58,769 bases of DNA from Chloroflexota bacterium (GTDB taxonomy: Bacteria > Chloroflexota > Anaerolineae > Promineifilales > Promineifilaceae), in assembly GCA_022616275.1 (NCBI GenBank), contig JAKEFB010000203.1, forward strand, positions 1 to 58,769. Reading direction: 5' to 3'. The notes under the pieces were generated by a model, which was given only the letters and a program-made list of their open reading frames with translations, did no database searches and was not told where the DNA came from. The translations under genes were made by a program, and so were the position numbers. This document shows positions 1 to 58,769 of the stretch, piece by piece (within the stretch, counting starts at the first letter, position 1; each line of letters opens with the position of its first letter).

Positions 1-351
1 AAAGCAATTTACTTATCCTCTCGTACCTACGGTGGCTACGCGAACAATCCCACCAGTCCGGAGCCCTGGGCCTATCAAGGGGCTTTTGCCGTCAAATGGT
101 TGATCGAGGCCCAAATCACCGGGAGCGATCCAGCTCTGAGTTACGACAACGCCCCCTGGCTGGCCTGGGGGCCGTACTTCTGGGCGGACGGCCTGACCCC
201 CCGTTCCGATGGCCTGACCTGGGCCTGCGCCGATTTTAGTGCCGACGGCGTGCATCCATCGGCGGCCGGACAACTCAAGGCAGCCAACATGCTGCTCAAC
301 TTCTTCCGCACCGAACCTACTACCCAATGGTTCCGGCCGCCAGCAGGTTAG
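1..351 (+). CDS. SGNH/GDSL-type hydrolase, C-terminal part (5' end outside window)
   Basis: The frame is open from the first base and stops at 349-351, so only the last 116 residues are seen. Near the end is DGVHPSAAGQ, the Asp-x-x-His block V that supplies two members of the catalytic triad in SGNH/GDSL esterases and lipases, followed by a helix that could close the fold. The part carrying the nucleophilic Ser (GDS block) is outside the window, so the substrate cannot be inferred. An internal TTG at 100 is not needed as a start because coding sense continues upstream of it. The downstream 17-bp hairpin separates it from the convergent gene at 534-800. The family assignment is inference from one motif and its position. 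Confidence 0.6.
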   Translation, partial: KAIYLSSRTYGGYANNPTSPEPWAYQGAFAVKWLIEAQITGSDPALSYDNAPWLAWGPYFWADGLTPRSDGLTWACADFSADGVHPSAAGQLKAANMLLNFFRTEPTTQWFRPPAG

Positions 352-357
352 TTTCTT

Positions 358-420
358 AGTTGATAGTTCATCGTTGATGGTTGGTAGTAACTCTCCACTA
401 CCAACCATCAACGATCAACT
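358..420. repeat. Intergenic word-repeat hairpin, likely bidirectional terminator
   Basis: A perfect 17-bp inverted repeat (arms 372-388 and 397-413, 8-nt loop) is flanked by a second pair, AGTTGAT at 358-364 and ATCAACT at 414-420. The word GTTGATnGTT recurs in both arms. It lies between convergent genes, so it may terminate both transcripts. It belongs to the scattered word-repeat class seen across the window. Confidence 0.7.
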
Positions 421-533
421 TCCCCCAATGACCACTCGCTCCGCGCATTGCGTCTCGAAGTCAAGCCAAACCTCGCGCTTCGACCAGTTGGTAAAAGCGG
501 CGGTTGTGTTCAAAGTAGGCTTGCTCCGCTTCC

Positions 534-800
534 TTAATCCTCGGCCAGGTAGAATTCCTGGAAATGGCTGACCACCTCGGCCGTGCCGTCTGGCCAGATG
601 CGGTTGAGGGTGTCGTTGGTCATACGGTGGCTGGCGAAGTACTTCAGGAACTCCCGGCTCCCCTCCCGGCCGAAGCGGTAGTTGATCGTCCAGCCGGCCT
701 GCTGGATGGAGCCGTTGCGGCGGTGACGGAGGTCGTCGAGGGGCAGTTGAATTTGCCATTGCCGGAAGCGCCGGTCGAAGGTTTCTTTGATCTTTGACAT
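534..800 (-). CDS. Small hypothetical protein, probably frameshifted at its 3' end
   Basis: 88 residues, charged and aromatic, starting MSKIKETFDRRF and ending SHFQEFYLAED. No known domain recognised. It looks genuinely coding because of its balanced composition and because it is the only plausible gene between the two neighbours. Just past the stop, reading shifts by one base into a clearly protein-like stretch (IKEAEQAYFEHNRRFYQLVE, then ARGLA and a stop at 461-463). That suggests the intact protein was about 110-115 residues and that a small indel near 534-540 truncated it. Sequencing error is an alternative. Only a weak A/G-rich ribosome-binding site precedes the ATG. Confidence 0.5.
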   Translation of the reverse strand: MSKIKETFDRRFRQWQIQLPLDDLRHRRNGSIQQAGWTINYRFGREGSREFLKYFASHRMTNDTLNRIWPDGTAEVVSHFQEFYLAED

Positions 801-830
801 TTCTTTTAGGTAAAAACTGGCCGTAAGATC

Positions 831-1775
831 TTAATTGGCCTGCTTATACTTCGTCATCCAATCCTCGTACTTTGTGCCATCAGGCATGGTAGTTCCTTTA
901 AGTGTCCTTGCTGTAATCAAATTTTCAGGGTCTACAGTAGCACGCGTTAAGACAGCATTGTCCAGATTGGCGTTCTCCAGGTTGGCCCCCTCTAGATTGG
1001 CGAATTCCAGGTTAGCCCACGCCAGGTTAGCCCATGCCAGGTTAGCCTGTGCTAGGTTGGCCTCTCCTAGGTAAACCCCCGCCATGTCTGCTCCCTCGAA
1101 GTCAGCCTCTTTCAGGTTAGTTGCCTCCAGGCTAGCGTCCACCAGGCTAGCAATTGAGAAGTTAGCTTTTCTCAGGTCAGTCATTCTCAGTTCAGCTCCT
1201 TCAAGGAGAGCATCGGTCAAATCGGCACCACGCAAGTCTGCTCCAATCAGGAGAATGACGCACCCCTCTCTGTTAATCAGTCCTGCCTCACAAAGAAACT
1301 TCAGCACCTGACCTTTTCGCTCACCATCTAAGCTCCTTAACACAGCAAGCGTCCTAGCCCTAGCAATACTACGTTCCTCGGCATTCTCTTCCGTTTTTAT
1401 GCGCAAATTGTAGTCCAACAATAATTCGGTCATCTTGTCGAAATAGGCTGTCAAGATAGTTTGATTTTGCCTATCTTTGGCTATTTCTCTCTCTACTTGT
1501 CTTTCCCTTTCTGCAATTTCCAACTCGGTCTTTTTTTGTGTCATACTAAACCATAATCCACCACCAGCCAGAACAAGTGGGATTATGAGTAGCTCCAGCC
1601 AGTCCCATAGAGTTTTAGAACGATGAAATCCTCCTTCAGGATCAGTGTAGTTGCCTACTCCCGCCCAGTCCCAGTTAAACCAATAGCCCAAGAATATCAG
1701 CACACCTAACGCAACAAGCGCCAGGGTTAGAAGTAATAGCCAGTACCTTTGCACCCAGTGTAAAAGGGCTTTCAT
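831..1775 (-). CDS. Membrane-anchored pentapeptide-repeat protein
   Basis: 314 residues. Two hydrophobic segments (about residues 12-33 and 58-80) are followed by a charged, probably coiled-coil stretch (about 82-150). From about residue 175 to 275 there are successive A(D/N)Lxx units such as GADLRGADLTDALLEGA and ANLAQANLAWANLAWANL, the right-handed quadrilateral beta-helix of pentapeptide-repeat proteins. The C-terminus is a short polar tail. This matches a widespread bacterial architecture in which a cytoplasmic repeat solenoid hangs from a small membrane anchor; its function is generally unknown and probably protein-protein interaction. The coding DNA of the solenoid (about 950-1250) is itself repetitive, so slippage could change repeat number. 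No operon partner is evident. Confidence 0.85.
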   Translation of the reverse strand: MKALLHWVQRYWLLLLTLALVALGVLIFLGYWFNWDWAGVGNYTDPEGGFHRSKTLWDWLELLIIPLVLAGGGLWFSMTQKKTELEIAERERQVEREIAKDRQNQTILTAYFDKMTELLLDYNLRIKTEENAEERSIARARTLAVLRSLDGERKGQVLKFLCEAGLINREGCVILLIGADLRGADLTDALLEGAELRMTDLRKANFSIASLVDASLEATNLKEADFEGADMAGVYLGEANLAQANLAWANLAWANLEFANLEGANLENANLDNAVLTRATVDPENLITARTLKGTTMPDGTKYEDWMTKYKQAN

Positions 1776-1900
1776 TCCCCAGTACTCTCCTGCACCTTTG
1801 TTAAATTTTCACTCACTTCAGGCTACCAGCCTGTTGTACCAGCTTGGCTACCTGCTAAAGACAAAGCCTGTACGAATGACGTGCTTTCTCAGAGAGGAAC

Positions 1901-3064
1901 TTAATCCTGAAAAATTGATGTCTCAAAAGGGCCACACATTATTAGACAGGGATTCCACTGGAATGTTAGATTAGCTCTCACTTCCGGCCGGTCCCAAATC
2001 ATTGTCGTCCACCAGCCCTCGCATGCTCCACCCGATCGTACAGTGCAGCTTGAGAATTCAGGATCGATACTACCAAAGATAACCTGTCCGCTTACCTGGC
2101 CACCACCATCAATAAGCGCAAAGTCGCCTGAGTAAAAAGTTTGCGTTTGGTTGCTCAGGTTGATGGCAACCACATACAGCGATAGATAGATTTTCCCTGC
2201 GTCGGGACGGAAGTACCCCAGTGATGTGTTCCATCTGATTTCACGAACGCCAACCCACAACCCTTCATAGAGCAGCCAATTTGAAGCTCCTGCTGTCTCA
2301 GGTATAGGAGTCGGGCTTGGAATGGGTGTTCGCGTTATGGTTGGCGTCGGGGTCGGAGTAAGTGTACTTGTCGGAGATGACGTTTTGGTTGGGGTTGGTG
2401 TGTTAGTAGGCAAGGCTGGGGTGGCTTCTGCTACTGGAATGTTTGAGATGTCTTGTTCAAGCCTGACAAGCGAGGAAGCAATCCACATCTGACCGTCTGC
2501 GGTTACCTGCAACCAGCCATCAAGTGTCCTGGCGTAAACAGGCAAACTTTCTCCCGCTACTGCTGCGCTAACAACAGGATAATCCGTACCGGGTCCACTC
2601 CGCAGATTGCCATTGGCAATTACCGTGACCAGGTCTATGGGTTCGGCCGTCGGTGACAGAGTTGGCGAGGGAGTTTTCGTGTAAGTTGGTGTTGTAGTCG
2701 GCTGCCTGGTTGAGGTTGGTTCTGTCGTTGCTGTTTCAGCGACAACCAAAGGTTGGGCTTGGGGCCGGGTTGATAATTCGCCTTGATACGCAACCGGAAT
2801 TGTTGCGGAAGGTGTATCTTCATCCCAAATGGCAATGGCTGTTAACCCCATGCAGTAGAGGACAAAGCATCCTACGATGGCAAGCGAAGCGATGCTTAGC
2901 CAGCGCATTCTATTCCTCTTCCTGGCACGAATAGCCTTAACAGGTTCTGGCGTCTTTTGTTTGGATTCAAACTCGGGCAGTTCCCGACCACAATAACGAC
3001 AAACAATGGCCTCGGCCTTGATGGTTTCGGCACAATAGGGGCACTTCTTTATGTCATCAGCCAT
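1901..3064 (-). CDS. Zinc-ribbon, single-TM, SH3b-domain protein
   Basis: 387 residues. The N-terminus has CPYCAETI and, 14 residues on, CRYCGREL, a double-CxxC zinc ribbon. A basic stretch and one transmembrane helix follow (about 55-77). A Thr/Pro-rich linker leads to an SH3b domain (about 142-200, core NLRSGPGTDYPV), then a second Thr/Pro linker, then a beta-rich C-terminal domain resembling DUF4352-type immunoglobulin-like folds. Topology is therefore cytoplasmic zinc ribbon and extracytoplasmic SH3b, which in other proteins binds peptidoglycan peptides. The start at 3064 is preceded by a good GGAGGGAGAG ribosome-binding site. Role unknown; envelope sensing or scaffolding is inference. 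Confidence 0.8.
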   Translation of the reverse strand: MADDIKKCPYCAETIKAEAIVCRYCGRELPEFESKQKTPEPVKAIRARKRNRMRWLSIASLAIVGCFVLYCMGLTAIAIWDEDTPSATIPVAYQGELSTRPQAQPLVVAETATTEPTSTRQPTTTPTYTKTPSPTLSPTAEPIDLVTVIANGNLRSGPGTDYPVVSAAVAGESLPVYARTLDGWLQVTADGQMWIASSLVRLEQDISNIPVAEATPALPTNTPTPTKTSSPTSTLTPTPTPTITRTPIPSPTPIPETAGASNWLLYEGLWVGVREIRWNTSLGYFRPDAGKIYLSLYVVAINLSNQTQTFYSGDFALIDGGGQVSGQVIFGSIDPEFSSCTVRSGGACEGWWTTMIWDRPEVRANLTFQWNPCLIMCGPFETSIFQD

Positions 3065-3272
3065 CTATTCTCTCCCTCCTGTTCCAAACGAGCTATCTTG
3101 CCGCCAAATATATTCTCCAAACAAAAACGGCCGCCAGTCCAAAACCGACGGCCGCATCCTATCCATGCCTACATCCTCCCGGCCGCGCCCTGGTCCAGCT
3201 CTGGCATCAATTTTACGCCCTTTTGCCGGGGAAATAAAGGCCGGCCGGAATTCTGTGCAATCCGTGGATTCG

Positions 3273-3959
3273 TCAAACAGCCACAGGCGCGCCGACTTTG
3301 CGGGCCAGGGCGTGAATGGTCGCGGCCGTGTTCTCGACCAGGGGCTGGCCATGCCCGAAGCAGACGACGGCCGGTTCCAGTTGGGCCAGCTTGCCGACGG
3401 AGCGAATGTTTTCGGCCATGTCCACGGTCAACATGGCGAACGGCAGCCGCAAGCTGGGGGCGTTAAAAATCACGTCGCCGCAAAACAAGATACGCCGCTC
3501 CGGCTGCCAGAGAGAGAGGTGGCCGGGCGCGTGGCCTGGCGTGAAGACGACCTGCAAACCGCCTAAGACCTCCGAAAACATCTCGCCACCGGCCACGACC
3601 CGGTCTACGGTCGTGGGCTTAACGGTCATGTTCGGCGGCCGCAGGCCGGACGGCCGGCGCGGGACGGGGACCTGGCCCTCGATGACCGGTTTTTCTTGTT
3701 CGGTGGCAATGACGGCCGCGCCGGTGGCTGCCTTCAAGGCCGGCAGAGCGCCAACGTGGTCGGGGTGGGCGTGGGTGATGAAGATGCGCTTGACATCGCC
3801 GGGCTGATGGCCGGCCGCGGCGAGTTGCTTGAGGATTTTGCCGGCCGCGTTGGGCAGGCTGGCATCCACCAGGGATAGGCCATCCTCGCCTTCTAACAGG
3901 TAGACCCGGCCGACCATGAGGCCGGTAAAGGTATGAACGCCAGGCACGATTTGTTTCAT
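3273..3959 (-). CDS. Metallo-beta-lactamase fold hydrolase
   Basis: 228 residues, the usual length for stand-alone MBL-fold hydrolases. The metal-binding motif THAHPDHVG is at residues 62-70 (H63, H65, D67, H68). Later ligands are visible in TPGHAPGHLSLW, FCGDVIF and FGHGQPL, so both metal sites look complete. There is no signal peptide, suggesting a cytoplasmic glyoxalase-II-like thioesterase, lactonase or similar enzyme rather than an antibiotic resistance enzyme. It lies alone between the zinc-ribbon gene and the aldo/keto reductase, all on the minus strand with gaps of more than 90 bp, so co-transcription is uncertain. Confidence 0.88.
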   Translation of the reverse strand: MKQIVPGVHTFTGLMVGRVYLLEGEDGLSLVDASLPNAAGKILKQLAAAGHQPGDVKRIFITHAHPDHVGALPALKAATGAAVIATEQEKPVIEGQVPVPRRPSGLRPPNMTVKPTTVDRVVAGGEMFSEVLGGLQVVFTPGHAPGHLSLWQPERRILFCGDVIFNAPSLRLPFAMLTVDMAENIRSVGKLAQLEPAVVCFGHGQPLVENTAATIHALARKVGAPVAV

Positions 3960-4020
3960 TTGATGATCCCTCCTGAGTAAGTAGCTGGTAGCTATAAGCT
4001 ATAAGCTTTTCTGAAAAATA

Positions 4021-4074
4021 GCCACGAATGACGCAAACTATTTGCGTTTACGAATTGGGCAAATTATTCGTGGC
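4021..4074. repeat. Word-repeat hairpin overlapping the aldo/keto reductase stop
   Basis: GCCACGAAT at 4021-4029 pairs with ATTCGTGGC at 4066-4074, and ACGCAAA at 4031-4037 pairs with TTTGCGT at 4041-4047. The stop codon of the neighbouring minus-strand gene (4064-4066) lies inside it. A related word (ATTCGTG twice) occurs at 53823-53838. Just upstream, 3982-4010, is another run of short words (AGCT/TATAAGCT). Confidence 0.6.
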
Positions 4075-5044
4075 CCAAGACGGGGTGCGGGCGGTAGGGT
4101 TCTTCCAGGCGCTTGATTTCTTCGGCCGACAACTGGATTTGCGCGGCGGCGATGGCATCCTCCAGGTGGTCCATTTTGCTGGCCCCAATGATCGGGGCGG
4201 TGATGCCTGGTTTATGCAGTAGCCAGGCCAGGGCAATTTGCGCGGGAGCGACGCCCCGCTGGGTGGCCAATTCCGCGACCCGATCCACCACGTCAAAATC
4301 TTCGGGCTGGTAATACATATTGTGGGCGTAGGCGTCGCTTTTGGCCCGCGCCGTCTCGCCGCCCCCCTTCCGGCTGCGATTACCGGCCAGGAAGCCCCGG
4401 GCCAGGGGACTCCAGGGAATTACGCCCACGCCCTGATCAATGCACAGCGGCACCATCTCGCGCTCCTCCTCCCGGTAAACGAGGTTCAGGTGATTCTGCA
4501 TCGAAACAAAGCGCGTCCAGCCATGCAAATCGGCCGTGTGCTGGGCCTTGGCAAATTGCCAGGCAAACATGCTGGAGGCCCCAATGTACAGGGCTTTGCC
4601 GGCTTTGACTACGTCATGCAAGGCAGCCATTGTTTCTTCAATCGGGGTTGCGTAATCCCAGCGGTGAATCTGGTAAAGGTCAACGTAATCCAGACCCAGG
4701 CGGCGCAGTGAATTGTCAAGGCCTTCCATGATGTGCTTGCGGGACAGGCCACCGCCATTGGGGCCTTCGCCCACGTGAAAATAAACCTTGGTGGCAATAA
4801 CGACCTCTTGACGATTGACGAAGTCACGCAAGGCCCGACCGACGACTTCTTCGCTGACGCCGTTGGAGTAGGAGTCGGCCGTGTCGAAGAAGTTAATGCC
4901 CATTTCCAGGGCGCGCCGGATAAACGGCCGGCTGGCTTCCTCGTCTAATACCCAATCGCGCCATTTTGGCGTGCCATAAGTCATCGTGCCCAGGCAAATG
5001 CGGGAAACCTTGAGGCCGGAGCGGCCGAGATTCACGTATTCCAT
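4064..5044 (-). CDS. Aldo/keto reductase
   Basis: 326 residues, the normal length for an NADPH-dependent aldo/keto reductase of (beta/alpha)8 fold. The catalytic tetrad is readable: D54 and Y59 in FDTADSYSNG, K86 in VIATKVYF and H127 in LYQIHRWD. The C-terminal cofactor region (VIPWSPLARG and ITAPIIGASKMDHLEDA) is also present. It most resembles the YajO/Tas-like or potassium-channel beta-subunit-like branch, which reduces aldehydes and ketones of unsettled physiology. It stands alone on the minus strand, and its stop codon falls in a hairpin repeat that may act as terminator. Confidence 0.92.
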   Translation of the reverse strand: MEYVNLGRSGLKVSRICLGTMTYGTPKWRDWVLDEEASRPFIRRALEMGINFFDTADSYSNGVSEEVVGRALRDFVNRQEVVIATKVYFHVGEGPNGGGLSRKHIMEGLDNSLRRLGLDYVDLYQIHRWDYATPIEETMAALHDVVKAGKALYIGASSMFAWQFAKAQHTADLHGWTRFVSMQNHLNLVYREEEREMVPLCIDQGVGVIPWSPLARGFLAGNRSRKGGGETARAKSDAYAHNMYYQPEDFDVVDRVAELATQRGVAPAQIALAWLLHKPGITAPIIGASKMDHLEDAIAAAQIQLSAEEIKRLEEPYRPHPVLGHE

Positions 5045-5091
5045 TGTCTACTCCTTACCTTAGGGAACAGTAGCAGCGCAGAGTTCTGCTT

Positions 5092-5184
5092 TTATAGGAA
5101 CTCGACGCGATTTTTCATCTCTTCGGGAGACAAAACCTGATAAATGAGCATGAGATCCAGGTAAAACCTAACCTGCTCGCTCAT
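5092..5184 (-). pseudogene. Collapsed DUF5615 (PIN-like) toxin remnant, 30 codons
   Basis: Starting 17 nt inside the antitoxin's 3' end, an ATG opens a 30-codon frame reading MSEQVRFYLD followed directly by LMLIYQVLSPEEMKNRVEFL. The first ten residues are the typical beginning of a DUF5615 PIN-like toxin (RFYLDEH...), and the rest matches its typical end (LIYQVLxPExMxNxVEFL). The usual protein is about 110-120 residues, so about 80-90 residues covering the acidic active site are missing with the frame kept. Overlapping starts are normal for DUF433-DUF5615 pairs. This remnant cannot be a nuclease. The family match is from memory of its ends. Confidence 0.65.
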
Positions 5185-5479
5185 ATAATTTCTGAGCTAA
5201 CAAAGAGGGGGTTTTTTGGCGCATGGATTCGACAAAGGATTCACTTTCCTTGATAGATTCGTCAATCTGTTGCTTGTGGTCGTAATAGTAAGCTAACGCC
5301 GAGTAGATCTCGGCCAGGGTCAGGTTATACTGGGTGGCAATCTCGTCCACGCTATAGCCCATGTGCTCGTGCCAGATAACGATGTTTTGAACTGTGATCC
5401 GGTGGCCGGCAATACGTGGCTTCCCGCCAACAATGTCGGGGGTCTGGACAATATGTTGATAAACTGTTTCGACCTTCAT
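5168..5479 (-). CDS. DUF433 domain antitoxin
   Basis: 103 residues. The DUF433 signature is clear: IVGGKPRIAGHRITVQNIV (about 17-35), then a helix-turn-helix-like segment YSVDEIATQYNLTLAEIY. DUF433 proteins are DNA-binding antitoxins, usually encoded just upstream of and overlapping a DUF5615 PIN-like toxin. Here the partner has been reduced to a 30-codon remnant, so the antitoxin is an orphan. A GAGGTTGAGCT ribosome-binding site precedes the ATG, and AT-rich direct and inverted repeats upstream (5501-5527) look like an autoregulatory operator. Confidence 0.85.
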   Translation of the reverse strand: MKVETVYQHIVQTPDIVGGKPRIAGHRITVQNIVIWHEHMGYSVDEIATQYNLTLAEIYSALAYYYDHKQQIDESIKESESFVESMRQKTPSLLAQKLYERAG

Positions 5480-5500
5480 AGCTCAACCTCTTACGATACC

Positions 5501-5527
5501 CAATGATAACAATGATAATCAATTATC
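5501..5527. promoter_or_regulatory. Candidate antitoxin operator
   Basis: Upstream of the DUF433 gene the word AATGATAA occurs twice (5502-5509, 5511-5518), followed by the dyad GATAAT-CA-ATTATC (5514-5527). The region is strongly AT-rich against a GC-rich background. Toxin-antitoxin operons are typically autorepressed at such repeats. Placement supports an operator but binding is inferred. Confidence 0.4.
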
Positions 5528-5542
5528 TGTGGCTTTGCACGT

Positions 5543-8500
5543 TCAATTGGGCTCGAGATTCAACCGGGCCAGGGCTTCTTCCAACGACAGCGCCCGGCCG
5601 CGTTCCAGGCCGGACTGGACTACGTCGGCCGGCAGGGTGGCACGGAGGGTGGCCAGGGTGGGGGTGACGATTTTGCTGGCTTCTTCGTCGGCGGCCGGGT
5701 GGTGCTGGACGAGGCCCAATAGTTCCAGGGCCAGGGTCGTCTCGCCGCGCCGGGCCAGGACACCGGCCAGGCCGGCCAGGGCGTCCAGGGCCACCGGCGT
5801 GACCCCCAGGCGCAGGGCCAGGGCCACGGCCGCTTCGTAATGGCCGTAAGCCGTTTCGTCCTCGCCCAGGGCGGCGGCGCTATGGCCCAGGTTATCCAGG
5901 GCAATGGCAATGCCGACCTGGTCGCCAATCTCGCGGCTGATCTCCAACCCCTCTTCGGTATATGTTCGGGCGGCGGCGTAATCGCCCTGGACGCGGGCCG
6001 TCTCGCCCAGGTTGCTCAGCACGGCTGAGACGCCCAGCCGGTCGCCCAGTTGCCGTTTCAGCGCCAGGCTTTGCCGGTAATGGCCAATCCCCTCGTCGTA
6101 CACGCCGGACATAATGGCCAGCGTCCCCAGGGCGTTGTAGATCGAGGCCAGCCCGGCCTGGTCGTCCAGGGCCTGGTAGAGCGCCCGGCCCTTCTCCAAG
6201 TAGTCGCGGGCCACCGAGTAAACGCCGGAACGCATGGCCAGCCAGCCCAGGTTGCGCAACACGGCGGCCTGGCCGGCCGTGTCGGCGTGGGCCTGGGCCA
6301 GGGAGAGGCTTTCGCGGAGCGTTTGCCAGGCGGCGTCGTAGGTCCCCCGGTCGCGGTCAATCCGGGCCAGTTGGTTGAGGATTTCGACCACCTCCGGCCA
6401 GGCCCCGGCCGAGCGGGCCAGCCCTTCGCCCCGGCGCAGCCAGCGCTGGGCTTTCCTGTACTCACCCAGGCCCCGCAGCGCCTTGCCTCTTTGCTGGGTC
6501 AACATGATCTGCAGCCGCGTCGTCTCCGTGTCGTCGCCGGCCTTCTTTTCCAGCAGGCTCCAGGCCCGCTCTAACAGGGCGACGGCCTCGTTGAAGGCGC
6601 TGGCGTCCAACGCCCGCCGGCCGACCTGCTGCAGGTAGCGGGCAGCCACCCGTCCTTCGCCGCCCAACTCCAGGTGTTCGGCAATCAGCCCGGCGACTTC
6701 CAGCTCGCGGTCACCGCTGTGGGCCATCAGCCAGCCGGCCGCCTGGCGGTGGTACAGCCGCCGCTCTCGCTTGAGGACAGTTTCGTAGGTCACTTCGCGC
6801 AGCAAGGCGTGCTTGAAAACGTATTCCTGGGCGCCAGCAAAGCTGGAGCGTTGGCGTCGGAAGATCAACTCGCGCTGCCGCAGGGCCTGCAAGGCTCCGG
6901 CCACCTGGCTGCGGTCCCGGCGGCGGTCACCCGGCGGCTGGAGCGCGGCCAGCCCCTCGTCCCAGAAGACGCGCCCGAAGACGGCCGCCTGTTGTAGAAC
7001 CAGCCTTTCTCCGGCCGGCAGGCCGTCCAGCCGGGCCTGCAAAACGCCGGTCAGCGTGGCCGGCAGGCGCAGGCTGCCCAGCCGGCTGCTGTCCACCTGC
7101 CAGTGGTCAGCCCCGGTGACGATAACGCCGTCTTCAATCAGCATCTTGATCAGCTCTTCGACGTAAAAGGGGTTGCCCTCGGCGTTTTGAACGATCAGCT
7201 CCGGCAGCGCCTCCGGCACGTGGTCTGCTTTTTGCAAAATCTCGGCCACAAGCTGCCGGCTGTCGGAAGCTGTCAGCGGCTCCAGGATTAGCCGGGTGTG
7301 GTCCTGGCCCCACTCCGGGAACTGTTCCAGCAGCGGCGGCCGGGCCAGGCAGACGATCATCAGGGATTGGCGGGGCAGCCGCCGGACCAGTTCCTGGATC
7401 AGCTCCAACGACGGCCGGTCAGCCCAGTGAATGTCTTCCAGGTAAACCAGGGCCGGCTCGTCCTGGCTGACGGCGGCAAAGTAGTGGGCGATGTAGGCCG
7501 TGGCCCGCTGGCGAATTTGCGGGCCGTCGTCGAGGATGCCCCGGACGTAGGGGCTATCGCCGAAATCGAAGCCGAGCAACTGGCCGGCCAGGTGGGCGCG
7601 CATCCGGCTCTCTTCGCCCTCGCCCAAGACGGCGGCAAAGCCAGCTTCCACTTTTTGCCGGGCCACCGTTTGCGGGTCGCTGTCGAGGATGTCGAAGCGG
7701 AAGGTGAACAGGTCGCGCAGCAGGCCGTAGGGCAGATGGCGCCGGGCCGGCTCGGAGCGCCCTTTGAAGTACCAGATTTGCTCCGGCCGGAGTTCGACCG
7801 AGTCGTCAAATTCGTAGAGCAGGCGCGATTTGCCCAGGCCGGCCTCGCCGAGGATGGTGACCATCTGGGTCTGGCGCTGGCGCATGGCCGTTTCCAGGGC
7901 GGCCTGCAATTGGGCCAGCTCGTGTTCCCGGCCGATCATGGGGGTGGCAATGCCTTCGACGCCCCGGGCCCTGACGTGGAAGGCGCGCGGCTTGCGGCGG
8001 AGAACCAGGTAGACCGGCAGCGGCCGGTCTGGACCCTGAACCGCCAGCGGCTCCTGGGCCTGAATGTCGAAAACGCCGCGCACCTGCTGGTAGGTGCTGT
8101 GGCTGATCAAAATACCGTCCAGCGGGGCTGCCTCGGCCAGCCAGCCGGCGGTGTTGACCGTATCGCCGGTGGCGATACCGATCCGGAGTGTCAAGTGCCG
8201 GGTGTCAGGTGTCAAGTGCCAGGTGTCAGGTGGCAAGTGCCGGGTGTCAGGTATCAAGTGTTCCCCTTCGCCTGGCGCTCTATACTTGACACTTGACACG
8301 GAAAAACGTGACACCTCTTCTTGCATAGCCAGCGCCGCCTGGACGGCGCGTTCGGGGTCGTCTTCGCGGGCGGTTTCGGCGCCCCAGACGGCCACGACGG
8401 TGTCGCCCATGCGCCTGTCTATCCGGCCGCCGGCGGCAGTGATGATGGCGTCTAACTGCTGCCATAGCTCGTGGCTGAGCCGGCCGGCGTCCTCCAGGTC

Positions 8501-8602
8501 CAGCGCCTGACTCAGCTCGGCCAGGTCGGTCACGATGGCAAAAAGGACGGTGGCCGGCCTGGGCTGGGCCGGGGCGGCAGTCAGGTGATCGTGGTCATCC
8601 AT
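5543..8602 (-). CDS. Nucleotidyl-cyclase-like / AAA ATPase / TPR signalling protein
   Basis: About 1019 residues from the chosen ATG at 8602; an in-frame alternative at 8647 would add 15 residues encoded by a word-repeat, so it is less likely. The N-terminal domain resembles class III nucleotidyl cyclases: an Asp in LFAIVTDLAEL, the second metal site in RRMGDTVVAVWG and the later strand LRIGIATGDTV. A P-loop ATPase follows, with Walker A GEAGLGKSRLL and Walker B ALVYLEDIHW, then tetratricopeptide-like helical pairs to the C-terminus (for example GLASIYNALGTLAIMSGVYD). This cyclase-STAND/AAA-TPR layout is common in large signalling proteins of Chloroflexota and Actinobacteria. Whether the cyclase is active is unclear, because a short repeat-derived peptide (about residues 120-140) sits inside the domain. 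Confidence 0.85.
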   Translation of the reverse strand: MDDHDHLTAAPAQPRPATVLFAIVTDLAELSQALDLEDAGRLSHELWQQLDAIITAAGGRIDRRMGDTVVAVWGAETAREDDPERAVQAALAMQEEVSRFSVSSVKYRAPGEGEHLIPDTRHLPPDTWHLTPDTRHLTLRIGIATGDTVNTAGWLAEAAPLDGILISHSTYQQVRGVFDIQAQEPLAVQGPDRPLPVYLVLRRKPRAFHVRARGVEGIATPMIGREHELAQLQAALETAMRQRQTQMVTILGEAGLGKSRLLYEFDDSVELRPEQIWYFKGRSEPARRHLPYGLLRDLFTFRFDILDSDPQTVARQKVEAGFAAVLGEGEESRMRAHLAGQLLGFDFGDSPYVRGILDDGPQIRQRATAYIAHYFAAVSQDEPALVYLEDIHWADRPSLELIQELVRRLPRQSLMIVCLARPPLLEQFPEWGQDHTRLILEPLTASDSRQLVAEILQKADHVPEALPELIVQNAEGNPFYVEELIKMLIEDGVIVTGADHWQVDSSRLGSLRLPATLTGVLQARLDGLPAGERLVLQQAAVFGRVFWDEGLAALQPPGDRRRDRSQVAGALQALRQRELIFRRQRSSFAGAQEYVFKHALLREVTYETVLKRERRLYHRQAAGWLMAHSGDRELEVAGLIAEHLELGGEGRVAARYLQQVGRRALDASAFNEAVALLERAWSLLEKKAGDDTETTRLQIMLTQQRGKALRGLGEYRKAQRWLRRGEGLARSAGAWPEVVEILNQLARIDRDRGTYDAAWQTLRESLSLAQAHADTAGQAAVLRNLGWLAMRSGVYSVARDYLEKGRALYQALDDQAGLASIYNALGTLAIMSGVYDEGIGHYRQSLALKRQLGDRLGVSAVLSNLGETARVQGDYAAARTYTEEGLEISREIGDQVGIAIALDNLGHSAAALGEDETAYGHYEAAVALALRLGVTPVALDALAGLAGVLARRGETTLALELLGLVQHHPAADEEASKIVTPTLATLRATLPADVVQSGLERGRALSLEEALARLNLEPN
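8188..8299. repeat. In-frame word-repeat cassette inside the cyclase domain
   Basis: Words GTGTCA, AAGTGCC and AGGTGTCA are repeated in direct order over 8188-8260, then appear inverted as CTTGACACTTGACAC at 8285-8299. The frame of the host gene is kept, giving a repetitive peptide PDTRHLPPDTWHLTPDTRHL just before the conserved strand LRIGIATG. Related homologues normally have only a short loop at this point. Confidence 0.7.
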
Positions 8603-8606
8603 AAGA

Positions 8607-8720
8607 AGGACTGAGGACTGAGGGCTGAGTGGGCGAGTGGCGACCAAGGGTCGCTGCGAGTTTGCGAGTGCCTACCACCTGCCTACTTGCCACTTGCCTA
8701 CTTGCCACCTGCCACCTGCG
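8607..8720. repeat. Word-repeat tracts between divergent genes
   Basis: Two tracts: 8607-8640 with GGACTGA/GGGCTGA/GGGCGAG units, and 8661-8720 with CTTGCCACCTGCC units repeated several times. The second is the reverse-complement style of the GGTGGCAAGTGGCAGG tract at 14090-14122. They fill the space between the minus-strand signalling gene and the plus-strand flippase-like gene. Confidence 0.6.
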
Positions 8721-8759
8721 TTACCAGATAATAACATCGTTCGTTGATTCCGCCATTCT

Positions 8760-8768
8760 TGCTATAAT
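8760..8768 (+). promoter_or_regulatory. Extended -10 promoter, leaderless start
   Basis: TGCTATAAT is a perfect TATAAT with the extended TGn element. It ends only 9 nt before the ATG at 8778, so transcription would begin at or within a few bases of the start codon. No good -35 at 17 bp is visible, consistent with an extended -10 promoter. Confidence 0.5.
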
Positions 8769-8777
8769 CCGGCAGTC

Positions 8778-9833
8778 ATGGATGGAACAACGACCACAGG
8801 GAAAAGGCTCCAGTTCTGGCTGGGCATTGCCATCAGCCTGGTGTGCCTGGGGGCGCTCTTTTTCTTCATCAAGCCGGCCGACATCCTGGCCGCCCTGCAA
8901 ACGACCCGTTACGACTACCTGGCCCTGGCCGGGCTGGCCTTGCTGGTCTTTATGTTGTTGCGGGCGGTGCGCTGGCGCTTCATGCTCAACAGCGGCCGGG
9001 CCGGGGGCGACGGGGTCCCTTACAGCAAGGTCTTCCACATTCAAAGTATCGGCTACCTGTTGACCAACATCCTGCCTTTCCGGGTGGGCGACGTGGCCCG
9101 GGCCGTACTGGTCGGCAACGTGCCGCCGGTGACCATTGCCCAGGGGCTGTCCACGATGGTCGTGGAGCGGGTCTTCGACTTTCTGTTCATTATCATCCTC
9201 TTTCCGTTCACACTGGTTGCCGTCAGTGACCTGCCGGCCGACACCCAGGCCGTGGTCCAAGTGGTAGGGGTGTTGACGATCGTCGCCGCCGCCGTCCTGG
9301 TGATTGCCGCCAACCAGCGGGCGCTGGCCGGCCGGATGGCCACCCGCATTTTAGACCGGGTCCCGTTCCTGGATACGGCTGCCTGGGTTAAACGGCTGGA
9401 CAATTTATTGCTGGGTCTTAACGTTCTGACCCGCTTCAAAGACGGGCTGATCTTATTAGTTCTAAGTGTCGTCGTCTGGCTACCGATTATTGCCGGCTAC
9501 TGGCTGGCCCTGCGAGCCGTCCACCTGGAGACCAGCCTGGCCGAGGCGGCTTTTGTCGTCTGCATCGCCGCCTTCAGCCTCACCGCGCCGTCGTCGCCCG
9601 GTGGGGTCGGCGTCTTTGAGGGCAGCGTTACTTTTGCCCTGGTGTCCATTCTCCACCGGCCGGAGGCCGCGTCAGCCAGTTTCGCTTTCCTCTACCACGC
9701 CCTGAATTACCTGCTGTTGGCGATTCTGGGCGTTATTGGCATCAACCGCACCAGCGCCACCTTTGGCAGCGTCCTGGCCTCGGCGCGGGCGGCCATGCCG
9801 GCGAAAAGCAAGTCGCCAGGTTATGGAGGGTAA
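8778..9833 (+). CDS. Lysylphosphatidylglycerol synthase TM-region / flippase-like membrane protein (UPF0104)
   Basis: 351 residues, almost entirely hydrophobic helices (about 8), matching the LPG_synthase_TM family (PF03706). Typical motifs are RAVRWRFML, then SIGYLLTNILPFRVGDVARA and STMVVERVFDFLFI near the first third, and SPGGVGVFEGS near the C-terminus. Members of this family sit in polysaccharide and lipid-linked glycan loci and are thought to move lipid carriers or their products across the membrane. Here it precedes a GT4 glycosyltransferase and a methyltransferase-GT39 fusion on the same strand, which supports a role in envelope glycan assembly. The start is set by the close TATAAT box. 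Confidence 0.88.
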   Translation: MDGTTTTGKRLQFWLGIAISLVCLGALFFFIKPADILAALQTTRYDYLALAGLALLVFMLLRAVRWRFMLNSGRAGGDGVPYSKVFHIQSIGYLLTNILPFRVGDVARAVLVGNVPPVTIAQGLSTMVVERVFDFLFIIILFPFTLVAVSDLPADTQAVVQVVGVLTIVAAAVLVIAANQRALAGRMATRILDRVPFLDTAAWVKRLDNLLLGLNVLTRFKDGLILLVLSVVVWLPIIAGYWLALRAVHLETSLAEAAFVVCIAAFSLTAPSSPGGVGVFEGSVTFALVSILHRPEAASASFAFLYHALNYLLLAILGVIGINRTSATFGSVLASARAAMPAKSKSPGYGG

Positions 9834-9835
9834 GG

Positions 9836-9900
9836 GAGATTGGAGATTAGAGATTGGAGATTGGTAATCTCTAATCTCCAATCTCTCATCCCTCATCTCT
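9836..9900. repeat. Word-repeat cassette with 20-bp perfect hairpin
   Basis: Words GGAGATT and AGAGATT run in direct order and are then inverted. Arms 9836-9855 and 9866-9885 are perfectly complementary over 20 bp with a 10-nt loop, followed by a further CATCCCTCATCTC run. It lies between the flippase-like gene and the GT4 gene, so it may attenuate readthrough or stabilise the upstream mRNA. Confidence 0.75.
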
Positions 9901-9905
9901 GTTCA

Positions 9906-11120
9906 ATGAAGATTCTAGAAGTCCTGACCTACTACCGGCCGCACATCAGCGGCCTGACTATTTACGCCGAGCGCCTGTGCCGGGCCCTGGCCCGCCAGGG
10001 ACATGAGGTGACCGTGCTCACCTCTCATTACGATCACGAGTTGCCCGGCAAGGAATGGCAGGATGGGGTTAACGTCGTCCGGGTCCCGGTGGCCTTCCGC
10101 ATCAGCAAGGGCGTGATTATGCCGACCTTTGGCTTCCTGGCCTGGAAATACGTCCGGCAGGCCGACATTATCCACCTGCACCTGCCTCAATTCGACGCGC
10201 CGGGGGTTGCCCTGCGCGGCCGGCTGCTGGGCAAGCCGGTAGTCCTGACCTACCACTCCGATTTGCGGCTGCCGGACGGCCTTTTTAACCGGCTGGTGGA
10301 CCGGGTGGTCCACTCCATGAACCGGCTGGCCGGCACGCTGGCCGGCGCCGTCGTCACCTACACCCGGGACTTTGGCAGCCACTCTCCTTACCTGTCCAGC
10401 TACCTGGGCAAAAAGCTGTACATCATTCCGCCGCCGGTAGAGCTGGTCGAAGCAACGGCCGCCGACGTGGCCGGCTTTCAGGCCCGCCACAACCTGGCCG
10501 GCCGGCGCGTCATCGGCATTTCGGCCCGCATTGCCGCCGAAAAGGGGATCGAGGTGTTGCTCAAGGCCCTGCCGGCCATCCGGGAGCGATTTCCCGACGC
10601 CCACGTACTCCACGCCAACCCGGACACGTTGGGCGAGGACGCTTACCTGGCCCGGCTGAAACCTCTCTTTGAGGCCCACCAGGAACATTACCACCTGCTG
10701 GGCGCGCTGCGCGGCCCGGAGTTAACGGCCTTCTACCGAAGCCTGGACTGCCTGGTCCTGTGTAGTCTGAACAACACCGAGACCTTTGGCCTGGTCCAGG
10801 TGGAGGCGATGATAAACGGCGCACCGGTCGTGGCCTCCGACCTGCCCGGCGTCCGCCAGCCGGTGACGATGACCGGCATGGGCGAAGTCGTGCCTGTCGG
10901 CGACTACCAGGCCCTGGCCCAGGCGGTGATCCGGGTGTTGAGCCACCGGGACGCCTATACCTGCCCGCCGGAAATCATCACCCGCAGCTTCAGCCCGGAC
11001 CAGACGGCGGCCGAGTACATCCGGCTGTTCAACAATCTGCGCCAGGGCAAAAAAGACAGCAGCGCCCCCGAGCCGGCCGCCTACGAGCGGCTACGACACA
11101 TGAAAGATAGTATGGCTTGA
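9906..11120 (+). CDS. GT4-family glycosyltransferase
   Basis: 404 residues from ATG 9906 (an in-frame upstream ATG at 9840 lies in the repeat cassette and is rejected). N-terminal GT-B acceptor domain: LTYYRPHISGLTIYAERLCR and HGxxVTVLT-like sequence. C-terminal donor domain: GISARIAAEKGIEVLLKAL and the GT4 nucleotide-sugar motif TETFGLVQVEAMINGAPVV. It transfers a sugar from an NDP-sugar at the cytoplasmic face. Its TGA stop overlaps the TTG start of the next gene (TTGA), indicating translational coupling with the methyltransferase-GT39 protein and a shared glycan pathway. Confidence 0.93.
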   Translation: MKILEVLTYYRPHISGLTIYAERLCRALARQGHEVTVLTSHYDHELPGKEWQDGVNVVRVPVAFRISKGVIMPTFGFLAWKYVRQADIIHLHLPQFDAPGVALRGRLLGKPVVLTYHSDLRLPDGLFNRLVDRVVHSMNRLAGTLAGAVVTYTRDFGSHSPYLSSYLGKKLYIIPPPVELVEATAADVAGFQARHNLAGRRVIGISARIAAEKGIEVLLKALPAIRERFPDAHVLHANPDTLGEDAYLARLKPLFEAHQEHYHLLGALRGPELTAFYRSLDCLVLCSLNNTETFGLVQVEAMINGAPVVASDLPGVRQPVTMTGMGEVVPVGDYQALAQAVIRVLSHRDAYTCPPEIITRSFSPDQTAAEYIRLFNNLRQGKKDSSAPEPAAYERLRHMKDSMA

Positions 11121-14026
11121 ACGATCTCCTCTGGCGCCACCTGAAAAGCGTGCCGGCCTTCCGCGCCCTGCTCCGGGCGGTGGAGGCCCGCTTCTACCGC
11201 CACATTGAGCTGCCTGAGCCGGTGCTGGACCTGGGCTGCGGCGACGGCCACTTTGCCCAGATGGCCTTTGACCGGCCGCTGGCGGCCGGCGTGGACCCCT
11301 GGTGGGGGCCGCTGCAAAAGGCGCGGCGCTCCGGCGCTTACCAACTGGCCGTGCAAAGCCTGGGCGAGCAGATGCCTTTTTCGGATGGCGCTTTTGGCAG
11401 CATCGTTAGCAACTCCGTCCTGGAACATATTCCCAACGTCCAGGCCGTGCTCTACGAAGCCAGCCGCGTGCTCCGGCCGGGCGGCCGGCTGGTGATGACC
11501 ATGCCGGCCCAGACCTTCACGCAACAACTGGGTGGGGCGGAGTTTTTGGAGCGCCTCCGGCTGAAAGGGCTGGCCGACGGTTACCGCCGCTTCTTTAACG
11601 CCATCGCCCGCCACGCCCACACCGACCCGCCGGAGCAGTGGGCGGCCAGGCTGGCCCAGGCCGGCCTGGCCGTCGAGCGGTGGCAATATTATTTCTCGCG
11701 AGAAGCGCTGCACGCCCTGGAATGGGGACACGTCCAGGGAGTCCCCTCGGCCATGCTTCACTTCCTCACCGGCCACTGGATCCTGGCTCCCTGGGAGAGC
11801 AACCTGCGCAGCGCCGAGCGCTGGCTGCGGCCGTTTTACGAGGAAGAGCCGCCGGAAATTGGCACGATGCTGCTTTTTATTGCCCGCAAGCAGGGCAACC
11901 GCCCGATTGCCGCCGCCCTGCCACCGGCCCGGCCGATTGAAATCCGGCCGGAAGACGAGTGGTGGGAGCTGGCCGGCAACGGCGAAGGGGTCGTGGCCCT
12001 GGCCGCGCCTGAAGCTGCGATGCGAGAGGCGACAGCCGTGGAACCTCTCGATTTGTCGGACTACGCCGAAGCACCGGCTGCCCGGCCGGCCCGCCCCTGG
12101 CTGCTGCCTAAATTTGGCCCGGCGCTGGCCAACGGCGGCCTGACCCTGCTGGCCCTGTTTGGGGCACTGTTGGGCCAGTCCATCCTGCGCAGCGCGGAAG
12201 AACCGCAAACGGCCGCACCCTGGTTTGGCCTTTCCCTGGCCGCCCTGCTGGGCCTGGGCCTGCACGCCGGCCGGGGCTGGCTGGCAACTGTGACTCTGCC
12301 CGACTTCCGAGCCGTGCCCCGCCAGCGCTGGCTGGTGCTGCTCGGTTTTCTCCTGGTGCTCCTGGCCAACGGCCAGGTCAACAACGAGGGGGCGGTGCAG
12401 CGGCCCAGCCTGGCCATTTATCTATGGCTGCTGGCCGCCGGTCTGGCTTTTTACGGCCTGTGGGATGGCCAGCCGTTAGAGCCCTCTCCCATTCCCCGGC
12501 CGGGCTGGGAGCGGCTGGCAGTTGCGGGGCTGTTTGTTCTGGCTCTGGTTATTCGGGTCGCGAGCCTCACCAGCCACCCGTTTATCCTCAACGGCACCGA
12601 AGCCAGCCTGGGGCTGGACGCCTGGGCGGTGGCCAACGGCCAACTGCGCAATCCCTTTGCCACCGGCTGGCTGACCAACCCTACCCTGCCCCTGTTTGTC
12701 ATGGCTGTGCCTTTACAGTTGCTCGGCCGCTCGGTGCTGGCCATTCGCCTGCTGTCGCCGCTGGCCGGGGCGCTGGCCGTGCCGGCTATTTACCTGACCG
12801 GCCGGCGGCTGTGGGGGCCGGCCGTGGGGCTGGCGGCGGCGCTGCTGCTGGCAGGCTCGCACCTGCACGTCCACTACAGCCGGCTGGGCATGACCAACAT
12901 CTGGGACCCGCTGCTGGTCCTGGCCGCCCTGGGCCTGCTCTATACCGCCTGGCAAAGCCGCAACCGGCTGGCCTGGCTGCTGGCCGGGGTATCGGCCGGT
13001 TTGAACGCTTATTTCTACACCAGCTCCCACCTTTTCCCGCTGATGCTGGCCGGCCTGCTGCTGTTTCTGCTTTTAATGGAACGAGAAGAGCTGTGGGCAC
13101 AGCGCCGCCATCTGCTGGCGGCGGCGGCCGTAGCCCTGGTAGTCGCCCTGCCCCAAATTCTCTTTTACCGGGACGAGCCGCTGCTTTTCATGGACCGGGC
13201 CAACAGCCTGGGCATTTTCCAGAGTGGCTGGTTCCTGCAGGAGAGCAGCCGTACCGGGCTGAACGCCGCCCAGGTGTTGACCTTGCAGTTCTGGCGCGGC
13301 CTGCTGGCCTTTAACTACGGGCAGGATACCAGCCCGGCCTACAACCCGGGCCTGACGCTGCTTTCTTTCTGGCCGGCCGTGCTGCTGGCCCTGGGGGTGG
13401 GGCTGGCCCTGGGGCGGGCCCGCCAGCTCCGCTACGTCTTGCTGCTGCTCTGGCTGGGGGTGACGCTGTTCTTTGCCGCTATCCTGCTGGAGAACCCGCC
13501 GTACAGCCACCGCCTGGTTATCGCCACGCCGGCCGTTTATCTACTGATTGCCCTAGCGCTGGTCTGGCTGGGCCAGCGGTTGTTAAATGCTTTCAACGTA
13601 CAGTGGCGCTATGGCCTGCCGGTCATTCTGGCCCTGGCCGGCCTGCTGGCGCTGTCCGACCTGGTCTTTTACTTTGGCACGTACCAGGCGCAGCATCGTT
13701 TTGGCGACCGGAACACGGAAATCGCCGCCGGCATCGCCGATTATCTGAACGCGCTCGACGGCCGGTGGACGGCTTACTTCCACGGCCCGCCGAGCATGTA
13801 CAGCGGTTTTCCGACCTTCCCGTTTCTGGTCGAAACGGACGTTAGCCTGGTGGACGTGATTGAGACAGACAACCCGTCGCCGGCCGGTGGCAACAGTGTC
13901 TACCTGTTTCTGCCAGAGCGTTCGGCCGAGATTGACCAGGTTCGCAGCCTATACCCAAACGGCCGGCTGTTGACCTTCCCCGGCTTCCACGCCGACCCAC
14001 TCTTCTATGCCTACGAAGTCCGGTAG
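11117..14026 (+). CDS. SAM methyltransferase fused to GT39-like membrane glycosyltransferase
   Basis: 969 residues starting at TTG 11117, coupled by a 4-nt overlap to the GT4 gene. Residues 1-260 form a class I methyltransferase with motif I VLDLGCGDGHF (36-46), a motif IV region SIVSNSVLEHIP and post-motif VLRPGGRLVM. After a short linker (about 260-330) the rest is a GT-C membrane enzyme with about a dozen helices. The first extracytoplasmic loop carries NGTEASLGLDAWA, where GT39/PMT-like enzymes have their acidic catalytic residue, and a later part reads HYSRLGMTNIWDP. GT-C enzymes use polyprenyl-phosphate sugars outside the membrane. The fusion would couple cytoplasmic methylation, possibly of a glycan end or lipid carrier, with extracytoplasmic sugar transfer; that link is inference. 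Confidence 0.85.
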   Translation: MNDLLWRHLKSVPAFRALLRAVEARFYRHIELPEPVLDLGCGDGHFAQMAFDRPLAAGVDPWWGPLQKARRSGAYQLAVQSLGEQMPFSDGAFGSIVSNSVLEHIPNVQAVLYEASRVLRPGGRLVMTMPAQTFTQQLGGAEFLERLRLKGLADGYRRFFNAIARHAHTDPPEQWAARLAQAGLAVERWQYYFSREALHALEWGHVQGVPSAMLHFLTGHWILAPWESNLRSAERWLRPFYEEEPPEIGTMLLFIARKQGNRPIAAALPPARPIEIRPEDEWWELAGNGEGVVALAAPEAAMREATAVEPLDLSDYAEAPAARPARPWLLPKFGPALANGGLTLLALFGALLGQSILRSAEEPQTAAPWFGLSLAALLGLGLHAGRGWLATVTLPDFRAVPRQRWLVLLGFLLVLLANGQVNNEGAVQRPSLAIYLWLLAAGLAFYGLWDGQPLEPSPIPRPGWERLAVAGLFVLALVIRVASLTSHPFILNGTEASLGLDAWAVANGQLRNPFATGWLTNPTLPLFVMAVPLQLLGRSVLAIRLLSPLAGALAVPAIYLTGRRLWGPAVGLAAALLLAGSHLHVHYSRLGMTNIWDPLLVLAALGLLYTAWQSRNRLAWLLAGVSAGLNAYFYTSSHLFPLMLAGLLLFLLLMEREELWAQRRHLLAAAAVALVVALPQILFYRDEPLLFMDRANSLGIFQSGWFLQESSRTGLNAAQVLTLQFWRGLLAFNYGQDTSPAYNPGLTLLSFWPAVLLALGVGLALGRARQLRYVLLLLWLGVTLFFAAILLENPPYSHRLVIATPAVYLLIALALVWLGQRLLNAFNVQWRYGLPVILALAGLLALSDLVFYFGTYQAQHRFGDRNTEIAAGIADYLNALDGRWTAYFHGPPSMYSGFPTFPFLVETDVSLVDVIETDNPSPAGGNSVYLFLPERSAEIDQVRSLYPNGRLLTFPGFHADPLFYAYEVR

Positions 14027-14067
14027 CAACATCTGCGACCATTGGGGGTTTTCTCACGTATGAGGAT

Positions 14068-14170
14068 GAGTATGCGAGTGGGCGAGTAGTAGGTGGCAAG
14101 TGGCAGGTGGCAGGTAGCAGGTGGGTATGCTCACTCATTGCTCATCGCTCATTGCTGATTGCTCATCACT
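14068..14170. repeat. Word-repeat tract upstream of the protease gene
   Basis: A run of GCGAGT(G/A)G units, then AGGTGGCAAGTGGCAGGTGG-type units (14090-14122), then CTCATTGCTCATCGCTCATT-type units (14131-14167). Three word types are concatenated. The second type matches, in reverse complement, the tract at 8661-8720. Confidence 0.65.
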
Positions 14171-14186
14171 TTTTTCAGGAGGTATG

Positions 14187-15551
14187 ATGAAACGGCATTC
14201 GTTTGTTTCCCGACTCTCATTTTTATTGGCCCTGGCTCTGGTGGGGCTGGCTTGCAATGCGGTGTCCAGTGGCGCCGTCCCGGCGCCGGCCGGCGTCACT
14301 TACACCTACGACAACCTGCCCGACGAGAGCGAAATGACCAATACTATGGCCGAGTTTCAGGCCATCTCCAAGTGGGGCAAGTTCGACCTGACCTACGTCT
14401 TCCTCAACGGCACGGACGACCTGCCCGGCGACGAGGAGCGGGAGCTGGTCCGGCAGGCCTTTGCCCTATGGACGGCCGAGACGCCGCTGACTTTCACCGA
14501 GGTAGCCGGCCTGAGCCAGGCCGACATTGAGATCGCCTGGTACAGCGGCGACCACGGCGACGGCGACCCCTTTGACGGGCCGGGAGACGTCCTGGCCCAC
14601 GCCAGCTTCCCTAATCCCTTTGCCGACCGGCTGGTGGTTTTGCACTTCGACCTTGACGAGCGATGGGTGAACAGCACCGCCCAGGACGTGGACCTGGTCA
14701 CCGTGGCGGCCCACGAGATTGGCCACGTTTTGGGGCTGGACCACAGCGATGACCCCGACGCGCTGATGTACCCCAGCTACTTTGGCCCGCGCCGCTTCCT
14801 GGGCGACGACGACATTGCCGGCGTCCAGTCGCTCTACGGGCCGCGTGAAACGCCGGTCGAGCCGCCGGCCGAGCCGCCCAGCGACGCTACCCCACCGCCG
14901 GCCGACCAGCCCGATAGCGACGGCGACGGCCTGTCCGACGAGGAAGAAGCGTTCTTCGTCGGCACCAACCCGGCCAACCCGGACACCGACGGCGACGGCC
15001 TGTCCGACGGGCTGGAAGTCCTCTACCGAATGAACCCACTGGACCCGGACATGGACCGGGACGGCGTGGACGACGGGGATGAGATAGACGCCGGGACGGA
15101 TCCCTTCTTCCCCGACCAGCCAGAGACGCTGCCAGCCTCGCCGGAGCTGGCCAACGAAATCTCCAAGTTCCTGACCGGCGCCATTGAGATTGAAATCGCG
15201 GCCTACCAGGAAGGCGACCCCACCATTGCCGCCCAAATCTTTGCCGGCCCGGTGCTGGACGACATCACCGCCTACATTAACGACCTAAATAGCCAGGGGT
15301 TGGTCCAGGTGGCCGAGCTGGACTTCTACAACAGCTACATCAACGACATCCGCATCGTCACCAACGACCTGATCGAGGTGGACACCTGCGAAACGTGGAC
15401 CACGACCATTTACCGCGAGTCGGACAGCAGCCTGGTGGAGAGCGACGGCCCCACGCTGCTGCCACAAACGATCACTATCGAGCGGGTCGGCGAAGAGGAG
15501 TGGTTCATCACCGACGTCGTCTTCCACGACGCGCCGGCGTTCTGCGAGTAA
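14187..15551 (+). CDS. Matrixin-type zinc metalloprotease lipoprotein with calcium-binding repeats
   Basis: 454 residues from ATG 14187, chosen because AGGAGG (14177-14182) is 4 nt before it; the ATG at 14184 is too close. A lipobox LVGLAC gives a lipidated C23, so the enzyme is probably surface-anchored. The catalytic domain (about 40-220) holds HEIGHVLGLDH (H176, E177, H180, H186), the extended zinc site of matrix-metalloprotease-like M10/M12 peptidases, with the Met-turn DALMYPSY just after. Two thrombospondin-3-like calcium loops follow (DSDGDGLSDEEE and DTDGDGLSDGLE, plus a degenerate third, DRDGVDDGDE). The C-terminal domain (about 325-454) has alpha/beta character and no recognised family. 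It probably digests extracellular protein. Confidence 0.9.
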   Translation: MKRHSFVSRLSFLLALALVGLACNAVSSGAVPAPAGVTYTYDNLPDESEMTNTMAEFQAISKWGKFDLTYVFLNGTDDLPGDEERELVRQAFALWTAETPLTFTEVAGLSQADIEIAWYSGDHGDGDPFDGPGDVLAHASFPNPFADRLVVLHFDLDERWVNSTAQDVDLVTVAAHEIGHVLGLDHSDDPDALMYPSYFGPRRFLGDDDIAGVQSLYGPRETPVEPPAEPPSDATPPPADQPDSDGDGLSDEEEAFFVGTNPANPDTDGDGLSDGLEVLYRMNPLDPDMDRDGVDDGDEIDAGTDPFFPDQPETLPASPELANEISKFLTGAIEIEIAAYQEGDPTIAAQIFAGPVLDDITAYINDLNSQGLVQVAELDFYNSYINDIRIVTNDLIEVDTCETWTTTIYRESDSSLVESDGPTLLPQTITIERVGEEEWFITDVVFHDAPAFCE

Positions 15552-15561
15552 ACATGCTCAT

Positions 15562-15594
15562 AGGTGACAGGCACTTCAAAAGTGCCTGTCACCT
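15562..15594. repeat. 15-bp perfect hairpin (REP-like), possible terminator
   Basis: Arms 15562-15576 and 15580-15594 are perfectly complementary around a CAA loop, with core GTGACAGGCACTT. It lies 10 nt after the protease stop and just before the AGGAGG of the next gene. Stems with this GACAGGCACTT core occur in many unrelated genomes, so this is a generic REP-like word rather than a strain-specific one. Confidence 0.7.
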
Positions 15595-15611
15595 GCCACA
15601 GGAGGGACATC

Positions 15612-16316
15612 ATGCATCGCCTGTCGCGCCTCACGCTTCTGTTTGCCGTGCTCTTTGCCGTCTTCATCATTCTGCCCGGCCTCCTCAGCCAGCAACTGGG
15701 CCTGTTCCCGCTGATAAAGGTCGGCGACGTTCTTGACGTATTCACACCTCTGGTCCTGATACCCATTTACTGGCTGCTTTACTGGGGCAGCCGGGAGGCG
15801 GCGCCTGGCTCCCGGGCCACACTGCTCTTCCTGGTGCTCATCGCCATGTGGGCGGAAGGGCAGGGCATGCACCTGTCGGCCAACTCCATTGGCCACCTGC
15901 TCCAGGAAACGCGGCCTAACGACCCCTACGAGCTGACCCACTTTTACGACGAGGTGCTGAGCCATTACCTGTGGCACACGGCCGTGATTGGCCTGTCCGT
16001 TCTGATCGCCGGGCGGCACTGGCGGCAGCCGGTTCCCGGCGAGCAACGGGACGGACGGCTGGAAATTCCGGCGGCGGTCATTTACGGCCTGACCTACTTC
16101 ATCGTCGTCATCGAGGGCGGCACCGCGCCGTTGGGTGTGCCTTTCGCCGTCCTGGCGGCCGTGGTTGGCCTGGTCTGGGGCCGGAGGGCAATCAAGGAGC
16201 GGCCGGTGCTGCTCTTCTTCCTGGTCGCCTACGTGCTGGCTACTGTGGTATTTGCTGGTTGGGCTCTTTACTGGGGCGGCCTGCCGCAATTTAGCGAAGT
16301 CGGGATTATCGAGTAA
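15612..16316 (+). CDS. Multi-pass membrane protein of unknown function
   Basis: 234 residues with about six hydrophobic helices. The start at ATG 15612 is fixed by AGGAGG at 15600-15605, 6 nt upstream; the longer in-frame start at 15564 would begin inside a hairpin. The loop between helices 2 and 3 has a His-bearing motif GQGMHLSANSIGH and then THFYDEVLSHYLWH, suggesting conserved polar residues in or near the membrane. No family was recognised with confidence. It sits between the protease and the acylase on the same strand, and its TAA stop is inside the next repeat cassette. Confidence 0.75.
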   Translation: MHRLSRLTLLFAVLFAVFIILPGLLSQQLGLFPLIKVGDVLDVFTPLVLIPIYWLLYWGSREAAPGSRATLLFLVLIAMWAEGQGMHLSANSIGHLLQETRPNDPYELTHFYDEVLSHYLWHTAVIGLSVLIAGRHWRQPVPGEQRDGRLEIPAAVIYGLTYFIVVIEGGTAPLGVPFAVLAAVVGLVWGRRAIKERPVLLFFLVAYVLATVVFAGWALYWGGLPQFSEVGIIE

Positions 16317-16346
16317 TTGAGTAATTACTGAATTACTCAATTACTC
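16311..16346. repeat. Word-repeat hairpin containing the upstream stop codon
   Basis: GAGTAATTGAGTAATT (16311-16326) and its exact complement (16331-16346) form a 16-bp stem with a 4-nt loop. The TAA stop of the membrane protein (16314-16316) is part of the left arm. The same AATTACTCAATTACT word family recurs at 33971-34020 and 36791-36861. Confidence 0.75.
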
Positions 16347-16360
16347 AATTACTTCAGCCT

Positions 16361-18514
16361 ATGTGGAAACGAATCCTCATCACCATCCTCGTCCTTCTGG
16401 CCGCGGCCGGGCTCTATATTTTCTGGCCGGAGCGGGACGAGCTGAGTTACCTGGCCAGCGCCGGGGACAATTACGACGCCCGCATCCTGCGCGACACCTG
16501 GGGCGTGCCCCACGTCTTTGGCGTCAGCGACGCCGACGCCGCGTATGGGCTGGCCTACGCCCACGCCGAGGACGACTTCCTGACTATCCAGCAGACGATC
16601 CTGGCTGCCCGTGGCCGGCTGGCCACGGTTTACGGCCGGGACGCCGCCCCTAACGATTACATGGTCCAATTGCTGCGCATCTGGGACGTGGTCGAGGCCA
16701 ATTACGAGACCGGCATCGCCGAAGACACACGGGCGATGCTGGACGGCTACGCCGCCGGGCTGAATCATTACGCCGCTTTGCACGAGGACGAAGCCCTGCC
16801 CGGCCTCTTCCCTATCAGCGGCAAAGACATGGTTGCCGCCTCGGTCCACAAGTCGCCGCTCTTCTTTGGCCTGGACGGGACGCTGGCGGAGTTGTTTTCT
16901 GACGAACCACTAGCAGAAGAGGGGGAGACCAGGAGACCAGGAGACCAGGAGACGGATCTACACAACTACACAACCACACAACTACATAACCACATCTTCG
17001 GCTCTAACACCTTCGCCGTCAGTCCTGCCCGGTCGGCCAATGGGGAGACGTTTCTGGCGGTTAATTCGCACCAGCCGTGGAGCGGGCCGCTCAGTTGGTA
17101 CGAAGCTCACGTCCATAGCGAGGAGGGGTGGGACGCGGCCGGGGCGCTACTGCCGGGCGTGCCGACCATCGTCCACGGTCACAACCGGGACGTCGGCTGG
17201 GCTTTCACCGTCAACGATTCCGACTTGATAGACGTTTACATCCTGGAAATCAACCCGGACAACCCCAACCAGTACCGCTTTGACGGCCAGTGGCGGGAGC
17301 TGGAAGTGCGAGAAGCGCCGATCACGGTCAAAATCGTCGGCCGGCTGCGGTGGACGGTCAAAGAAGAGGTGCTGTGGTCGGTCTATGGGCCGGTAGCCCG
17401 CCGGCCGCACGGCGTTTACGCTATCCGCTACGCCGGCTTTGGCGAAGTCGGCATCTTCGAGCAATTGTACCGGCTGAATAAGGCCCGCAACTTTGAGGAG
17501 TGGCAGACGGCGATGCGGTTGGGCCAGTTGCCGACGTTCAACGCCGGTTACGCCGACCGCGAGGGCAACATTTACTACCTTTACAACGGGCTGCTGCCGG
17601 TGCGGGCCGAGGGATACGACTGGCAAGCGTACCTGCCCGGCGACAGTTCGGAAACGTTGTGGACGGAGTACCTGCCCTTTGACCAGTTGCCGCAGGTCTT
17701 CAACCCGGCGGCCGGCTTTATCCAGAACACCAATAACAGTCCCTTTCGCACCACGCTCGACCCCGGCAACCCCGACCCGGCCGCCTATTCGCCGACGCTG
17801 GGCATTGACCAGGATATGAACAACCGCGCCCTGCGCGCCCTGGAGCTGTTCGGCGGCGACGATTCCATTACCGAAGAGGAGTTTTACACCTATAAGTACG
17901 ACATGGCCTACGCGGCCGAGTCGAACATGGCTCTCTTCCTCCAGGAACTGCTCAGCGCCCCCATTCCCGACGATCCGGACTTGCAGGCCGGCCTGGCGCT
18001 GCTGGAGAGCTGGGATTTGCGGGCCAACCCGGAAAACCCGGCCGCGGCCCTGGCCATCCTGACCGCCCAGCCGTTTGACGGCGATCCCAACACGCCGCCG
18101 GCCGAGATCGTGGACAGCTATACCCAGACCGTCCGCTGGCTTCTGGAGCACCACGGCCGGCTGGACGTACCCTGGCAGGAGGTCAACCGCCTGGAGCGGG
18201 GCGACCTGGACGTGGGCCTGGGCGGCGGGCCGGACGTGCTGCACGCCATTTACGGCAACCTGGCCGACGATGGCTACCTGCACGGCCACGCCGGCGACTC
18301 CTACATCATGCTGGTGACCTGGGACGCCAACGGCCAGGTCCATTCGCGCAGCATCCACCAGTTCGGCAGCGCCACCGCCCGGCCGGACTCCCCCCATTAC
18401 GCCGACCAGGTCCCGCTCTTTGCCCAGCGCCAGCTCAAGCCGGTCTGGCTGGACGAAGCCGACATCCGGGCCAACCTGGAGCGGGAGTACCGGCCGGGGG
18501 AGGAGGTGGACTGA
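16361..18514 (+). CDS. Penicillin-acylase-family (peptidase S45) Ntn hydrolase
   Basis: 717 residues. An N-terminal hydrophobic segment (about 4-22) anchors or exports it. The alpha-chain region carries ILRDTWGVPHVFG and AYGLAYAHAEDDF, hallmarks of the family. The precursor should self-cleave at G214-S215 in HIFGSNTFAVSP, making S215 the N-terminal nucleophile of the beta-chain; NSHQPW, HGHNRDVGWAFT and later Asn/Arg residues complete the pocket. The spacer just before the cleavage site (about 188-211) is encoded by a word-repeat cassette. Family members hydrolyse amide bonds such as acyl-homoserine lactones, N-acyl amino acids or beta-lactams; the substrate here is unknown. The gene end contains AGGAGGTGG, which serves the overlapping next gene. 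Confidence 0.92.
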   Translation: MWKRILITILVLLAAAGLYIFWPERDELSYLASAGDNYDARILRDTWGVPHVFGVSDADAAYGLAYAHAEDDFLTIQQTILAARGRLATVYGRDAAPNDYMVQLLRIWDVVEANYETGIAEDTRAMLDGYAAGLNHYAALHEDEALPGLFPISGKDMVAASVHKSPLFFGLDGTLAELFSDEPLAEEGETRRPGDQETDLHNYTTTQLHNHIFGSNTFAVSPARSANGETFLAVNSHQPWSGPLSWYEAHVHSEEGWDAAGALLPGVPTIVHGHNRDVGWAFTVNDSDLIDVYILEINPDNPNQYRFDGQWRELEVREAPITVKIVGRLRWTVKEEVLWSVYGPVARRPHGVYAIRYAGFGEVGIFEQLYRLNKARNFEEWQTAMRLGQLPTFNAGYADREGNIYYLYNGLLPVRAEGYDWQAYLPGDSSETLWTEYLPFDQLPQVFNPAAGFIQNTNNSPFRTTLDPGNPDPAAYSPTLGIDQDMNNRALRALELFGGDDSITEEEFYTYKYDMAYAAESNMALFLQELLSAPIPDDPDLQAGLALLESWDLRANPENPAAALAILTAQPFDGDPNTPPAEIVDSYTQTVRWLLEHHGRLDVPWQEVNRLERGDLDVGLGGGPDVLHAIYGNLADDGYLHGHAGDSYIMLVTWDANGQVHSRSIHQFGSATARPDSPHYADQVPLFAQRQLKPVWLDEADIRANLEREYRPGEEVD
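16923..16995. repeat. In-frame word-repeat cassette in the acylase spacer
   Basis: Four GGAGACCA-type units (16923-16952) are followed by ACACAACTACACAACCACAC-type units (16958-16993). It encodes about 24 polar residues ending two or three codons before the predicted autocleavage Gly-Ser. The second word family appears in reverse complement at 51971-52010, in intergenic DNA. Confidence 0.75.
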
Positions 18515-19926
18515 TACCTTCAGACTCTTTACGAGCGGCCGTCATTGGCGCCGGCGTTAGTGGCCTGGCGGCCGCCAAATGCCTGCTTGAGGAGGGCCTG
18601 GAACCGGCCGTCTTTGAACAGGGGCCGGAAATCGGTGGGCTGTGGAATTATAATGAAGCGCTGCCCGATGGTGGCGGGCTGGCCTATCGCTCGCTGCGCA
18701 CAAATACGTCGCGGCAGATGATGGCCTTTTCCGATTTTCCCTTCCCGGACACACTACCAGAATTTCCCGGCCGGGCAGACGTCCGGCAATACCTGGACGA
18801 TTACGTCCATCATTTTGGTTTCCAGGACCGTATCCGGTTGAATACCGGCGTTGAGAAGTTGTCGCCCACGGCCGATGGGCATTGGCAGGTAACAACCCAC
18901 CAGGTAGACGGCACATCCCTGGTAGAAACTTTCGACGCTGTCGCGGTGTGCAGTGGGCTTTACCAGCAGCCGGCCATTCCCCATTATCCGGGCGTCGAAA
19001 GCTATCAGGGGCTGGCGTCACACAGCGCCCGCTACAAAGGGCCAGAAGGGTTCGAAGACAGGAACGTTCTCGTCGTTGGCGTTGGCAGCAGTGGCGCAGA
19101 TATCGCCACCGAAGTGAGCAAAGTCGCCCGGCAGGTCGAACTCAGTACCAGGCGTGGCGTCTGGTTCCTACCACACACACTCGGCGGCCGGCCGTATGAC
19201 CACAACCTGACCCGCCTGAGTACACTCTTGCCTTACCGGGCGCGCATGTTTTTCTTCCGCCACCTCGTCCTCCGGGAATACCGGCGCATGGGCTTTGATT
19301 GGAAATTGCTGGCCCCGGCCAGGACCATGCCTGTATTTGACGTTTTGCGAGCGCGACCAGTGCCCGGTTCGGAATTATTGCGCTGTATCGCCGCCGGCGC
19401 TGTTACAGTCCGGCCGGAAGTTGCGCGACTGGAGCCGCATCAGGTCGTTTTCGTTGATGGCGTGCCAGCGCCAGTGGATACCATCGTGTATTGCACCGGT
19501 TATGGCCCAGGCTTCTCTTTTCTAGACCCATCCCTGATCCAGGTATCTGGTGACTCAGTGGTATTGTATAAGCACGTATTCCCCTCTCATCTGCCAAACC
19601 TGGCTTTCATTAGCCTGTGTACCGTCGCCGGCCCTCTGCTGCCGGTGGCAGAAATACAATCCCGGTGGGCAGCCCGGGTATTTGCCGGTAAGGTCAGGCT
19701 ACCGCCTCCGGCCGAAATGGAAGCGACAATCCGCCGCCAGTGGGCGAAACAGCTCCGGCAAGGTATTCATCCGATGCGCGTTCAATTGCTCGACTATATG
19801 GACGAAGTAGCCAGGGTGATTGGTGTACGGCCGAGCTTGCTTCGCCACCCCCGGCTGATTCCACGCCTAGTAGCTGGCCCTCTAACGGCCGCCCAATATC
19901 GCCTCGATGGCCCAGGAAAGTTATAA
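18511..19926 (+). CDS. Flavin-containing monooxygenase, non-standard start
   Basis: About 471 residues if started at CTG 18511. No ATG, GTG or TTG precedes the essential FAD-binding motif AVIGAGVSGLAAAK in this frame, and the first ATG (18718) would delete it. CTG 18511 overlaps the acylase stop as CTGA and lies 4 nt after AGGAGG (18501-18506); ATA 18514 is the other candidate. Further motifs fit an FMO or Baeyer-Villiger-like enzyme: EIGGLWNY, the FMO fingerprint-like YQGLASHSARY, the NADP motif VVGVGSSGADIA and YCTGYGPGFSFL near the C-terminus. It would oxygenate a soft nucleophile or ketone with NADPH and O2. Coupling to the acylase suggests the two act in one pathway. Confidence 0.85.
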   Translation: MIPSDSLRAAVIGAGVSGLAAAKCLLEEGLEPAVFEQGPEIGGLWNYNEALPDGGGLAYRSLRTNTSRQMMAFSDFPFPDTLPEFPGRADVRQYLDDYVHHFGFQDRIRLNTGVEKLSPTADGHWQVTTHQVDGTSLVETFDAVAVCSGLYQQPAIPHYPGVESYQGLASHSARYKGPEGFEDRNVLVVGVGSSGADIATEVSKVARQVELSTRRGVWFLPHTLGGRPYDHNLTRLSTLLPYRARMFFFRHLVLREYRRMGFDWKLLAPARTMPVFDVLRARPVPGSELLRCIAAGAVTVRPEVARLEPHQVVFVDGVPAPVDTIVYCTGYGPGFSFLDPSLIQVSGDSVVLYKHVFPSHLPNLAFISLCTVAGPLLPVAEIQSRWAARVFAGKVRLPPPAEMEATIRRQWAKQLRQGIHPMRVQLLDYMDEVARVIGVRPSLLRHPRLIPRLVAGPLTAAQYRLDGPGKL

Positions 19927-19927
19927 T
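19922..19927 (+). promoter_or_regulatory. -10 box for leaderless transcript
   Basis: A perfect TATAAT ends 6 nt before ATG 19934. As with the box at 8760-8768, the spacing implies a leaderless mRNA. It overlaps the last codons of the monooxygenase gene (stop 19924-19926). No convincing -35 is seen. Confidence 0.35.
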
Positions 19928-19933
19928 GCCAGC

Positions 19934-20251
19934 ATGAAACCACTCAGCCAGCTTCGTCCAAATATCGTCTATGGAGTTATTGCCCAAGCACCACTTTATA
20001 GACGGCAACGGCCGGACGGTGCGGCTGGCCACGAAATAGACCAAAACGGCTTCATCCGCGACCGTGATTACGCCCGCCTGACGGAGCGGGCCAAGGCCAC
20101 CCGTAGCCTGGACTTCAAGAAATTGATCGAGTTGGGCCTGATCGTTCGCTGGGGCGCGGCCGGGGTGTGTATTACCAAGGTGCGGGCTCGACAACCTGAT
20201 AACTTGCTGGACACTGGCGGTTTTTATCACTACCGGTTCAGAACGATTTAG
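19934..20251 (+). pseudogene. Fic-domain protein remnant
   Basis: The longest frame (about 105 codons from ATG 19934) reads as a winged-helix-like tail: DYARLTERAKATRSLDFKKL, then IELGLIVRWGAAG, much as in the C-terminal regulator-like domain of Fic proteins (T-x-A/S...L...D...L...G.L...G). In another frame, 19989-20036 reads HHFIDGNGRTVRLATK and then stops. This is the Fic active-site motif HxFxDGNGR with its catalytic His. The two halves are out of frame and the intervening part of a normal Fic protein (more than 200 residues) is missing. This looks like a degraded AMPylase gene, shortened by deletion plus frameshift, and is unlikely to be functional. Confidence 0.6.
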
Positions 20252-20262
20252 CAAATCGTTCT
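20240..20262. repeat. 10-bp hairpin word containing a stop codon
   Basis: AGAACGATTT (20240-20249) and AAATCGTTCT (20253-20262) flank AGC. The TAG stop of the Fic remnant (20249-20251) is part of it. Similar in design to the other word-repeat hairpins. Confidence 0.55.
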
Positions 20263-20286
20263 ACAATGGGTGGGACTTTCAGGTTG

Positions 20287-20315
20287 TTGCCTCATCGCTA
20301 GACTATCGTTAAACT
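20287..20315 (+). promoter_or_regulatory. Possible sigma-70 promoter for the FIST gene
   Basis: TTGCCT (20287-20292), a 17-bp spacer and TAAACT (20310-20315) form a weak promoter about 105 nt upstream of the FIST start codon. Both boxes are only partial matches, so this is tentative. Confidence 0.25.
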
Positions 20316-20420
20316 TCTATAAGCAGGTAATAATTAGCTTAACGTGTTCTGTTTTTGTTTGGGCCAGTTTGCGGGCAAAAACACCATTTACCAACGGGCC
20401 AGGAGCGGGGCAACAGAAAA

Positions 20421-21560
20421 ATGAAGATTGACCAGCATTACTGGAAAGAGGCGACAGGTTGGCAAAATGGGACGCCGGGAGAATCCGGCCTGCCCGCCCA
20501 ACTGATCTTTCTATTCGGCAGCCCGGCCGTACTCAAAGGGCAAAAGTACCTGGACAGCTTGAAGAAAGGCTATCCGCAAGCCCACTTTTTTGGCTGTTCC
20601 ACGGCCGGCGAAATTTGCGGGGACAGAGTCCTGGACGATTCCCTGGTAGCCACGGCCGTCTACTTCGAGCACACGAGCCTTAAAGGCGCCCAGGTCCAAC
20701 TGGGCGACATGAACCATAGCTACGAGGCAGGCGTGACGCTGGCTCGTGAGCTTGATAAGGAGGGTTTGGTCCACGTTTTGGTGCTTTCTGAGGGTGTCCG
20801 GATCAATGGCAGCGACCTGGTTCGCGGCTTGATCGAAAATTTGCCAGATGGCGTTACCGTCACCGGTGGGCTGTCCGGCGATGGGGACCGCTTCCAGGAA
20901 ACGTTTGTCTTCTGGGATGGTTCACCGGAACGGGACGTCGTGGCGGCCGTGGGCCTCTACGGTGACCGCTTAAAGGTCGGTTACGGCTCTTTAGGCGGCT
21001 GGGATCCGTTCGGACCGGAGCGGCTGGTTACCCGCTCCAGGGGAAACATTCTTTACGAACTCGACGGCCGGTCGGCATTGAGCCTGTATAAACAATACCT
21101 GGGTGAATACGCGGCCGGGCTACCGGCCACCGGCCTGCTCTTTCCCTTGAGCATGCGGATTGAGGGAGGCGAAACGGGACTTGTTCGCACAATTTTAGGC
21201 ATTAACGAAGAAGAGGAGAGCCTGATTTTTGCCGGGGATATGCCGGAGGGCGCTTACGCTCGCCTGATGAAGGCTAATTTCGACCGCCTGATTGACGGGG
21301 CAGTTGGAGCAGCCAGGACCAGTTACCAGGCCATCGGCTCGGTTGAGCCGGACCTGGCGCTGCTGATCAGTTGCGTCGGCCGCAAGTTAGTCCTGAAGCA
21401 ACGGGTCGAAGAGGAGGTCGAAGGCGTTCGGGAAGTATTGGGGAACCGGACGGTTTTCACCGGATTCTATTCGTACGGCGAGATCTCTCCCTTTACCCCG
21501 ACGGCCAGGTGCGAGTTGCACAACCAGACGATGACGATTACTACCTTTACTGAGGTGTAA
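20421..21560 (+). CDS. FIST-domain sensory protein
   Basis: 379 residues from ATG 20421, preceded by AGGAGCGGGG. FIST_N is at about 20-215, with LIFLFGSPAVLKG, then FFGCSTAGEICGDRV and VTGGLSGDGDRFQET. FIST_C is at about 225-370, with ALSLYKQYLGEYA, ILFAGDMPEGA-like sequence and FTGFYSYGEISPF just before the end, the classic C-terminal signature. FIST proteins are thought to bind small ligands, perhaps amino acids, and feed signal-transduction partners. A histidine kinase starts 52 bp downstream on the same strand, so FIST is probably its separate input module. Cytoplasmic, no signal peptide. Confidence 0.92.
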   Translation: MKIDQHYWKEATGWQNGTPGESGLPAQLIFLFGSPAVLKGQKYLDSLKKGYPQAHFFGCSTAGEICGDRVLDDSLVATAVYFEHTSLKGAQVQLGDMNHSYEAGVTLARELDKEGLVHVLVLSEGVRINGSDLVRGLIENLPDGVTVTGGLSGDGDRFQETFVFWDGSPERDVVAAVGLYGDRLKVGYGSLGGWDPFGPERLVTRSRGNILYELDGRSALSLYKQYLGEYAAGLPATGLLFPLSMRIEGGETGLVRTILGINEEEESLIFAGDMPEGAYARLMKANFDRLIDGAVGAARTSYQAIGSVEPDLALLISCVGRKLVLKQRVEEEVEGVREVLGNRTVFTGFYSYGEISPFTPTARCELHNQTMTITTFTEV

Positions 21561-21612
21561 AAAGCAAGCTTCAGGCGCCAGGTAGTTCTTCTGGCCAACC
21601 ATTAAACGGGCC

Positions 21613-23088
21613 ATGGATGAACTTCACAGTCTCTTAAGACGCCAACTCAAACGTTACGTTAGCGACCAGGACACACTCCCCCAGCCGCTTATTGACGCTG
21701 TTAATGCGGCCTACCAGCAATCTGACGCCGACCGGGCCACGCTGGAACGCTCCCTGGAACTCACATCCCAGGAATTGCTCCAGGCCAACGCGGAAATGCG
21801 CCACGCCTATCTAGAACTGCAGCAACACACGGCGGCGCTGCGCCAGGCGAAGGAGGAATTGGAGCTGCGGGTGGCCGAACGGACGGCCGAATTGCGCCAG
21901 GCAAACGAACAATTGCAACACGAACTGGCCGAGCGCAAACAGGTGGAAGCGGAATTGCGCGAACAGAAGCAATTGTTTGAAAACCTGGTGATTGAGGTGA
22001 GCGATTCGCTGGCAGAGCTTAGCACGCTCATTGAGGCCAGTCAGGACGGGATTATCTTCATCAATCTGGCCGGGCAGATGCGGGTTATTAACGCCGCTGC
22101 GTTGTCGCTGTTGGGCCTGCCTGGCAAACCCGGCGATTGGGTTGACCGGCCCAGCGCACAGACGCTGATTGCCTTGCGGCGACATGCTCCGGGGGCCACC
22201 AGAGCCATCCTGCACGAAATTCGCCGGCGACGGGACGGTAACACTTCTTCCTTCGAAGGGGAATACCGGCTACCGCCGCGCGTCGTTCGCTGGTCGTATT
22301 CGCCGGTTTTATCCGCCAATACGTTGATCGGCTGGCTATTCGTGCTGCGGGACGTCACCAAAGAGCGGATGTTGGAAAAGATGCGCGACGATCTAACCTA
22401 CACGATGGTTCACGATCTGCGCAATCCGCTGGCGGCTATTTTGCTCAATCTACAACTGTTGACAGCCAAAGAAGGTCAGAGCCTGTCAGGCAAGCAGCGT
22501 AAGACCCTGGTGGACGTGCTGGGACGAACGCGGCAAATGGCTAACTTAGTCAACGCGATTCTTGAAGTCAGCCAGTTGGAAAGCGGGCAACTCCCTTTGA
22601 ACCAGGCGCCGGCTTCCCTCGCCGATCTCGTCAGCGAAACCCTTGACCTGGAAGCTCCTCTGGCCCGCCAAAAAAACCTGGTTCTGAAACAGACGCTACC
22701 GGCCTGGCTGCCGCCCATCTACGTTGACCTGGCGATGATGCAGCGCATTCTGCAGAATTTAGTCGGCAATGCGATTAAGTTTACGCCGGCCGGCGGCGTG
22801 ATCGAACTTGGCGCCAGGCTGGACAAACTTTCTCCAGCTTCGCCGGATAGCCTGAATTCCCAGCCAATGCTGCGCGTGTTTGTCAGGGATAGTGGGCCAG
22901 GGGTTCCGGCCGAATTACAGGGCCGCCTTTTCCAGAAATTCGTCGCCGCCCAACAAGAAAGCCGTGGCAATGGCTTGGGGCTGGCTTTTTGCCGGTTAGC
23001 CGTCGAGGCCCACGGCGGCCGCATCTGGGTGGAAAGCGAGCCGGGTCGAGGGGCCACTTTCCATTTTACCGTTCCCCTGGCGATCTAG
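21613..23088 (+). CDS. PAS-containing sensor histidine kinase, partner of FIST protein
   Basis: 491 residues. A long coiled coil (about 40-140) rich in Q/E/A leads to a PAS domain (about 140-255, SQDGIIFINLAGQMRVINAA). The HisKA domain has the H-box MVHDLRNPLAAIL with H267, and the HATPase domain has N-box QNLVGNAIKF, G1 VRDSGPGVP and G2 GNGLGLAFC. No membrane segment is seen, so it is a soluble kinase, fitting a cytoplasmic FIST sensor just upstream. No receiver gene is adjacent. Its PAS-kinase core closely resembles that of the 1358-residue kinase at 43673-47749. The 3' end overlaps the convergent epimerase gene by 23 bp. Confidence 0.93.
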   Translation: MDELHSLLRRQLKRYVSDQDTLPQPLIDAVNAAYQQSDADRATLERSLELTSQELLQANAEMRHAYLELQQHTAALRQAKEELELRVAERTAELRQANEQLQHELAERKQVEAELREQKQLFENLVIEVSDSLAELSTLIEASQDGIIFINLAGQMRVINAAALSLLGLPGKPGDWVDRPSAQTLIALRRHAPGATRAILHEIRRRRDGNTSSFEGEYRLPPRVVRWSYSPVLSANTLIGWLFVLRDVTKERMLEKMRDDLTYTMVHDLRNPLAAILLNLQLLTAKEGQSLSGKQRKTLVDVLGRTRQMANLVNAILEVSQLESGQLPLNQAPASLADLVSETLDLEAPLARQKNLVLKQTLPAWLPPIYVDLAMMQRILQNLVGNAIKFTPAGGVIELGARLDKLSPASPDSLNSQPMLRVFVRDSGPGVPAELQGRLFQKFVAAQQESRGNGLGLAFCRLAVEAHGGRIWVESEPGRGATFHFTVPLAI

Positions 23089-24043
23089 GGTGGGTTGACA
23101 GGCGAAACCAGGCAACGGTTTCGCGAATCGCCACGTCGTGTGGCGTTGCCTCATTCCCAAAAGCCTGGGCAAAGCGGCTGTGGTCCACGATAAACGGCTC
23201 TTCCCACTGGTATAAGATTTCCTTCAGTTCGCGCAGCTCCCGATTAAACAGGCCCACGGCCGCCACCAACCATCGCCCCGCCGGACGCAGCCGGACCGGC
23301 CGGCCAATTTCGGCGGCCACCAGATCGGCAAACTGCCGGGTACTGATCGTCGGCGCGCTGGGGATGTGCCAGGCCCGGCCGAACGCTTCTTCGCGCTCAC
23401 TTAACGTCACCAGTCCCTGGGCAAAATCGCGGACGTAAGTGTAGGTATGGGGCAGGTCGGGGTTGCCCAGCACGTTGACCGGCTTTCTGGCCAGGGCCGG
23501 CCCAAAGAACATCTCGCCCACGGCCGACCCGAGGACACGCGGCCCGTAAAAGTCGGAAGCCCGGCCGATGGCTACGCGCACCCGGCCGGTCTGGTGAGCC
23601 TCCAGCAAGCTGCGATCCATAGCGGCGCGGGTGCGCCCTTTAGGCCCTGTGGCGGCGTAGGGAAGATCCTCGTGAATGGGCCGGCCGCCAGTCGGGCCAA
23701 CCATGTAAAGGTTGTCGCCAAAAACCAGCCGAGCCTGGCTCCGGGCTACTCCTTCCAGGATGCCATTGGTGAGCGGCGGGAACTTTTCCGGCCATTCGTG
23801 GTAGGCCGGCTGGGCGCAGTGAAAGACCACCTCAGCCTCGCCGCATAGCCGGGCGACATCGTCCGGGTTGGTGGCGTCCCCTTGAGTGACAGTCACACCG
23901 GCCGGCAACGCCTCTCCCAGCCGGCCGGTGCGGTTCACCAGGCAAATGGCCTGCCGGCCGCGGGCCACTAACGCTTCCATCACCGACAGGCCCAAAGGGC
24001 CGCTGCCAAAAATAACGGTTCTCGTTTGCTCGTCTACGCTCAT
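23066..24043 (-). CDS. NAD(P)-dependent epimerase/dehydratase-like SDR protein
   Basis: 325 residues. Rossmann start TVIFGSGPLGLSVMEAL, an acidic or adenine-binding stretch VTQGDATNPDD, VVFHCAQPAYHEWP, and the later regions FGDNLYMVGPTGG and IGRASDFYGPRV. The usual SDR Tyr-x-x-x-Lys is not obvious; TGPKGRTRAAMD occupies that place, as in NmrA- or atypical extended-SDR proteins, so catalysis may differ. It probably acts on a small metabolite or carries a redox-sensor role. A MerR-type promoter lies immediately upstream (24075-24105), next to the MerR regulator gene, so this gene is its likely target. Confidence 0.85.
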   Translation of the reverse strand: MSVDEQTRTVIFGSGPLGLSVMEALVARGRQAICLVNRTGRLGEALPAGVTVTQGDATNPDDVARLCGEAEVVFHCAQPAYHEWPEKFPPLTNGILEGVARSQARLVFGDNLYMVGPTGGRPIHEDLPYAATGPKGRTRAAMDRSLLEAHQTGRVRVAIGRASDFYGPRVLGSAVGEMFFGPALARKPVNVLGNPDLPHTYTYVRDFAQGLVTLSEREEAFGRAWHIPSAPTISTRQFADLVAAEIGRPVRLRPAGRWLVAAVGLFNRELRELKEILYQWEEPFIVDHSRFAQAFGNEATPHDVAIRETVAWFRLSTHPRSPGER

Positions 24044-24074
24044 GACTTTGCCTCCAGGTCAGGATATTGACTCC

Positions 24075-24105
24075 AGCTTACACCCTGACACAATGTCAAA
24101 GTCAA
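24075..24105 (-). promoter_or_regulatory. MerR-type promoter/operator driving the epimerase
   Basis: On the minus strand: -35 TTGACT (24100-24105), a 19-bp spacer and -10 TAAGCT (24075-24080). The spacer holds the dyad TGACA-TTG-TGTCA (24086-24098). A 19-bp spacer with a dyad between the boxes is the hallmark of promoters activated by DNA-twisting MerR proteins. It sits at the 3' end of the merR-like gene, directly before the epimerase. Confidence 0.6.
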
Positions 24106-24968
24106 GAGGCAAAAGACGACGGCTCCTCGATGGGGATCTGGAATTCGACGACGGCCGTTTCCCCCTCCTGCTCAGCTTCGTGGGCTGGGCCAGACAGGTG
24201 TAGTTCGCGCATGAAGCCGGCCGGGGTATGCCGGTGCAGGCCAATCCATTTCAGCAGTTCCAGGATAGCGGGAAGCATTTCGCCAAATGGCCCCTCGTAG
24301 ACGAGGCAGGCTGCCAGCGGCACGGCCGGCAATTGCCGAAACGTGACCACTGCATCTTGGGGTGGGTCGGGCAGGACGGCCGGATCTATGACGACGCCCG
24401 TTTCCACGTCCAGGTCGGTCTCGGTGTACTCTTCGGCGTGGTAGAGGGTAATTTCCGGGGCCAGCGGCTTCACCCGCAGCCGCGCCAGGCCGACGTATAG
24501 TTGTACGTACATGGCCTGGCAGTATTGGCCCATTTCAGCCACTGCAGGCACTACCCGGCGGACCGAGGCCAGGGCCACGGGTTCCAACGGTTTGACGACA
24601 ATGTCGTATGGTGGTGGCTGGCCTTCCTGTTCAATCTGCCATAAGCGAGCTTCTACCTGGGCCAGGCGAGCCTGCGTTTCCCGTATTTCCTGCTCTAGCT
24701 CAGCCTGACGCAGGAGCAGCATGGATCGCATTTGTCTAGTGTCTAATTCCTCATTGCCATCCAGTAGCCGGCCGATTTCCTCCAACGAAAAACCAAGGCC
24801 CTTCAGGGCAATGATCCGGTTGAGTTGGGCCAGTTGATCCACCGTGTAATAGCGGTAACCGGTCCACTCGTCGGTATGGCTGGGCGCCAGTAACCCCAAC
24901 CGGTCGTAGTGGCGCAACATGCGGCTGGAGACCTGGCCCAGCCGGGAAAACTCACCAATTTTGTACAT
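24102..24968 (-). CDS. MerR-family regulator with GyrI-like effector domain
   Basis: 288 residues. The N-terminal winged helix is complete: MYKIGEFSRLGQVSSRMLRH and YDRLGLLAPSHTDEWTGYRY, then the helix LNRIIALKGLGFSLEEIGRL. A dimerisation coiled coil spans about 75-118. The remainder is a GyrI-like (AraC effector/BmrR-type) ligand-binding domain with VVKPLEPVALASVRRVVPAV and ACLVYEGPFGEM. Such proteins activate drug- or metabolite-responsive genes. Its start overlaps the stop of the FAD oxidoreductase gene as TAATG, so both are probably one operon, and the operator downstream points to control of the epimerase. Confidence 0.93.
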   Translation of the reverse strand: MYKIGEFSRLGQVSSRMLRHYDRLGLLAPSHTDEWTGYRYYTVDQLAQLNRIIALKGLGFSLEEIGRLLDGNEELDTRQMRSMLLLRQAELEQEIRETQARLAQVEARLWQIEQEGQPPPYDIVVKPLEPVALASVRRVVPAVAEMGQYCQAMYVQLYVGLARLRVKPLAPEITLYHAEEYTETDLDVETGVVIDPAVLPDPPQDAVVTFRQLPAVPLAACLVYEGPFGEMLPAILELLKWIGLHRHTPAGFMRELHLSGPAHEAEQEGETAVVEFQIPIEEPSSFAS

Positions 24969-26155
24969 TATCTTCGGTGGTGGCGGGCTGCTTCTTCGCC
25001 GGCCGTGCCCATGGCCAGCTCCCGCCAGCAGAACTTGTGGGTGTAGGGGTTCGGCCGGCGCTCGACTACGTCGGCAATCAGGCCGCCCAACATGGGGCCA
25101 AATTTGAAGCCGTGGCCGCTGCCCCCGGCAGCCACCACCAACCCCGGCCGTTCGGGGTGGTGGTCAATCCAGAAATGTTCGTCCAGCGTGTCGCAATAGA
25201 CGCAGCAGCGGGTGTAGACAATGGGCGCCTCGGCCAGGGCCGGGAAGGTATCGGCCAGGAAAGCGCGCAGTTTGATCACCTCGCTTTCACCGACCACCCG
25301 CTCGTCGCGGGCCGGGTGCAGCCGCCAGCCAACGCCGTGGTTGGCCACCTTGACGACCCCTTCATGCGGGTGGAGGGGGAAGCCGTACCAGCCGGTGTGG
25401 CTGACGTCGGCCGTAAAGACGACAAAATGGGGCGGCGTAAAGAGGGCCGGGTCGGCCGGCTTGAGGTGAAAAACGGGCTGGCCGACCGATTTCATCACCG
25501 CCGCCAGCTCCGGGACCAGCAGCCAGCTCCACGTCCCGGCGGCGACGACGACCAACCCACCGGGGAAGGTCTGGCCTTCGCGGGTGTGGACGCCAACCAC
25601 CCGGCCGCCCTCCTCCAGGAAGCCGTCCACCGTCTGCCCGGCGTGGACCTCGACACCCTGCTTCTGAGCGTGGCCAACCAGGGCGGCCACGACCCGGCCG
25701 CTCTCGGCGTAGCCCCCCCTGGCGTGGAAGTAGCCGTCTACGTAATGGCCCGGCCGCCAGGCGGGGAAGCGGCGGGTAATCTCGGCGGCGTCCAGGCGGT
25801 CCGGCCGGTGGCCGCGCTTGAGCAGCATCTGGTAGCTCTCGTACTCGTAGCCGCCGGGGGCCATTGGGGCGCGGGTCAGCATCGTCACACCGACCTCGTG
25901 GTAGAGCGGCTGGCCAAACAGCTCGTTCCAGGCCAGCCAGCCCTCACGGGCCTCCTCGACCATGGCCATGTATTCTTCGTCCGCGCCGTACTCCATGCGG
26001 ATGACCTTGCTGATGTCGGTCGAGGCGGCCAGGGGATGGGGCAGCGGGCCGGGGTCGAGCAGGGCCACGTGGTGCCCTCGTTCGCGCAGGGCCAGGGCAG
26101 TTGTCACGCCAAAGATGCCCGCTCCCACCACTATCACGTCATATCCAGAAGGCAT
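24968..26155 (-). CDS. DAO-family FAD-dependent oxidoreductase (sarcosine-oxidase-like)
   Basis: 395 residues, the usual size of monomeric sarcosine or N-methyltryptophan oxidase-like enzymes. The FAD-binding motif is DVIVVGAGIFGVTTALALRE near the N-terminus; GYFHARGGYAESGRVV is in the substrate domain, VVVAAGTWSW mid-way, and GGSGHGFKFGPMLGGLIAD at the end is the FAD/substrate contact region of the family. It oxidises a secondary or tertiary amine with release of H2O2. It is translationally coupled (TAATG) to the MerR regulator. The exact substrate is unknown. Confidence 0.92.
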   Translation of the reverse strand: MPSGYDVIVVGAGIFGVTTALALRERGHHVALLDPGPLPHPLAASTDISKVIRMEYGADEEYMAMVEEAREGWLAWNELFGQPLYHEVGVTMLTRAPMAPGGYEYESYQMLLKRGHRPDRLDAAEITRRFPAWRPGHYVDGYFHARGGYAESGRVVAALVGHAQKQGVEVHAGQTVDGFLEEGGRVVGVHTREGQTFPGGLVVVAAGTWSWLLVPELAAVMKSVGQPVFHLKPADPALFTPPHFVVFTADVSHTGWYGFPLHPHEGVVKVANHGVGWRLHPARDERVVGESEVIKLRAFLADTFPALAEAPIVYTRCCVYCDTLDEHFWIDHHPERPGLVVAAGGSGHGFKFGPMLGGLIADVVERRPNPYTHKFCWRELAMGTAGEEAARHHRR

Positions 26156-26180
26156 TACCTTTTCTCCAGCGAAATATCAA

Positions 26181-26260
26181 CGCCAGGACGCCAAAGACAT
26201 TCCTTGCGCCTTTGTCTGAGTTTTGGCCCTGCCACAGTCTGCGACTTTGCGTTGCGAGCA
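26181..26260. repeat. Degenerate word-repeat tract
   Basis: CGCCAGGACGCCAAAGAC, then TTGCGCCTTTG, then TGCGACTTTGCGTTGCG. The tract of CGCCA/TTTGCG words looks like a decayed member of the word-repeat class. It lies between the oxidoreductase start and the ParB-like gene. Confidence 0.35.
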
Positions 26261-26335
26261 AAAACCGAACGGTAGAGGGAGAGTTCAGGCGACGGCAAAC
26301 TCGGTGTGCGGCCGTATGTCCGGGTATAGTTGGCA

Positions 26336-26716
26336 TCAATGCCTCCATTCCTGAAAAGAAGTGTCAGGTGGAATAATGTGGTCAGGTTCCGGGTCTTGTT
26401 CAAATTGGACGGCTTGAATCTCCGTATGGCCCAGGAGCCAGGCTTTGGCAAGGCGGTGGCCGCCGTCCATCAGGTAGCCTTCGGCCGATAAGATAATCGG
26501 GTAGGAAAGGTCGGCTTCGTAAATCTGGCGGGCGTGGCGGGCGACGGCCCGGCAGGTGGGTGGGGTAGACAGGCTAAACCAGCAATTCTCGTCAAATTCG
26601 CCGATGCTTTCGATAGGCACGGAGCGAATGGGTAGATGACGGGCCAGTTGCCACAGCCGTTCCGTGTACCAGACACAACGGCCGCGTTCCGCTAGACGGG
26701 AGTGTTTTTGGGCCAT
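26336..26716 (-). CDS. Small ParB/sulfiredoxin-fold-like protein
   Basis: 126 residues. It contains YPIILSAEGYLMDGGHRLAK followed by AWLLGHTEIQAVQFEQDPEP, the GxHRxxKA-type motif of ParB-N/Srx-fold proteins, here without a DNA-binding helix-turn-helix or partner ParA. The upstream part (IRSVPIESIGEFDENCWFSL) resembles the first strand and helix of this fold. Single-domain proteins of this type are scattered and poorly characterised; some ParB-fold proteins are CTPases or nucleases. It is transcribed alone from a close TATAAT box. I consider chromosome partitioning unlikely. Confidence 0.65.
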   Translation of the reverse strand: MAQKHSRLAERGRCVWYTERLWQLARHLPIRSVPIESIGEFDENCWFSLSTPPTCRAVARHARQIYEADLSYPIILSAEGYLMDGGHRLAKAWLLGHTEIQAVQFEQDPEPDHIIPPDTSFQEWRH

Positions 26717-26730
26717 ACGCTTTGGTTACG

Positions 26731-26736
26731 ATTATA
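26731..26736 (-). promoter_or_regulatory. -10 box for the ParB-like gene
   Basis: Minus-strand TATAAT lies 14 nt before the ATG at 26716, again implying a very short leader. No clear -35. Upstream, CCGCTAAAGCGG (26755-26766) is a small hairpin word. Confidence 0.4.
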
Positions 26737-26914
26737 CGACAGGGCGCGAGAAAGCCGCTAAAGCGGTTACTACGAACCTATTACGACCGGTACATCCCCA
26801 CTTAATCGTGGAGATAGGTCCATTCATATACCAACTCGCCAGTAGATGACTTCATAAGCCATATCATAACGGGTGGCCGACTTCCAAAGAACTCTTTATC
26901 GTGCTCTTCAAAGC

Positions 26915-26949
26915 AAAACCCCGCAGCTCTTGGAGATCTGCGGGGTTTT
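26915..26949 (-). terminator. Hairpin terminator after the secreted-protein genes
   Basis: AAAACCCCGCAG (26915-26926) and CTGCGGGGTTTT (26938-26949) form a perfect 12-bp stem with an 11-nt loop, with the T-run on the minus-strand 3' side. It lies 33 bp after the stop of the small secreted protein. The same AACCCCGCAG word builds the hairpin at 47833-47882. Confidence 0.75.
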
Positions 26950-26981
26950 CCCTGAGGCGTAGCGTTTCCGACCAATGCCCT

Positions 26982-27272
26982 TTAAGGGCTTTTCCGTATA
27001 ACCGGCAAATAAAGAGGATAACTGCCCGCGCCGCACCAGAAGCCGGCGCATAACTGGCTATTCCCACTGGCGGCGATTCCAGTTACCGGCTGGGCGATGG
27101 TACTCTCCAGGGTGACGTTGCCATTGGTAGCGGTTCCACCGCCGCCAGCGATGACCCACCGGTCTATTGTGGTCGCCAGCGGCCCGGCATTGAGAAGACC
27201 GGCCGCCAGCAGGAGCATCGCCAGCAAGCCACCCAGGAGCAAGAGCCGTGGGACTGTTCGTCTGGATTTCAT
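26982..27272 (-). CDS. Small secreted protein
   Basis: 96 residues from ATG 27272, which has AGAGGTGG just upstream; the much longer in-frame extension would read through the next gene's 3' end and is rejected. A basic N-terminus and hydrophobic core (about 9-25) form a signal peptide. The mature part has VIAGGGGTATNGNVTLESTI, AQPVTGIAASGNSQLCAGFW and ends YPLYLPVI plus a basic tail. This layout (GGG..., SxIAQP..., GFWxG..., YLPVI) is a recurrent C-terminal module of secreted Chloroflexota proteins. It follows the larger secreted protein by 10 bp, so both form one operon. Function unknown, probably surface-exposed. Confidence 0.75.
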   Translation of the reverse strand: MKSRRTVPRLLLLGGLLAMLLLAAGLLNAGPLATTIDRWVIAGGGGTATNGNVTLESTIAQPVTGIAASGNSQLCAGFWCGAGSYPLYLPVIRKSP

Positions 27273-27282
27273 GGTCCACCTC

Positions 27283-28377
27283 TTACCGAACGTCCACCAA
27301 CGCCCAGACCAGCCCGCTGCCCGGCACCAGCGCTTCCACGGCTCGGCCGATCTGGACCCCTTCATCGCCTGCGGTTGCCCGGCCGGCCGTGGCCCCGGCG
27401 GCCACCAGGGCATCCCCGGCGGCGACCGGGCCACTGACCTTCACCTGGGCCAGGCCCTGGACGACGACGAAGAGGTAGTCGCCAGGCGCGGCCGGGCCAT
27501 CGGCGCGGACGACGCTCTCACTCTGGACGCCGTCGCGGCTGCTGCTGGCCACCCGGCCGGCGCTCTGAACGACGCCAATGATGGCCCCGGCGTTGCCGCT
27601 ACCGGCCGGTTGCAGGCGCAGCAGCGGCGTCTCGGCGCCAGCCAGCGGGGCGGCGACGCCGCTGACGGCCACCAGGTCGCCGACGGATAGCGGCCCATCA
27701 CTGTCGTTAACGCCGGGGTAAGCCAGGAGGCAACCGGTACAATTGCCCGATACAAAAATGTCACCGGCGAAATAGCCAGCGTAACCGAGCGTGCTGTTAG
27801 CCCAGATGCCAGAACCAGTGCCGATGTTGAAGGCGTATACGGCCGCCCAATCGGCGCCGGCGGACGTGTTGGTGAAGGACCGAAAGCCGTCGCCACTGCC
27901 AGTATTTTCCACGCGAGCGGCAAAGTTACCACCCGGCGCCTTGATCACTGCTCCCGGCCGGAGGGACAGGGCGTAGGGCACCGGCTGGATTTCCTCACAA
28001 CCCAGGCCAGTCCCGGCGACAACCACCTTCAACCAGACACCCTGGCCGTCGAAGTTGGATTGGTCTACGTCCAGGTCAACGGTAAAGAAACCGTTGGTCA
28101 CGCTAACCCCGTTTTGGGTGATACTCTGGACGGGCCCGCCACTACAACTGCCGTTGAGGTACAACTCGAAGACCATATTCCGGCTGCCGGTCACGGGGAC
28201 GCCATTTTCCTTGAGGATGCCCTGGTAACTGATGCGGCTGTTAACCACCGCCTCCAGGGATTCAGGGCCTCCGGCCGCTTCCCCCCCACCTGGCTCCTGG
28301 GCCTGGATGAAGCTAACTCCCAGAGCCAGCGCCAGAACGAGAACCGATACCGCTAAGAAATAACGTTCTGATTTCAT
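27283..28377 (-). CDS. Secreted protein with fibre-like and intramolecular-chaperone-like regions
   Basis: 364 residues with a clear signal peptide (about 5-26, ending IQAQ). The mature N-terminus, ISYQGILKENGVPVTGSRNM, resembles a beta-rich module of extracellular fibre proteins (SYQG...L..NG.PV.G). The middle is Gly/Ala-rich. The C-terminal half (GDLVAVSGVAAPLAGAETPL to VQIGRAVEALVPGSGLVWAL) resembles the peptidase G2/tail-spike-type C-terminal chaperone regions that carry VGDLVxVsG and GxAlE..g.GlV motifs. I infer a surface fibre or sheath protein. A strong GGAGG ribosome-binding site precedes the ATG, and a structured leader lies upstream. Confidence 0.7.
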   Translation of the reverse strand: MKSERYFLAVSVLVLALALGVSFIQAQEPGGGEAAGGPESLEAVVNSRISYQGILKENGVPVTGSRNMVFELYLNGSCSGGPVQSITQNGVSVTNGFFTVDLDVDQSNFDGQGVWLKVVVAGTGLGCEEIQPVPYALSLRPGAVIKAPGGNFAARVENTGSGDGFRSFTNTSAGADWAAVYAFNIGTGSGIWANSTLGYAGYFAGDIFVSGNCTGCLLAYPGVNDSDGPLSVGDLVAVSGVAAPLAGAETPLLRLQPAGSGNAGAIIGVVQSAGRVASSSRDGVQSESVVRADGPAAPGDYLFVVVQGLAQVKVSGPVAAGDALVAAGATAGRATAGDEGVQIGRAVEALVPGSGLVWALVDVR

Positions 28378-28451
28378 GTGAACCTCCAGCGTAAGCGTTC
28401 AGAAATAGTTGCTGAACTTGTCAATCCATAATAGTAGGGACAACCAGCAAA

Positions 28452-28551
28452 TCTAGCCTAAAGGGTTCCGTTGGGCAAACGCCCGCAAGGCTTGGAGAGT
28501 GCGGGTTGTCTCCTTTCTGAGTCAGTTGCCTTACCTCCACTTGAGGCTAGA
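28452..28551. ncRNA. Candidate structured RNA or leader element of unknown class
   Basis: A closed element of about 100 bp: TCTAGCCT (28452-28459) pairs with AGGCTAGA (28544-28551). Inside, GGGC-AAAC-GCCC (28473-28484), CCCGC (28482-28486) with GCGGG (28501-28505), GGAGA (28494-28498) with TCTCC (28509-28513) and AAGGC (28487-28491) with GCCTT (28528-28532) give several mutually exclusive helices. On the minus strand it would lie in the 5' leader of the secreted protein at 27283-28377, about 75 nt from its start. It matches no riboswitch class I can name. A homology search against Rfam, including HEARO-type RNAs, is needed to name it. Confidence 0.4.
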
Positions 28552-28583
28552 ATATACGCTCTGGCCGGGTAATTAGCCTATAT

Positions 28584-28646
28584 AGTGCCTGGCACGGGGC
28601 AAGCGGCCTTAGAGTACCCAGGTGTTTCTACCCAGTGCCAGGCACT
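28584..28646. repeat. REP-like inverted repeat
   Basis: AGTGCCTGGCAC (28584-28595) and GTGCCAGGCACT (28635-28646), a perfect 12-bp pair separated by 39 nt. This core occurs in many unrelated genomes. It sits in the 433-bp gap between the divergent secreted-protein and DUF2298 genes. Confidence 0.6.
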
Positions 28647-28729
28647 GCCGTAAAGGGGCGCCGGCCGCAGCTTAGGAAAATTTAAGTTTTAGACTACGCA
28701 TTCGTAAGAATTGGCGTGTATAAAGGGAA

Positions 28730-28809
28730 GTTAGAGTTTGGAGTCAGGTTTTGGCAAAGCCAAAACTCGGTTAGAGTACCAGACTCTAACGCTAACTCAA
28801 GACTCTAAC
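28730..28809. repeat. Word-repeat cassette immediately upstream of the DUF2298 gene
   Basis: GTTAGAGT occurs at 28730 and 28770 and inverted as ACTCTAAC at 28783 and 28802; between them GTTTTGGC-AAA-GCCAAAAC (28748-28766) forms an 8-bp hairpin. The cassette ends one base before ATG 28811, leaving no room for an ordinary ribosome-binding site. A sister copy with the same order of words is at 57590-57670. Confidence 0.75.
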
Positions 28810-28810
28810 G

Positions 28811-31800
28811 ATGTTAACGGACGAACGCCAGGAAGAACTGGACGAAGAAACGACAACTGAGACAGTAGAAAACGCCACCAGCGCGGCGCCGGCGCCGGCC
28901 GGGCGAGCTTTAAGCTGGGAAACGCTGGCTGTTATTCCGCTGTTGCTCATCCTGCTCCTGGGGGCCTATTTCCGCTTCACCGGCCTGGACTGGGACGATG
29001 CTTACCACCTGCACCCCGACGAGCGCTTCCTGACCGACGTGGCCGGGCTGTTGCAACCGACCGATCCCCTCACCTACCTGAAAACGTCGGAGTCGCCACT
29101 CAACCCGTACAACTTCGGCAAGAACTTTTACGTCTACGGCAATTTCCCCATGACCGTCACCCGGCTGGTGGCCGAGTGGGTGGATAAGGGCTGCCAGAAC
29201 TTCCAGGAGCTGGCGCTATGCGCCGGCCGCCGCTTCATCTTCTACGACGGCATTCACCTGGCCGGCCGGGCGCTGTCGGCGCTGGTGGACCTGGTCTCTA
29301 TTGTCTTTACCTTCCTCATCGGCCGCCGCCTCTACAACTGGCCGGCCGGGCTGATTGGCGCGTTGCTGCTGGCCCTGGCCGTGCTGCCCATCCAACAGTC
29401 GCACTACTTCACGATGGATAACTGGGCCGCCACGCTAACGACGCTGGCCATGTACGCCGCGGTGCGGGCCGCCGGCCTGGGAGAAGAGCCCCAGGCGCGG
29501 CCCAAAAAGCGGTGGTGGCTATTATTCGGCCTGGGGCTGGGGCTGGCCGTGGCCTCGCGCATTAACATGGCCCCACTGGCCGGCATGGCCGTGGTGGCCG
29601 CCGGCGTCTGGCTGGCCCGCCGCGCTCAGTTACACCCTGGCAGCCAGGACTGGCGCTACCTGTTGACGGGGGCCGGCTCCATGGACCTGCAGCGGGCGAT
29701 GCTGGGCGTTTTCCTGGCGGCCATCGTCTCCTTCGCCACCTTTCGCCTGGCCCAGCCTTATGCGTTTTCCGACCGCCAGCTTCTCTGCAGTACCGAGCTG
29801 ACCGAACTGGGCCTGCCGCCGGCCGGCGACCAGGACCCCTGCCAGACACTGCAAACCGCTACCGGCCGGCAACCGGGCTTCTTAGAGTCACTCGTCGCTT
29901 CCACTATTGGCTTTAACCCCCAATGGCGGGCCAATATGGCCGAAATCCAGGCGCTGCAAAGCCCGGAGGCCAGCTTCCCCCCGGCCTTACAGTGGGTCAA
30001 CCGGACGCCCATTCTCTTCCCATTGATCAACATCGTCTTCTGGGGCATGGGCCTGACGGCCGGCGTGGCTGCCTGGCTGGGTTTTTTGTGGGCCTTGTGG
30101 CGCATCATCCGCGCCCGGCCAGAGTGGATGGCCCACGCCCTACCTGTGGCCTGGTCAGGCTTCTACTTCCTCTTTATGGCTACCCGCTGGGTCAAGTCCA
30201 TTCGCTACTTCCTGCCCATTTACCCGTTTCTGCTGCTGCTGGCCGGCTGGGCGCTGGTCGAGCTGTGGCGACGGGCCGGCCGGCGCGGCGAAAGCGGCGG
30301 GCCGGCTTTCACCTGGCAGCGGGCGGCCGTGGCCGGCCTGGCGCTGCTGGTGATTGTGCCCACGTTCCTGTGGGCCAACGCCTTTGTAGATATTTACCGT
30401 AACCCGGTCACCCGCGTCCGGGCCTCGGCCTGGATGTTTGAGCACGTGCGCAGCGGGGCGACGCTGCTTTACGAGCTAAACGGCGAAACCCGGGAAGCGC
30501 AGTTGCCGCTGCGGGATTTTGAGTTCCAGCCGGGCGGCACACCGCTGACGCTCAACTTTGAGTTGCCCGAGGGCGGCGTGGCCACGGCCTTGCGCTTCAA
30601 CTATCTTAGCGACCCCAGCGGCGGCACGAGTGATGGCCAGTCCCTGGACCTGTTACTGGTGGAGCGAAGCAGCACCCGGACGCTGGCCGAGAGTAGCCAG
30701 CGCTTCGACCTGGCCGGCGGCCGGCGCCAGGAAGTGGTCATTGACCTGCCGGATATCCCCCTGACGGCCGAGACCGGCTACTTCATCATTGCCCAGGCCA
30801 ACGAGGGCGGGCCATTCCTGGCCGGCACCAGCGCCCTGGCCAACGAACATTGGGACGATTCTCTGCCAGTGCGTTTCGAGGGCCAGGACCCCTACGGGGC
30901 CTACTACAACGGCCTCAGCGAAGGGCTGGTGCCTATTACCTACCCCGATAGCGAGGACAAGCGGCAAAGCTTCTACCGCTGGCTGGAAGAGTCTGATTAT
31001 ATCGTCCTCAGCAGCCAGCGGGCGCTGTGGTCGGTGCCCCGCCTGCCCCTGACCTACCCGCTGACGACGCGCTATTACGACGCCCTCTTTAGCGGTGAGC
31101 TGGGCTTTGAGCTGATCGGCCAGTTCCACGCCGACCTGCACGTCGGGCCGCTGTATATCAGCGACGTTGGCGGCGCTTTTAACTGGGGCGCGCCGCCGGA
31201 GGTGGGCTGGCCGCCGCCCGGCACCCTGGCCGCCGAAGAAGCGTTCAGCGTTTACGACCACCCGCCGGTCTGGCTCTTTGCCAAGACCGACGATTACAAC
31301 CTGGCCAAAGCGGAACAGGTCCTGGGCAGCGTAGACCTGAGTAACGTGGTCGTCATGAGCCCCGGCCAGGCGACGCAGGCCCGCAACGGCCTGATGTTGT
31401 CGGAGGAAGCCGAAGCGGTCCAGCAGGCCAACGGCACGTTTAGCCGCATGTTTGCCGTAGATGGCTTTCTGTCGCGGAACCCCGGGCTGGCGGCCGTGGT
31501 CTGGTGGCTGGCTGTCATTGGGCTGGGCTGGCTGGCTTTCCCCATTGCCTTCGTCGTCTTCCGGGGCCTGCCGGACCGGGGCTACCCGCTGGCCCGCATC
31601 CTGTCGCTGCTGCTGCTCTCTTACTTCGGCTGGCTGATGGCCAGCCTGCGGCTGCTGCCCCACACCCGAGGCACGCTGGCCCTGGGCCTGCTGCTGATGG
31701 CGCTGGTGAGCCTGGCCATTGCCTGGCAGCGCCGCCAGGAGATGCTGAGCTTTGTCCAGCAGAACCTGCGGCTGATTGGCTTTGTCGAGTTTGCCGGCAT

Positions 31801-33967
31801 CCTTTTCTACCTGTTGTTTATCCTGGTGCGGCTGGGCAACCCCGACCTGTGGGACGTGATCTGGGGCGGCGAGAAGCCGATGGATTTCTCTTATTTTAAC
31901 GCCATCCTGAAGAGCACCGTCTTTCCACCCTACGATCCCTGGTTTGCCGGCGGGTACATCAATTATTACTACTACGGCTTCGTCTATGTCGGCTCGATCA
32001 CCAAGCTGCTGGGCATCGTGCCGGCCGTAGCCTACAACCTGATCGTGCCGATGCTGTTCAGCTTCACCGGCCTGGGCGCTTTCAGCCTGGCCTACAACCT
32101 GGTGGCCGGGAAAGAGATCCGGGCCTGGAAACGACTGGAACTGGGCGGCGTTGCGCCGCTGGCTACCCGGGCAGTGACGGCCGGCCTGGTGGCAGCCTCG
32201 CTCTGCATTCTGCTAGGCAACCTGGCCCAGGTGGGCGTGATGTTGGGCGCCTGGCACAAGGCCAGCGATAGCACGATCAACACCGGCATTGGCCTGGTGG
32301 ACACGGCCGTGCGCACCCTGGACGGCGGCCTGGACCTGATCCTGACCGACAAGACCGCCCCTCTTTATCCCGGCGACTGGTTCTGGCTGGCCAGCCGGGC
32401 GATCAATTACCGGCCGGGCGAAGCGCAGCCGATCACCGAATTCCCGTTTTTCACCTTCCTCTACGCCGACCTGCACGCCCACATGATCGCCCTGCCCCTG
32501 ACCCTTCTGGCCCTGGGCTGGTCCATCTCCCTGGCGTTGCAATCGGCGGGGATTGGGGATGCGCAAGGCTCATCCCTCGGATTAGGGGATGAAGTGAATA
32601 AAAATCCCCTAATCCCCCAATCCTCGCAAGGAAAAATCGAAATCCCGCTTCGTTGGTTCGTGGGGGGGTTGGCCATTGGGGTTCTGCGGGCGACCAACAC
32701 CTGGGACCTGCCCACGTACCTTTTCCTGGGTGTCCTGGCCATAACCTTCTACACCTACCGGCAGCACGGCCGGCTGGGGCTGCGTATGGTGGGCGAGGCC
32801 GGGCTGTACGCGACCGCCCTGGTCATCCTGGCGGTGGTCACTTTCCTGCCGTTTGCCGAGAATTATGGCGTGGCCTATGCCTCGTTCTCCCTCTGGCCCG
32901 GCTCCTACACCGAACTGAAGAATTACCTGGCCGTGTACGGCCTCTTCTTGTTTTTTGTCCTCACCCACCTGGCCCGTGAATTCCGCGCCTGGAGCCGGAC
33001 CTGGACCCAGGCGGGCCTGGCCCGCCTGGAACCGGTGGGGCTGCCGCTGTTGCTGGCCCTGGCAGCCTACGTGCTGCTAATTTTCGTCGTGCTGGTTAAA
33101 GGGTACTGGGTAGCGCCGGTGGTCTTAACCCTGGTTATCCTGGCCGGTATCCTGGGATTGCGGCCGGGGCTATCCACGCCACGCCGGGTCGCCCTCATTC
33201 TCATCAGCTCAGCGCTAGGGCTGAGCCTGCTGGTCGAATTTATTGTCCTGGACGGCGACGTCGGCCGGATGAACACCGTCTTTAAATTTTACCTGCAGGT
33301 CTGGATCATGCTCAGCGTCGTCAGTGGTGCGGCGGCAGCGTGGGCCTGGCCAGCAGTCAAAGCCCGGCCGCGGCTGCGGCGGGCGTGGCGGCTGGCGTTG
33401 GCGCTGCTGGTGGCGGCGGCCGCCCTCTACCCGCTCCTGGCCACCAAGGCCAAGTGGGATACCCGGATGAGCCCTTACGCGCCGATGACGCTGGACGGCA
33501 TGGCCTTCATGGAAGTAACCACCTATAACGACCGGGGCCAGACAGTAGAACTGGACTACGATTACGACGCCCTCCAGTGGATCCAGCGCAACATTGAAGG
33601 GTCGCCGGTCATTGCCGAGGCCAACGACGGCACCGCTTACCGCTCGGTCGGCAACCGGGTGGCTATGTACACCGGCCTGCCGACGATTATCGGCTGGGAC
33701 TGGCACCAACGGCAGCAGCGAGCAGTCGTCCCCGGGGCTATGGTCCCCAACCGAATCACCGACATCACCAACCTGTACAACACGCTGGACACGGCCGAGG
33801 CCCTGGCCATCATCGAAAAGTATGAGGTGAAATACATTTACGCCGGCCAATTGGAGTGGATTTACTACAATCCCGAAGGGCTGCTGAAATTTGATCGCAT
33901 GGTCGAACAGGGCCTGCTGCGTGAGGTGTACCGGAACGGAGGTGTGAGCATTTACGAGGTTCAGTGA
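28811..33967 (+). CDS. Giant DUF2298 (Chlor_Arch_YYY) membrane protein with N-terminal GT-C-like half
   Basis: 1718 residues, more than 20 predicted membrane helices. Residues about 35-500 resemble a GT39/PMT-type GT-C enzyme (GAYFRFTGLDWDDAYHLHPD holds the acidic first-loop residues), followed by a soluble beta-rich extracytoplasmic region (about 540-870). The second half (about 890-1718) is the DUF2298 domain: LPDRGYPLARI, GGEKPMDFSYFNAILKS, YYYYGFVYVGSITKLLG, TEFPFFTFLYADLHAHMIAL and MNTVFKFYLQVWIML are its conserved blocks. It is paralogous to the next gene. DUF2298 proteins are thought to be membrane glycosyltransferases, but the reaction is unproven. A repeat-derived loop is inserted at about residues 1246-1275. 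First gene of the 15-kb glycan-type block. Confidence 0.88.
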   Translation: MLTDERQEELDEETTTETVENATSAAPAPAGRALSWETLAVIPLLLILLLGAYFRFTGLDWDDAYHLHPDERFLTDVAGLLQPTDPLTYLKTSESPLNPYNFGKNFYVYGNFPMTVTRLVAEWVDKGCQNFQELALCAGRRFIFYDGIHLAGRALSALVDLVSIVFTFLIGRRLYNWPAGLIGALLLALAVLPIQQSHYFTMDNWAATLTTLAMYAAVRAAGLGEEPQARPKKRWWLLFGLGLGLAVASRINMAPLAGMAVVAAGVWLARRAQLHPGSQDWRYLLTGAGSMDLQRAMLGVFLAAIVSFATFRLAQPYAFSDRQLLCSTELTELGLPPAGDQDPCQTLQTATGRQPGFLESLVASTIGFNPQWRANMAEIQALQSPEASFPPALQWVNRTPILFPLINIVFWGMGLTAGVAAWLGFLWALWRIIRARPEWMAHALPVAWSGFYFLFMATRWVKSIRYFLPIYPFLLLLAGWALVELWRRAGRRGESGGPAFTWQRAAVAGLALLVIVPTFLWANAFVDIYRNPVTRVRASAWMFEHVRSGATLLYELNGETREAQLPLRDFEFQPGGTPLTLNFELPEGGVATALRFNYLSDPSGGTSDGQSLDLLLVERSSTRTLAESSQRFDLAGGRRQEVVIDLPDIPLTAETGYFIIAQANEGGPFLAGTSALANEHWDDSLPVRFEGQDPYGAYYNGLSEGLVPITYPDSEDKRQSFYRWLEESDYIVLSSQRALWSVPRLPLTYPLTTRYYDALFSGELGFELIGQFHADLHVGPLYISDVGGAFNWGAPPEVGWPPPGTLAAEEAFSVYDHPPVWLFAKTDDYNLAKAEQVLGSVDLSNVVVMSPGQATQARNGLMLSEEAEAVQQANGTFSRMFAVDGFLSRNPGLAAVVWWLAVIGLGWLAFPIAFVVFRGLPDRGYPLARILSLLLLSYFGWLMASLRLLPHTRGTLALGLLLMALVSLAIAWQRRQEMLSFVQQNLRLIGFVEFAGILFYLLFILVRLGNPDLWDVIWGGEKPMDFSYFNAILKSTVFPPYDPWFAGGYINYYYYGFVYVGSITKLLGIVPAVAYNLIVPMLFSFTGLGAFSLAYNLVAGKEIRAWKRLELGGVAPLATRAVTAGLVAASLCILLGNLAQVGVMLGAWHKASDSTINTGIGLVDTAVRTLDGGLDLILTDKTAPLYPGDWFWLASRAINYRPGEAQPITEFPFFTFLYADLHAHMIALPLTLLALGWSISLALQSAGIGDAQGSSLGLGDEVNKNPLIPQSSQGKIEIPLRWFVGGLAIGVLRATNTWDLPTYLFLGVLAITFYTYRQHGRLGLRMVGEAGLYATALVILAVVTFLPFAENYGVAYASFSLWPGSYTELKNYLAVYGLFLFFVLTHLAREFRAWSRTWTQAGLARLEPVGLPLLLALAAYVLLIFVVLVKGYWVAPVVLTLVILAGILGLRPGLSTPRRVALILISSALGLSLLVEFIVLDGDVGRMNTVFKFYLQVWIMLSVVSGAAAAWAWPAVKARPRLRRAWRLALALLVAAAALYPLLATKAKWDTRMSPYAPMTLDGMAFMEVTTYNDRGQTVELDYDYDALQWIQRNIEGSPVIAEANDGTAYRSVGNRVAMYTGLPTIIGWDWHQRQQRAVVPGAMVPNRITDITNLYNTLDTAEALAIIEKYEVKYIYAGQLEWIYYNPEGLLKFDRMVEQGLLREVYRNGGVSIYEVQ
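32546..32632. repeat. In-frame word-repeat cassette in the first DUF2298 gene
   Basis: GGGGATTGGGGAT words, then GGATTAGGGGA (32579-32589), inverted as TCCCCTAATCC (32605-32615) and CCCCCAATCCTC. It encodes a polar peptide (AGIGDAQGSSLGLGDEVNKN) in a loop between two membrane helices. The frame is preserved. Confidence 0.75.
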
Positions 33968-33970
33968 AGA

Positions 33971-34020
33971 GGTAATTGAGTAATTGAGTAATTACCAAAT
34001 TACTTAATTACCTGATTACC
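33971..34020. repeat. Word-repeat hairpin between the DUF2298 genes
   Basis: GGTAATTGAGTAATT (33971-33985) faces AATTACTTAATTACC with one mismatch. It belongs to the same AATTACTCAATTACT family as 16311-16346 and 36791-36861 and begins 3 bases after the upstream stop. Confidence 0.7.
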
Positions 34021-34048
34021 AACTCCACTACCTCGCAGCGACGAAGCT

Positions 34049-36793
34049 ATGCCACTCACCGACATTTTCGCTGCCATCCGCTGGTGGATTGTTTTGATGG
34101 TCCTGGGGGCGGCGGCCATGCCGCTAAGCTTCCGGTTGTTCGGCCGCCTGCCGGACCGGGGCTACGCCTTTAGCAAGATGCTTGGCCTGCTGGTCACCAG
34201 CTACCTGTTCTGGCTGCTGGGCAGCCTGGGCTTCCTGGGCAACAACCTGGGGGGTATCCTCTTTGCCCTGGCCGGCCTGGTTGTTCTCTCCGTCTGGGTA
34301 GCCCGGCGTAGCGCGGCCGAAGGCAGCCGGGACAACGCGCCGGTCAATGCACTGGAAAGCGCGCCAGGAAGTGTGCCGGAAAGCAGGGAAGCAGACGCAG
34401 ACCAGCGGACGCGCCAGGACAATAGCCAGCACGAAAGTCTCAGTCAATGGCTACGCGAACAATGGCGGTACGTGCTGGCGGCCGAACTTGTCTTTGCCGC
34501 CGTCTTCGTTTTATGGGTCTGGGTCCGGGCGCAAAATCCGGCGGTCATTAACACCGAAAAGCCGATGGAGTTTGCCTTTTTAAACGCCGTCGGCCGCAGT
34601 CCCTCCTTCCCACCCCTGGACCCCTGGCTATCCGGCTACGCCATCAGCTACTATTACTTCGGCTACATCATGACCTCGGTCATGGCCCGGCTGGCGGCCG
34701 TGCCGGAGCCGCTGGCCTTTAACCTGGGCATTGCCTGGCTGACGGCCGGCACGGCACTGGGCGCGTTCGGGCTGGTCTATAACCTGGTGGCCTACGGCGA
34801 TACGGTACGCTCCTCAGTGAACCGGTGGGCGCTTACGTTTGGTTTGGTGGCGGCGGTGGCCCTGCCGCTGGCCGGCAACCTGGAAATTGTGCTGGAAGTG
34901 CTGCACGCCAACGGGCTTGGCTCAGATGGTTTCTGGGCCTGGCTGGACGTGCGCGACCTGAGCGGGCCGGCCCAGGACGTGGCCGCTCCTCGTTACACGA
35001 CGAGTGAGTGGTGGTGGTGGCGCTCCTCGCGAGTCATTCACGAATACCACCTGTCCGGCCGGAGTGAAGAGGGGCTAGAGCCTATCGCCGAGTTCCCGGC
35101 CTTCAGCTTCGCCCTGGGCGACATGCACCCCCACGTGCTGGCCCTGCCGTTTGCCTTTCTCAGCCTGGCGATAGCTTTTCAATTTTGGATTTTAGATTTT
35201 GGATTTTGGATTGGAGATAGTAATCTAAAATCCAAAATCCAAAATCTAAAATGGGACCATTGGTTGTTGTGGGGGGTAGCGGCGCTCGTTCTGGGCGGGT
35301 TGTCATTTCTGAATACCTGGGACGTGCTTATTCACCTGTTTATTGTCGTCGGGGCTTTTGCCCTGGCCTGGCGGCGGCAGATCGGCCGGTGGGAACGGCC
35401 GATTTTCGGCCAGGCGCTCCTGCTGGCGGCGGCTCTGGCCATCCCGGCCATTTTGTTGTACCTGCCGTTTTACCTGGGCTTCCGCACGCAGGCCGGGCCA
35501 CCGTTTTTGTTGCCCATGACGATGCAGCCGACGCGCCTGACCCATTTCGTGATTATTTTTGGCATGCCGCTGCTGGGCATTCTTTTCCTGGTGGTGACGC
35601 TGGTGATCCACCGGCTTCGCCAGCCGGCCAGGGAAGAAGAACAACCGGCCGTGGCCTGGCAAACCGGGCTGCTGGCGGCCGGTGGCCTGGTGATCATCCT
35701 TTTCCTGCTTATGCTGCTACTGGGCTGGATCATCACGGCCAACCCGGAAGGGGCCGGGCGCATGGCCGGCCTGGCCAACGAACTGGCTATGACGCTGCCA
35801 GCCCAGCCGGCGGCCGACGCGCCGCCCCTGGCCCGGCTGGGCTGGGGCGCGTCGGCCGTGGTCGCCTTGCTGCCGGCCTTCCTGCGGGCCAGGCTGGCCA
35901 CCCCGGCCCTGACCCTTTTCCTGACCGGCCTCCTGGCCCTGGTGGTGGCTCTGCTAACCGGCGGCTGGTCCGCACGCCGGCCGGAGGAAGTGGATATAGA
36001 AGCGGAAACGGCCCCGGCGGACGGCGCAGTCCAGGACGCCCCCGGGGCAATGCCTTTTGTTCTACTGCTAATTCTGACCGGCGTGCTGTTGACGTTGGGG
36101 CCGGAGTTCGTGTACATCAAGGACGTTTTCAGCCAGCGACTCAACACGATCTTCAAATTCTATTACCAGGCCTGGGTCTTGTTTGGCGTGGCTGCCCTCT
36201 TTGGCCTGGCCTATTTAATGCGCCATTTCCACCGGAGCGGCCTATTGGCCACGGCCGGCTATGGGTTGGCCCTGGCCGCGGCTTTGCTTTTCCCCGTTTA
36301 CGCCGTAAACTCGCGGGCTATTGAGTACCGTGGCCCGGCGACGGCCGAAGAACGGCGGCCGGCTACGCTCAATGGCCTGACCTACCTCAGCCCCGACGAA
36401 TACGAGGCGATTATGTGGCTGCGGCAAAACGTTGGCGACGCACCGGTTATCGTCGAAGCCGTCGGCGGGGCGTACACCGGCTACGCCCGCGTCTCGGCCA
36501 GCACCGGCCTGCCGACCGTGTTGGGCTGGCCCGGCCACGAATACCAGTGGCGGGGTAGCACGCCGGAGCCAGCGGCGCGCGAGCCGGCGGTGCAGACCAT
36601 TTACAGCCTGGCTGGTTGGCAGCAGACGGCCGAGCTGCTTAACCGCTACCAAGTAGCCTACGTTTACTTTGGCCCTCTAGAACAGACCACCTACGATCCC
36701 CAGGCGGCTCAAAAGTTCGAGGAGAACCTGGAGGTGGCTTACCGGAACGGCAGCGTGACGATTTATCGCTGGCAGCCACAAGAGGAGGGGTAA
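34049..36793 (+). CDS. DUF2298 (Chlor_Arch_YYY) membrane protein
   Basis: 914 residues, about 15 helices. It aligns block by block with the second half of the preceding protein: LPDRGYAFSKMLGLLVTSYL, NTEKPMEFAFLNAVGRSPSF, YYYFGYIMTSVMARLAAVPE, PAFSFALGDMHPHVLALPF, NTWDVLIHLF and RLNTIFKFYYQAWVLFG. It lacks the N-terminal GT39-like half. A hydrophilic acidic linker (about 90-135) is followed by a repeat-encoded loop (about 379-402) at the position equivalent to the inserted loop in its paralogue. The pair probably act in the same envelope glycan pathway. The TAA stop lies in the next repeat cassette. Confidence 0.9.
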   Translation: MPLTDIFAAIRWWIVLMVLGAAAMPLSFRLFGRLPDRGYAFSKMLGLLVTSYLFWLLGSLGFLGNNLGGILFALAGLVVLSVWVARRSAAEGSRDNAPVNALESAPGSVPESREADADQRTRQDNSQHESLSQWLREQWRYVLAAELVFAAVFVLWVWVRAQNPAVINTEKPMEFAFLNAVGRSPSFPPLDPWLSGYAISYYYFGYIMTSVMARLAAVPEPLAFNLGIAWLTAGTALGAFGLVYNLVAYGDTVRSSVNRWALTFGLVAAVALPLAGNLEIVLEVLHANGLGSDGFWAWLDVRDLSGPAQDVAAPRYTTSEWWWWRSSRVIHEYHLSGRSEEGLEPIAEFPAFSFALGDMHPHVLALPFAFLSLAIAFQFWILDFGFWIGDSNLKSKIQNLKWDHWLLWGVAALVLGGLSFLNTWDVLIHLFIVVGAFALAWRRQIGRWERPIFGQALLLAAALAIPAILLYLPFYLGFRTQAGPPFLLPMTMQPTRLTHFVIIFGMPLLGILFLVVTLVIHRLRQPAREEEQPAVAWQTGLLAAGGLVIILFLLMLLLGWIITANPEGAGRMAGLANELAMTLPAQPAADAPPLARLGWGASAVVALLPAFLRARLATPALTLFLTGLLALVVALLTGGWSARRPEEVDIEAETAPADGAVQDAPGAMPFVLLLILTGVLLTLGPEFVYIKDVFSQRLNTIFKFYYQAWVLFGVAALFGLAYLMRHFHRSGLLATAGYGLALAAALLFPVYAVNSRAIEYRGPATAEERRPATLNGLTYLSPDEYEAIMWLRQNVGDAPVIVEAVGGAYTGYARVSASTGLPTVLGWPGHEYQWRGSTPEPAAREPAVQTIYSLAGWQQTAELLNRYQVAYVYFGPLEQTTYDPQAAQKFEENLEVAYRNGSVTIYRWQPQEEG
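35182..35252. repeat. In-frame word-repeat cassette with 23-bp perfect hairpin
   Basis: Words GATTTTGGATTTTAGATTTT repeat in direct order and then inverted. Arms 35190-35212 and 35229-35251 are perfectly complementary over 23 bp inside an open coding frame, encoding FWILDFGFWIGDSNLKSKIQ and a few more residues. The AT-rich composition contrasts sharply with the GC-rich host gene. Confidence 0.85.
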
Positions 36794-36861
36794 TTGGATA
36801 ATTAGGTAATTGGGTAATTAAGTAATTCAATTACCCAATGACTCTAATTACTTAATTACTC
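36791..36861. repeat. Word-repeat cassette containing the DUF2298 stop codon
   Basis: TAATTGG/TAATTAGG units followed by inverted AATTACCC and AATTACTTAATTACTC units; ATTGGGTAATT (36809-36819) pairs exactly with AATTACCCAAT (36829-36839). The upstream stop TAA (36791-36793) is its first word. Confidence 0.7.
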
Positions 36862-36871
36862 TTGTTATGGA

Positions 36872-38632
36872 ATGGCATTGACGTACGAAATAAAAGAGAC
36901 CGTATCTGAACGGCCGGATTTGCTGGCCCAATTGACGCTGGAGCACGTGGCTTATCTGGCCATCGCCGCAGTGGCGGCTCTGGTCCGGTTTGCCGGGCTG
37001 GGCCGTATTCCCCTGTCCCCAGCCGAAGCGGCCGAGGCCCTGGCTGTGTGGGATTTCTGGCGGCCGGAGACGCTCCAGGCCACGGTTGGCCACCCGGCCT
37101 ATTTCAGCCTGACCAGCCTGGTGACGCTGCTGCTGGGCGCCGGCGACGTGACCATGCGCCTGGCGCCGGCTTTCTTCGGTCTGGCCCTGGCGCTGCTGCC
37201 CTGGTTGTGGCGCGACCAGTTGGGGCGACCGGGAGCGTTGGTGGCCAGTCTGCTGCTGGCCATTTCCCCCACGCAGAGCCTCATCGCCCGGACGGCCGGC
37301 GGCCAATCCCTGGCCCTTTTTGCCGGCCTGCTACTCATCATAGCCTGGTTTTACTACCAGGACAGCGGCGACCGGCGGTGGTTCCTGGCGGTCGTGGCGG
37401 CCCTGGGGCTAGGGCTGGCCAGCGCGCCGCTCTTTTACACGGTCTTGGTCACCCTGGGCCTGGCCTGGCTGGCCCAATCGCTGGCCGGCCCGGCTTTCTT
37501 CAGCGACGAAGAGGGCAAAAAGCGCCCGCTCTACGGGCCGGATAGCGAAGGCTGGCGACAGGCGGCGCTGGTGGGTGGCGGCGTCTTCCTGGCGGCGGCG
37601 ACCTTCTTTTTGTGGCATCCGGCCGGGCTGGGCGCGGCCGGGCGGCTGCCGGTCGAATGGCAAGCCTACTTTGCCGCTCCAACCGACCTGGCGGCCTGGC
37701 TGACCCCTTTCCAGGGGCTGGTCCGCTACGAACTGGGGCTGATCGTGCTGGCCATTCCGGCGCTGATCGTGGCGCTGTTGAGCGGCCGGCCGTACGCCAA
37801 CTTTCTCGTCTACTGGTTGATTGGCAGCCTGCTGCTGGCCGTTTTGCAATGGCGCCAGCCGGAAACCCTGGCCGCTCTGACCTTACCGGCAACGCTGCTG
37901 GTGGGCTGGCTGGCCAATAACCTGCTATCCCGGCCGGGAAGCTGGCACAGGTGGTCCCTGGCCGGCGCCGTCCTTTTTGGCAGCGGCGTCATCTACTTTA
38001 ACCTGGTACGCTACAGCCGCCTGGCCGCCTTTGGCCCCTCACCTGACCTGACTTTTCACCTCTTTTTGATGCTCTTTACCCTGGCCGCCGTTCTCACCGT
38101 GATTGCTTTTCTAGGAAGCTGGGACTGGCCGACGGCCTTCCAGGGGGCCTTCTTGGGTCTGCTGGCCACGCTTCTCCTCTACAATTGGGGCACAGGCTGG
38201 TGGATCAGCCAGTACGCTGCTAACGACACCCGGGAATTGTGGGCCACTACGACCACCGACGACGACCTGCGGCTGCTGGCCGAGACGATTCGCGACGTTT
38301 CCCAGCGGGTGACCAATTCAGACAATAGCCTGGAAATTATCTCGACGGTGGATAACCCGGCGCTGCGCTGGTACCTGCGCGATTTCATTCAGTTGGAGGT
38401 GAGCGGCGTTTTGCCGCCGGACTTTAACAGCCAGGCAGTGATTACACCAGAAACTGCCACGCCTGGACTGGACAGGAATTACCTGGGGGCTGATTTTGGC
38501 TACCTGCGCCTGGACACTCCCCAGGAACTGGAGGTTGCGGAAACGTTACGCTGGTGGCTGTTTCACCAATCGCCGACACCCATTAACGAAGAACGGCTGA
38601 TTTTCTGGTTAAGATCGGACCTGACCGAATGA
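36872..38632 (+). CDS. GT39-like polytopic membrane protein
   Basis: 586 residues, about 12 helices. The N-terminal part (AALVRFAGLGRIPLSPAEAA, then MRLAPAFFGLALALLPWLWR and VASLLLAISPTQSLIARTAG) follows the pattern of the Agl23-like protein four genes on (LGSRVVSHDES, IRHD) but lacks its Asp-Glu pair: the first loop reads LSPAEAA. It may be a degenerate or partner GT-C subunit. The C-terminal soluble part (about 440-586) is extracytoplasmic. Its last codons overlap the sigma factor start by 4 nt (ATGA), so translation is coupled. Confidence 0.8.
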   Translation: MALTYEIKETVSERPDLLAQLTLEHVAYLAIAAVAALVRFAGLGRIPLSPAEAAEALAVWDFWRPETLQATVGHPAYFSLTSLVTLLLGAGDVTMRLAPAFFGLALALLPWLWRDQLGRPGALVASLLLAISPTQSLIARTAGGQSLALFAGLLLIIAWFYYQDSGDRRWFLAVVAALGLGLASAPLFYTVLVTLGLAWLAQSLAGPAFFSDEEGKKRPLYGPDSEGWRQAALVGGGVFLAAATFFLWHPAGLGAAGRLPVEWQAYFAAPTDLAAWLTPFQGLVRYELGLIVLAIPALIVALLSGRPYANFLVYWLIGSLLLAVLQWRQPETLAALTLPATLLVGWLANNLLSRPGSWHRWSLAGAVLFGSGVIYFNLVRYSRLAAFGPSPDLTFHLFLMLFTLAAVLTVIAFLGSWDWPTAFQGAFLGLLATLLLYNWGTGWWISQYAANDTRELWATTTTDDDLRLLAETIRDVSQRVTNSDNSLEIISTVDNPALRWYLRDFIQLEVSGVLPPDFNSQAVITPETATPGLDRNYLGADFGYLRLDTPQELEVAETLRWWLFHQSPTPINEERLIFWLRSDLTE

Positions 38633-39267
38633 CCGACTCCTTGCTACCTGTCGCTACTCCGGCGCTGGCCGCGCCGGCCGAGGAACAGAACCATTGGCTG
38701 GCCCGCTGCCTGGCCGGTGAGGAGGGCGCCTACCTGGCCGTGTATAACCAGTATGCCGGGCTCATTTATCGCCTGTGTTATAGCCTGCTGCAACATCAGG
38801 AAGATGCTGAAGAAGTTTTACAAGATACCTTTGAGTACACTTTCCGCAAGTTGGCCAACTTTGACGGGCGGAAGTCCAGCTTTAAGACCTGGCTCTACCG
38901 CATTGCCATCAGCCGCTGCCGCAACAAGCGCCGCCGCAAGTGGCTGCCAACGCTGCCTCTCAGCCAGTTGTTGAGTGACGAGTTGCCGGACCACGAAACG
39001 CCTACCCCTGACGAGGCGCTGGCCCTGTCTGGGCAGCAAAAAGTGGTCTGGGAGGCGCTGGCAAAATTGTCGCCCAAGTTGCGGGAGACGGCCGTGCTCC
39101 GCTACTATGAGGGACTGTCTTACAACGAAATTGGCGACATTCTGGGTATTCCGGCCAAGACGGCCGAGTCCCGGATGCGCCTGGCCCACAAAGCGCTGCG
39201 AGAGTTGCTGGTGACAAACAACCTACCGGAGAAACCTCCCGGAGGTTTGGAACCTCCGGGAGGCTGA
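38629..39267 (+). CDS. ECF-type sigma-70 factor
   Basis: 212 residues. Sigma-2 region about 28-95 (YNQYAGLIYRLCYSLLQHQE, then DAEEVLQDTFEYTFRKL and SFKTWLYRIAISRCRNKRRR) and sigma-4 about 135-195 (LRETAVLRYYEGLSYNEIGD and ILGIPAKTAESRMRLAHKAL). It is coupled by ATGA to the GT39-like gene and followed 7 bp later by its zinc-type anti-sigma factor. Its place in the middle of a membrane-glycan block implies it senses or drives envelope synthesis. The last residues (KPPGGLEPPGG) are encoded by a palindromic word repeat and are probably a non-native tail. Confidence 0.93.
   Translation: MTDSLLPVATPALAAPAEEQNHWLARCLAGEEGAYLAVYNQYAGLIYRLCYSLLQHQEDAEEVLQDTFEYTFRKLANFDGRKSSFKTWLYRIAISRCRNKRRRKWLPTLPLSQLLSDELPDHETPTPDEALALSGQQKVVWEALAKLSPKLRETAVLRYYEGLSYNEIGDILGIPAKTAESRMRLAHKALRELLVTNNLPEKPPGGLEPPGG
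39232..39263. repeat. Palindromic word repeat forming the sigma factor's 3' end
   Basis: AAACCTCCCGGAGGTTT (39232-39248) is a near-perfect palindrome, followed by AACCTCCGGGAGG (39251-39263). It adds about ten Pro/Gly residues to the sigma factor before its TGA stop (39265-39267). Confidence 0.7.
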
Positions 39268-39274
39268 GGAAGTT

Positions 39275-39805
39275 ATGGACCAAACCCACATTTTACACCT
39301 GATACCAGATTACGTTTTAGAACTTCTTTCTGACGACAAACGACAGATAGTAGACGGGCACCTGGCTCGCTGCCCGCAGTGCCGCCTGGCCGTACAAGAA
39401 GAACGGCAAGTTGGCCACCTGGTCCGGGCCACGCTCACCCTGGCAACCCGGCCGGAAGCGGCCCACCTCCGGCGGCTGATGCCGGCCGCACCTACCCGGC
39501 GGGCGGCGCTGCCCGGGGCGTGGTCTAAACAACTGGCCACTGCCTGCCTGTTGCTGCTGCTCATCCTGGGCAGCGTCGGGCTGACGGCCAACGACCGGCC
39601 ACAGCTCTGGCCGGGGCCGGGGCCGGCCCTTTTCACCAGCACGGCCACGGCCACCGACCAGCCGACGTTGACGGTTACCTTGACGGCCGCCAATTATCTC
39701 GCGGCGCCAACAGCCGTGCCCGGGTCCAGGCCACAGCCGGTTGTATTGCCACACCCGGCAGCCACCCCCGCGCCGGCAACCCTACTGGAGAAAGCGAATG
39801 AGTGA
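39275..39805 (+). CDS. Zinc-finger anti-sigma factor
   Basis: 176 residues. The N-terminal anti-sigma domain has the zinc motif H29-x3-C33-x2-C36 in GHLARCPQCR. A single membrane helix (about 88-105, LATACLLLLLILGSVGL) leads to a short Thr/Pro/Ala-rich extracytoplasmic tail. It would hold the adjacent ECF sigma factor at the membrane and release it upon an envelope signal, probably by proteolysis. The end overlaps the next gene's ATG (ATGAGTGA). Confidence 0.88.
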   Translation: MDQTHILHLIPDYVLELLSDDKRQIVDGHLARCPQCRLAVQEERQVGHLVRATLTLATRPEAAHLRRLMPAAPTRRAALPGAWSKQLATACLLLLLILGSVGLTANDRPQLWPGPGPALFTSTATATDQPTLTVTLTAANYLAAPTAVPGSRPQPVVLPHPAATPAPATLLEKANE

Positions 39806-42800
39806 ATTGAGTTCCGTCCGTCCAACTACCCAGGACGACATTCTGTCCCGCCCCGTCCTGGCGACTGTCAGCCTGGACTGGGAAAAAGCCATTTACCTGG
39901 CCATCATTGTGGTGGCTATTGTTTCTCGTTTCTGGGACCTGGGCAGCCGGGTGGTCAGCCACGACGAAAGCCTGCACACCCAATATTCCTACCAGTATTT
40001 TAACGGCGACGGCTACGTCCACACGCCGCTGATGCACGGTCCGACCCTGTTCCATCTGACCGCCCTCTCTTACTGGTTATTTGGCGATAACGACTTTAGC
40101 TCACGCATCCCGGTGGCTATTATCGGCATTATCCTGGTGGTGCTACCCTACTTCCTGCGCGATTGGATCGGCCGGATCGGGGCCCTGGTGGCCAGCTTTC
40201 TGCTACTGATTTCACCCTACATTACCTACTACTCGCGCTACATTCGCCACGACATCCTGGCTATCACCTGCGCCGCGGTCGTCTTCATCGCCATTCAGCA
40301 TTATTTGCGCCGGCAAGAGGATAAGTATCTATGGTGGTTTGCCGGGGCGCTGGGACTGCTGTTTGCCACGATGGAAACATCTTACATTTACGTGGCCCTC
40401 TTTGGCAGCTTCCTGGCGCTGCGGTTGGGGCTGAAGGTCCTGGCGGCTCCCTGGCTCAGAGAGAAATTGCCGGCGATGCCCCTGGCCATTATTTTGCTGG
40501 GGGCGGCCGTCTTTCTGATCAGCGTCGGCTTTTTCGGCCAGCGCCTGGTGCCGCGCATGTTGGAAGACAGTACTCCGGCAGCCACCGTGACCACGGAAGG
40601 CGGTTTTGCCGCCGACCCCAACGAAGACCAGAGCGTCCCCACTTCAGAGATATCGCCGTCGGGCACTATTGCCGCCATGCGTTGGATGCAGGTCGTCGGT
40701 ATTTTGCTGCTGGCGGCCGGCCTTTTCTACGTCGCTTACGTGCTCCGGCCGTACCTGGAGAAATACCCCGAATTTGACCTGGTCACCCTCTTAACGACGT
40801 TAGTCTTACCCGGCGCGACTGCCTTTCTGGTGATCATTGCCGGGTATGACCCGATGAAACAGACGACCAACACCAGCATTACAACCCTGGCTGCTTTCCT
40901 GTCCTGTCTCCGCGATGGCGCCTGCCGTTCCGCTCTTTTCTCGACAGACGTATGGCTCACTATTCTATTTTTGATCGCGACGTTGGTTACGGCCGTGCTG
41001 GTGGGCCTGTGGTGGCATTCGCGGCGTTGGTTGACGGCCGCGGCCATCTTCTACACGATCTTTATCGTCCTGTTTACCTCTTTCTTCACCAACCTGGCCG
41101 GCCTGTCCACCGGCTTTGTCGGCTCTCTGGCCTACTGGCTGGTCCAGCACGACGTGCGCCGGGCCGATCAGCCCGGCTATTTCTACTTCATCGTCCTGCC
41201 GCTGTACGAGTTCCTACCGATCATCTTCACCCTGGCCGGCGCTTACCTGTGGACCCGGAAATACCGGCTGCACAAGATCGCCGTCTACTGGCTGGGCCTG
41301 GGGCTGCTGGCCTTGCTGGTCTACAGCCTGGCCAATTGGTTCTTCAACCGCAGCCTGCTGCCCGAAGAAGCGCCAAACCGGCTTTACGGCGTGCTCCTGG
41401 CCGGCCTGGTGGTGATGGCCGGCCTCCTGTACTGGTTCCTGAGCCTGGCCGCGGCGATCAGGCGCGAAAATGAGTTAAAACGAAGCTGGCGCGGGCTGAT
41501 ACCTATTGACGACCTGTTTGGTTTCGTCCCCTACCTGGTGTGGTGGTTCGTTTTAAGCTGGGTCATTTATAGCCTGGCCGGGGAAAAAATGGCCTGGCTC
41601 AGCACCCATTTCATTCTGCCGATGGTGCTGTTGAGCGGCTGGTATTTCAACGAGAAACTGGCAAACGCCAATCCTCGAGAGCTTTTCTCGCGCCACTTTG
41701 CCCTATTGGTGGGCCTGGTGGTGGTCTTTATCGTCGCCGTGGCTCTGGCCCTGGGGCCGGTTATCCTGGGGCAGATCCGGCTGGGCGGCCAGGAGGCCAG
41801 CAACCTGAGCGGCCTCGGCCGTTTCCTGGGCGGCCTGGTGGCGGCCGGCCTGCTGGCGTACGCTATTCTCCAACTGAGCCGACAAACAGAAGCGGCCAAC
41901 CGCGGCCGGGCCTGGCTGCTGGGCGTCTTTGCCTTGCTCAGCCTGTTAACCATCCGCTTCACCTACATGGCCAACTTCCCCAACGCCGACTACACCACCG
42001 AATTCCTGGTCTACGCTCACGGCGCGCCGGCGACCAAGAGCCAGGTGATGGACAAGCTGGAAGAGTTATCCATGCGCCTGCACGGCGATAAGAGCATCAA
42101 GGTGGCTTTTGATAACGACTCCTCCTGGCCCTTCACCTGGTATCTGCGCGATTACCCCAACCGGATGTACTTTGGCGACAATCCCGGCCGCAACGTTACC
42201 GACGCCCCGGTTATCCTGGTCGGCAGCCTCAACTGGAACAAGGTCGAGCCGCTGCTGGGCGACGATTACGAAGCGTTCACCTACACCTTCCTGTGGTGGC
42301 CAATGGAGAAGTACCGGGAATTGTCCTGGAACGCCATCTTCGGCGACCCCAACATGTTGCCGGAAGAGCGGCGCGGCCTGGGCAATCCGGGCGTGCGCCA
42401 GGCGCTGTGGAATATCTTTTTCTACCGGGACTACCAGAAATTCGGCGAGGTCTTTGGCGGCAGCTATTTGCCTGGGCAGTGGCCACTGCGCCACGACCTG
42501 CGCATGTACATTCGCAAGGACGTCCTGGTAACGTTGTGGGACCACGGCGTGACCGCGGCCGCGGCCGAGCCACCGGTAGATCCCTACGCGGCCAATGCCT
42601 TCCAACTCGCGCCGATCCTGGTGGTAGGCTCACCTGGCTCCGGCGACGGGCAGTTGCTGCAACCACGCAACCTGGCTATTGGGCCGGATGGCATGATTTA
42701 CGTCGCCGATTCCGGCAACCACCGTATCCAGGTCTTTGACCAGCAGGGCCGGTTCGTCCGGGGTTGGGGCGCTTTTGGCCAGGCCGAGGGGCTACTAAAC

Positions 42801-43652
42801 GAGCCGTGGGACATTGCCGTGAGCGACGAATACGTCTACGTGGCCGACACCTGGAACCACCGGCTCCAGCAGTTCACCCTGGACGGCGGCTTTGTCAGGG
42901 TGATCGGCGTCAGCGGCTCGCCCCTGGAAGGGCAAGAAGGCGGCGGCCTCTTCTTTGGCCCGCGCGACATTGGCATTCTACCCGACGGCAATCTGCTGGT
43001 AACAGACACGGGTAACCACCGGCTGCAAGTGCTGGACGCGGCCGGCAACTTTATCCGACAGATCGGCAGCCGGGGAACGGAACTGGGTCGCTTCCAGGAA
43101 CCGGTCGGGATTGGCCTGAACCCGGACGGCCTGGTCTACGTGGCCGATACCTGGAACGGCCGGATCGTCCAACTGAGCCAGGAGCTGCTGCCGGTGAACC
43201 AGTGGTTGGTAGACGCCTGGGAAGGGGAATCTATTAATAACAAGCCTTATCTGGCAGTAGACGGCCGGGGCCGGGTCTACGTGACCGACCCCGAGGGGTT
43301 TCGCATTCTGATCTTCGACGCCTTCGGCCAGTACCTCGGCCGCTTTGGCGAGTACGGGACGGACTTCGCCGGTTTTGGCCTGCCGACCGGTATTGAGATT
43401 GACGCCGAGGGTAACGTCTACATTGCCGACGCCGGCAACAGTTACGTTTTGAAGTTTGCCCCGGTGTTCAAAGACGTCCAGGTAGATGAGGGGCTGGACG
43501 AGGAAATCCCTGGCCTAGAGAACGGCCCCCAGGATGAGAGCCTGGACACACCTACCGAAGAAGCTATGGAAGAAGAACCCAGCCCGACGGCCGAAGAAGC
43601 GGAACCGACGCTGGAACCCAGCCCAACCCCCACAGAGGAGGACATACCGTAA
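39798..43652 (+). CDS. Agl23-like GT-C membrane protein fused to NHL repeats
   Basis: 1284 residues from ATG 39798 (GGAGAAAGCG upstream; overlaps the anti-sigma stop by 8 nt). Residues about 25-800 form a polytopic GT39/TIGR03663-type domain with the catalytic-type acidic pair in SRVVSHDESLHTQYSYQYF and the block YSRYIRHDILAITCA. The soluble C-terminal part starts with RLHGDKSIKVAFDNDSSWPF, and from about residue 933 to 1220 NHL beta-propeller repeats occur (IYVADSGNHRIQVFD, VYVADTWNHRLQQFT and others). An acidic Pro/Thr-rich tail ends it. In archaea Agl23 belongs to N-glycan flipping machinery. The propeller probably binds proteins or sugars outside the membrane. Confidence 0.9.
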   Translation: MSELSSVRPTTQDDILSRPVLATVSLDWEKAIYLAIIVVAIVSRFWDLGSRVVSHDESLHTQYSYQYFNGDGYVHTPLMHGPTLFHLTALSYWLFGDNDFSSRIPVAIIGIILVVLPYFLRDWIGRIGALVASFLLLISPYITYYSRYIRHDILAITCAAVVFIAIQHYLRRQEDKYLWWFAGALGLLFATMETSYIYVALFGSFLALRLGLKVLAAPWLREKLPAMPLAIILLGAAVFLISVGFFGQRLVPRMLEDSTPAATVTTEGGFAADPNEDQSVPTSEISPSGTIAAMRWMQVVGILLLAAGLFYVAYVLRPYLEKYPEFDLVTLLTTLVLPGATAFLVIIAGYDPMKQTTNTSITTLAAFLSCLRDGACRSALFSTDVWLTILFLIATLVTAVLVGLWWHSRRWLTAAAIFYTIFIVLFTSFFTNLAGLSTGFVGSLAYWLVQHDVRRADQPGYFYFIVLPLYEFLPIIFTLAGAYLWTRKYRLHKIAVYWLGLGLLALLVYSLANWFFNRSLLPEEAPNRLYGVLLAGLVVMAGLLYWFLSLAAAIRRENELKRSWRGLIPIDDLFGFVPYLVWWFVLSWVIYSLAGEKMAWLSTHFILPMVLLSGWYFNEKLANANPRELFSRHFALLVGLVVVFIVAVALALGPVILGQIRLGGQEASNLSGLGRFLGGLVAAGLLAYAILQLSRQTEAANRGRAWLLGVFALLSLLTIRFTYMANFPNADYTTEFLVYAHGAPATKSQVMDKLEELSMRLHGDKSIKVAFDNDSSWPFTWYLRDYPNRMYFGDNPGRNVTDAPVILVGSLNWNKVEPLLGDDYEAFTYTFLWWPMEKYRELSWNAIFGDPNMLPEERRGLGNPGVRQALWNIFFYRDYQKFGEVFGGSYLPGQWPLRHDLRMYIRKDVLVTLWDHGVTAAAAEPPVDPYAANAFQLAPILVVGSPGSGDGQLLQPRNLAIGPDGMIYVADSGNHRIQVFDQQGRFVRGWGAFGQAEGLLNEPWDIAVSDEYVYVADTWNHRLQQFTLDGGFVRVIGVSGSPLEGQEGGGLFFGPRDIGILPDGNLLVTDTGNHRLQVLDAAGNFIRQIGSRGTELGRFQEPVGIGLNPDGLVYVADTWNGRIVQLSQELLPVNQWLVDAWEGESINNKPYLAVDGRGRVYVTDPEGFRILIFDAFGQYLGRFGEYGTDFAGFGLPTGIEIDAEGNVYIADAGNSYVLKFAPVFKDVQVDEGLDEEIPGLENGPQDESLDTPTEEAMEEEPSPTAEEAEPTLEPSPTPTEEDIP

Positions 43653-43672
43653 GGGCAGGAACTATGGTGCGC

Positions 43673-46600
43673 CTACTGGCCGGGCTCCAGGGGCAGGGCG
43701 AAGGTAAAGGTACTGCCCTGGCCGGGGGTTGACTCGACCCAGATTTTCCCGCCGTGCGCTTCTACAACCAGCCGGCAAAAGACCAGGCCCAGCCCGCTGC
43801 CGCGCCCCTTTTCCTGGCCGGTAACGAATTTCTGGAACAGGCGGCTTTGCAGCTCGGCCGGAATGCCCGGCCCGGTGTCGCTAACCGTCACCTGGACCAC
43901 AGCCGGCGACCCGGGTAACGTTTTCAGCCCGGCCGCCACTCTAATTTCCCCACCTGGAGGGGTGAATTTGACAGCATTATCCACCAGATTTTGCAGCACC
44001 CGGCCGAGCAGCGTCCGGTCGGCCCAGACGAACGGCACGTCCGGGTCTACTTCGTTCTCCAGGACGATCTCTTTTTCGCTGGCCAGCACCCCCTGCAACT
44101 GCAGCGCTTCGGCCACCAGGTCGGCCAGGATCAGCTCCCGGTATTCCAGCGGCATCTGGCCGCTTTCCAGGCGGCTGACGTCCAGGATGGCGTTGACCAG
44201 ATTTATCATCCGCTGGCCATTGCGGTAACAAATGGCCAAAAGCCGCTGTTGGGTGCTGCCCGGTTCCACGCCGGCGCTCGCCTGTAGAACCTCCAGGGCA
44301 CCCAGGATGCCCGTCAAGGGATTGCGTAAATCGTGGACCATGGTGTGGGTCAGGTCTTCCCGCATCTCCTCCAGCAGCCGCTCCTGGGTCACGTCGTGAA
44401 GCACCAACAGCCGGCCGAGGGCGAACTCGCCGACCAGGACAGGGAGGTTGGTCCAGCGGATAATGTAAGGGGAAACCTCATATTCACCCTCGCCCGGTGG
44501 CTCATCCCCGCGTTGCACCCGGCGCATCTCGCTTAACGTGACCCGGACCACGGCCGGGGCGTGGCGCTTTAGCCGGCCGAAGGCGTCGGCAATGGACCGG
44601 CCGATCCAATTGGCCGGCTGGCCAGGCAAACGCAGCAATCTGAGCGCCGCGGCGTTCACCACCAGAATTTGCCGCTCCATGTTGATCAGGATAATTCCGT
44701 CGCGGCTGGCCTCGACGAGGGCCTGCAACTGGACCTGACTCTGAGTAACCACCTGGTGTAACCGGGCGTTGGCGATGGCGCTGGCCATCTGGTGGCCGAC
44801 GGCCGCCAGCAACGACGCCGGGCTGGTGGTCGCCAGCAGCGGCCGCCCGGCAAAAAGGGAAACAACGCCGAGCGATTGGCCGTGATGTAACAAGGGGACG
44901 GTGGCAAAGGCCCGCACCCCCAGGCTGGCCATCTCCTGGACCCTTTCGCCATCTCCTAGCAAGCCATCGTGCTCAAGGTCGGCCAGGATGAAGCTCTCTT
45001 GCCGCTGGTGGGCATAGGCGGATAGGGTATCCTCGAATCGCCGCCCCTGAAAATAGGCGGTTAACTCCGGCGAAAGGCCCTGAGAAGTGGCCAGGCGCAA
45101 CTGACCATCCACCGGGCCAGCCAGCGCTATCAGTCCGGCCTCAAAATTCATGGAAGTTAGAATAGCCGACAAGGCTTCCGGGAGCACCTCCTCCAGCCTC
45201 AGAGAATGGGTTACCATTTGAGCCACACCATATAACATGCTCAAGTCGGCCAGGTGCGCGTTCAGCTCCCGGTAGAGGTGGGTATTATCCAGGGCCAGGG
45301 CTACGGTCCCAGCCAGCGATTCCGCCAGGAGGATGTCCTCCTCGTCAAAGGCATCCAGTTCATTTCTCTCCAGGTTCAGGACGCCGAGAATCTTTCCTTC
45401 ACGTAGCAAGGGAACAGCCAGCTCGCTAAGGGCCACTGTGTTGGAAACGGTTATATAATCCGGGTCGAGACGGACGTCGGGCACGTGTTGGGTCCTGGCG
45501 GTGACAAAGGTCCGGCCGACGACGCCCTGGGTAACGGGGATGGTCTGGTTGACGACCGCTTCGGAGCGGGTACTGGCCACCACCCTCAAATGCCTTTGCC
45601 CGGGCTCGCTCAATAACAGGCCGACGTTGGGCCAACCGGTGGCATGGTGGATAGCCCGGACGGCCAGTCGTGCGGCACTCTCCACGTCCAGCGTCTGGCT
45701 AACGGCATCCAGAACGCCATAGAGCGCAGCCTGGCGGGCGGCGGCCTGGCGCTGGGCTTCAAAGACCTGGGCGTTGCGCAGGGCCAGGGACATCTGGTCG
45801 GCCGCGGCTTGCATGAGCAGGGCCTGGTTCCCGGTAAAGTGGTCCGGCTGCGAGTGGGTCAACGTTAAGACACCTAACACGACCGACCCGCTGAGAATCG
45901 GCACGCTCAAGGCTGAGCGGGCCGACAACGGCTGTTCCGGTATCTCTAACCAGCGTTCATCGGTCAATGTATCCACAATCAGCGCCGCCTGGCGTTGGCG
46001 AACAGCCCAACTGGCCAGCCCTTCTTGCAGCACCCGGCCGGCGTGGGCCAGGCGCACGGCCGGCGTCACCCGCTGGTTGTGAACCAGGATAGACTGGATC
46101 ACCCGGCCACCTTCGTCCAACAGGAAGAGACTACCGCGATCGGCCTGGGTTAGAGAAGCGGCCACGTCCAGGGCGTTTTGCAGCGTGGCTTCCAGGTCAG
46201 GGCGCTCGGTCGTGGCCCTGGCCACGGCCACCAGGTTTTCAAACAGTTCTTTTTGGGCGCCCAGATCGTCCATAAGCGCCTGGAGCAGGTCATGCTCGTA
46301 GGCCAGCGCTTCCTCCGCGCGAATCCGGTCTAAGGCGCCGGCAGCGTAGTCGGCCAGGGCTTGCAAGGTGTCCAGGTCTTCCAGGGTATAGGCGTTGGCG
46401 GTGTAGCTTTGGATGGTCAGCACACCGGTAACGTGCGGGCCGTTGCGAATGGGCACGTACAGGAGCGAGGCCGACGGCCGGCTAACGTCGCCAAAGCGGG
46501 TGAATTCAGGGGAAGGGGTTGCCTCGACCGGCCGGAGAATCAGTTGCTTCCCCTCGACCATCACCCGCCGGGCCATAGAGCTGGGTTCCCCTCCTCCTGG

Positions 46601-47749
46601 CTGGACTGGCGGTACTTCTACGCGCCGGCCGTCTACCAGGTCCATATTTAGAACCGTGCGCATCCAATCCGAACCCGGGATACGTAGACTGAGAGAGCAG
46701 GCATCCCAGCCGATCAACTCGTCAGCTACCCTCACGACGATTCTGGCCGCTTCCTGGGCCGAAGTGATGGAATTCAACTCCTGGGCCAGGCTGGCGAAAG
46801 CCGCACTGCGCCTTTCAGCTCGTTTGCGCTCCACAAGCTCCTGCTGGGCGTTGGCGTAAAGCCGGGCATTGTCAAGCGCCAGGGAAGCCAGTTGGGCAAA
46901 GCGGGACAGCAATTCAACCTTGTCGTCGGTAAAAGTCCGGCCGCCTTCCACGTAGGCCATGCCCAGGACGCCGACGACCTCTGCACCAGAGTGAAGCGGG
47001 ACGCCCATGACTGCCTGAATAAGACCGTATGGGATGCCCATCGAACGTCCTGGCCAGGCGTCGTAATCGTTGACCACCAGTGGCTGGCCGGTCTGTTGTA
47101 CTTTGCCGGCCATGCCTTCACCTGTTTGCAGGCGGAAACCGATAAGCCGGTCGAAGAGGCCCACGCCAACTTTGAGTTCCAGCTCGGCCTGCCCGCTTTC
47201 GACGAGGTAAAGGTAGCCGTGTGGCGTTCCCAGCAGGCTCGCCGCCTGGGCAATAATGTTCTCCAACAAGTCGGTCGGTTCCAGCCGGTTAACCAGTCCC
47301 AGAGTCGTCTCGTGCAGGGCGGCCAGGTAAGCGTTCTGGCGCTGTATTTTCTCCTCGGCCTTCTTGCGTTCGCTGATGTCGGTGAGGACGGCAATAGCCC
47401 CTATCACCTCCCCCGCGTGCCAGCGCGGCACGCCCGTCACCAGGACGTACAGTTCACCTCCATCCGGCCGTTTCAGCCGGATTTCGTGGGTGGTCGTCTG
47501 GCCGGCCAGACGTTCGGCGCGGATCTGGTCAAGAATCGCTTCGTCCCCAGGAAAAGTGAAATCCCAGGGTGTTTTGCCGATTAACTGTTCTGGCGTTAGT
47601 CCCACCATGCGGGCAAAGGCCGGATTGACGTAATCAAAACGTCCCTCCAGATTGGTCACCGTCAGTCCCTGGCCCATAGCGTTCATCACGTGTAGAGCAA
47701 AGTCGGGCCGGGCCTGCAGTTCAGCCTCTATCCGCTGATTAGTTGACAT
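43673..47749 (-). CDS. PAS/GAF-rich hybrid-free sensor histidine kinase
   Basis: 1358 residues, soluble. N-terminal PAS (about 15-135, TVTNLEGRFDYVNPAFARMV), then five GAF domains in tandem (about 150-305, 315-480, 505-665, 690-835, 850-1000), a second PAS (about 1010-1120), then HisKA with H1139 in MVHDLRNPLTGIL and HATPase (QNLVDNAVKF, VSDTGPGIP, GSGLGLVFC). The many GAF domains suggest integration of several small-ligand, redox or light-type inputs; none has a visible phytochrome Cys, so chromophore binding is unlikely. Starts at ATG 47749 with GGAGGGG upstream. No receiver is fused or adjacent, so its partner is elsewhere. Confidence 0.93.
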   Translation of the reverse strand: MSTNQRIEAELQARPDFALHVMNAMGQGLTVTNLEGRFDYVNPAFARMVGLTPEQLIGKTPWDFTFPGDEAILDQIRAERLAGQTTTHEIRLKRPDGGELYVLVTGVPRWHAGEVIGAIAVLTDISERKKAEEKIQRQNAYLAALHETTLGLVNRLEPTDLLENIIAQAASLLGTPHGYLYLVESGQAELELKVGVGLFDRLIGFRLQTGEGMAGKVQQTGQPLVVNDYDAWPGRSMGIPYGLIQAVMGVPLHSGAEVVGVLGMAYVEGGRTFTDDKVELLSRFAQLASLALDNARLYANAQQELVERKRAERRSAAFASLAQELNSITSAQEAARIVVRVADELIGWDACSLSLRIPGSDWMRTVLNMDLVDGRRVEVPPVQPGGGEPSSMARRVMVEGKQLILRPVEATPSPEFTRFGDVSRPSASLLYVPIRNGPHVTGVLTIQSYTANAYTLEDLDTLQALADYAAGALDRIRAEEALAYEHDLLQALMDDLGAQKELFENLVAVARATTERPDLEATLQNALDVAASLTQADRGSLFLLDEGGRVIQSILVHNQRVTPAVRLAHAGRVLQEGLASWAVRQRQAALIVDTLTDERWLEIPEQPLSARSALSVPILSGSVVLGVLTLTHSQPDHFTGNQALLMQAAADQMSLALRNAQVFEAQRQAAARQAALYGVLDAVSQTLDVESAARLAVRAIHHATGWPNVGLLLSEPGQRHLRVVASTRSEAVVNQTIPVTQGVVGRTFVTARTQHVPDVRLDPDYITVSNTVALSELAVPLLREGKILGVLNLERNELDAFDEEDILLAESLAGTVALALDNTHLYRELNAHLADLSMLYGVAQMVTHSLRLEEVLPEALSAILTSMNFEAGLIALAGPVDGQLRLATSQGLSPELTAYFQGRRFEDTLSAYAHQRQESFILADLEHDGLLGDGERVQEMASLGVRAFATVPLLHHGQSLGVVSLFAGRPLLATTSPASLLAAVGHQMASAIANARLHQVVTQSQVQLQALVEASRDGIILINMERQILVVNAAALRLLRLPGQPANWIGRSIADAFGRLKRHAPAVVRVTLSEMRRVQRGDEPPGEGEYEVSPYIIRWTNLPVLVGEFALGRLLVLHDVTQERLLEEMREDLTHTMVHDLRNPLTGILGALEVLQASAGVEPGSTQQRLLAICYRNGQRMINLVNAILDVSRLESGQMPLEYRELILADLVAEALQLQGVLASEKEIVLENEVDPDVPFVWADRTLLGRVLQNLVDNAVKFTPPGGEIRVAAGLKTLPGSPAVVQVTVSDTGPGIPAELQSRLFQKFVTGQEKGRGSGLGLVFCRLVVEAHGGKIWVESTPGQGSTFTFALPLEPGQ

Positions 47750-47832
47750 AAAGCATCTACCCCTCCAGGTTAGCTATCCCAAAGCTAGAGGTAATGTTAC
47801 CCTATTTAGGCCGCGTTTCAATGGCAATTCCA

Positions 47833-47882
47833 AACCCCGCAGGTCGGGCACGAACTATCGTACCTGCAAGACCTGCGGGGTT
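47833..47882 (-). terminator. Hairpin terminator after the receiver-kinase gene
   Basis: AACCCCGCAGGTC (47833-47845) and GACCTGCGGGGTT (47870-47882) form a 13-bp perfect stem that directly follows the stop of the minus-strand gene at 47883. There is no strong T-run. It shares the AACCCCGCAG word with 26915-26949. Confidence 0.65.
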
Positions 47883-49538
47883 CTATTTTAACAAGGGCAG
47901 GGTAAAGTGAAAGGCGCTGCCCCCACTGGCGACCGGTTCAACCCAAATGCTGCCGCCGTGCGCTTCCACTGCCAGCCGACAAAAAGCCAGCCCCAGCCCG
48001 CTGCCACGGCCTGGCTGCCGGCCGGTGACGAACTTCTGAAACAGGCGGTCCTGCAAATCGGCCGGGATGCCTGGTCCGGTATCGCTAACGGTGACGCGGA
48101 CCATTGGCAGACGGCCGGGCGACGGGTCCAGCCCGGCCGCCACCCGGATAGTCCCGCCGCTAGGGGTGAACTTAACGGCGTTGCCGATCAGGTTTTGCAG
48201 CACACGGCCCAGCAACGCCGGATCAACCCAGAGCAGTGGTAAAGTCGGGTCTAACTCCTGCCTCAGCAAAAGAGCCTTCTCTTCAGTCTGGGCCATTTGT
48301 AAATGGAAAGCCTCGCCAACCAGGTCAGCCAGGATAGTCTCCTGGCGTTCCAGGGGCATGTGCCCGCTTTCCAGGCGGCTCACGTCCAGGATGGTGTTGA
48401 CCAGGATCAGCATTCGCTGGCTATTTCGGTAACACACGGCGAGAAATTTGTGGGCTACACTGTGTGCTTCTTCAGGAAAATGCAATTGTAGCATATCCAG
48501 CGCCCCGATGATGTTGTCAAGCGGATTGCGCAAATCGTGGACCATCGTCCGGGTCACATCTTCGCGCAATCGTTCTACTTGCTTGCGCTGGGTAATGTCT
48601 TCCGAAATACCGGCAATCCGGTAGACCACACCATGCTCGTTGCGGATTGGAAAGGCCCGCGACCAGATCCAGCGGATAGAACCATCGGGCCGGATAAGGC
48701 GATACTCAACGTCATACTGGCCGCTGGCTTTCTCCGCCTGGGCCAGGCGCACTCGCTCCTGATCCTCTGGGTGGACGGCGTCCAGGAAGGAGAGCGGCCG
48801 CTCGTACAAACTCTGGCAAGTAACTCCCCACACCTCCTCGTAAGCCGGGCTGACATACAGCATTCGGGTCTGTTCGGCGTCGGTCATCCAGAAGACCTGG
48901 TGGATGTTTTCGGCCAACTGGCGCAATCGTTGTTCGCTTTCGCGCAGAGCTTCATAGGTCGCGCCGATGAGCTGGCGCCCGGCGGCCGAGACATCCTCAA
49001 GCAATGGCTCCAGATCGTGTTCAGGAGCCAACGGCCGGCTCAGTTTAGCCGGCGCCAGGCGCAGCCTTATCGCTTCCAGCTCGGCCACTTTTTGAGATAG
49101 CTTGTCGGTCAGCAGGCGCAGGTGTTCCCGATCAAATTCTGCTCCCGTCGAGGGCGCAACCGGCGGCCGGCTAAGGCCAAGGACTCGACTCACTGTATGG
49201 AGAACATCCTCCGGCTCGGCCGGCTTGGTCAGGATCTCAGTTACGCCACACTTCCTGGCCAGGTTGCGGGCCTCGTGCTCCTGATAAGCGGCCGTACAAA
49301 AAATAACCTGGCTCTGGGCAATGGCCGGATCGGCCCGCACTTGGCGGACAAACTCGAAGCCGTCCATCGTCGGCATGAGAATGTCGGCAATGATCAGGTC
49401 CGGCCGCCCGGCTCGCGCGGTTGCCAACCCTTCGGCACCATCGGCCGCCTCCAGCAAGCGATGGCCGGCGTACTGCAATAGAGTGACCAGGAACTCTCGA
49501 TTAGTCGGGCTATCGTCTACAACTAATATCGTCGCCAT
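47883..49538 (-). CDS. Receiver-PAS-histidine kinase hybrid
   Basis: 551 residues from the internal ATG at 49538; a TTG-initiated extension of seven residues is less likely. Receiver domain 1-125 with acidic residues VVDDSPTN, phosphoacceptor D52 in LIIADILMPTMDG and K of ILTKP. A coiled coil follows (about 145-215), a PAS domain (about 215-325, YVSPAYEEVWGV) and HisKA with H334 in MVHDLRNPLDNII, then HATPase (QNLIGNAVKF, VSDTGPGIP, GSGLGLAFC). A receiver at the N-terminus implies phosphorelay input from another kinase, perhaps the neighbour at 43673-47749. A 343-bp repeat-bearing leader lies upstream. Confidence 0.93.
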   Translation of the reverse strand: MATILVVDDSPTNREFLVTLLQYAGHRLLEAADGAEGLATARAGRPDLIIADILMPTMDGFEFVRQVRADPAIAQSQVIFCTAAYQEHEARNLARKCGVTEILTKPAEPEDVLHTVSRVLGLSRPPVAPSTGAEFDREHLRLLTDKLSQKVAELEAIRLRLAPAKLSRPLAPEHDLEPLLEDVSAAGRQLIGATYEALRESEQRLRQLAENIHQVFWMTDAEQTRMLYVSPAYEEVWGVTCQSLYERPLSFLDAVHPEDQERVRLAQAEKASGQYDVEYRLIRPDGSIRWIWSRAFPIRNEHGVVYRIAGISEDITQRKQVERLREDVTRTMVHDLRNPLDNIIGALDMLQLHFPEEAHSVAHKFLAVCYRNSQRMLILVNTILDVSRLESGHMPLERQETILADLVGEAFHLQMAQTEEKALLLRQELDPTLPLLWVDPALLGRVLQNLIGNAVKFTPSGGTIRVAAGLDPSPGRLPMVRVTVSDTGPGIPADLQDRLFQKFVTGRQPGRGSGLGLAFCRLAVEAHGGSIWVEPVASGGSAFHFTLPLLK

Positions 49539-49881
49539 TGCTCCACTACCGCCGGCCAAAGCTTATGGGGAACTATTCAGCGTACCGACGCCGCCGGGAT
49601 AATCTGGCCTGGCGCGTCTGAAACTCCGCAACCTGACCAGGCCTGGATTACTATCTAAACAGCAACGATTGGGGGGCCACCTGGCAAATTACGAGGCAAC
49701 GGGTGGCCTTTCTATCTGGCGCAACCAGTAATAGTTTACCCGATTCTCTGGCTCTTTCGCAACCAGTCTCGCTCAAGTCGTGCCTGGCGCGGGGCAGAGT
49801 AGCTTTATCCAATAAACGCTTGCCATCCCGGTGTGGGGCGGTCAGAGACTGGTTTTCGCCAGCGAAAACACGCCACAGCTC
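49539..49881. promoter_or_regulatory. 343-bp gene-free region with repeats upstream of the receiver-kinase
   Basis: No coding sense was found. It holds two direct copies of CGCAACCAGT (49720-49729 and 49758-49767), and AACCAGTCTC (49761-49770) is repeated inverted as GAGACTGGTT (49845-49854). GGCCACC (49675-49681) pairs with GGTGGCC (49702-49708), and a hairpin GTTTTCGC-CA-GCGAAAAC (49852-49869) may terminate the ROK gene. This looks like a regulated promoter/leader, but no -10 is convincing. Confidence 0.35.
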
Positions 49882-50847
49882 TTATTGATTGCCAGCTTCT
49901 CTGGCCAGGGCAGCCGCCCCCCATAGCGGGGCGTCATCTCCCAGCGCGGCCGGGGCAATCTCCACTGCCACTTCCGGCAGGGCTGTCTCGCGGGCAGCGT
50001 GCCGCACAGCGGCCCACCACGCTTCTCCGGCTTTCGTTACCCCGCCGCCCAGGATCACCCGCTGCGGATTAACCAGGTTAACGGCATTGCCGATGCCCAC
50101 CCCCAGCGCCCAGGCTCCTCGCTCCAGGATCTTCTGGGCCAGGGCGTCTCCCCCGGCCGCCCACTCAGCCACCATCGCCCCTGTCACCTCCCTCTCCCCG
50201 CGACCTCCGGTCGCCGCTCCTTGTCCCCGGAGTTGGCCGGGCCAACTCATCTCCCCCTCTTCTTCTTGCCCCGCCAACCAATCCTGGGCCATATACGGCC
50301 CCGAGGCCAGCCGCTCGACGCAGCCGCGCTTGCCGCACAGGCACAACGGGCCGGCCGGGTCCACCACGGTGTGGCCAATCTCTCCGGCCAGGCCACCTGC
50401 GCCGCGCCACGGCCGGCCGGCCAGAATCCAGCCACCACCTACCCCGGTGCTGACGGTCACGTAGAGGAGGCTATCCAGGCCCCGGCCGGCTCCAAAGCGG
50501 TGCTCGCCCAGGGCGGCGGCGTTGGCGTCGTTGTCCACGGCGGCCGGCGCGCCGAATTCCGTTTCTAACAATTGCTGTAAGGGCACATCCTCCCAGCCGG
50601 ACACGTGGTGGGACAGCCGGACCACACCGCGGTCGAAATCTACTGGCCCACCAAAGCTGACGCCGACGGCCGCCGGCCGCGCCCCGCTCAGCGCCTCGCG
50701 GGCCAGGGCCAGCATCGTCCCAATATCATAGCCGGCGTCGGCCCCGGGTGGCGAAAAGGCCCGCCGGTGGGCGCGCCACCCCGCCTCGCCCGGAACCCAC
50801 ACGGCGGCCGTGTGCTTGGTTCCACCAAAATCTAAGGCCAATAACAT
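49882..50847 (-). CDS. ROK-family sugar kinase (glucokinase-like)
   Basis: 321 residues from ATG 50847. N-terminal phosphate loop LALDFGGTKHTAAV; the acidic catalytic site DNDANAAALGE with D107; the ROK zinc site with EIGHT (H159) and CLCGKRGC (C169, C171, C176) followed by VERLASG. The ATP-side glycines GGGVTKAGEAWW are near the end. Length and motifs fit a cytoplasmic glucokinase or N-acetylhexosamine kinase, with no DNA-binding domain. A stretch at about residues 193-222 (GQEEEGEMSWPGQL...) is encoded by palindromic DNA and may be a repeat insertion. The AAA-LuxR gene diverges upstream. Confidence 0.92.
   Translation of the reverse strand: MLLALDFGGTKHTAAVWVPGEAGWRAHRRAFSPPGADAGYDIGTMLALAREALSGARPAAVGVSFGGPVDFDRGVVRLSHHVSGWEDVPLQQLLETEFGAPAAVDNDANAAALGEHRFGAGRGLDSLLYVTVSTGVGGGWILAGRPWRGAGGLAGEIGHTVVDPAGPLCLCGKRGCVERLASGPYMAQDWLAGQEEEGEMSWPGQLRGQGAATGGRGEREVTGAMVAEWAAGGDALAQKILERGAWALGVGIGNAVNLVNPQRVILGGGVTKAGEAWWAAVRHAARETALPEVAVEIAPAALGDDAPLWGAAALAREAGNQ
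50200..50248. repeat. Possible in-frame palindromic cassette in the ROK gene
   Basis: GCGACC-TCC-GGTCGC (50200-50214) and GAGTTGGCC-G-GGCCAACTC (50230-50248) are two perfect hairpins 15 bp apart inside the coding frame. ROK proteins naturally vary in length here, so an insertion is possible but not certain. Confidence 0.4.
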
Positions 50848-50891
50848 GATGTATCTTCGTTCCCAGGGCATTTCGATCTACTGAAAATGAG

Positions 50892-50897
50892 TATAAT
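50892..50897 (+). promoter_or_regulatory. -10 box of the AAA-LuxR gene
   Basis: Perfect TATAAT 23 nt before ATG 50921, giving a short leader of about 15 nt. A -35 is weak. It lies in the 73-bp space divergent from the ROK gene. Confidence 0.45.
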
Positions 50898-50920
50898 CAC
50901 GCTGACGGCCAACTACAACC

Positions 50921-51976
50921 ATGAACGACGCCCCACCCCCCTTCATCGCCGGCCCGCCCATCCTCCACCCCGGCCGCTTCTTCGGCCGGCAGCGGGAGGT
51001 GCGGCGCATCTTCAGCCTGCTCCGGCACGCGCCGCTGCAAAACGCGGCCATCATCGGCCCCCGGCGTTCCGGCAAAACGTCACTGCTGCACACGCTGAGA
51101 AGGCTGCCCACAGCGGCCGCCGACGAGTTGCGGCCGGAGCAGCGCCAGGAGTGGCTGCCCCAAGCGGAGCGCTACCACTGGATCTTTGTGGACTTCCAGG
51201 ACGCCCGGCTGGGCCGGCCGGAAACGCTGCTGCGCCACCTGCTGGACGGGCTGGGGCTGCCGGCCCCAGAGCCGTGCGACCTGGACCATTTTTTGAACGC
51301 CGCCAGCGGCCGGGTGAAGGCGCCCACGGTGGTGCTGCTGGACGAAATCGGGGTGGCCCTGGCGCGTTATCCGGCGCTGGACGACGCCTTCTGGGAGAGC
51401 CTGCGCTCGCTGGCCACCAACCAGGCCGGCGGCCGGCTGGCCTTTATCCTGGCCACCCACGAGCCGCCCCACGAGCTGGCCCGGCGGGGCGGCCTGGGCT
51501 CGCCGTTCTTCAATATTTTCGGTTATACAACCACTCTGGGGCCGCTGGCCGAGGAGGACGCTCGCCACCTGTTGGCCAGCTCGCCCATTCCCTTCGCTCC
51601 GGCCGACGTGGCCTGGATGCTGGAGCAAAGCGGCCGGTGGCCCTACCCGCTGCAAATCCTGGCCCGCGAGCGTCTCTTTGCCCTGGAAGAGGGTGAAAGC
51701 GGGGATGGCTGGCGCCCGGCTGCGCTACGCCAGTTAGCCGCCATTGCCGTAGAGGAACCGGCCGGCCGCCCGGTCGCCTTGCCGGAGCCGCTCAGCGAGC
51801 GGGAATTAGAAGTGCTGGGCCTCATCGCCGCCGGGCTGTCCAACCAGGAAATTGCCGGCCGGCTGGTCGTCGCCGTCAGCACGATCAAGACGCACGTCAA
51901 CAACATCTACGGTAAGCTCAACGTCCGCAACCGGACTGAGGCGGTGGCCCGGGCCAGGGAGTTGAAGCTCTTGTAG
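50921..51976 (+). CDS. P-loop AAA ATPase with C-terminal LuxR helix-turn-helix
   Basis: 351 residues. N-terminal FFGRQREVRRIFSLL, then Walker A IIGPRRSGKTSLL (K52, T53) and Walker B TVVLLDEIGVAL (about 133-145), in the AAA_14/ORC-like clade that recognises protein partners. A helical region follows, and residues about 285-351 are a LuxR-type helix-turn-helix (LSERELEVLGLIAAGLSNQE, then STIKTHVNNIYGKLNVRNRT). A signal-driven ATPase would switch the DNA-binding tail, as in small MalT/STAND-like activators. It has its own TATAAT box and diverges from the ROK gene. The TAG stop is inside the next word-repeat tract. Confidence 0.88.
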   Translation: MNDAPPPFIAGPPILHPGRFFGRQREVRRIFSLLRHAPLQNAAIIGPRRSGKTSLLHTLRRLPTAAADELRPEQRQEWLPQAERYHWIFVDFQDARLGRPETLLRHLLDGLGLPAPEPCDLDHFLNAASGRVKAPTVVLLDEIGVALARYPALDDAFWESLRSLATNQAGGRLAFILATHEPPHELARRGGLGSPFFNIFGYTTTLGPLAEEDARHLLASSPIPFAPADVAWMLEQSGRWPYPLQILARERLFALEEGESGDGWRPAALRQLAAIAVEEPAGRPVALPEPLSERELEVLGLIAAGLSNQEIAGRLVVAVSTIKTHVNNIYGKLNVRNRTEAVARARELKLL

Positions 51977-52010
51977 TTGTCTAGTCGTGTAGTTATGTGG
52001 TTATGTGGTT
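51971..52010. repeat. Word-repeat tract containing a stop codon
   Basis: TTGTAGTTGTCTAGTCGTGT and AGTTATGTGGTTATGTGGTT units. The TAG stop (51974-51976) of the AAA-LuxR gene belongs to it. It is the reverse complement of the second word type in the acylase cassette (16958-16993). Confidence 0.65.
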
Positions 52011-52014
52011 CGGT

Positions 52015-52902
52015 TTACCTCTGAGTTAATCGAACCCGTTCCCGTACTTGATCGTAGCCATCTTTGCGCCCCGGTTCAGGGGCGGCCGGCAATAGTTTTA
52101 CCTGGATCTGGCCGTTGGCTACGGCTACTTCAAAGGTCTTGAGGTCTGTTTTGGCCGGCCCCTGGGTCACCTGGCCGGTGCGCACGTCGAAGCAAGAACG
52201 GTGCCAGGGGCACATGATTTCGTGGTCGCGCAGGCTGCCTTCCGATAAGGGACCAAAGCGGTGGGTACAAAATTCCTGGAAGGCATAGAATCGGCCGTCT
52301 ACCTTGACGATGGTCATGACCGTGCCATCTACTTCGGCGCGCAGCGTTTCTCCCTCGCCAAGCTGGTCAGCCCTGGCAACTGGGACGAACCGGCCGGCTC
52401 GTTGCTCCGCAGACAGATGGACGGTCTGGCGGGGCGTGGCGGTGTGGCGGCGGTGGCGGCCGACGGCGATGCCGTCGGTGTAAACCAGCGTGCCGCCCAG
52501 GTAACCAGAGTAGGACAGGATAACGACGGCCAACAACGACAAAGCGAGAGGAGCGGCCGGGGTCGCGCCGGCGTCGAGCGACCCGTAGCGGAGAATGAGG
52601 CTCACCCCATTCAGACCGACGACCGTCAGGTTCAAGGCCAGGTGAAGGGTGGCCGTCTTTTTGGCCGGATGGTCCTGGCGAATATCCGACCAGTCCACCA
52701 GGCCGGGAATAGCCGCCAGTAAAGCGGTAGCCACGCCGCCAATCAGGGTATAGAAAGCGCCGCGCACCAGGCCATTGCCGGGCTGCGCCAGGCTGCCCAG
52801 GTCGAGCAGCAGCGTGAGAATGAACAGGCCAATCGGCAGGTGAACGAGTGCCGGATGAAGGGGATGGCCAAAAGGTTTACCTTGTAACAGCTCTTTGAAC
52901 AT
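52015..52902 (-). CDS. DUF2231 membrane domain fused to a Rieske [2Fe-2S] domain
   Basis: 295 residues. The N-terminal DUF2231 part (about 1-150) has HPLHPALVHLPIGLFILTLL and four helices. Residues about 165-275 form a Rieske domain with C212-x-H214 in FCTHRFGPLSEG and C231-x2-H234 in CPWHRSCFDV, all four cluster ligands present. A soluble ferredoxin-type Rieske tethered to a DUF2231 membrane domain suggests an electron carrier or haem/cofactor-associated redox partner at the membrane. Its start lies 12 bp after the stop of the preceding DUF2231 gene, so the two form an operon. Confidence 0.9.
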   Translation of the reverse strand: MFKELLQGKPFGHPLHPALVHLPIGLFILTLLLDLGSLAQPGNGLVRGAFYTLIGGVATALLAAIPGLVDWSDIRQDHPAKKTATLHLALNLTVVGLNGVSLILRYGSLDAGATPAAPLALSLLAVVILSYSGYLGGTLVYTDGIAVGRHRRHTATPRQTVHLSAEQRAGRFVPVARADQLGEGETLRAEVDGTVMTIVKVDGRFYAFQEFCTHRFGPLSEGSLRDHEIMCPWHRSCFDVRTGQVTQGPAKTDLKTFEVAVANGQIQVKLLPAAPEPGRKDGYDQVRERVRLTQR

Positions 52903-52914
52903 AACCTCGACTCC

Positions 52915-53427
52915 TTACCGGGGGGGCAAGTTGGCGCCTCCCTCTTGGGCGATGCGCCGCCATTTTTCCTTGGAGTGACGGGCTACACTAATGCCATAAG
53001 CATAGACCATCCGGCCGCCCAGGTAGCCGGCCACAAAAAGCAGGATCGTTCCCAGGGCGGAAAGCCAGACAAAGGGGGTCGGCCGGACGGCACTGTCTTC
53101 CAGGGCGCCCAGCCGCAGAAAGAAATTCGTAGCCCAGACGACCGTCGCCGTCGCGTTCAGGGCCAGGTGATACAGCCCCAAGTTGCGAGCCGGCTTACCC
53201 GGCTTGATGTCTAACCAGTCGGCCAGGCCGGTCGGAATTGCCAGCAGGGTAACCAGTAAGCCAAGACCAATGGCATAAAACGATGTGCGCACCAGGGGGT
53301 TGCCGCCAATGCCGAACTGGGTCAGGAGGTCAAAGACGAAGGCGGCCGTCCACAAGGCTGTAGGCAGGTGAACGAGCATCGGGTGCAGGGGGTGCTTGAA
53401 CCATTTGCCCTGTAAAAATTCTTTCAT
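52915..53427 (-). CDS. DUF2231 membrane protein
   Basis: 170 residues from ATG 53427, preceded by AAGGAGAG; the longer in-frame extension begins in low-complexity DNA and is rejected. HPLHPMLVHLPTALWTAAFV matches the DUF2231 start, including the His pairs thought to be functional, with four predicted helices. It is a paralogue of the N-terminal half of the downstream DUF2231-Rieske protein and probably its partner in a membrane complex. Confidence 0.88.
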   Translation of the reverse strand: MKEFLQGKWFKHPLHPMLVHLPTALWTAAFVFDLLTQFGIGGNPLVRTSFYAIGLGLLVTLLAIPTGLADWLDIKPGKPARNLGLYHLALNATATVVWATNFFLRLGALEDSAVRPTPFVWLSALGTILLFVAGYLGGRMVYAYGISVARHSKEKWRRIAQEGGANLPPR

Positions 53428-53594
53428 CTCTCCTTCTTCCTTTTGAATTTTGCTTCCTCCCCCCGCGAGGAAGTTTTTCTCTTGTATCAAGTGGGCCAGC
53501 TTGTTCCTCCCTCTCTGCTTGTAGGATAGACGGAACGCCGACCACTTGTCCATCCACCCCAGTCCATCAAAAGGATACAAATCTGGATACATTA

Positions 53595-53633
53595 TTCCCT
53601 GTCCCCCTGTCCCCCTGCTCCCCTGCCCCTTTT
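53595..53633. repeat. Pyrimidine-rich word-repeat tract
   Basis: Repeated CTGTCCCC/CTGCTCCCC units, followed by a small TCCACC-TTTT-GGTGGA hairpin (53644-53659). Lies upstream of the DUF2231 pair. Confidence 0.5.
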
Positions 53634-53694
53634 CCACCCCCAATCCACCTTTTGGTGGAGGACAGTCCACCCGCCCGGCCGCTATCCTGAGAGC

Positions 53695-53793
53695 ATGTTA
53701 GAAATCAGCTTCTCCACTCTCATTATTGTGTCCCTTATCTCGATCATTGCCGGCATGGTCATGGGTATCCGGTTGACACGGCCGGAGCATTGA
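53695..53793 (+). CDS. Tiny single-pass membrane protein (32 residues)
   Basis: ATG 53695 opens a 32-codon frame, MLEISFSTLIIVSLISIIAG, then MVMGIRLTRPEH, ending in TGA 53791-53793. It is one membrane helix with a short basic tail (GIRLTRP). The composition, clean ends and a similar MxE(I)SxxTxxxV...GMxxGxxLTRP pattern in other Anaerolineae small proteins, which I recall but have not checked, argue that it is real. Too short for ordinary gene finders. It precedes the pilin-like gene on the same strand. Confidence 0.5.
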   Translation: MLEISFSTLIIVSLISIIAGMVMGIRLTRPEH

Positions 53794-53821
53794 TGGGGGT
53801 ACAGGGGGGAGTCCCGGCATC

Positions 53822-53847
53822 CATTCGTGCAATTCGTGTCGAAATTT
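53822..53847. repeat. ATTCGTG word repeat
   Basis: ATTCGTGCAATTCGTGTCG repeats the ATTCGTG word found at 4021-4074. It ends just before the AGGAG ribosome-binding site of the pilin-like gene. Confidence 0.4.
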
Positions 53848-53859
53848 AGGAGATGAAAC

Positions 53860-54093
53860 ATGAAACCCCGGCATTTACTGGAGGTGGGGCTGGTCTTGCT
53901 TTTCGTGGTCATGGCCTCGGCCGCCACGCTGAGTTTACTCGGCCCTCAAATTGGCAACGTTTTTTCCCAGGTGGGCACCGGCCCCGGCAACGGTGAGGGC
54001 TGCCCGGCCTATGGGCCACCTTTGCCCAACAGCACCGGCGGCCGGGCGCTGCCTGGCGGAACAACAGCCTGGCAACGCTGGTCGAGGACGTAA
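53860..54093 (+). CDS. Flp/TadE-type pilin-like protein, probably frameshifted
   Basis: 77 residues with AGGAG upstream. The N-terminus MKPRHLLEVGLVLLFVVMAS followed by AATLSLLGPQIGNVFSQVGT matches the Flp-type class III pilin pattern (E-x-G-L-x-L...LLGPxIxNxF), where a prepilin peptidase cuts before the hydrophobic helix. After about residue 55 the sequence turns unnatural, while another frame (from about 54060 to a stop at 54177-54179) reads NNSLATLVEDVNRVAAYWPD and then DEVVQEFKMLVAVAAGLEQ. A small indel near 54040-54060 therefore appears to have split a pilin of about 106 residues. No tad or pil assembly genes are nearby. Confidence 0.55.
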   Translation: MKPRHLLEVGLVLLFVVMASAATLSLLGPQIGNVFSQVGTGPGNGEGCPAYGPPLPNSTGGRALPGGTTAWQRWSRT

Positions 54094-54198
54094 ACCGGGT
54101 CGCCGCCTATTGGCCGGACGATGAAGTTGTGCAAGAATTCAAGATGCTGGTAGCCGTCGCGGCCGGCCTGGAACAATAGCACGCCTGGCATCGCCAAA

Positions 54199-54843
54199 AT
54201 GTTCGGCAAATTCAGAGCGCGATACCTTGCCCTTATCCTGATGGTTGGCGCCATTGCTCCGGTGTGCCTTGTCGTCACCGTCTGGCTGCGCGCGCTTTCC
54301 CTCCCGCCAGAAGCCAGGCTACAAATGGTACTGGCCAGCAAGGCGGGTTGTTCAGTGCCCTGTTGGCTGGACCTTCAGCCAGGTATCTCGTCAATGGACG
54401 ACGTGTCATCCTTTCGGCACATTTCTTGGGCACAAACACGGATGGCCATGTTGGTAAACGTGTTCCCAACAAGTGAAGGAACAATATCTTACATTATGTT
54501 CCTTCTAAATCCTGATCCGTTGGAGAACCCGAAGTACGATATGCCTCTCGGGACCATTTTCAGTGCATTGGGAAACCCCGACGCGTATGCGGCTCTAGAT
54601 GCGGACGATGGTGAAGACATACGGTTCTACATTTACATCAGCGAGGGACTAATTATCGGGCCGGTGTTCACCGGTAACCTGGGTGGCTACCTTCCCTGCG
54701 CCTTTAACAAAGTCACTGAGTTGCCTGCCAGGGAAATACTGCTTGTCCAACCGGATACACCTGAAAAAATGGTGGAAATCTTCGAAATGGCCAGTGACGA
54801 CTTTCGATTTCAGGGCTGTATCAATGACGACGCCCTGGATTAA
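54199..54843 (+). CDS. Hypothetical membrane-anchored protein
   Basis: 214 residues. One hydrophobic segment (about 8-32) serves as signal or anchor. The extracytoplasmic part contains CSVPCWLDLQPGISSMDDVS, a Cys-x3-PCW...PG pattern seen in hypothetical exported proteins of Chloroflexota. Further Cys residues (C at about 166 and 208) may form disulfides. Its base composition is lower in GC than its neighbours, hinting at transfer. Function unknown. Confidence 0.65.
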   Translation: MFGKFRARYLALILMVGAIAPVCLVVTVWLRALSLPPEARLQMVLASKAGCSVPCWLDLQPGISSMDDVSSFRHISWAQTRMAMLVNVFPTSEGTISYIMFLLNPDPLENPKYDMPLGTIFSALGNPDAYAALDADDGEDIRFYIYISEGLIIGPVFTGNLGGYLPCAFNKVTELPAREILLVQPDTPEKMVEIFEMASDDFRFQGCINDDALD

Positions 54844-54859
54844 CTTTACTATTAACCTT

Positions 54860-57589
54860 GTGAAACCTCCTTCTCAAAACTCCACCCCCCAAAGCGCCTA
54901 CACCAACGCGCCGTTGTTGCATCCCGGTCTACTGGTGGGCAGCCTGCAACTGCTGTTCTGGCTGGTTTTCCACCCGCCGGCCTGGCACAACCACCTCGGC
55001 CGGCTGGACACCACCCTACCCCTCGACTTTTGCTTGGCCGGGCTTGGCCGGGCGCAGTGGAGCAATGCCGGCCTGCGCCGGCTGCTGGTCATGACTCATC
55101 TGGTCTGGCCGTTCCTGGCCACGGCCGTGGCCGCCGGCCTGTGGTGGGCGGCCGGCCGGCCGGCGGCGCAGATCCTGTTGTTGATGGTCGGCGGCCTGGC
55201 GGCGGCCGTGGCCAGCAGCCTGATTATCAGCTTCTTTGTCAACCTGCCCTTTGGCGTGGTCGCCGGCCCGGCCATTATCCTGGGCCAGGCCGGGCTGCCG
55301 CTCGTCTTGCTGCTTAGCCTGGCCGCCAGCCTGGGGGCGACGCTGACCATCTACCCGGCGACGCACCAGGCCGAACGGCCGCCCACGTACTCGCTGGCCC
55401 GGCGGGCCGGCGGCGTGGTCGTCGGGGTGTTGACCAGCGGCCTGGTCTACGTGTTGGCCATCTGGACGGCCAATATTGCCCTGCAAGGGGTGGTCCGGGC
55501 TGAGCTGGCCCTGGCCGCCTTTTACGGCCTGGTCAGCACGGTGGTCTTTGGCTGGCGCACCGGCCATTGGGGGCGCGGGCTGGCCTTTGCCGCCGTGACT
55601 ACGCCACTCCTGGCGCTGGCCTTAATGGTTCTTCAGGCGCCATCGCCCCTGGCCGAAAATGGAGCTATCTTTGCCCTGGCCGAGGTCCCGTCTAACGCCG
55701 TGCAACTTTTTCTACGGGCCGGCAACACCGTCGCCCTGGCCGGCACCTTGCTGGGCCTCAGTTACCTGCTGGCCCGGTGGGTGGGCGGCCGGGAGGCCGG
55801 GGCGGTGGCTGTGGCCGGCATGACCGGCGGCGTTGGCGTCTTCGCCTCCGGCCTGATTGCCCCCTTCTGGCCAACGCTGCTGATGGGGCTGCTGGTCATT
55901 TTGCTGGGGCTGACGTTGCCCTGGTGGCGGCCGGTCGTCTCCTATCCCTTCCAGGTGCTGTGGAACTTCCTGTTACTGCGCGGCGACGAACAGGGGTTGG
56001 GCAAGAAGCGCCGGCCGCCCCGCCTGCGCCAGCACGCCGCTTTCTGGGACAGCGAGCAGCCGCTGCGCTTCCTGGGTCTCCACGAGCACCTGGTCCTGGT
56101 CATGGAGCACGACCCGGCCGAAGCCCGGGCGGCGCTGGAGTTCCTGGCCCGCAGCCGGCAGCGCTGGGCCGCCCGCGAAGCCCAAATCGAGCTGGACGCC
56201 CGCCAATTGGCCGGCTGCCAGCACGTAGCCGCCATTGGCCAGGCCCACCAGGCCCTGGCGGCCGGCGAGCTGGCCGGGCCGGGCAGCGCCCTGCTGCGTA
56301 GCTTCAGCCGGGCCAGCCGGGACGTGGCCGCCGGCCTGCAGCAGGAAAGTCCCTATAACCAGCGGCTGGCCCTCAGCGCCGTAGAAGAGCGGCTGGACGG
56401 CCTGGTCCGGGAATTGACGCGCAGCAGCGAGCCGTACGCCGCCCGCTTCCGGCCGGTAGCCGGCCAGTGGCGGGAAGTGGTGGCCGGCCACGTCCACCAG
56501 TTGGCGGCCGAGGCCGACGCCCGCCAGGAAATTGACAACCCTTACATTATCGGCGTGCCCCTCAGCGAGCAGCAAGCGCTGTTCGTCGGCCGGACGGACA
56601 TCAGCGGCCGGATTGAGCAACTGCTGCTGGACCGCCGCCGGCCGCCCATCCTGCTCTACGGCCAGCGGCGGATGGGTAAGACGTCGCTGCTGAACAACCT
56701 GGGCCGGCTGCTGCCCAGCACCATCGTGCCTCTTTTTGTAGACTTGCAAGGGCCGGCGTCGCGGGCGGCCGGCCACGCCGGCTTTCTCTACAACCTGGCT
56801 CGCGGCCTGGCGAACGCCGGCCGGCAGCACGGACTGGTCCTGCCGCCGCTTAGCCGCGAGGCGCTGGCTTCCGACCCTTTTACAATCTTTGACGAGTGGC
56901 TGGACAGCGTTGAAGCAGCGCTGGGCGCCCGCCTGGCCCTGCTGGCCCTGGACGAGTTGGAAGCGCTGGAAGAGGCCCTGGGCACCGGCCGCTTCGAGGA
57001 AGGCCCGGTCCTGGGCATGCTGCGCCACCTCATCCAGCACCGGCCGAAATTTAAAGTGCTGCTCTCGGCCTCGCACACGCTGGAAGAGCTACAACGCTGG
57101 TCCAGTTACCTGATTAACGTCCAGGTGGTCCAGGTGGGGTATTTGCAAGAAAACGAGGCCCGCCAGCTTATCGAGCGGCCGGTCCAGGGCTTTGCCCTGC
57201 GTTACCAACCGGAAGCGGTGGCGCGCGTCCTGGCCCTGACCCGGTGCCACCCTTTCCTGGTCCAATTGCTGTGCGCCGAGATTGTGGCCCTGAAAAACGA
57301 GCAGGCCCCGGCCGTTCGTCGCCTGGCGACGGTGGCCGACGTGGAAGCGGCCGTGCCCGAAGCACTGGGCCACGGCAGCTTCTTTTTTGCCGACATCGAG
57401 CGCAACCAGGTGGACGCGGCCGGGGCGGCGTTCCTGCGCTCGCTGGCCGGCAAGGCAGCGGACCAGCAGCAAGCAGCGCCGCCCGAACTGCGACCCACGC
57501 TGGAGCGGCTAGTCCAACGAGAGTTGATCGAGCCAACCGGAAACGGCTACCGCTTCCAGGTTGAGCTTATCGGCCGGTGGTTCAGGTAA
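54860..57589 (+). CDS. Membrane-bound P-loop ATPase
   Basis: 909 residues from GTG 54860; an upstream ATG at 54683 would overlap the preceding gene out of frame and is rejected. About eight hydrophobic helices (about 20-350) form the membrane part. A helical cytoplasmic linker (about 370-560) leads to FVGRTDISGRIEQLLLDRRR and Walker A LLYGQRRMGKTSLLNNL (K607), with Walker B LALLALDELEALEE about 95 residues later. A winged-helix-like tail follows. The ATPase is the same AAA_14/ORC-like type as the AAA-LuxR protein. This suggests a membrane-tethered switch responding to an envelope or membrane cue. The stop is followed at once by a word-repeat cassette. Confidence 0.85.
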   Translation: MKPPSQNSTPQSAYTNAPLLHPGLLVGSLQLLFWLVFHPPAWHNHLGRLDTTLPLDFCLAGLGRAQWSNAGLRRLLVMTHLVWPFLATAVAAGLWWAAGRPAAQILLLMVGGLAAAVASSLIISFFVNLPFGVVAGPAIILGQAGLPLVLLLSLAASLGATLTIYPATHQAERPPTYSLARRAGGVVVGVLTSGLVYVLAIWTANIALQGVVRAELALAAFYGLVSTVVFGWRTGHWGRGLAFAAVTTPLLALALMVLQAPSPLAENGAIFALAEVPSNAVQLFLRAGNTVALAGTLLGLSYLLARWVGGREAGAVAVAGMTGGVGVFASGLIAPFWPTLLMGLLVILLGLTLPWWRPVVSYPFQVLWNFLLLRGDEQGLGKKRRPPRLRQHAAFWDSEQPLRFLGLHEHLVLVMEHDPAEARAALEFLARSRQRWAAREAQIELDARQLAGCQHVAAIGQAHQALAAGELAGPGSALLRSFSRASRDVAAGLQQESPYNQRLALSAVEERLDGLVRELTRSSEPYAARFRPVAGQWREVVAGHVHQLAAEADARQEIDNPYIIGVPLSEQQALFVGRTDISGRIEQLLLDRRRPPILLYGQRRMGKTSLLNNLGRLLPSTIVPLFVDLQGPASRAAGHAGFLYNLARGLANAGRQHGLVLPPLSREALASDPFTIFDEWLDSVEAALGARLALLALDELEALEEALGTGRFEEGPVLGMLRHLIQHRPKFKVLLSASHTLEELQRWSSYLINVQVVQVGYLQENEARQLIERPVQGFALRYQPEAVARVLALTRCHPFLVQLLCAEIVALKNEQAPAVRRLATVADVEAAVPEALGHGSFFFADIERNQVDAAGAAFLRSLAGKAADQQQAAPPELRPTLERLVQRELIEPTGNGYRFQVELIGRWFR

Positions 57590-57670
57590 GTTAGAGTCAG
57601 GTTTTGGCCTTGCCAAAACCCGGTTAGAGTTAGAGTGAAAAACACTCTAACTCTAACTTTTCACTCTAAC
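57590..57670. repeat. Word-repeat cassette with terminator-like hairpin
   Basis: GTTAGAGTTAGAGTG (57623-57637) and its exact complement (57643-57657) form a 15-bp stem with a 5-nt A loop, followed by TTTTC. GTTTTGGCC-TT-GCCAAAAC nearby and the order of words copy the cassette at 28730-28809. Confidence 0.8.
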
Positions 57671-57680
57671 TTTTACGGTG

Positions 57681-58769
57681 TCAAGGCTGGAGCACGACTT
57701 CGTAATAGAACTCAGTGATCGTGTCCGGGTAGGTCGTCGGTTGTGCAGGGAATATCGCCGGCGCAGCGCCGCTAATTGGCGGCACAAACTTGCGTAAAAC
57801 GATGTTATCTACGTACGCCCCAACAGGCAGAGTAATGGTGGGATCGCTGGTAAAGTATAGAGCGACCCATACCGCCGGTTGGCCGATCAAGTTACCCAGG
57901 GTAAAGACATTGCTTAAATCGAGCGTTTGAGCAATCCAGCCATTGCTGTTCCCCGTCGAACAATTGCCGAAGAAATTGTTCCCGTTAATAGAAGCCAGCC
58001 GGCATGACCCATCGAAATTCAACTCGGTGTTTAGCCAGAGTTGAAAGGTTAAATCGGCCGCCGTGGCATCCGCCAGGCTGAAAGGGCCATAGACCATCCA
58101 GCTCGTGGCGTTGTTGGGATAGTTGCTGCCACACGGCAGGCCGGCGCCGTTGGCGCCCCCGCCGACTGCCCAACCACTGAAGGCGCCGGCGTTGGGCAGG
58201 CAATTGCGTTGGCCCCAAAAATGCACACCCCCTCCTGGATTGTTGTCAACAACCTGCCAGGGCCCAGGGAACGCGCCTTCAAAATTTTCGCTGACAATGG
58301 TCAGCCAACTTGGAGGAGGCGTCGGAGTCGGTGTGGGCGTGGGCGGAATATCGCGGCGGACAAGGGGCAGAAAATTGTCCGGTACAGCGCCTGGCGTAGG
58401 CGTCTGGCTCGGCGTGGGTGTCTGGCTGGGTGTGGGCGTCTGGCTGGGCGTGGGTGTCTGGCTTGGCGTGAGCGAGGGTGTTGGCGTGCCACCACCGCAC
58501 GTTGGGAACTTAAAAACGCCGACGCGAGTCTTCCACTGGTTGGCGGAGTTGACAGGATAATACTCATTCGTGTACCAGAAGGTGCAGTCGTCGGCCGGGT
58601 CAATGCCCATGGCTGCGTAGTCGCCCCAACGGTTGGAACCGGTCTGCGAGCCGGCCGGGTTGATGAGCACCGCCTCGGTTTGCAGTGTCCCCGGCGGGTC
58701 GGTGGCCAGCCGGGCAGCGTAACGAATGGCCGGGTTCATGGCGCTGCTGGAGACGGTGTAGCCAACGGC
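57681..58769 (-). CDS. Secreted multidomain protein, C-terminal part (5' end outside window)
   Basis: The minus-strand frame is open through the window edge; the first in-window residues are AVGYTVSSSA, so only the last 362 residues are visible. The segment ending TNEYYPVNSANQWKTRVGVF, then KFPTCGGG, closes a preceding domain. A Thr/Pro linker with tandem TPTPSQ units (about residues 107-125) and LPLVRRD follow, then a second (Thr/Pro)-rich linker and a beta-sandwich domain (about 160-362) with ENFEGAFPGPWQVVDNN and DNIVLRKF, typical of carbohydrate-binding or jelly-roll domains of secreted peptidases. Probably a surface-attached enzyme whose catalytic part lies beyond the window. Confidence 0.75.
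   Translation of the reverse strand, partial: AVGYTVSSSAMNPAIRYAARLATDPPGTLQTEAVLINPAGSQTGSNRWGDYAAMGIDPADDCTFWYTNEYYPVNSANQWKTRVGVFKFPTCGGGTPTPSLTPSQTPTPSQTPTPSQTPTPSQTPTPGAVPDNFLPLVRRDIPPTPTPTPTPPPSWLTIVSENFEGAFPGPWQVVDNNPGGGVHFWGQRNCLPNAGAFSGWAVGGGANGAGLPCGSNYPNNATSWMVYGPFSLADATAADLTFQLWLNTELNFDGSCRLASINGNNFFGNCSTGNSNGWIAQTLDLSNVFTLGNLIGQPAVWVALYFTSDPTITLPVGAYVDNIVLRKFVPPISGAAPAIFPAQPTTYPDTITEFYYEVVLQP
58398..58474. repeat. Tandem 18-bp coding repeat (TPTPSQ units)
   Basis: About four copies of an 18-bp unit encoding TPTPSQ on the minus strand. A protein linker repeat prone to slippage, not a mobile element. Confidence 0.8.

Follow-up and report, generated by a model that had tools for sequence, protein, structure and literature searches.

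Word hairpins along the window

The window, which is the whole stretch of 58,769 nucleotides analysed here, carries the word hairpins and word tracts collected in Table 1. In the hairpin at 9829..9899 the stem (9836-9885) lies 2 nt past the stop of gene 8778-9833 and 20 nt ahead of the next start. The tract at 36789..36862 includes a perfect stem (36814-36859) 20 nt beyond the DUF2298 stop. The composite at 28728..28809 is similar to that at 57588-57670, which also holds an inner palindrome, GGTTTTGGC..GCCAAAACC.

Table 1 Word hairpins and word tracts in the window.
Feature	Position	Strand	Remark
Word hairpin, degenerate heptamers (GTTGATG-type)	341..421	.	Perfect stem 370-415
Word hairpin GGAGATT/AGAGATT	9829..9899	.	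Stem 9836-9885
Mosaic tract: G-rich words AGGTGGC, then C-rich words of another family, CTCATTG	14084..14170	.	Read directly
Octamer word hairpin GAGTAATT	16308..16353	.	Stem 16311-16346, overlapping stop of gene 15612-16316
GTTAGAG words with inner palindrome GGTTTTGGC..GCCAAAAC	28728..28809	.	Read directly
Word tract GTAATTGA / TAATTAC...	33971..34020	.	Imperfect hairpin between two DUF2298 genes
Word hairpin GATTTTGG/GATTTTAG	35182..35252	+	In frame inside DUF2298 gene 34049-36793
Word tract GGTAATTGG/GTAATTAA	36789..36862	.	At and past DUF2298 gene stop
Direct-only word tract, TATGTGGT-type	51976..52020	.	Read directly
GTTAGAG word hairpin	57588..57670	.	Stem 57623-57657, between convergent gene ends

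Word hairpins are a real feature, far above chance: The window contains 18 perfect inverted repeats with arms of at least 10 and loops of at most 30, compared with a mean of 2.6 and a maximum of 6 in 40 block-wise dinucleotide shuffles. Seven perfect hairpins have arms of at least 14 (shuffles: mean 0.025, maximum 1), and seven hairpins have word-like arms of at least 12 (shuffle mean 0). A genome sample of 459 kb gave 39 perfect hairpins with arms of at least 14 against a mean of 0 in 3 shuffles.

A first-pass annotation of this DNA had counted about 25 such tracts. The enrichment is borne out, but the count itself is reachable only by adding direct-only tracts and ordinary palindromes. All five of the examples it named fold as hairpins: the stems at 372-413, 9836-9885, 16311-16346 and 57623-57657 are perfect, and 35190-35251 belongs to a perfect stem of 24 bp (35189-35252), which a small internal loop follows deeper in. 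As read in the window, the cassettes are indeed unlike CRISPR or insertion sequences. Recurrence of each word family at two or more distant loci was found for AATTACTCAATT (tracts at 16315-16350 and 33974-33993, and a relative at 36789-36862) and GTTAGAGT (28730-28809 and 57590-57670), but not for GGAGATT, GATTTTGG or AGGTGGCAAGTGG. GGAGATT and GATTTTGG form one repeated tract each in the window, their remaining matches being single words, and hairpins of both were found again elsewhere in the genome; AGGTGGCAAGTGG occurs once in the window. ATTCGTG has 10 scattered matches in the window, of which only those at 53823 and 53832 are adjacent. AACCCCGCAGG had also been listed as a word family; its GC-rich stem at 47833/47872, and a relative at 26915 that terminates in TTTT, look like intrinsic terminators instead. 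As for cassettes entering genes, the window offers one clear case, that at 35182-35252 in a DUF2298 membrane protein. This site is a length-variable protein loop, and other word-like tracts were seen there by eye in 6 of 18 other genomes.

Plan and placement of the cassettes

The cassettes follow a common plan of a G-rich 5' arm, a loop and the complement of the arm, with units that are degenerate 6-8-mers. Word periods of 7 and 8 dominate and 6 is also present, which places degenerate tandem heptamers among the units. Many loci draw on one vocabulary, which extends to several genera and to Acidobacteriota, and word lengths are likewise common to several genera. What is shared is confined to the words: among 26 hairpins from sampled parts of the genome, a set that includes two GC-rich ones probably passing the word filter by chance, the loops differ in all 26, and the longest common run, 21 nt, consists of words only.

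The arms show a strong polarity. The 5' arm is the G-rich one in 60 of 64 word hairpins, and counts of the G-first pattern were 324, against 0 for the opposite, in genomes G000, G010 and G022 together. Other, non-word hairpins are G-first more weakly, in 74 of the 105 decided (27 vs 13 in G000, 47 vs 18 in G022). An opposite-polarity pattern, AATTAC..GTAATT, was absent from 40 of 41 genomes and had 14 matches per strand in G004, where G-first matches were left uncounted. Stop codons within the words were considered as a cause of the polarity. Stops in the 5' and 3' arms numbered 71 vs 11 in G022 and 38 vs 23 in G000 (p = 0.11); since this bias is weak in G000 and the G-over-C polarity is strong in both genomes, stop codons are probably not the main cause.

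Genes were taken from a simple codon-usage caller. Because a small number of very long gaps, probably representing missed genes, governed the null expectation based on gap length, we used distance to the stop codon rather than gap length. In co-directional gaps of <250 bp, 98 of 112 word hairpins lie at most 20 nt from a stop, with a median of 3.5 nt; these 112 come from 122 co-directional hairpins, 10 having been excluded for larger gaps. Sixty-six loci in the sets used here, for U-tracts and for stem mismatches were retrieved by an octamer pattern, which biases their polarity and the perfection of their stems. In G000 and G022, 35 of 38 word hairpins fall within the same 20 nt, compared with 33 of 51 other hairpins. 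Proximity to stops and a G-first tendency are thus found in non-word hairpins as well, which counts against treating word hairpins as special.

Turnover at orthologous sites

The evidence on turnover comes from species pairs, compared pairwise, in which no template switch was itself observed. For two species we aligned 23 orthologous word sites, chosen by eye as word-like in at least one of them, leaving aside a weak site, L082:15268, and all non-word hairpins. The flanks are 92.3% identical and the sites themselves 66.8%. Classified by eye, 5 sites are conserved, 11 keep their word family but are rewritten, 5 have a different family in the same place and 2 have a tract in one species only, a mixed outcome for the mobility suggested in the first-pass annotation, against which every cassette at every orthologous site would have spoken. 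At L072:17311 a 7-mer has switched to an 8-mer with both arms re-made (self 20 and 24, cross 13 and 14), and at L071:13490 a base pair is altered on both arms together with a word-sized indel, between flanks that are 99% and 94% identical. At L069:14716, L072:9727 and L082:6426 both species have a hairpin, with unrelated words. Another genus gave one clear family exchange among 6 gaps compared. Positions thus often persist between related species while their words are rewritten or exchanged.

The two arms may change in concert, for which support is modest. With splits fitted to a species' own hairpin, self pairing exceeded cross pairing at 9 of 13 sites, equalled it at 4 and fell below it at none (p = 0.004); when cross pairing was also optimised, 8 of the 13 sites were better, 4 equal and 1 worse (p = 0.027). 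Setting aside the three sites of family exchange reduced the counts to 5, 4 and 1, which is not significant (p = 0.22). The outcome varies with the design of the test, and the fairer version, with cross pairing optimised, is the weaker.

Known parallels and possible origin

The closest known system is the degenerate tandem heptamers of Xanthomonas and Nostoc (GGGAATC and GGGGA(C/T)T), which are intergenic and near or overlapping stop codons (PMC4692102). Convergent inverted pairs among them number 70 in Xcc and 75 in Xac, and 83% are found again, at differing length, in the corresponding gene context of a sister species (PMC4692102). The Chloroflexota cassettes resemble them in their degenerate tandem words, stop-codon proximity, G-rich strand first and convergent pairs. 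In print, these heptamers are a better parallel than the small dispersed repeats of cyanobacteria first proposed. The cassettes differ in using several, mostly A+T-rich 6-8-nt words, where one G-quadruplex-type word per genome studied is described for Xanthomonas and Nostoc (PMC4692102), and in their perfect or near-perfect hairpins and same-site family exchange. Nor are the arms in G000 and G022 quadruplex-capable: counted within the arms, GGG is present in 2 of 26 for the former genome and 12 of 38 for the latter, and none of these arms has four G-tracts of at least 3.

Other parallels are partial. The TAACTGA direct repeats of Beggiatoaceae and Cyanobacteria are likewise dispersed, mostly intergenic heptamers, patchy over distant phyla, and close strains differ by indels in 7-nt steps; they differ in being a single word, mostly direct and near start codons in the BOGUAY genome, and the available text reports no co-varying arms (PMC4679880). 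Fungal mitochondrial genomes contain palindromic microsatellites and, as cited in the same source, the double-hairpin elements of Allomyces; their simple-repeat palindromic arms, some in one sister species only, recall the cassettes, but the arms are mononucleotide and the genomes organellar (PMC7218506). REPINs are also short inverted pairs, mostly extragenic and forming ssDNA hairpins, but their REP sequence is conserved and they are associated with a RAYT (PMC3116915), whereas the cassettes have no fixed sequence. In quasipalindrome correction by template switching, one event can make or repair a perfect hairpin and alter both arms (PMC8794818, PMC7202029, PMC8604942). It is described as a local type of mutation (PMC8794818), and the Chloroflexota cassettes occupy many loci per genome with a common vocabulary. 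A search of the open-licence literature, mostly titles and abstract openings, returned no prior description of multi-word gene-end hairpins in Chloroflexota.

The cassettes could act at the 3' ends of mRNAs as functional RNA hairpins, be it in termination, stabilisation or processing, and be maintained by selection and compensatory mutation. Their location at gene stops and between convergent genes, the persistence of sites between species and some co-variation of the arms agree with this, as does the description of Xanthomonas transcripts starting or stopping more often at quadruplex-forming than at control repeats (PMC4692102). We consider it unlikely, however. Stem mismatches on the transcribed strand comprised 29 G.T and 32 A.C of 89 in 129 cassettes (p = 0.80), and with no G.U preference selection on RNA is not evident. 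A U-tract after the stem, as in intrinsic terminators, is no commoner (12/112) than in a mirror control (17/112), one gene pair followed across 18 genomes is separated in 5 of them by at most 21 bp, where no hairpin is present, and one cassette sits within a coding frame. A discrete element moved in trans by a transposase (a REPIN, MITE or similar) is very doubtful, and the very small mobile element of the first-pass annotation is not upheld: the 26 hairpins share words without a common loop, fixed sequence or fixed ends, with neither a conserved REP-like sequence in all copies nor MITE-type fixed terminal inverted repeats and near-identical copies found among them, and positions in sister species mostly persist with their content rewritten. 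By contrast, dozens of matches at 78-98% identity were obtained for a repeat of fixed sequence in G035. A discrete mobile element would fit the fact that the cassettes are dispersed, patchy across genera and at 2 of 23 sites present in one species only, and the genome has 6 matches to Y1 transposase domains. Matches to Y1_Tnp, scored as presence in a genome, occur in 31 of 37 genomes and do not visibly follow hairpin richness.

The same holds for RVT_1, with matches in 24 of 37 genomes; both driver comparisons are weak, as richness was taken from 22 genomes, most of them represented by 4-43 kb, with several stretches from contigs named by earlier searches. RVT_1 bears on the idea of a dedicated writer, telomerase-like or a short-template reverse transcriptase, that would extend a 3' end by G-rich words, with fold-back copying producing the second arm. 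This is improbable in view of the RVT_1 distribution, itself a weak point since the RVT_1-free G018 is otherwise hairpin-poor yet has a word-like tract in its DUF2298 loop, and of the opposite-polarity hairpins in G004, although the strong G-rich-first polarity and the word lengths and vocabulary common to several genera argue for it. Simple-repeat slippage combined with chance palindromes, and no special process, seems quite improbable. The units are degenerate tandem repeats and some tracts are direct-only, but long perfect hairpins are missing or nearly so from the shuffles, the inverted arms show one polarity, one family can replace another at the same site, and a second process would be needed for the inverted arms.

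We tentatively favour, at somewhat less than even confidence, a reading in which these are gene-end hairpins, built of 6-8-nt words, whose content is rewritten in situ at the DNA level, most likely by template switching. During replication or repair, a growing strand would stall at the hairpin and fold back or jump across, copying the opposite arm; this would restore a perfect stem, gain or lose whole words and convert 7-mers to 8-mers. Occasionally, words of another family would be picked up from a cassette elsewhere in the genome via word-sized homology. Tracts would survive only where they do little harm and are nearly neutral to the host: in the gap between a stop and the next RBS, where two genes converge, or as an in-frame part of a free protein loop. 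Template switching had been raised in the first-pass annotation; it fits the whole-hairpin replacements and the missing RNA-type wobble bias, with modest backing from the formal arm-concert test. Its local version does not alone explain why many loci, several genera and also Acidobacteriota have one vocabulary in common, and its generic form does not predict the G-rich-first polarity, which is weaker in other hairpins.

It is possible, if somewhat unlikely, that the spreading heritable unit is the 7-8-nt word and not an element, the vocabulary being common to phyla (Chloroflexota, Acidobacteriota). If so, fixed gene-end hairpins would be docks, overwritten from other hairpins by word-length homology, and the genome-wide vocabulary would propagate and change like a population of ultra-short replicators.

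Persistent positions with rewritten or exchanged words suggest DNA copying that remakes hairpins in place, and not ordinary jumping elements. Position is here separated from content: the repeat population is mostly static yet rewritten or exchanged, and it lacks the wobble bias that would mark selection on RNA, which cautions that paired arms alone are not proof of a functional RNA. The cassettes thus offer a natural, testable system for the origin and persistence of perfect DNA hairpins, and are a source of novel C-termini and protein loops.

Hairpins built from a shared vocabulary

The window is one entire contig (58,769 bp, 62% GC) of an 8.53 Mb genome that comprises 309 contigs and is 98% complete. 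The five hairpins that the first-pass annotation had cited as examples of word-repeat cassettes are all real in the sequence. The window contains 7 perfect inverted repeats with arms ≥14 nt, where shuffled sequence averages 0.025, and 7 word-like perfect inverted repeats against 0 in shuffles (40 shuffles in each case). Across 459 kb (the window and 20 further stretches) perfect hairpins with arms ≥14 nt number 39, and 3 shuffles give 0.0. Roughly half of the 39 are word-like and the remainder are GC-rich or other palindromes. Each cassette consists of words, then a loop, then the complementary words opposite. The words are degenerate and include heptamers (GGAGATT, GATTTTG, GTTGATG and GTTATTG), an octamer type (GTAATTGA) and a hexamer type (GTTAGA). 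A search of the window's genome with one octamer pattern, TAATTN3TAATTN3TAATT, gives 146 matches, and the reversed control gives none. Octamer words also lie within about 125 bp of the ends of three contigs of this genome (C158, C270 and C284), and some cassettes may break the assembly.

Among 26 unique word hairpins from sampled parts of this genome, a set which includes two GC-rich members that are probably chance, no two have a loop in common, and the longest exact run they share, 21 nt, consists solely of words. The word hairpins are a vocabulary without a consensus, not copies of one element. The contrast is with fixed sequences such as the ~94-bp AGACCTGACAGGTTT... repeat, for which G035, the sister species of G022, gives dozens of matches (78-98% identity) spread over many contigs. 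A separate ~63-bp palindromic repeat (AGTGCCTGGCAC...), with similar sequence in G022, G035 and the window's genome (G000), looks MITE-like. Recurring GC-rich stems of AACCCCGCAG type, at least one of which terminates in TTTT, are probably intrinsic terminators and not word cassettes.

Hairpins, repeats and compared sites (unprefixed coordinates, window; L, further stretches, L082 being in G022)
Feature	Location	Remark
GTTAGAG words flanking the GGTTTTGGC..GCCAAAAC palindrome	28728-28809; 57588-57670	Two distant composites
Two word families joined	14084-14170	Single tract
DUF2298 gene	34049-36793	
AACCCCGCAG-type stems	26913-26951; 47831-47884; L060:19397; L062:4886	
~94-bp AGACCTGACAGGTTT... 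repeat	L082:16903-16996	Orthologous G035 site without it
~63-bp AGTGCCTGGCAC... repeat	L051:2377-2439; L065:253-316; L066:6301-6363; L080:1847-1909; G035 C565:1979-2041	C565 copy missing at orthologous G022 site
~200-bp GCAGTGA-type heptamer array	L072:18457-18690	Partial matches across many G035 contigs
Conserved, 5/23	L069:7944; L071:1873; L072:19412; L082:2315; L082:5278	By eye
Different word family, 5/23	L069:19382; L069:14716; L072:9727; L072:1658; L082:6426	By eye
One species only, 2/23	L069:11584; L071:1025	By eye

Polarity, gene context and distribution

G outnumbers C in the 5' arm of 25 of the 26 word hairpins in G000 and 35 of the 38 in G022, and hairpins without word-like arms show the same tendency (27 to 13 and 47 to 18, respectively). 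When the set is widened to 106 decided word hairpins of non-TAATT type, 90 are G-first, G022 being weakest (21 to 10). The G-first octamer pattern has 76, 4 and 244 matches in G000, G010 and G022, which overlap and are not independent loci, and the C-first pattern has 0 in each. Of 41 genomes, only G004 has opposite-polarity AATTAC..GTAATT hairpins, with 14 C-first matches per strand. Because the arm order of an inverted repeat is the same on both strands, this polarity belongs to the hairpin and not to gene direction.

With genes placed by a simple gene caller, 177 word hairpins were pooled from four sets: 122 lie in co-directional, 20 in convergent and 12 in divergent gaps, 11 are inside genes and 12 are at the ends of stretches. 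In co-directional gaps <250 bp, 98 of 112 lie ≤20 nt from the upstream stop (median 3.5 nt; stop overlapped in 39%), and only 3.6% have the next start within 8 nt. Stop proximity is weaker for other hairpins (33/51, versus 35/38 word hairpins, in G000 and G022). One word hairpin is inside the window's gene for a DUF2298 membrane protein, in frame. The DNA for the inter-helix loop concerned was read in 19 genomes: by eye, seven (G000, G001, G003, G004, G012, G015 and G018) carry word-like tracts there, with differing words, whereas other genomes have a short loop. The gap preceding the gene, read in 18 genomes, holds a GTAATTGA tract in G000, a hairpin of AGTTTTC words in G015 and, in G045 from another family, a GCGTGGT hairpin; in G012, G014, G017, G019 and G021 it measures -4 to 21 bp and is hairpin-free.

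Of 60 genomes searched, 12 carry TAATT words; the window's genome is one of them, and all 12 belong to the 36 genomes of its family. The reversed control gives 10 matches over all 60. Two genomes of one genus, G010 and G029, have 7 and 282 matches. The class was searched for the full octamer hairpin across 298 genomes; 5 have it, every one from the window's family and its own genome included. In a genome-contig collection, 80 of 115 stretches with this hairpin comprise at least 66 Chloroflexota, at least 13 Acidobacteriota and at least 1 Xenorhabdus loci; most named contigs among the matches listed are MAGs labelled Chloroflexota, Anaerolineae or Ardenticatenaceae. Of the 14 non-Chloroflexota loci among the matches listed, those that have word-like hairpins mostly show the G-rich arm first, an order imposed by the search pattern itself, and several are close to gene ends. 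In a 22-genome survey, word hairpins number 9.5 per 100 kb in G022 and 5.7 in G000, and G015, sampled over only 30 kb, has 10; five genomes give 2.3-5.0, each from one or two hairpins, and 14, many with little sequence sampled, give zero.

Rewriting at orthologous sites

Across four 20-kb regions compared between G022 and G035, which belong to one genus, 23 word sites are 66.8% identical and their flanks 92.3%. Sorted by eye, 11 of the 23 are rewritten, each within its word family, the others being conserved, exchanged or confined to one species (Table). At L072:15471 and L072:17311, G022 heptamers stand opposite G035 octamers on both arms. At L071:13490, where the flanks are 99% and 94% identical, both arms differ at a base pair and there is an additional stretch the size of a word. 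At L069:14716 the two species share the edge GGAGATTGAGA, beyond which G022 has another word family, as if the tract had been partly overwritten, in either direction. In another genus, one of six gaps compared has a GTGATGC hairpin in G015 and a GGCAGGT/TGGCAAG tract in G030 (flanks 87% and 91% identical).

Joint replacement of both arms is plain at family exchanges and also at L072:17311 and L071:13490. At 13 two-species hairpin sites, arms pair better with their own partner than across species in 9, equally in 4 and worse in 0 (Wilcoxon p=0.004, with the split fitted to each own hairpin). When cross pairing is optimised too, this becomes 8, 4 and 1 (p=0.027), and 5, 4 and 1 without three family exchanges (p=0.22). 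Together these tests do not establish joint replacement as a general rule within word families. Selection on an RNA would also be expected to keep arms paired, but among 129 co-directional cassettes the 89 stem mismatches on the transcribed strand include 29 G.T and 32 A.C (p=0.80), and a U-tract follows the stem in 12/112 versus 17/112 in the mirror control, no excess. Stems are perfect in 66 of the 129. Their mismatches average 0.69 per 19 pairs (about 1.8% per base), which is less than the flank divergence of roughly 8%. As detection is biased towards perfect stems, the difference no more than hints that the stems arose after the species split.

Known relatives and a proposed mechanism

The closest relative is the heptamer system of Xanthomonas and Nostoc, whose repeats likewise lie near stop codons, form convergent pairs and persist at their sites from one species to another (PMC4692102). 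That system centres on one quadruplex-type word (PMC4692102), whereas here GGG occurs in 2/26 arms in G000 and 12/38 in G022. TAACTGA repeats (PMC4679880), REPINs (PMC3116915), template-switch hairpins (PMC8794818) and mitochondrial palindromes (PMC7218506; PMC6649704) offer further parallels. An inverted-repeat survey of 118,019 genomes describes a bacterial peak 50-80 bp past stop codons, ascribed to terminators (PMC13155455); the hairpins here are closer to the stop and lack a U-tract.

The conclusion we favour is that the tracts are rewritten in place by a DNA-level process, most likely template switching at the hairpin, and that cassettes are visible at the places where they are tolerated. 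Because families are exchanged and the vocabulary is shared, we infer that words are imported from other loci.
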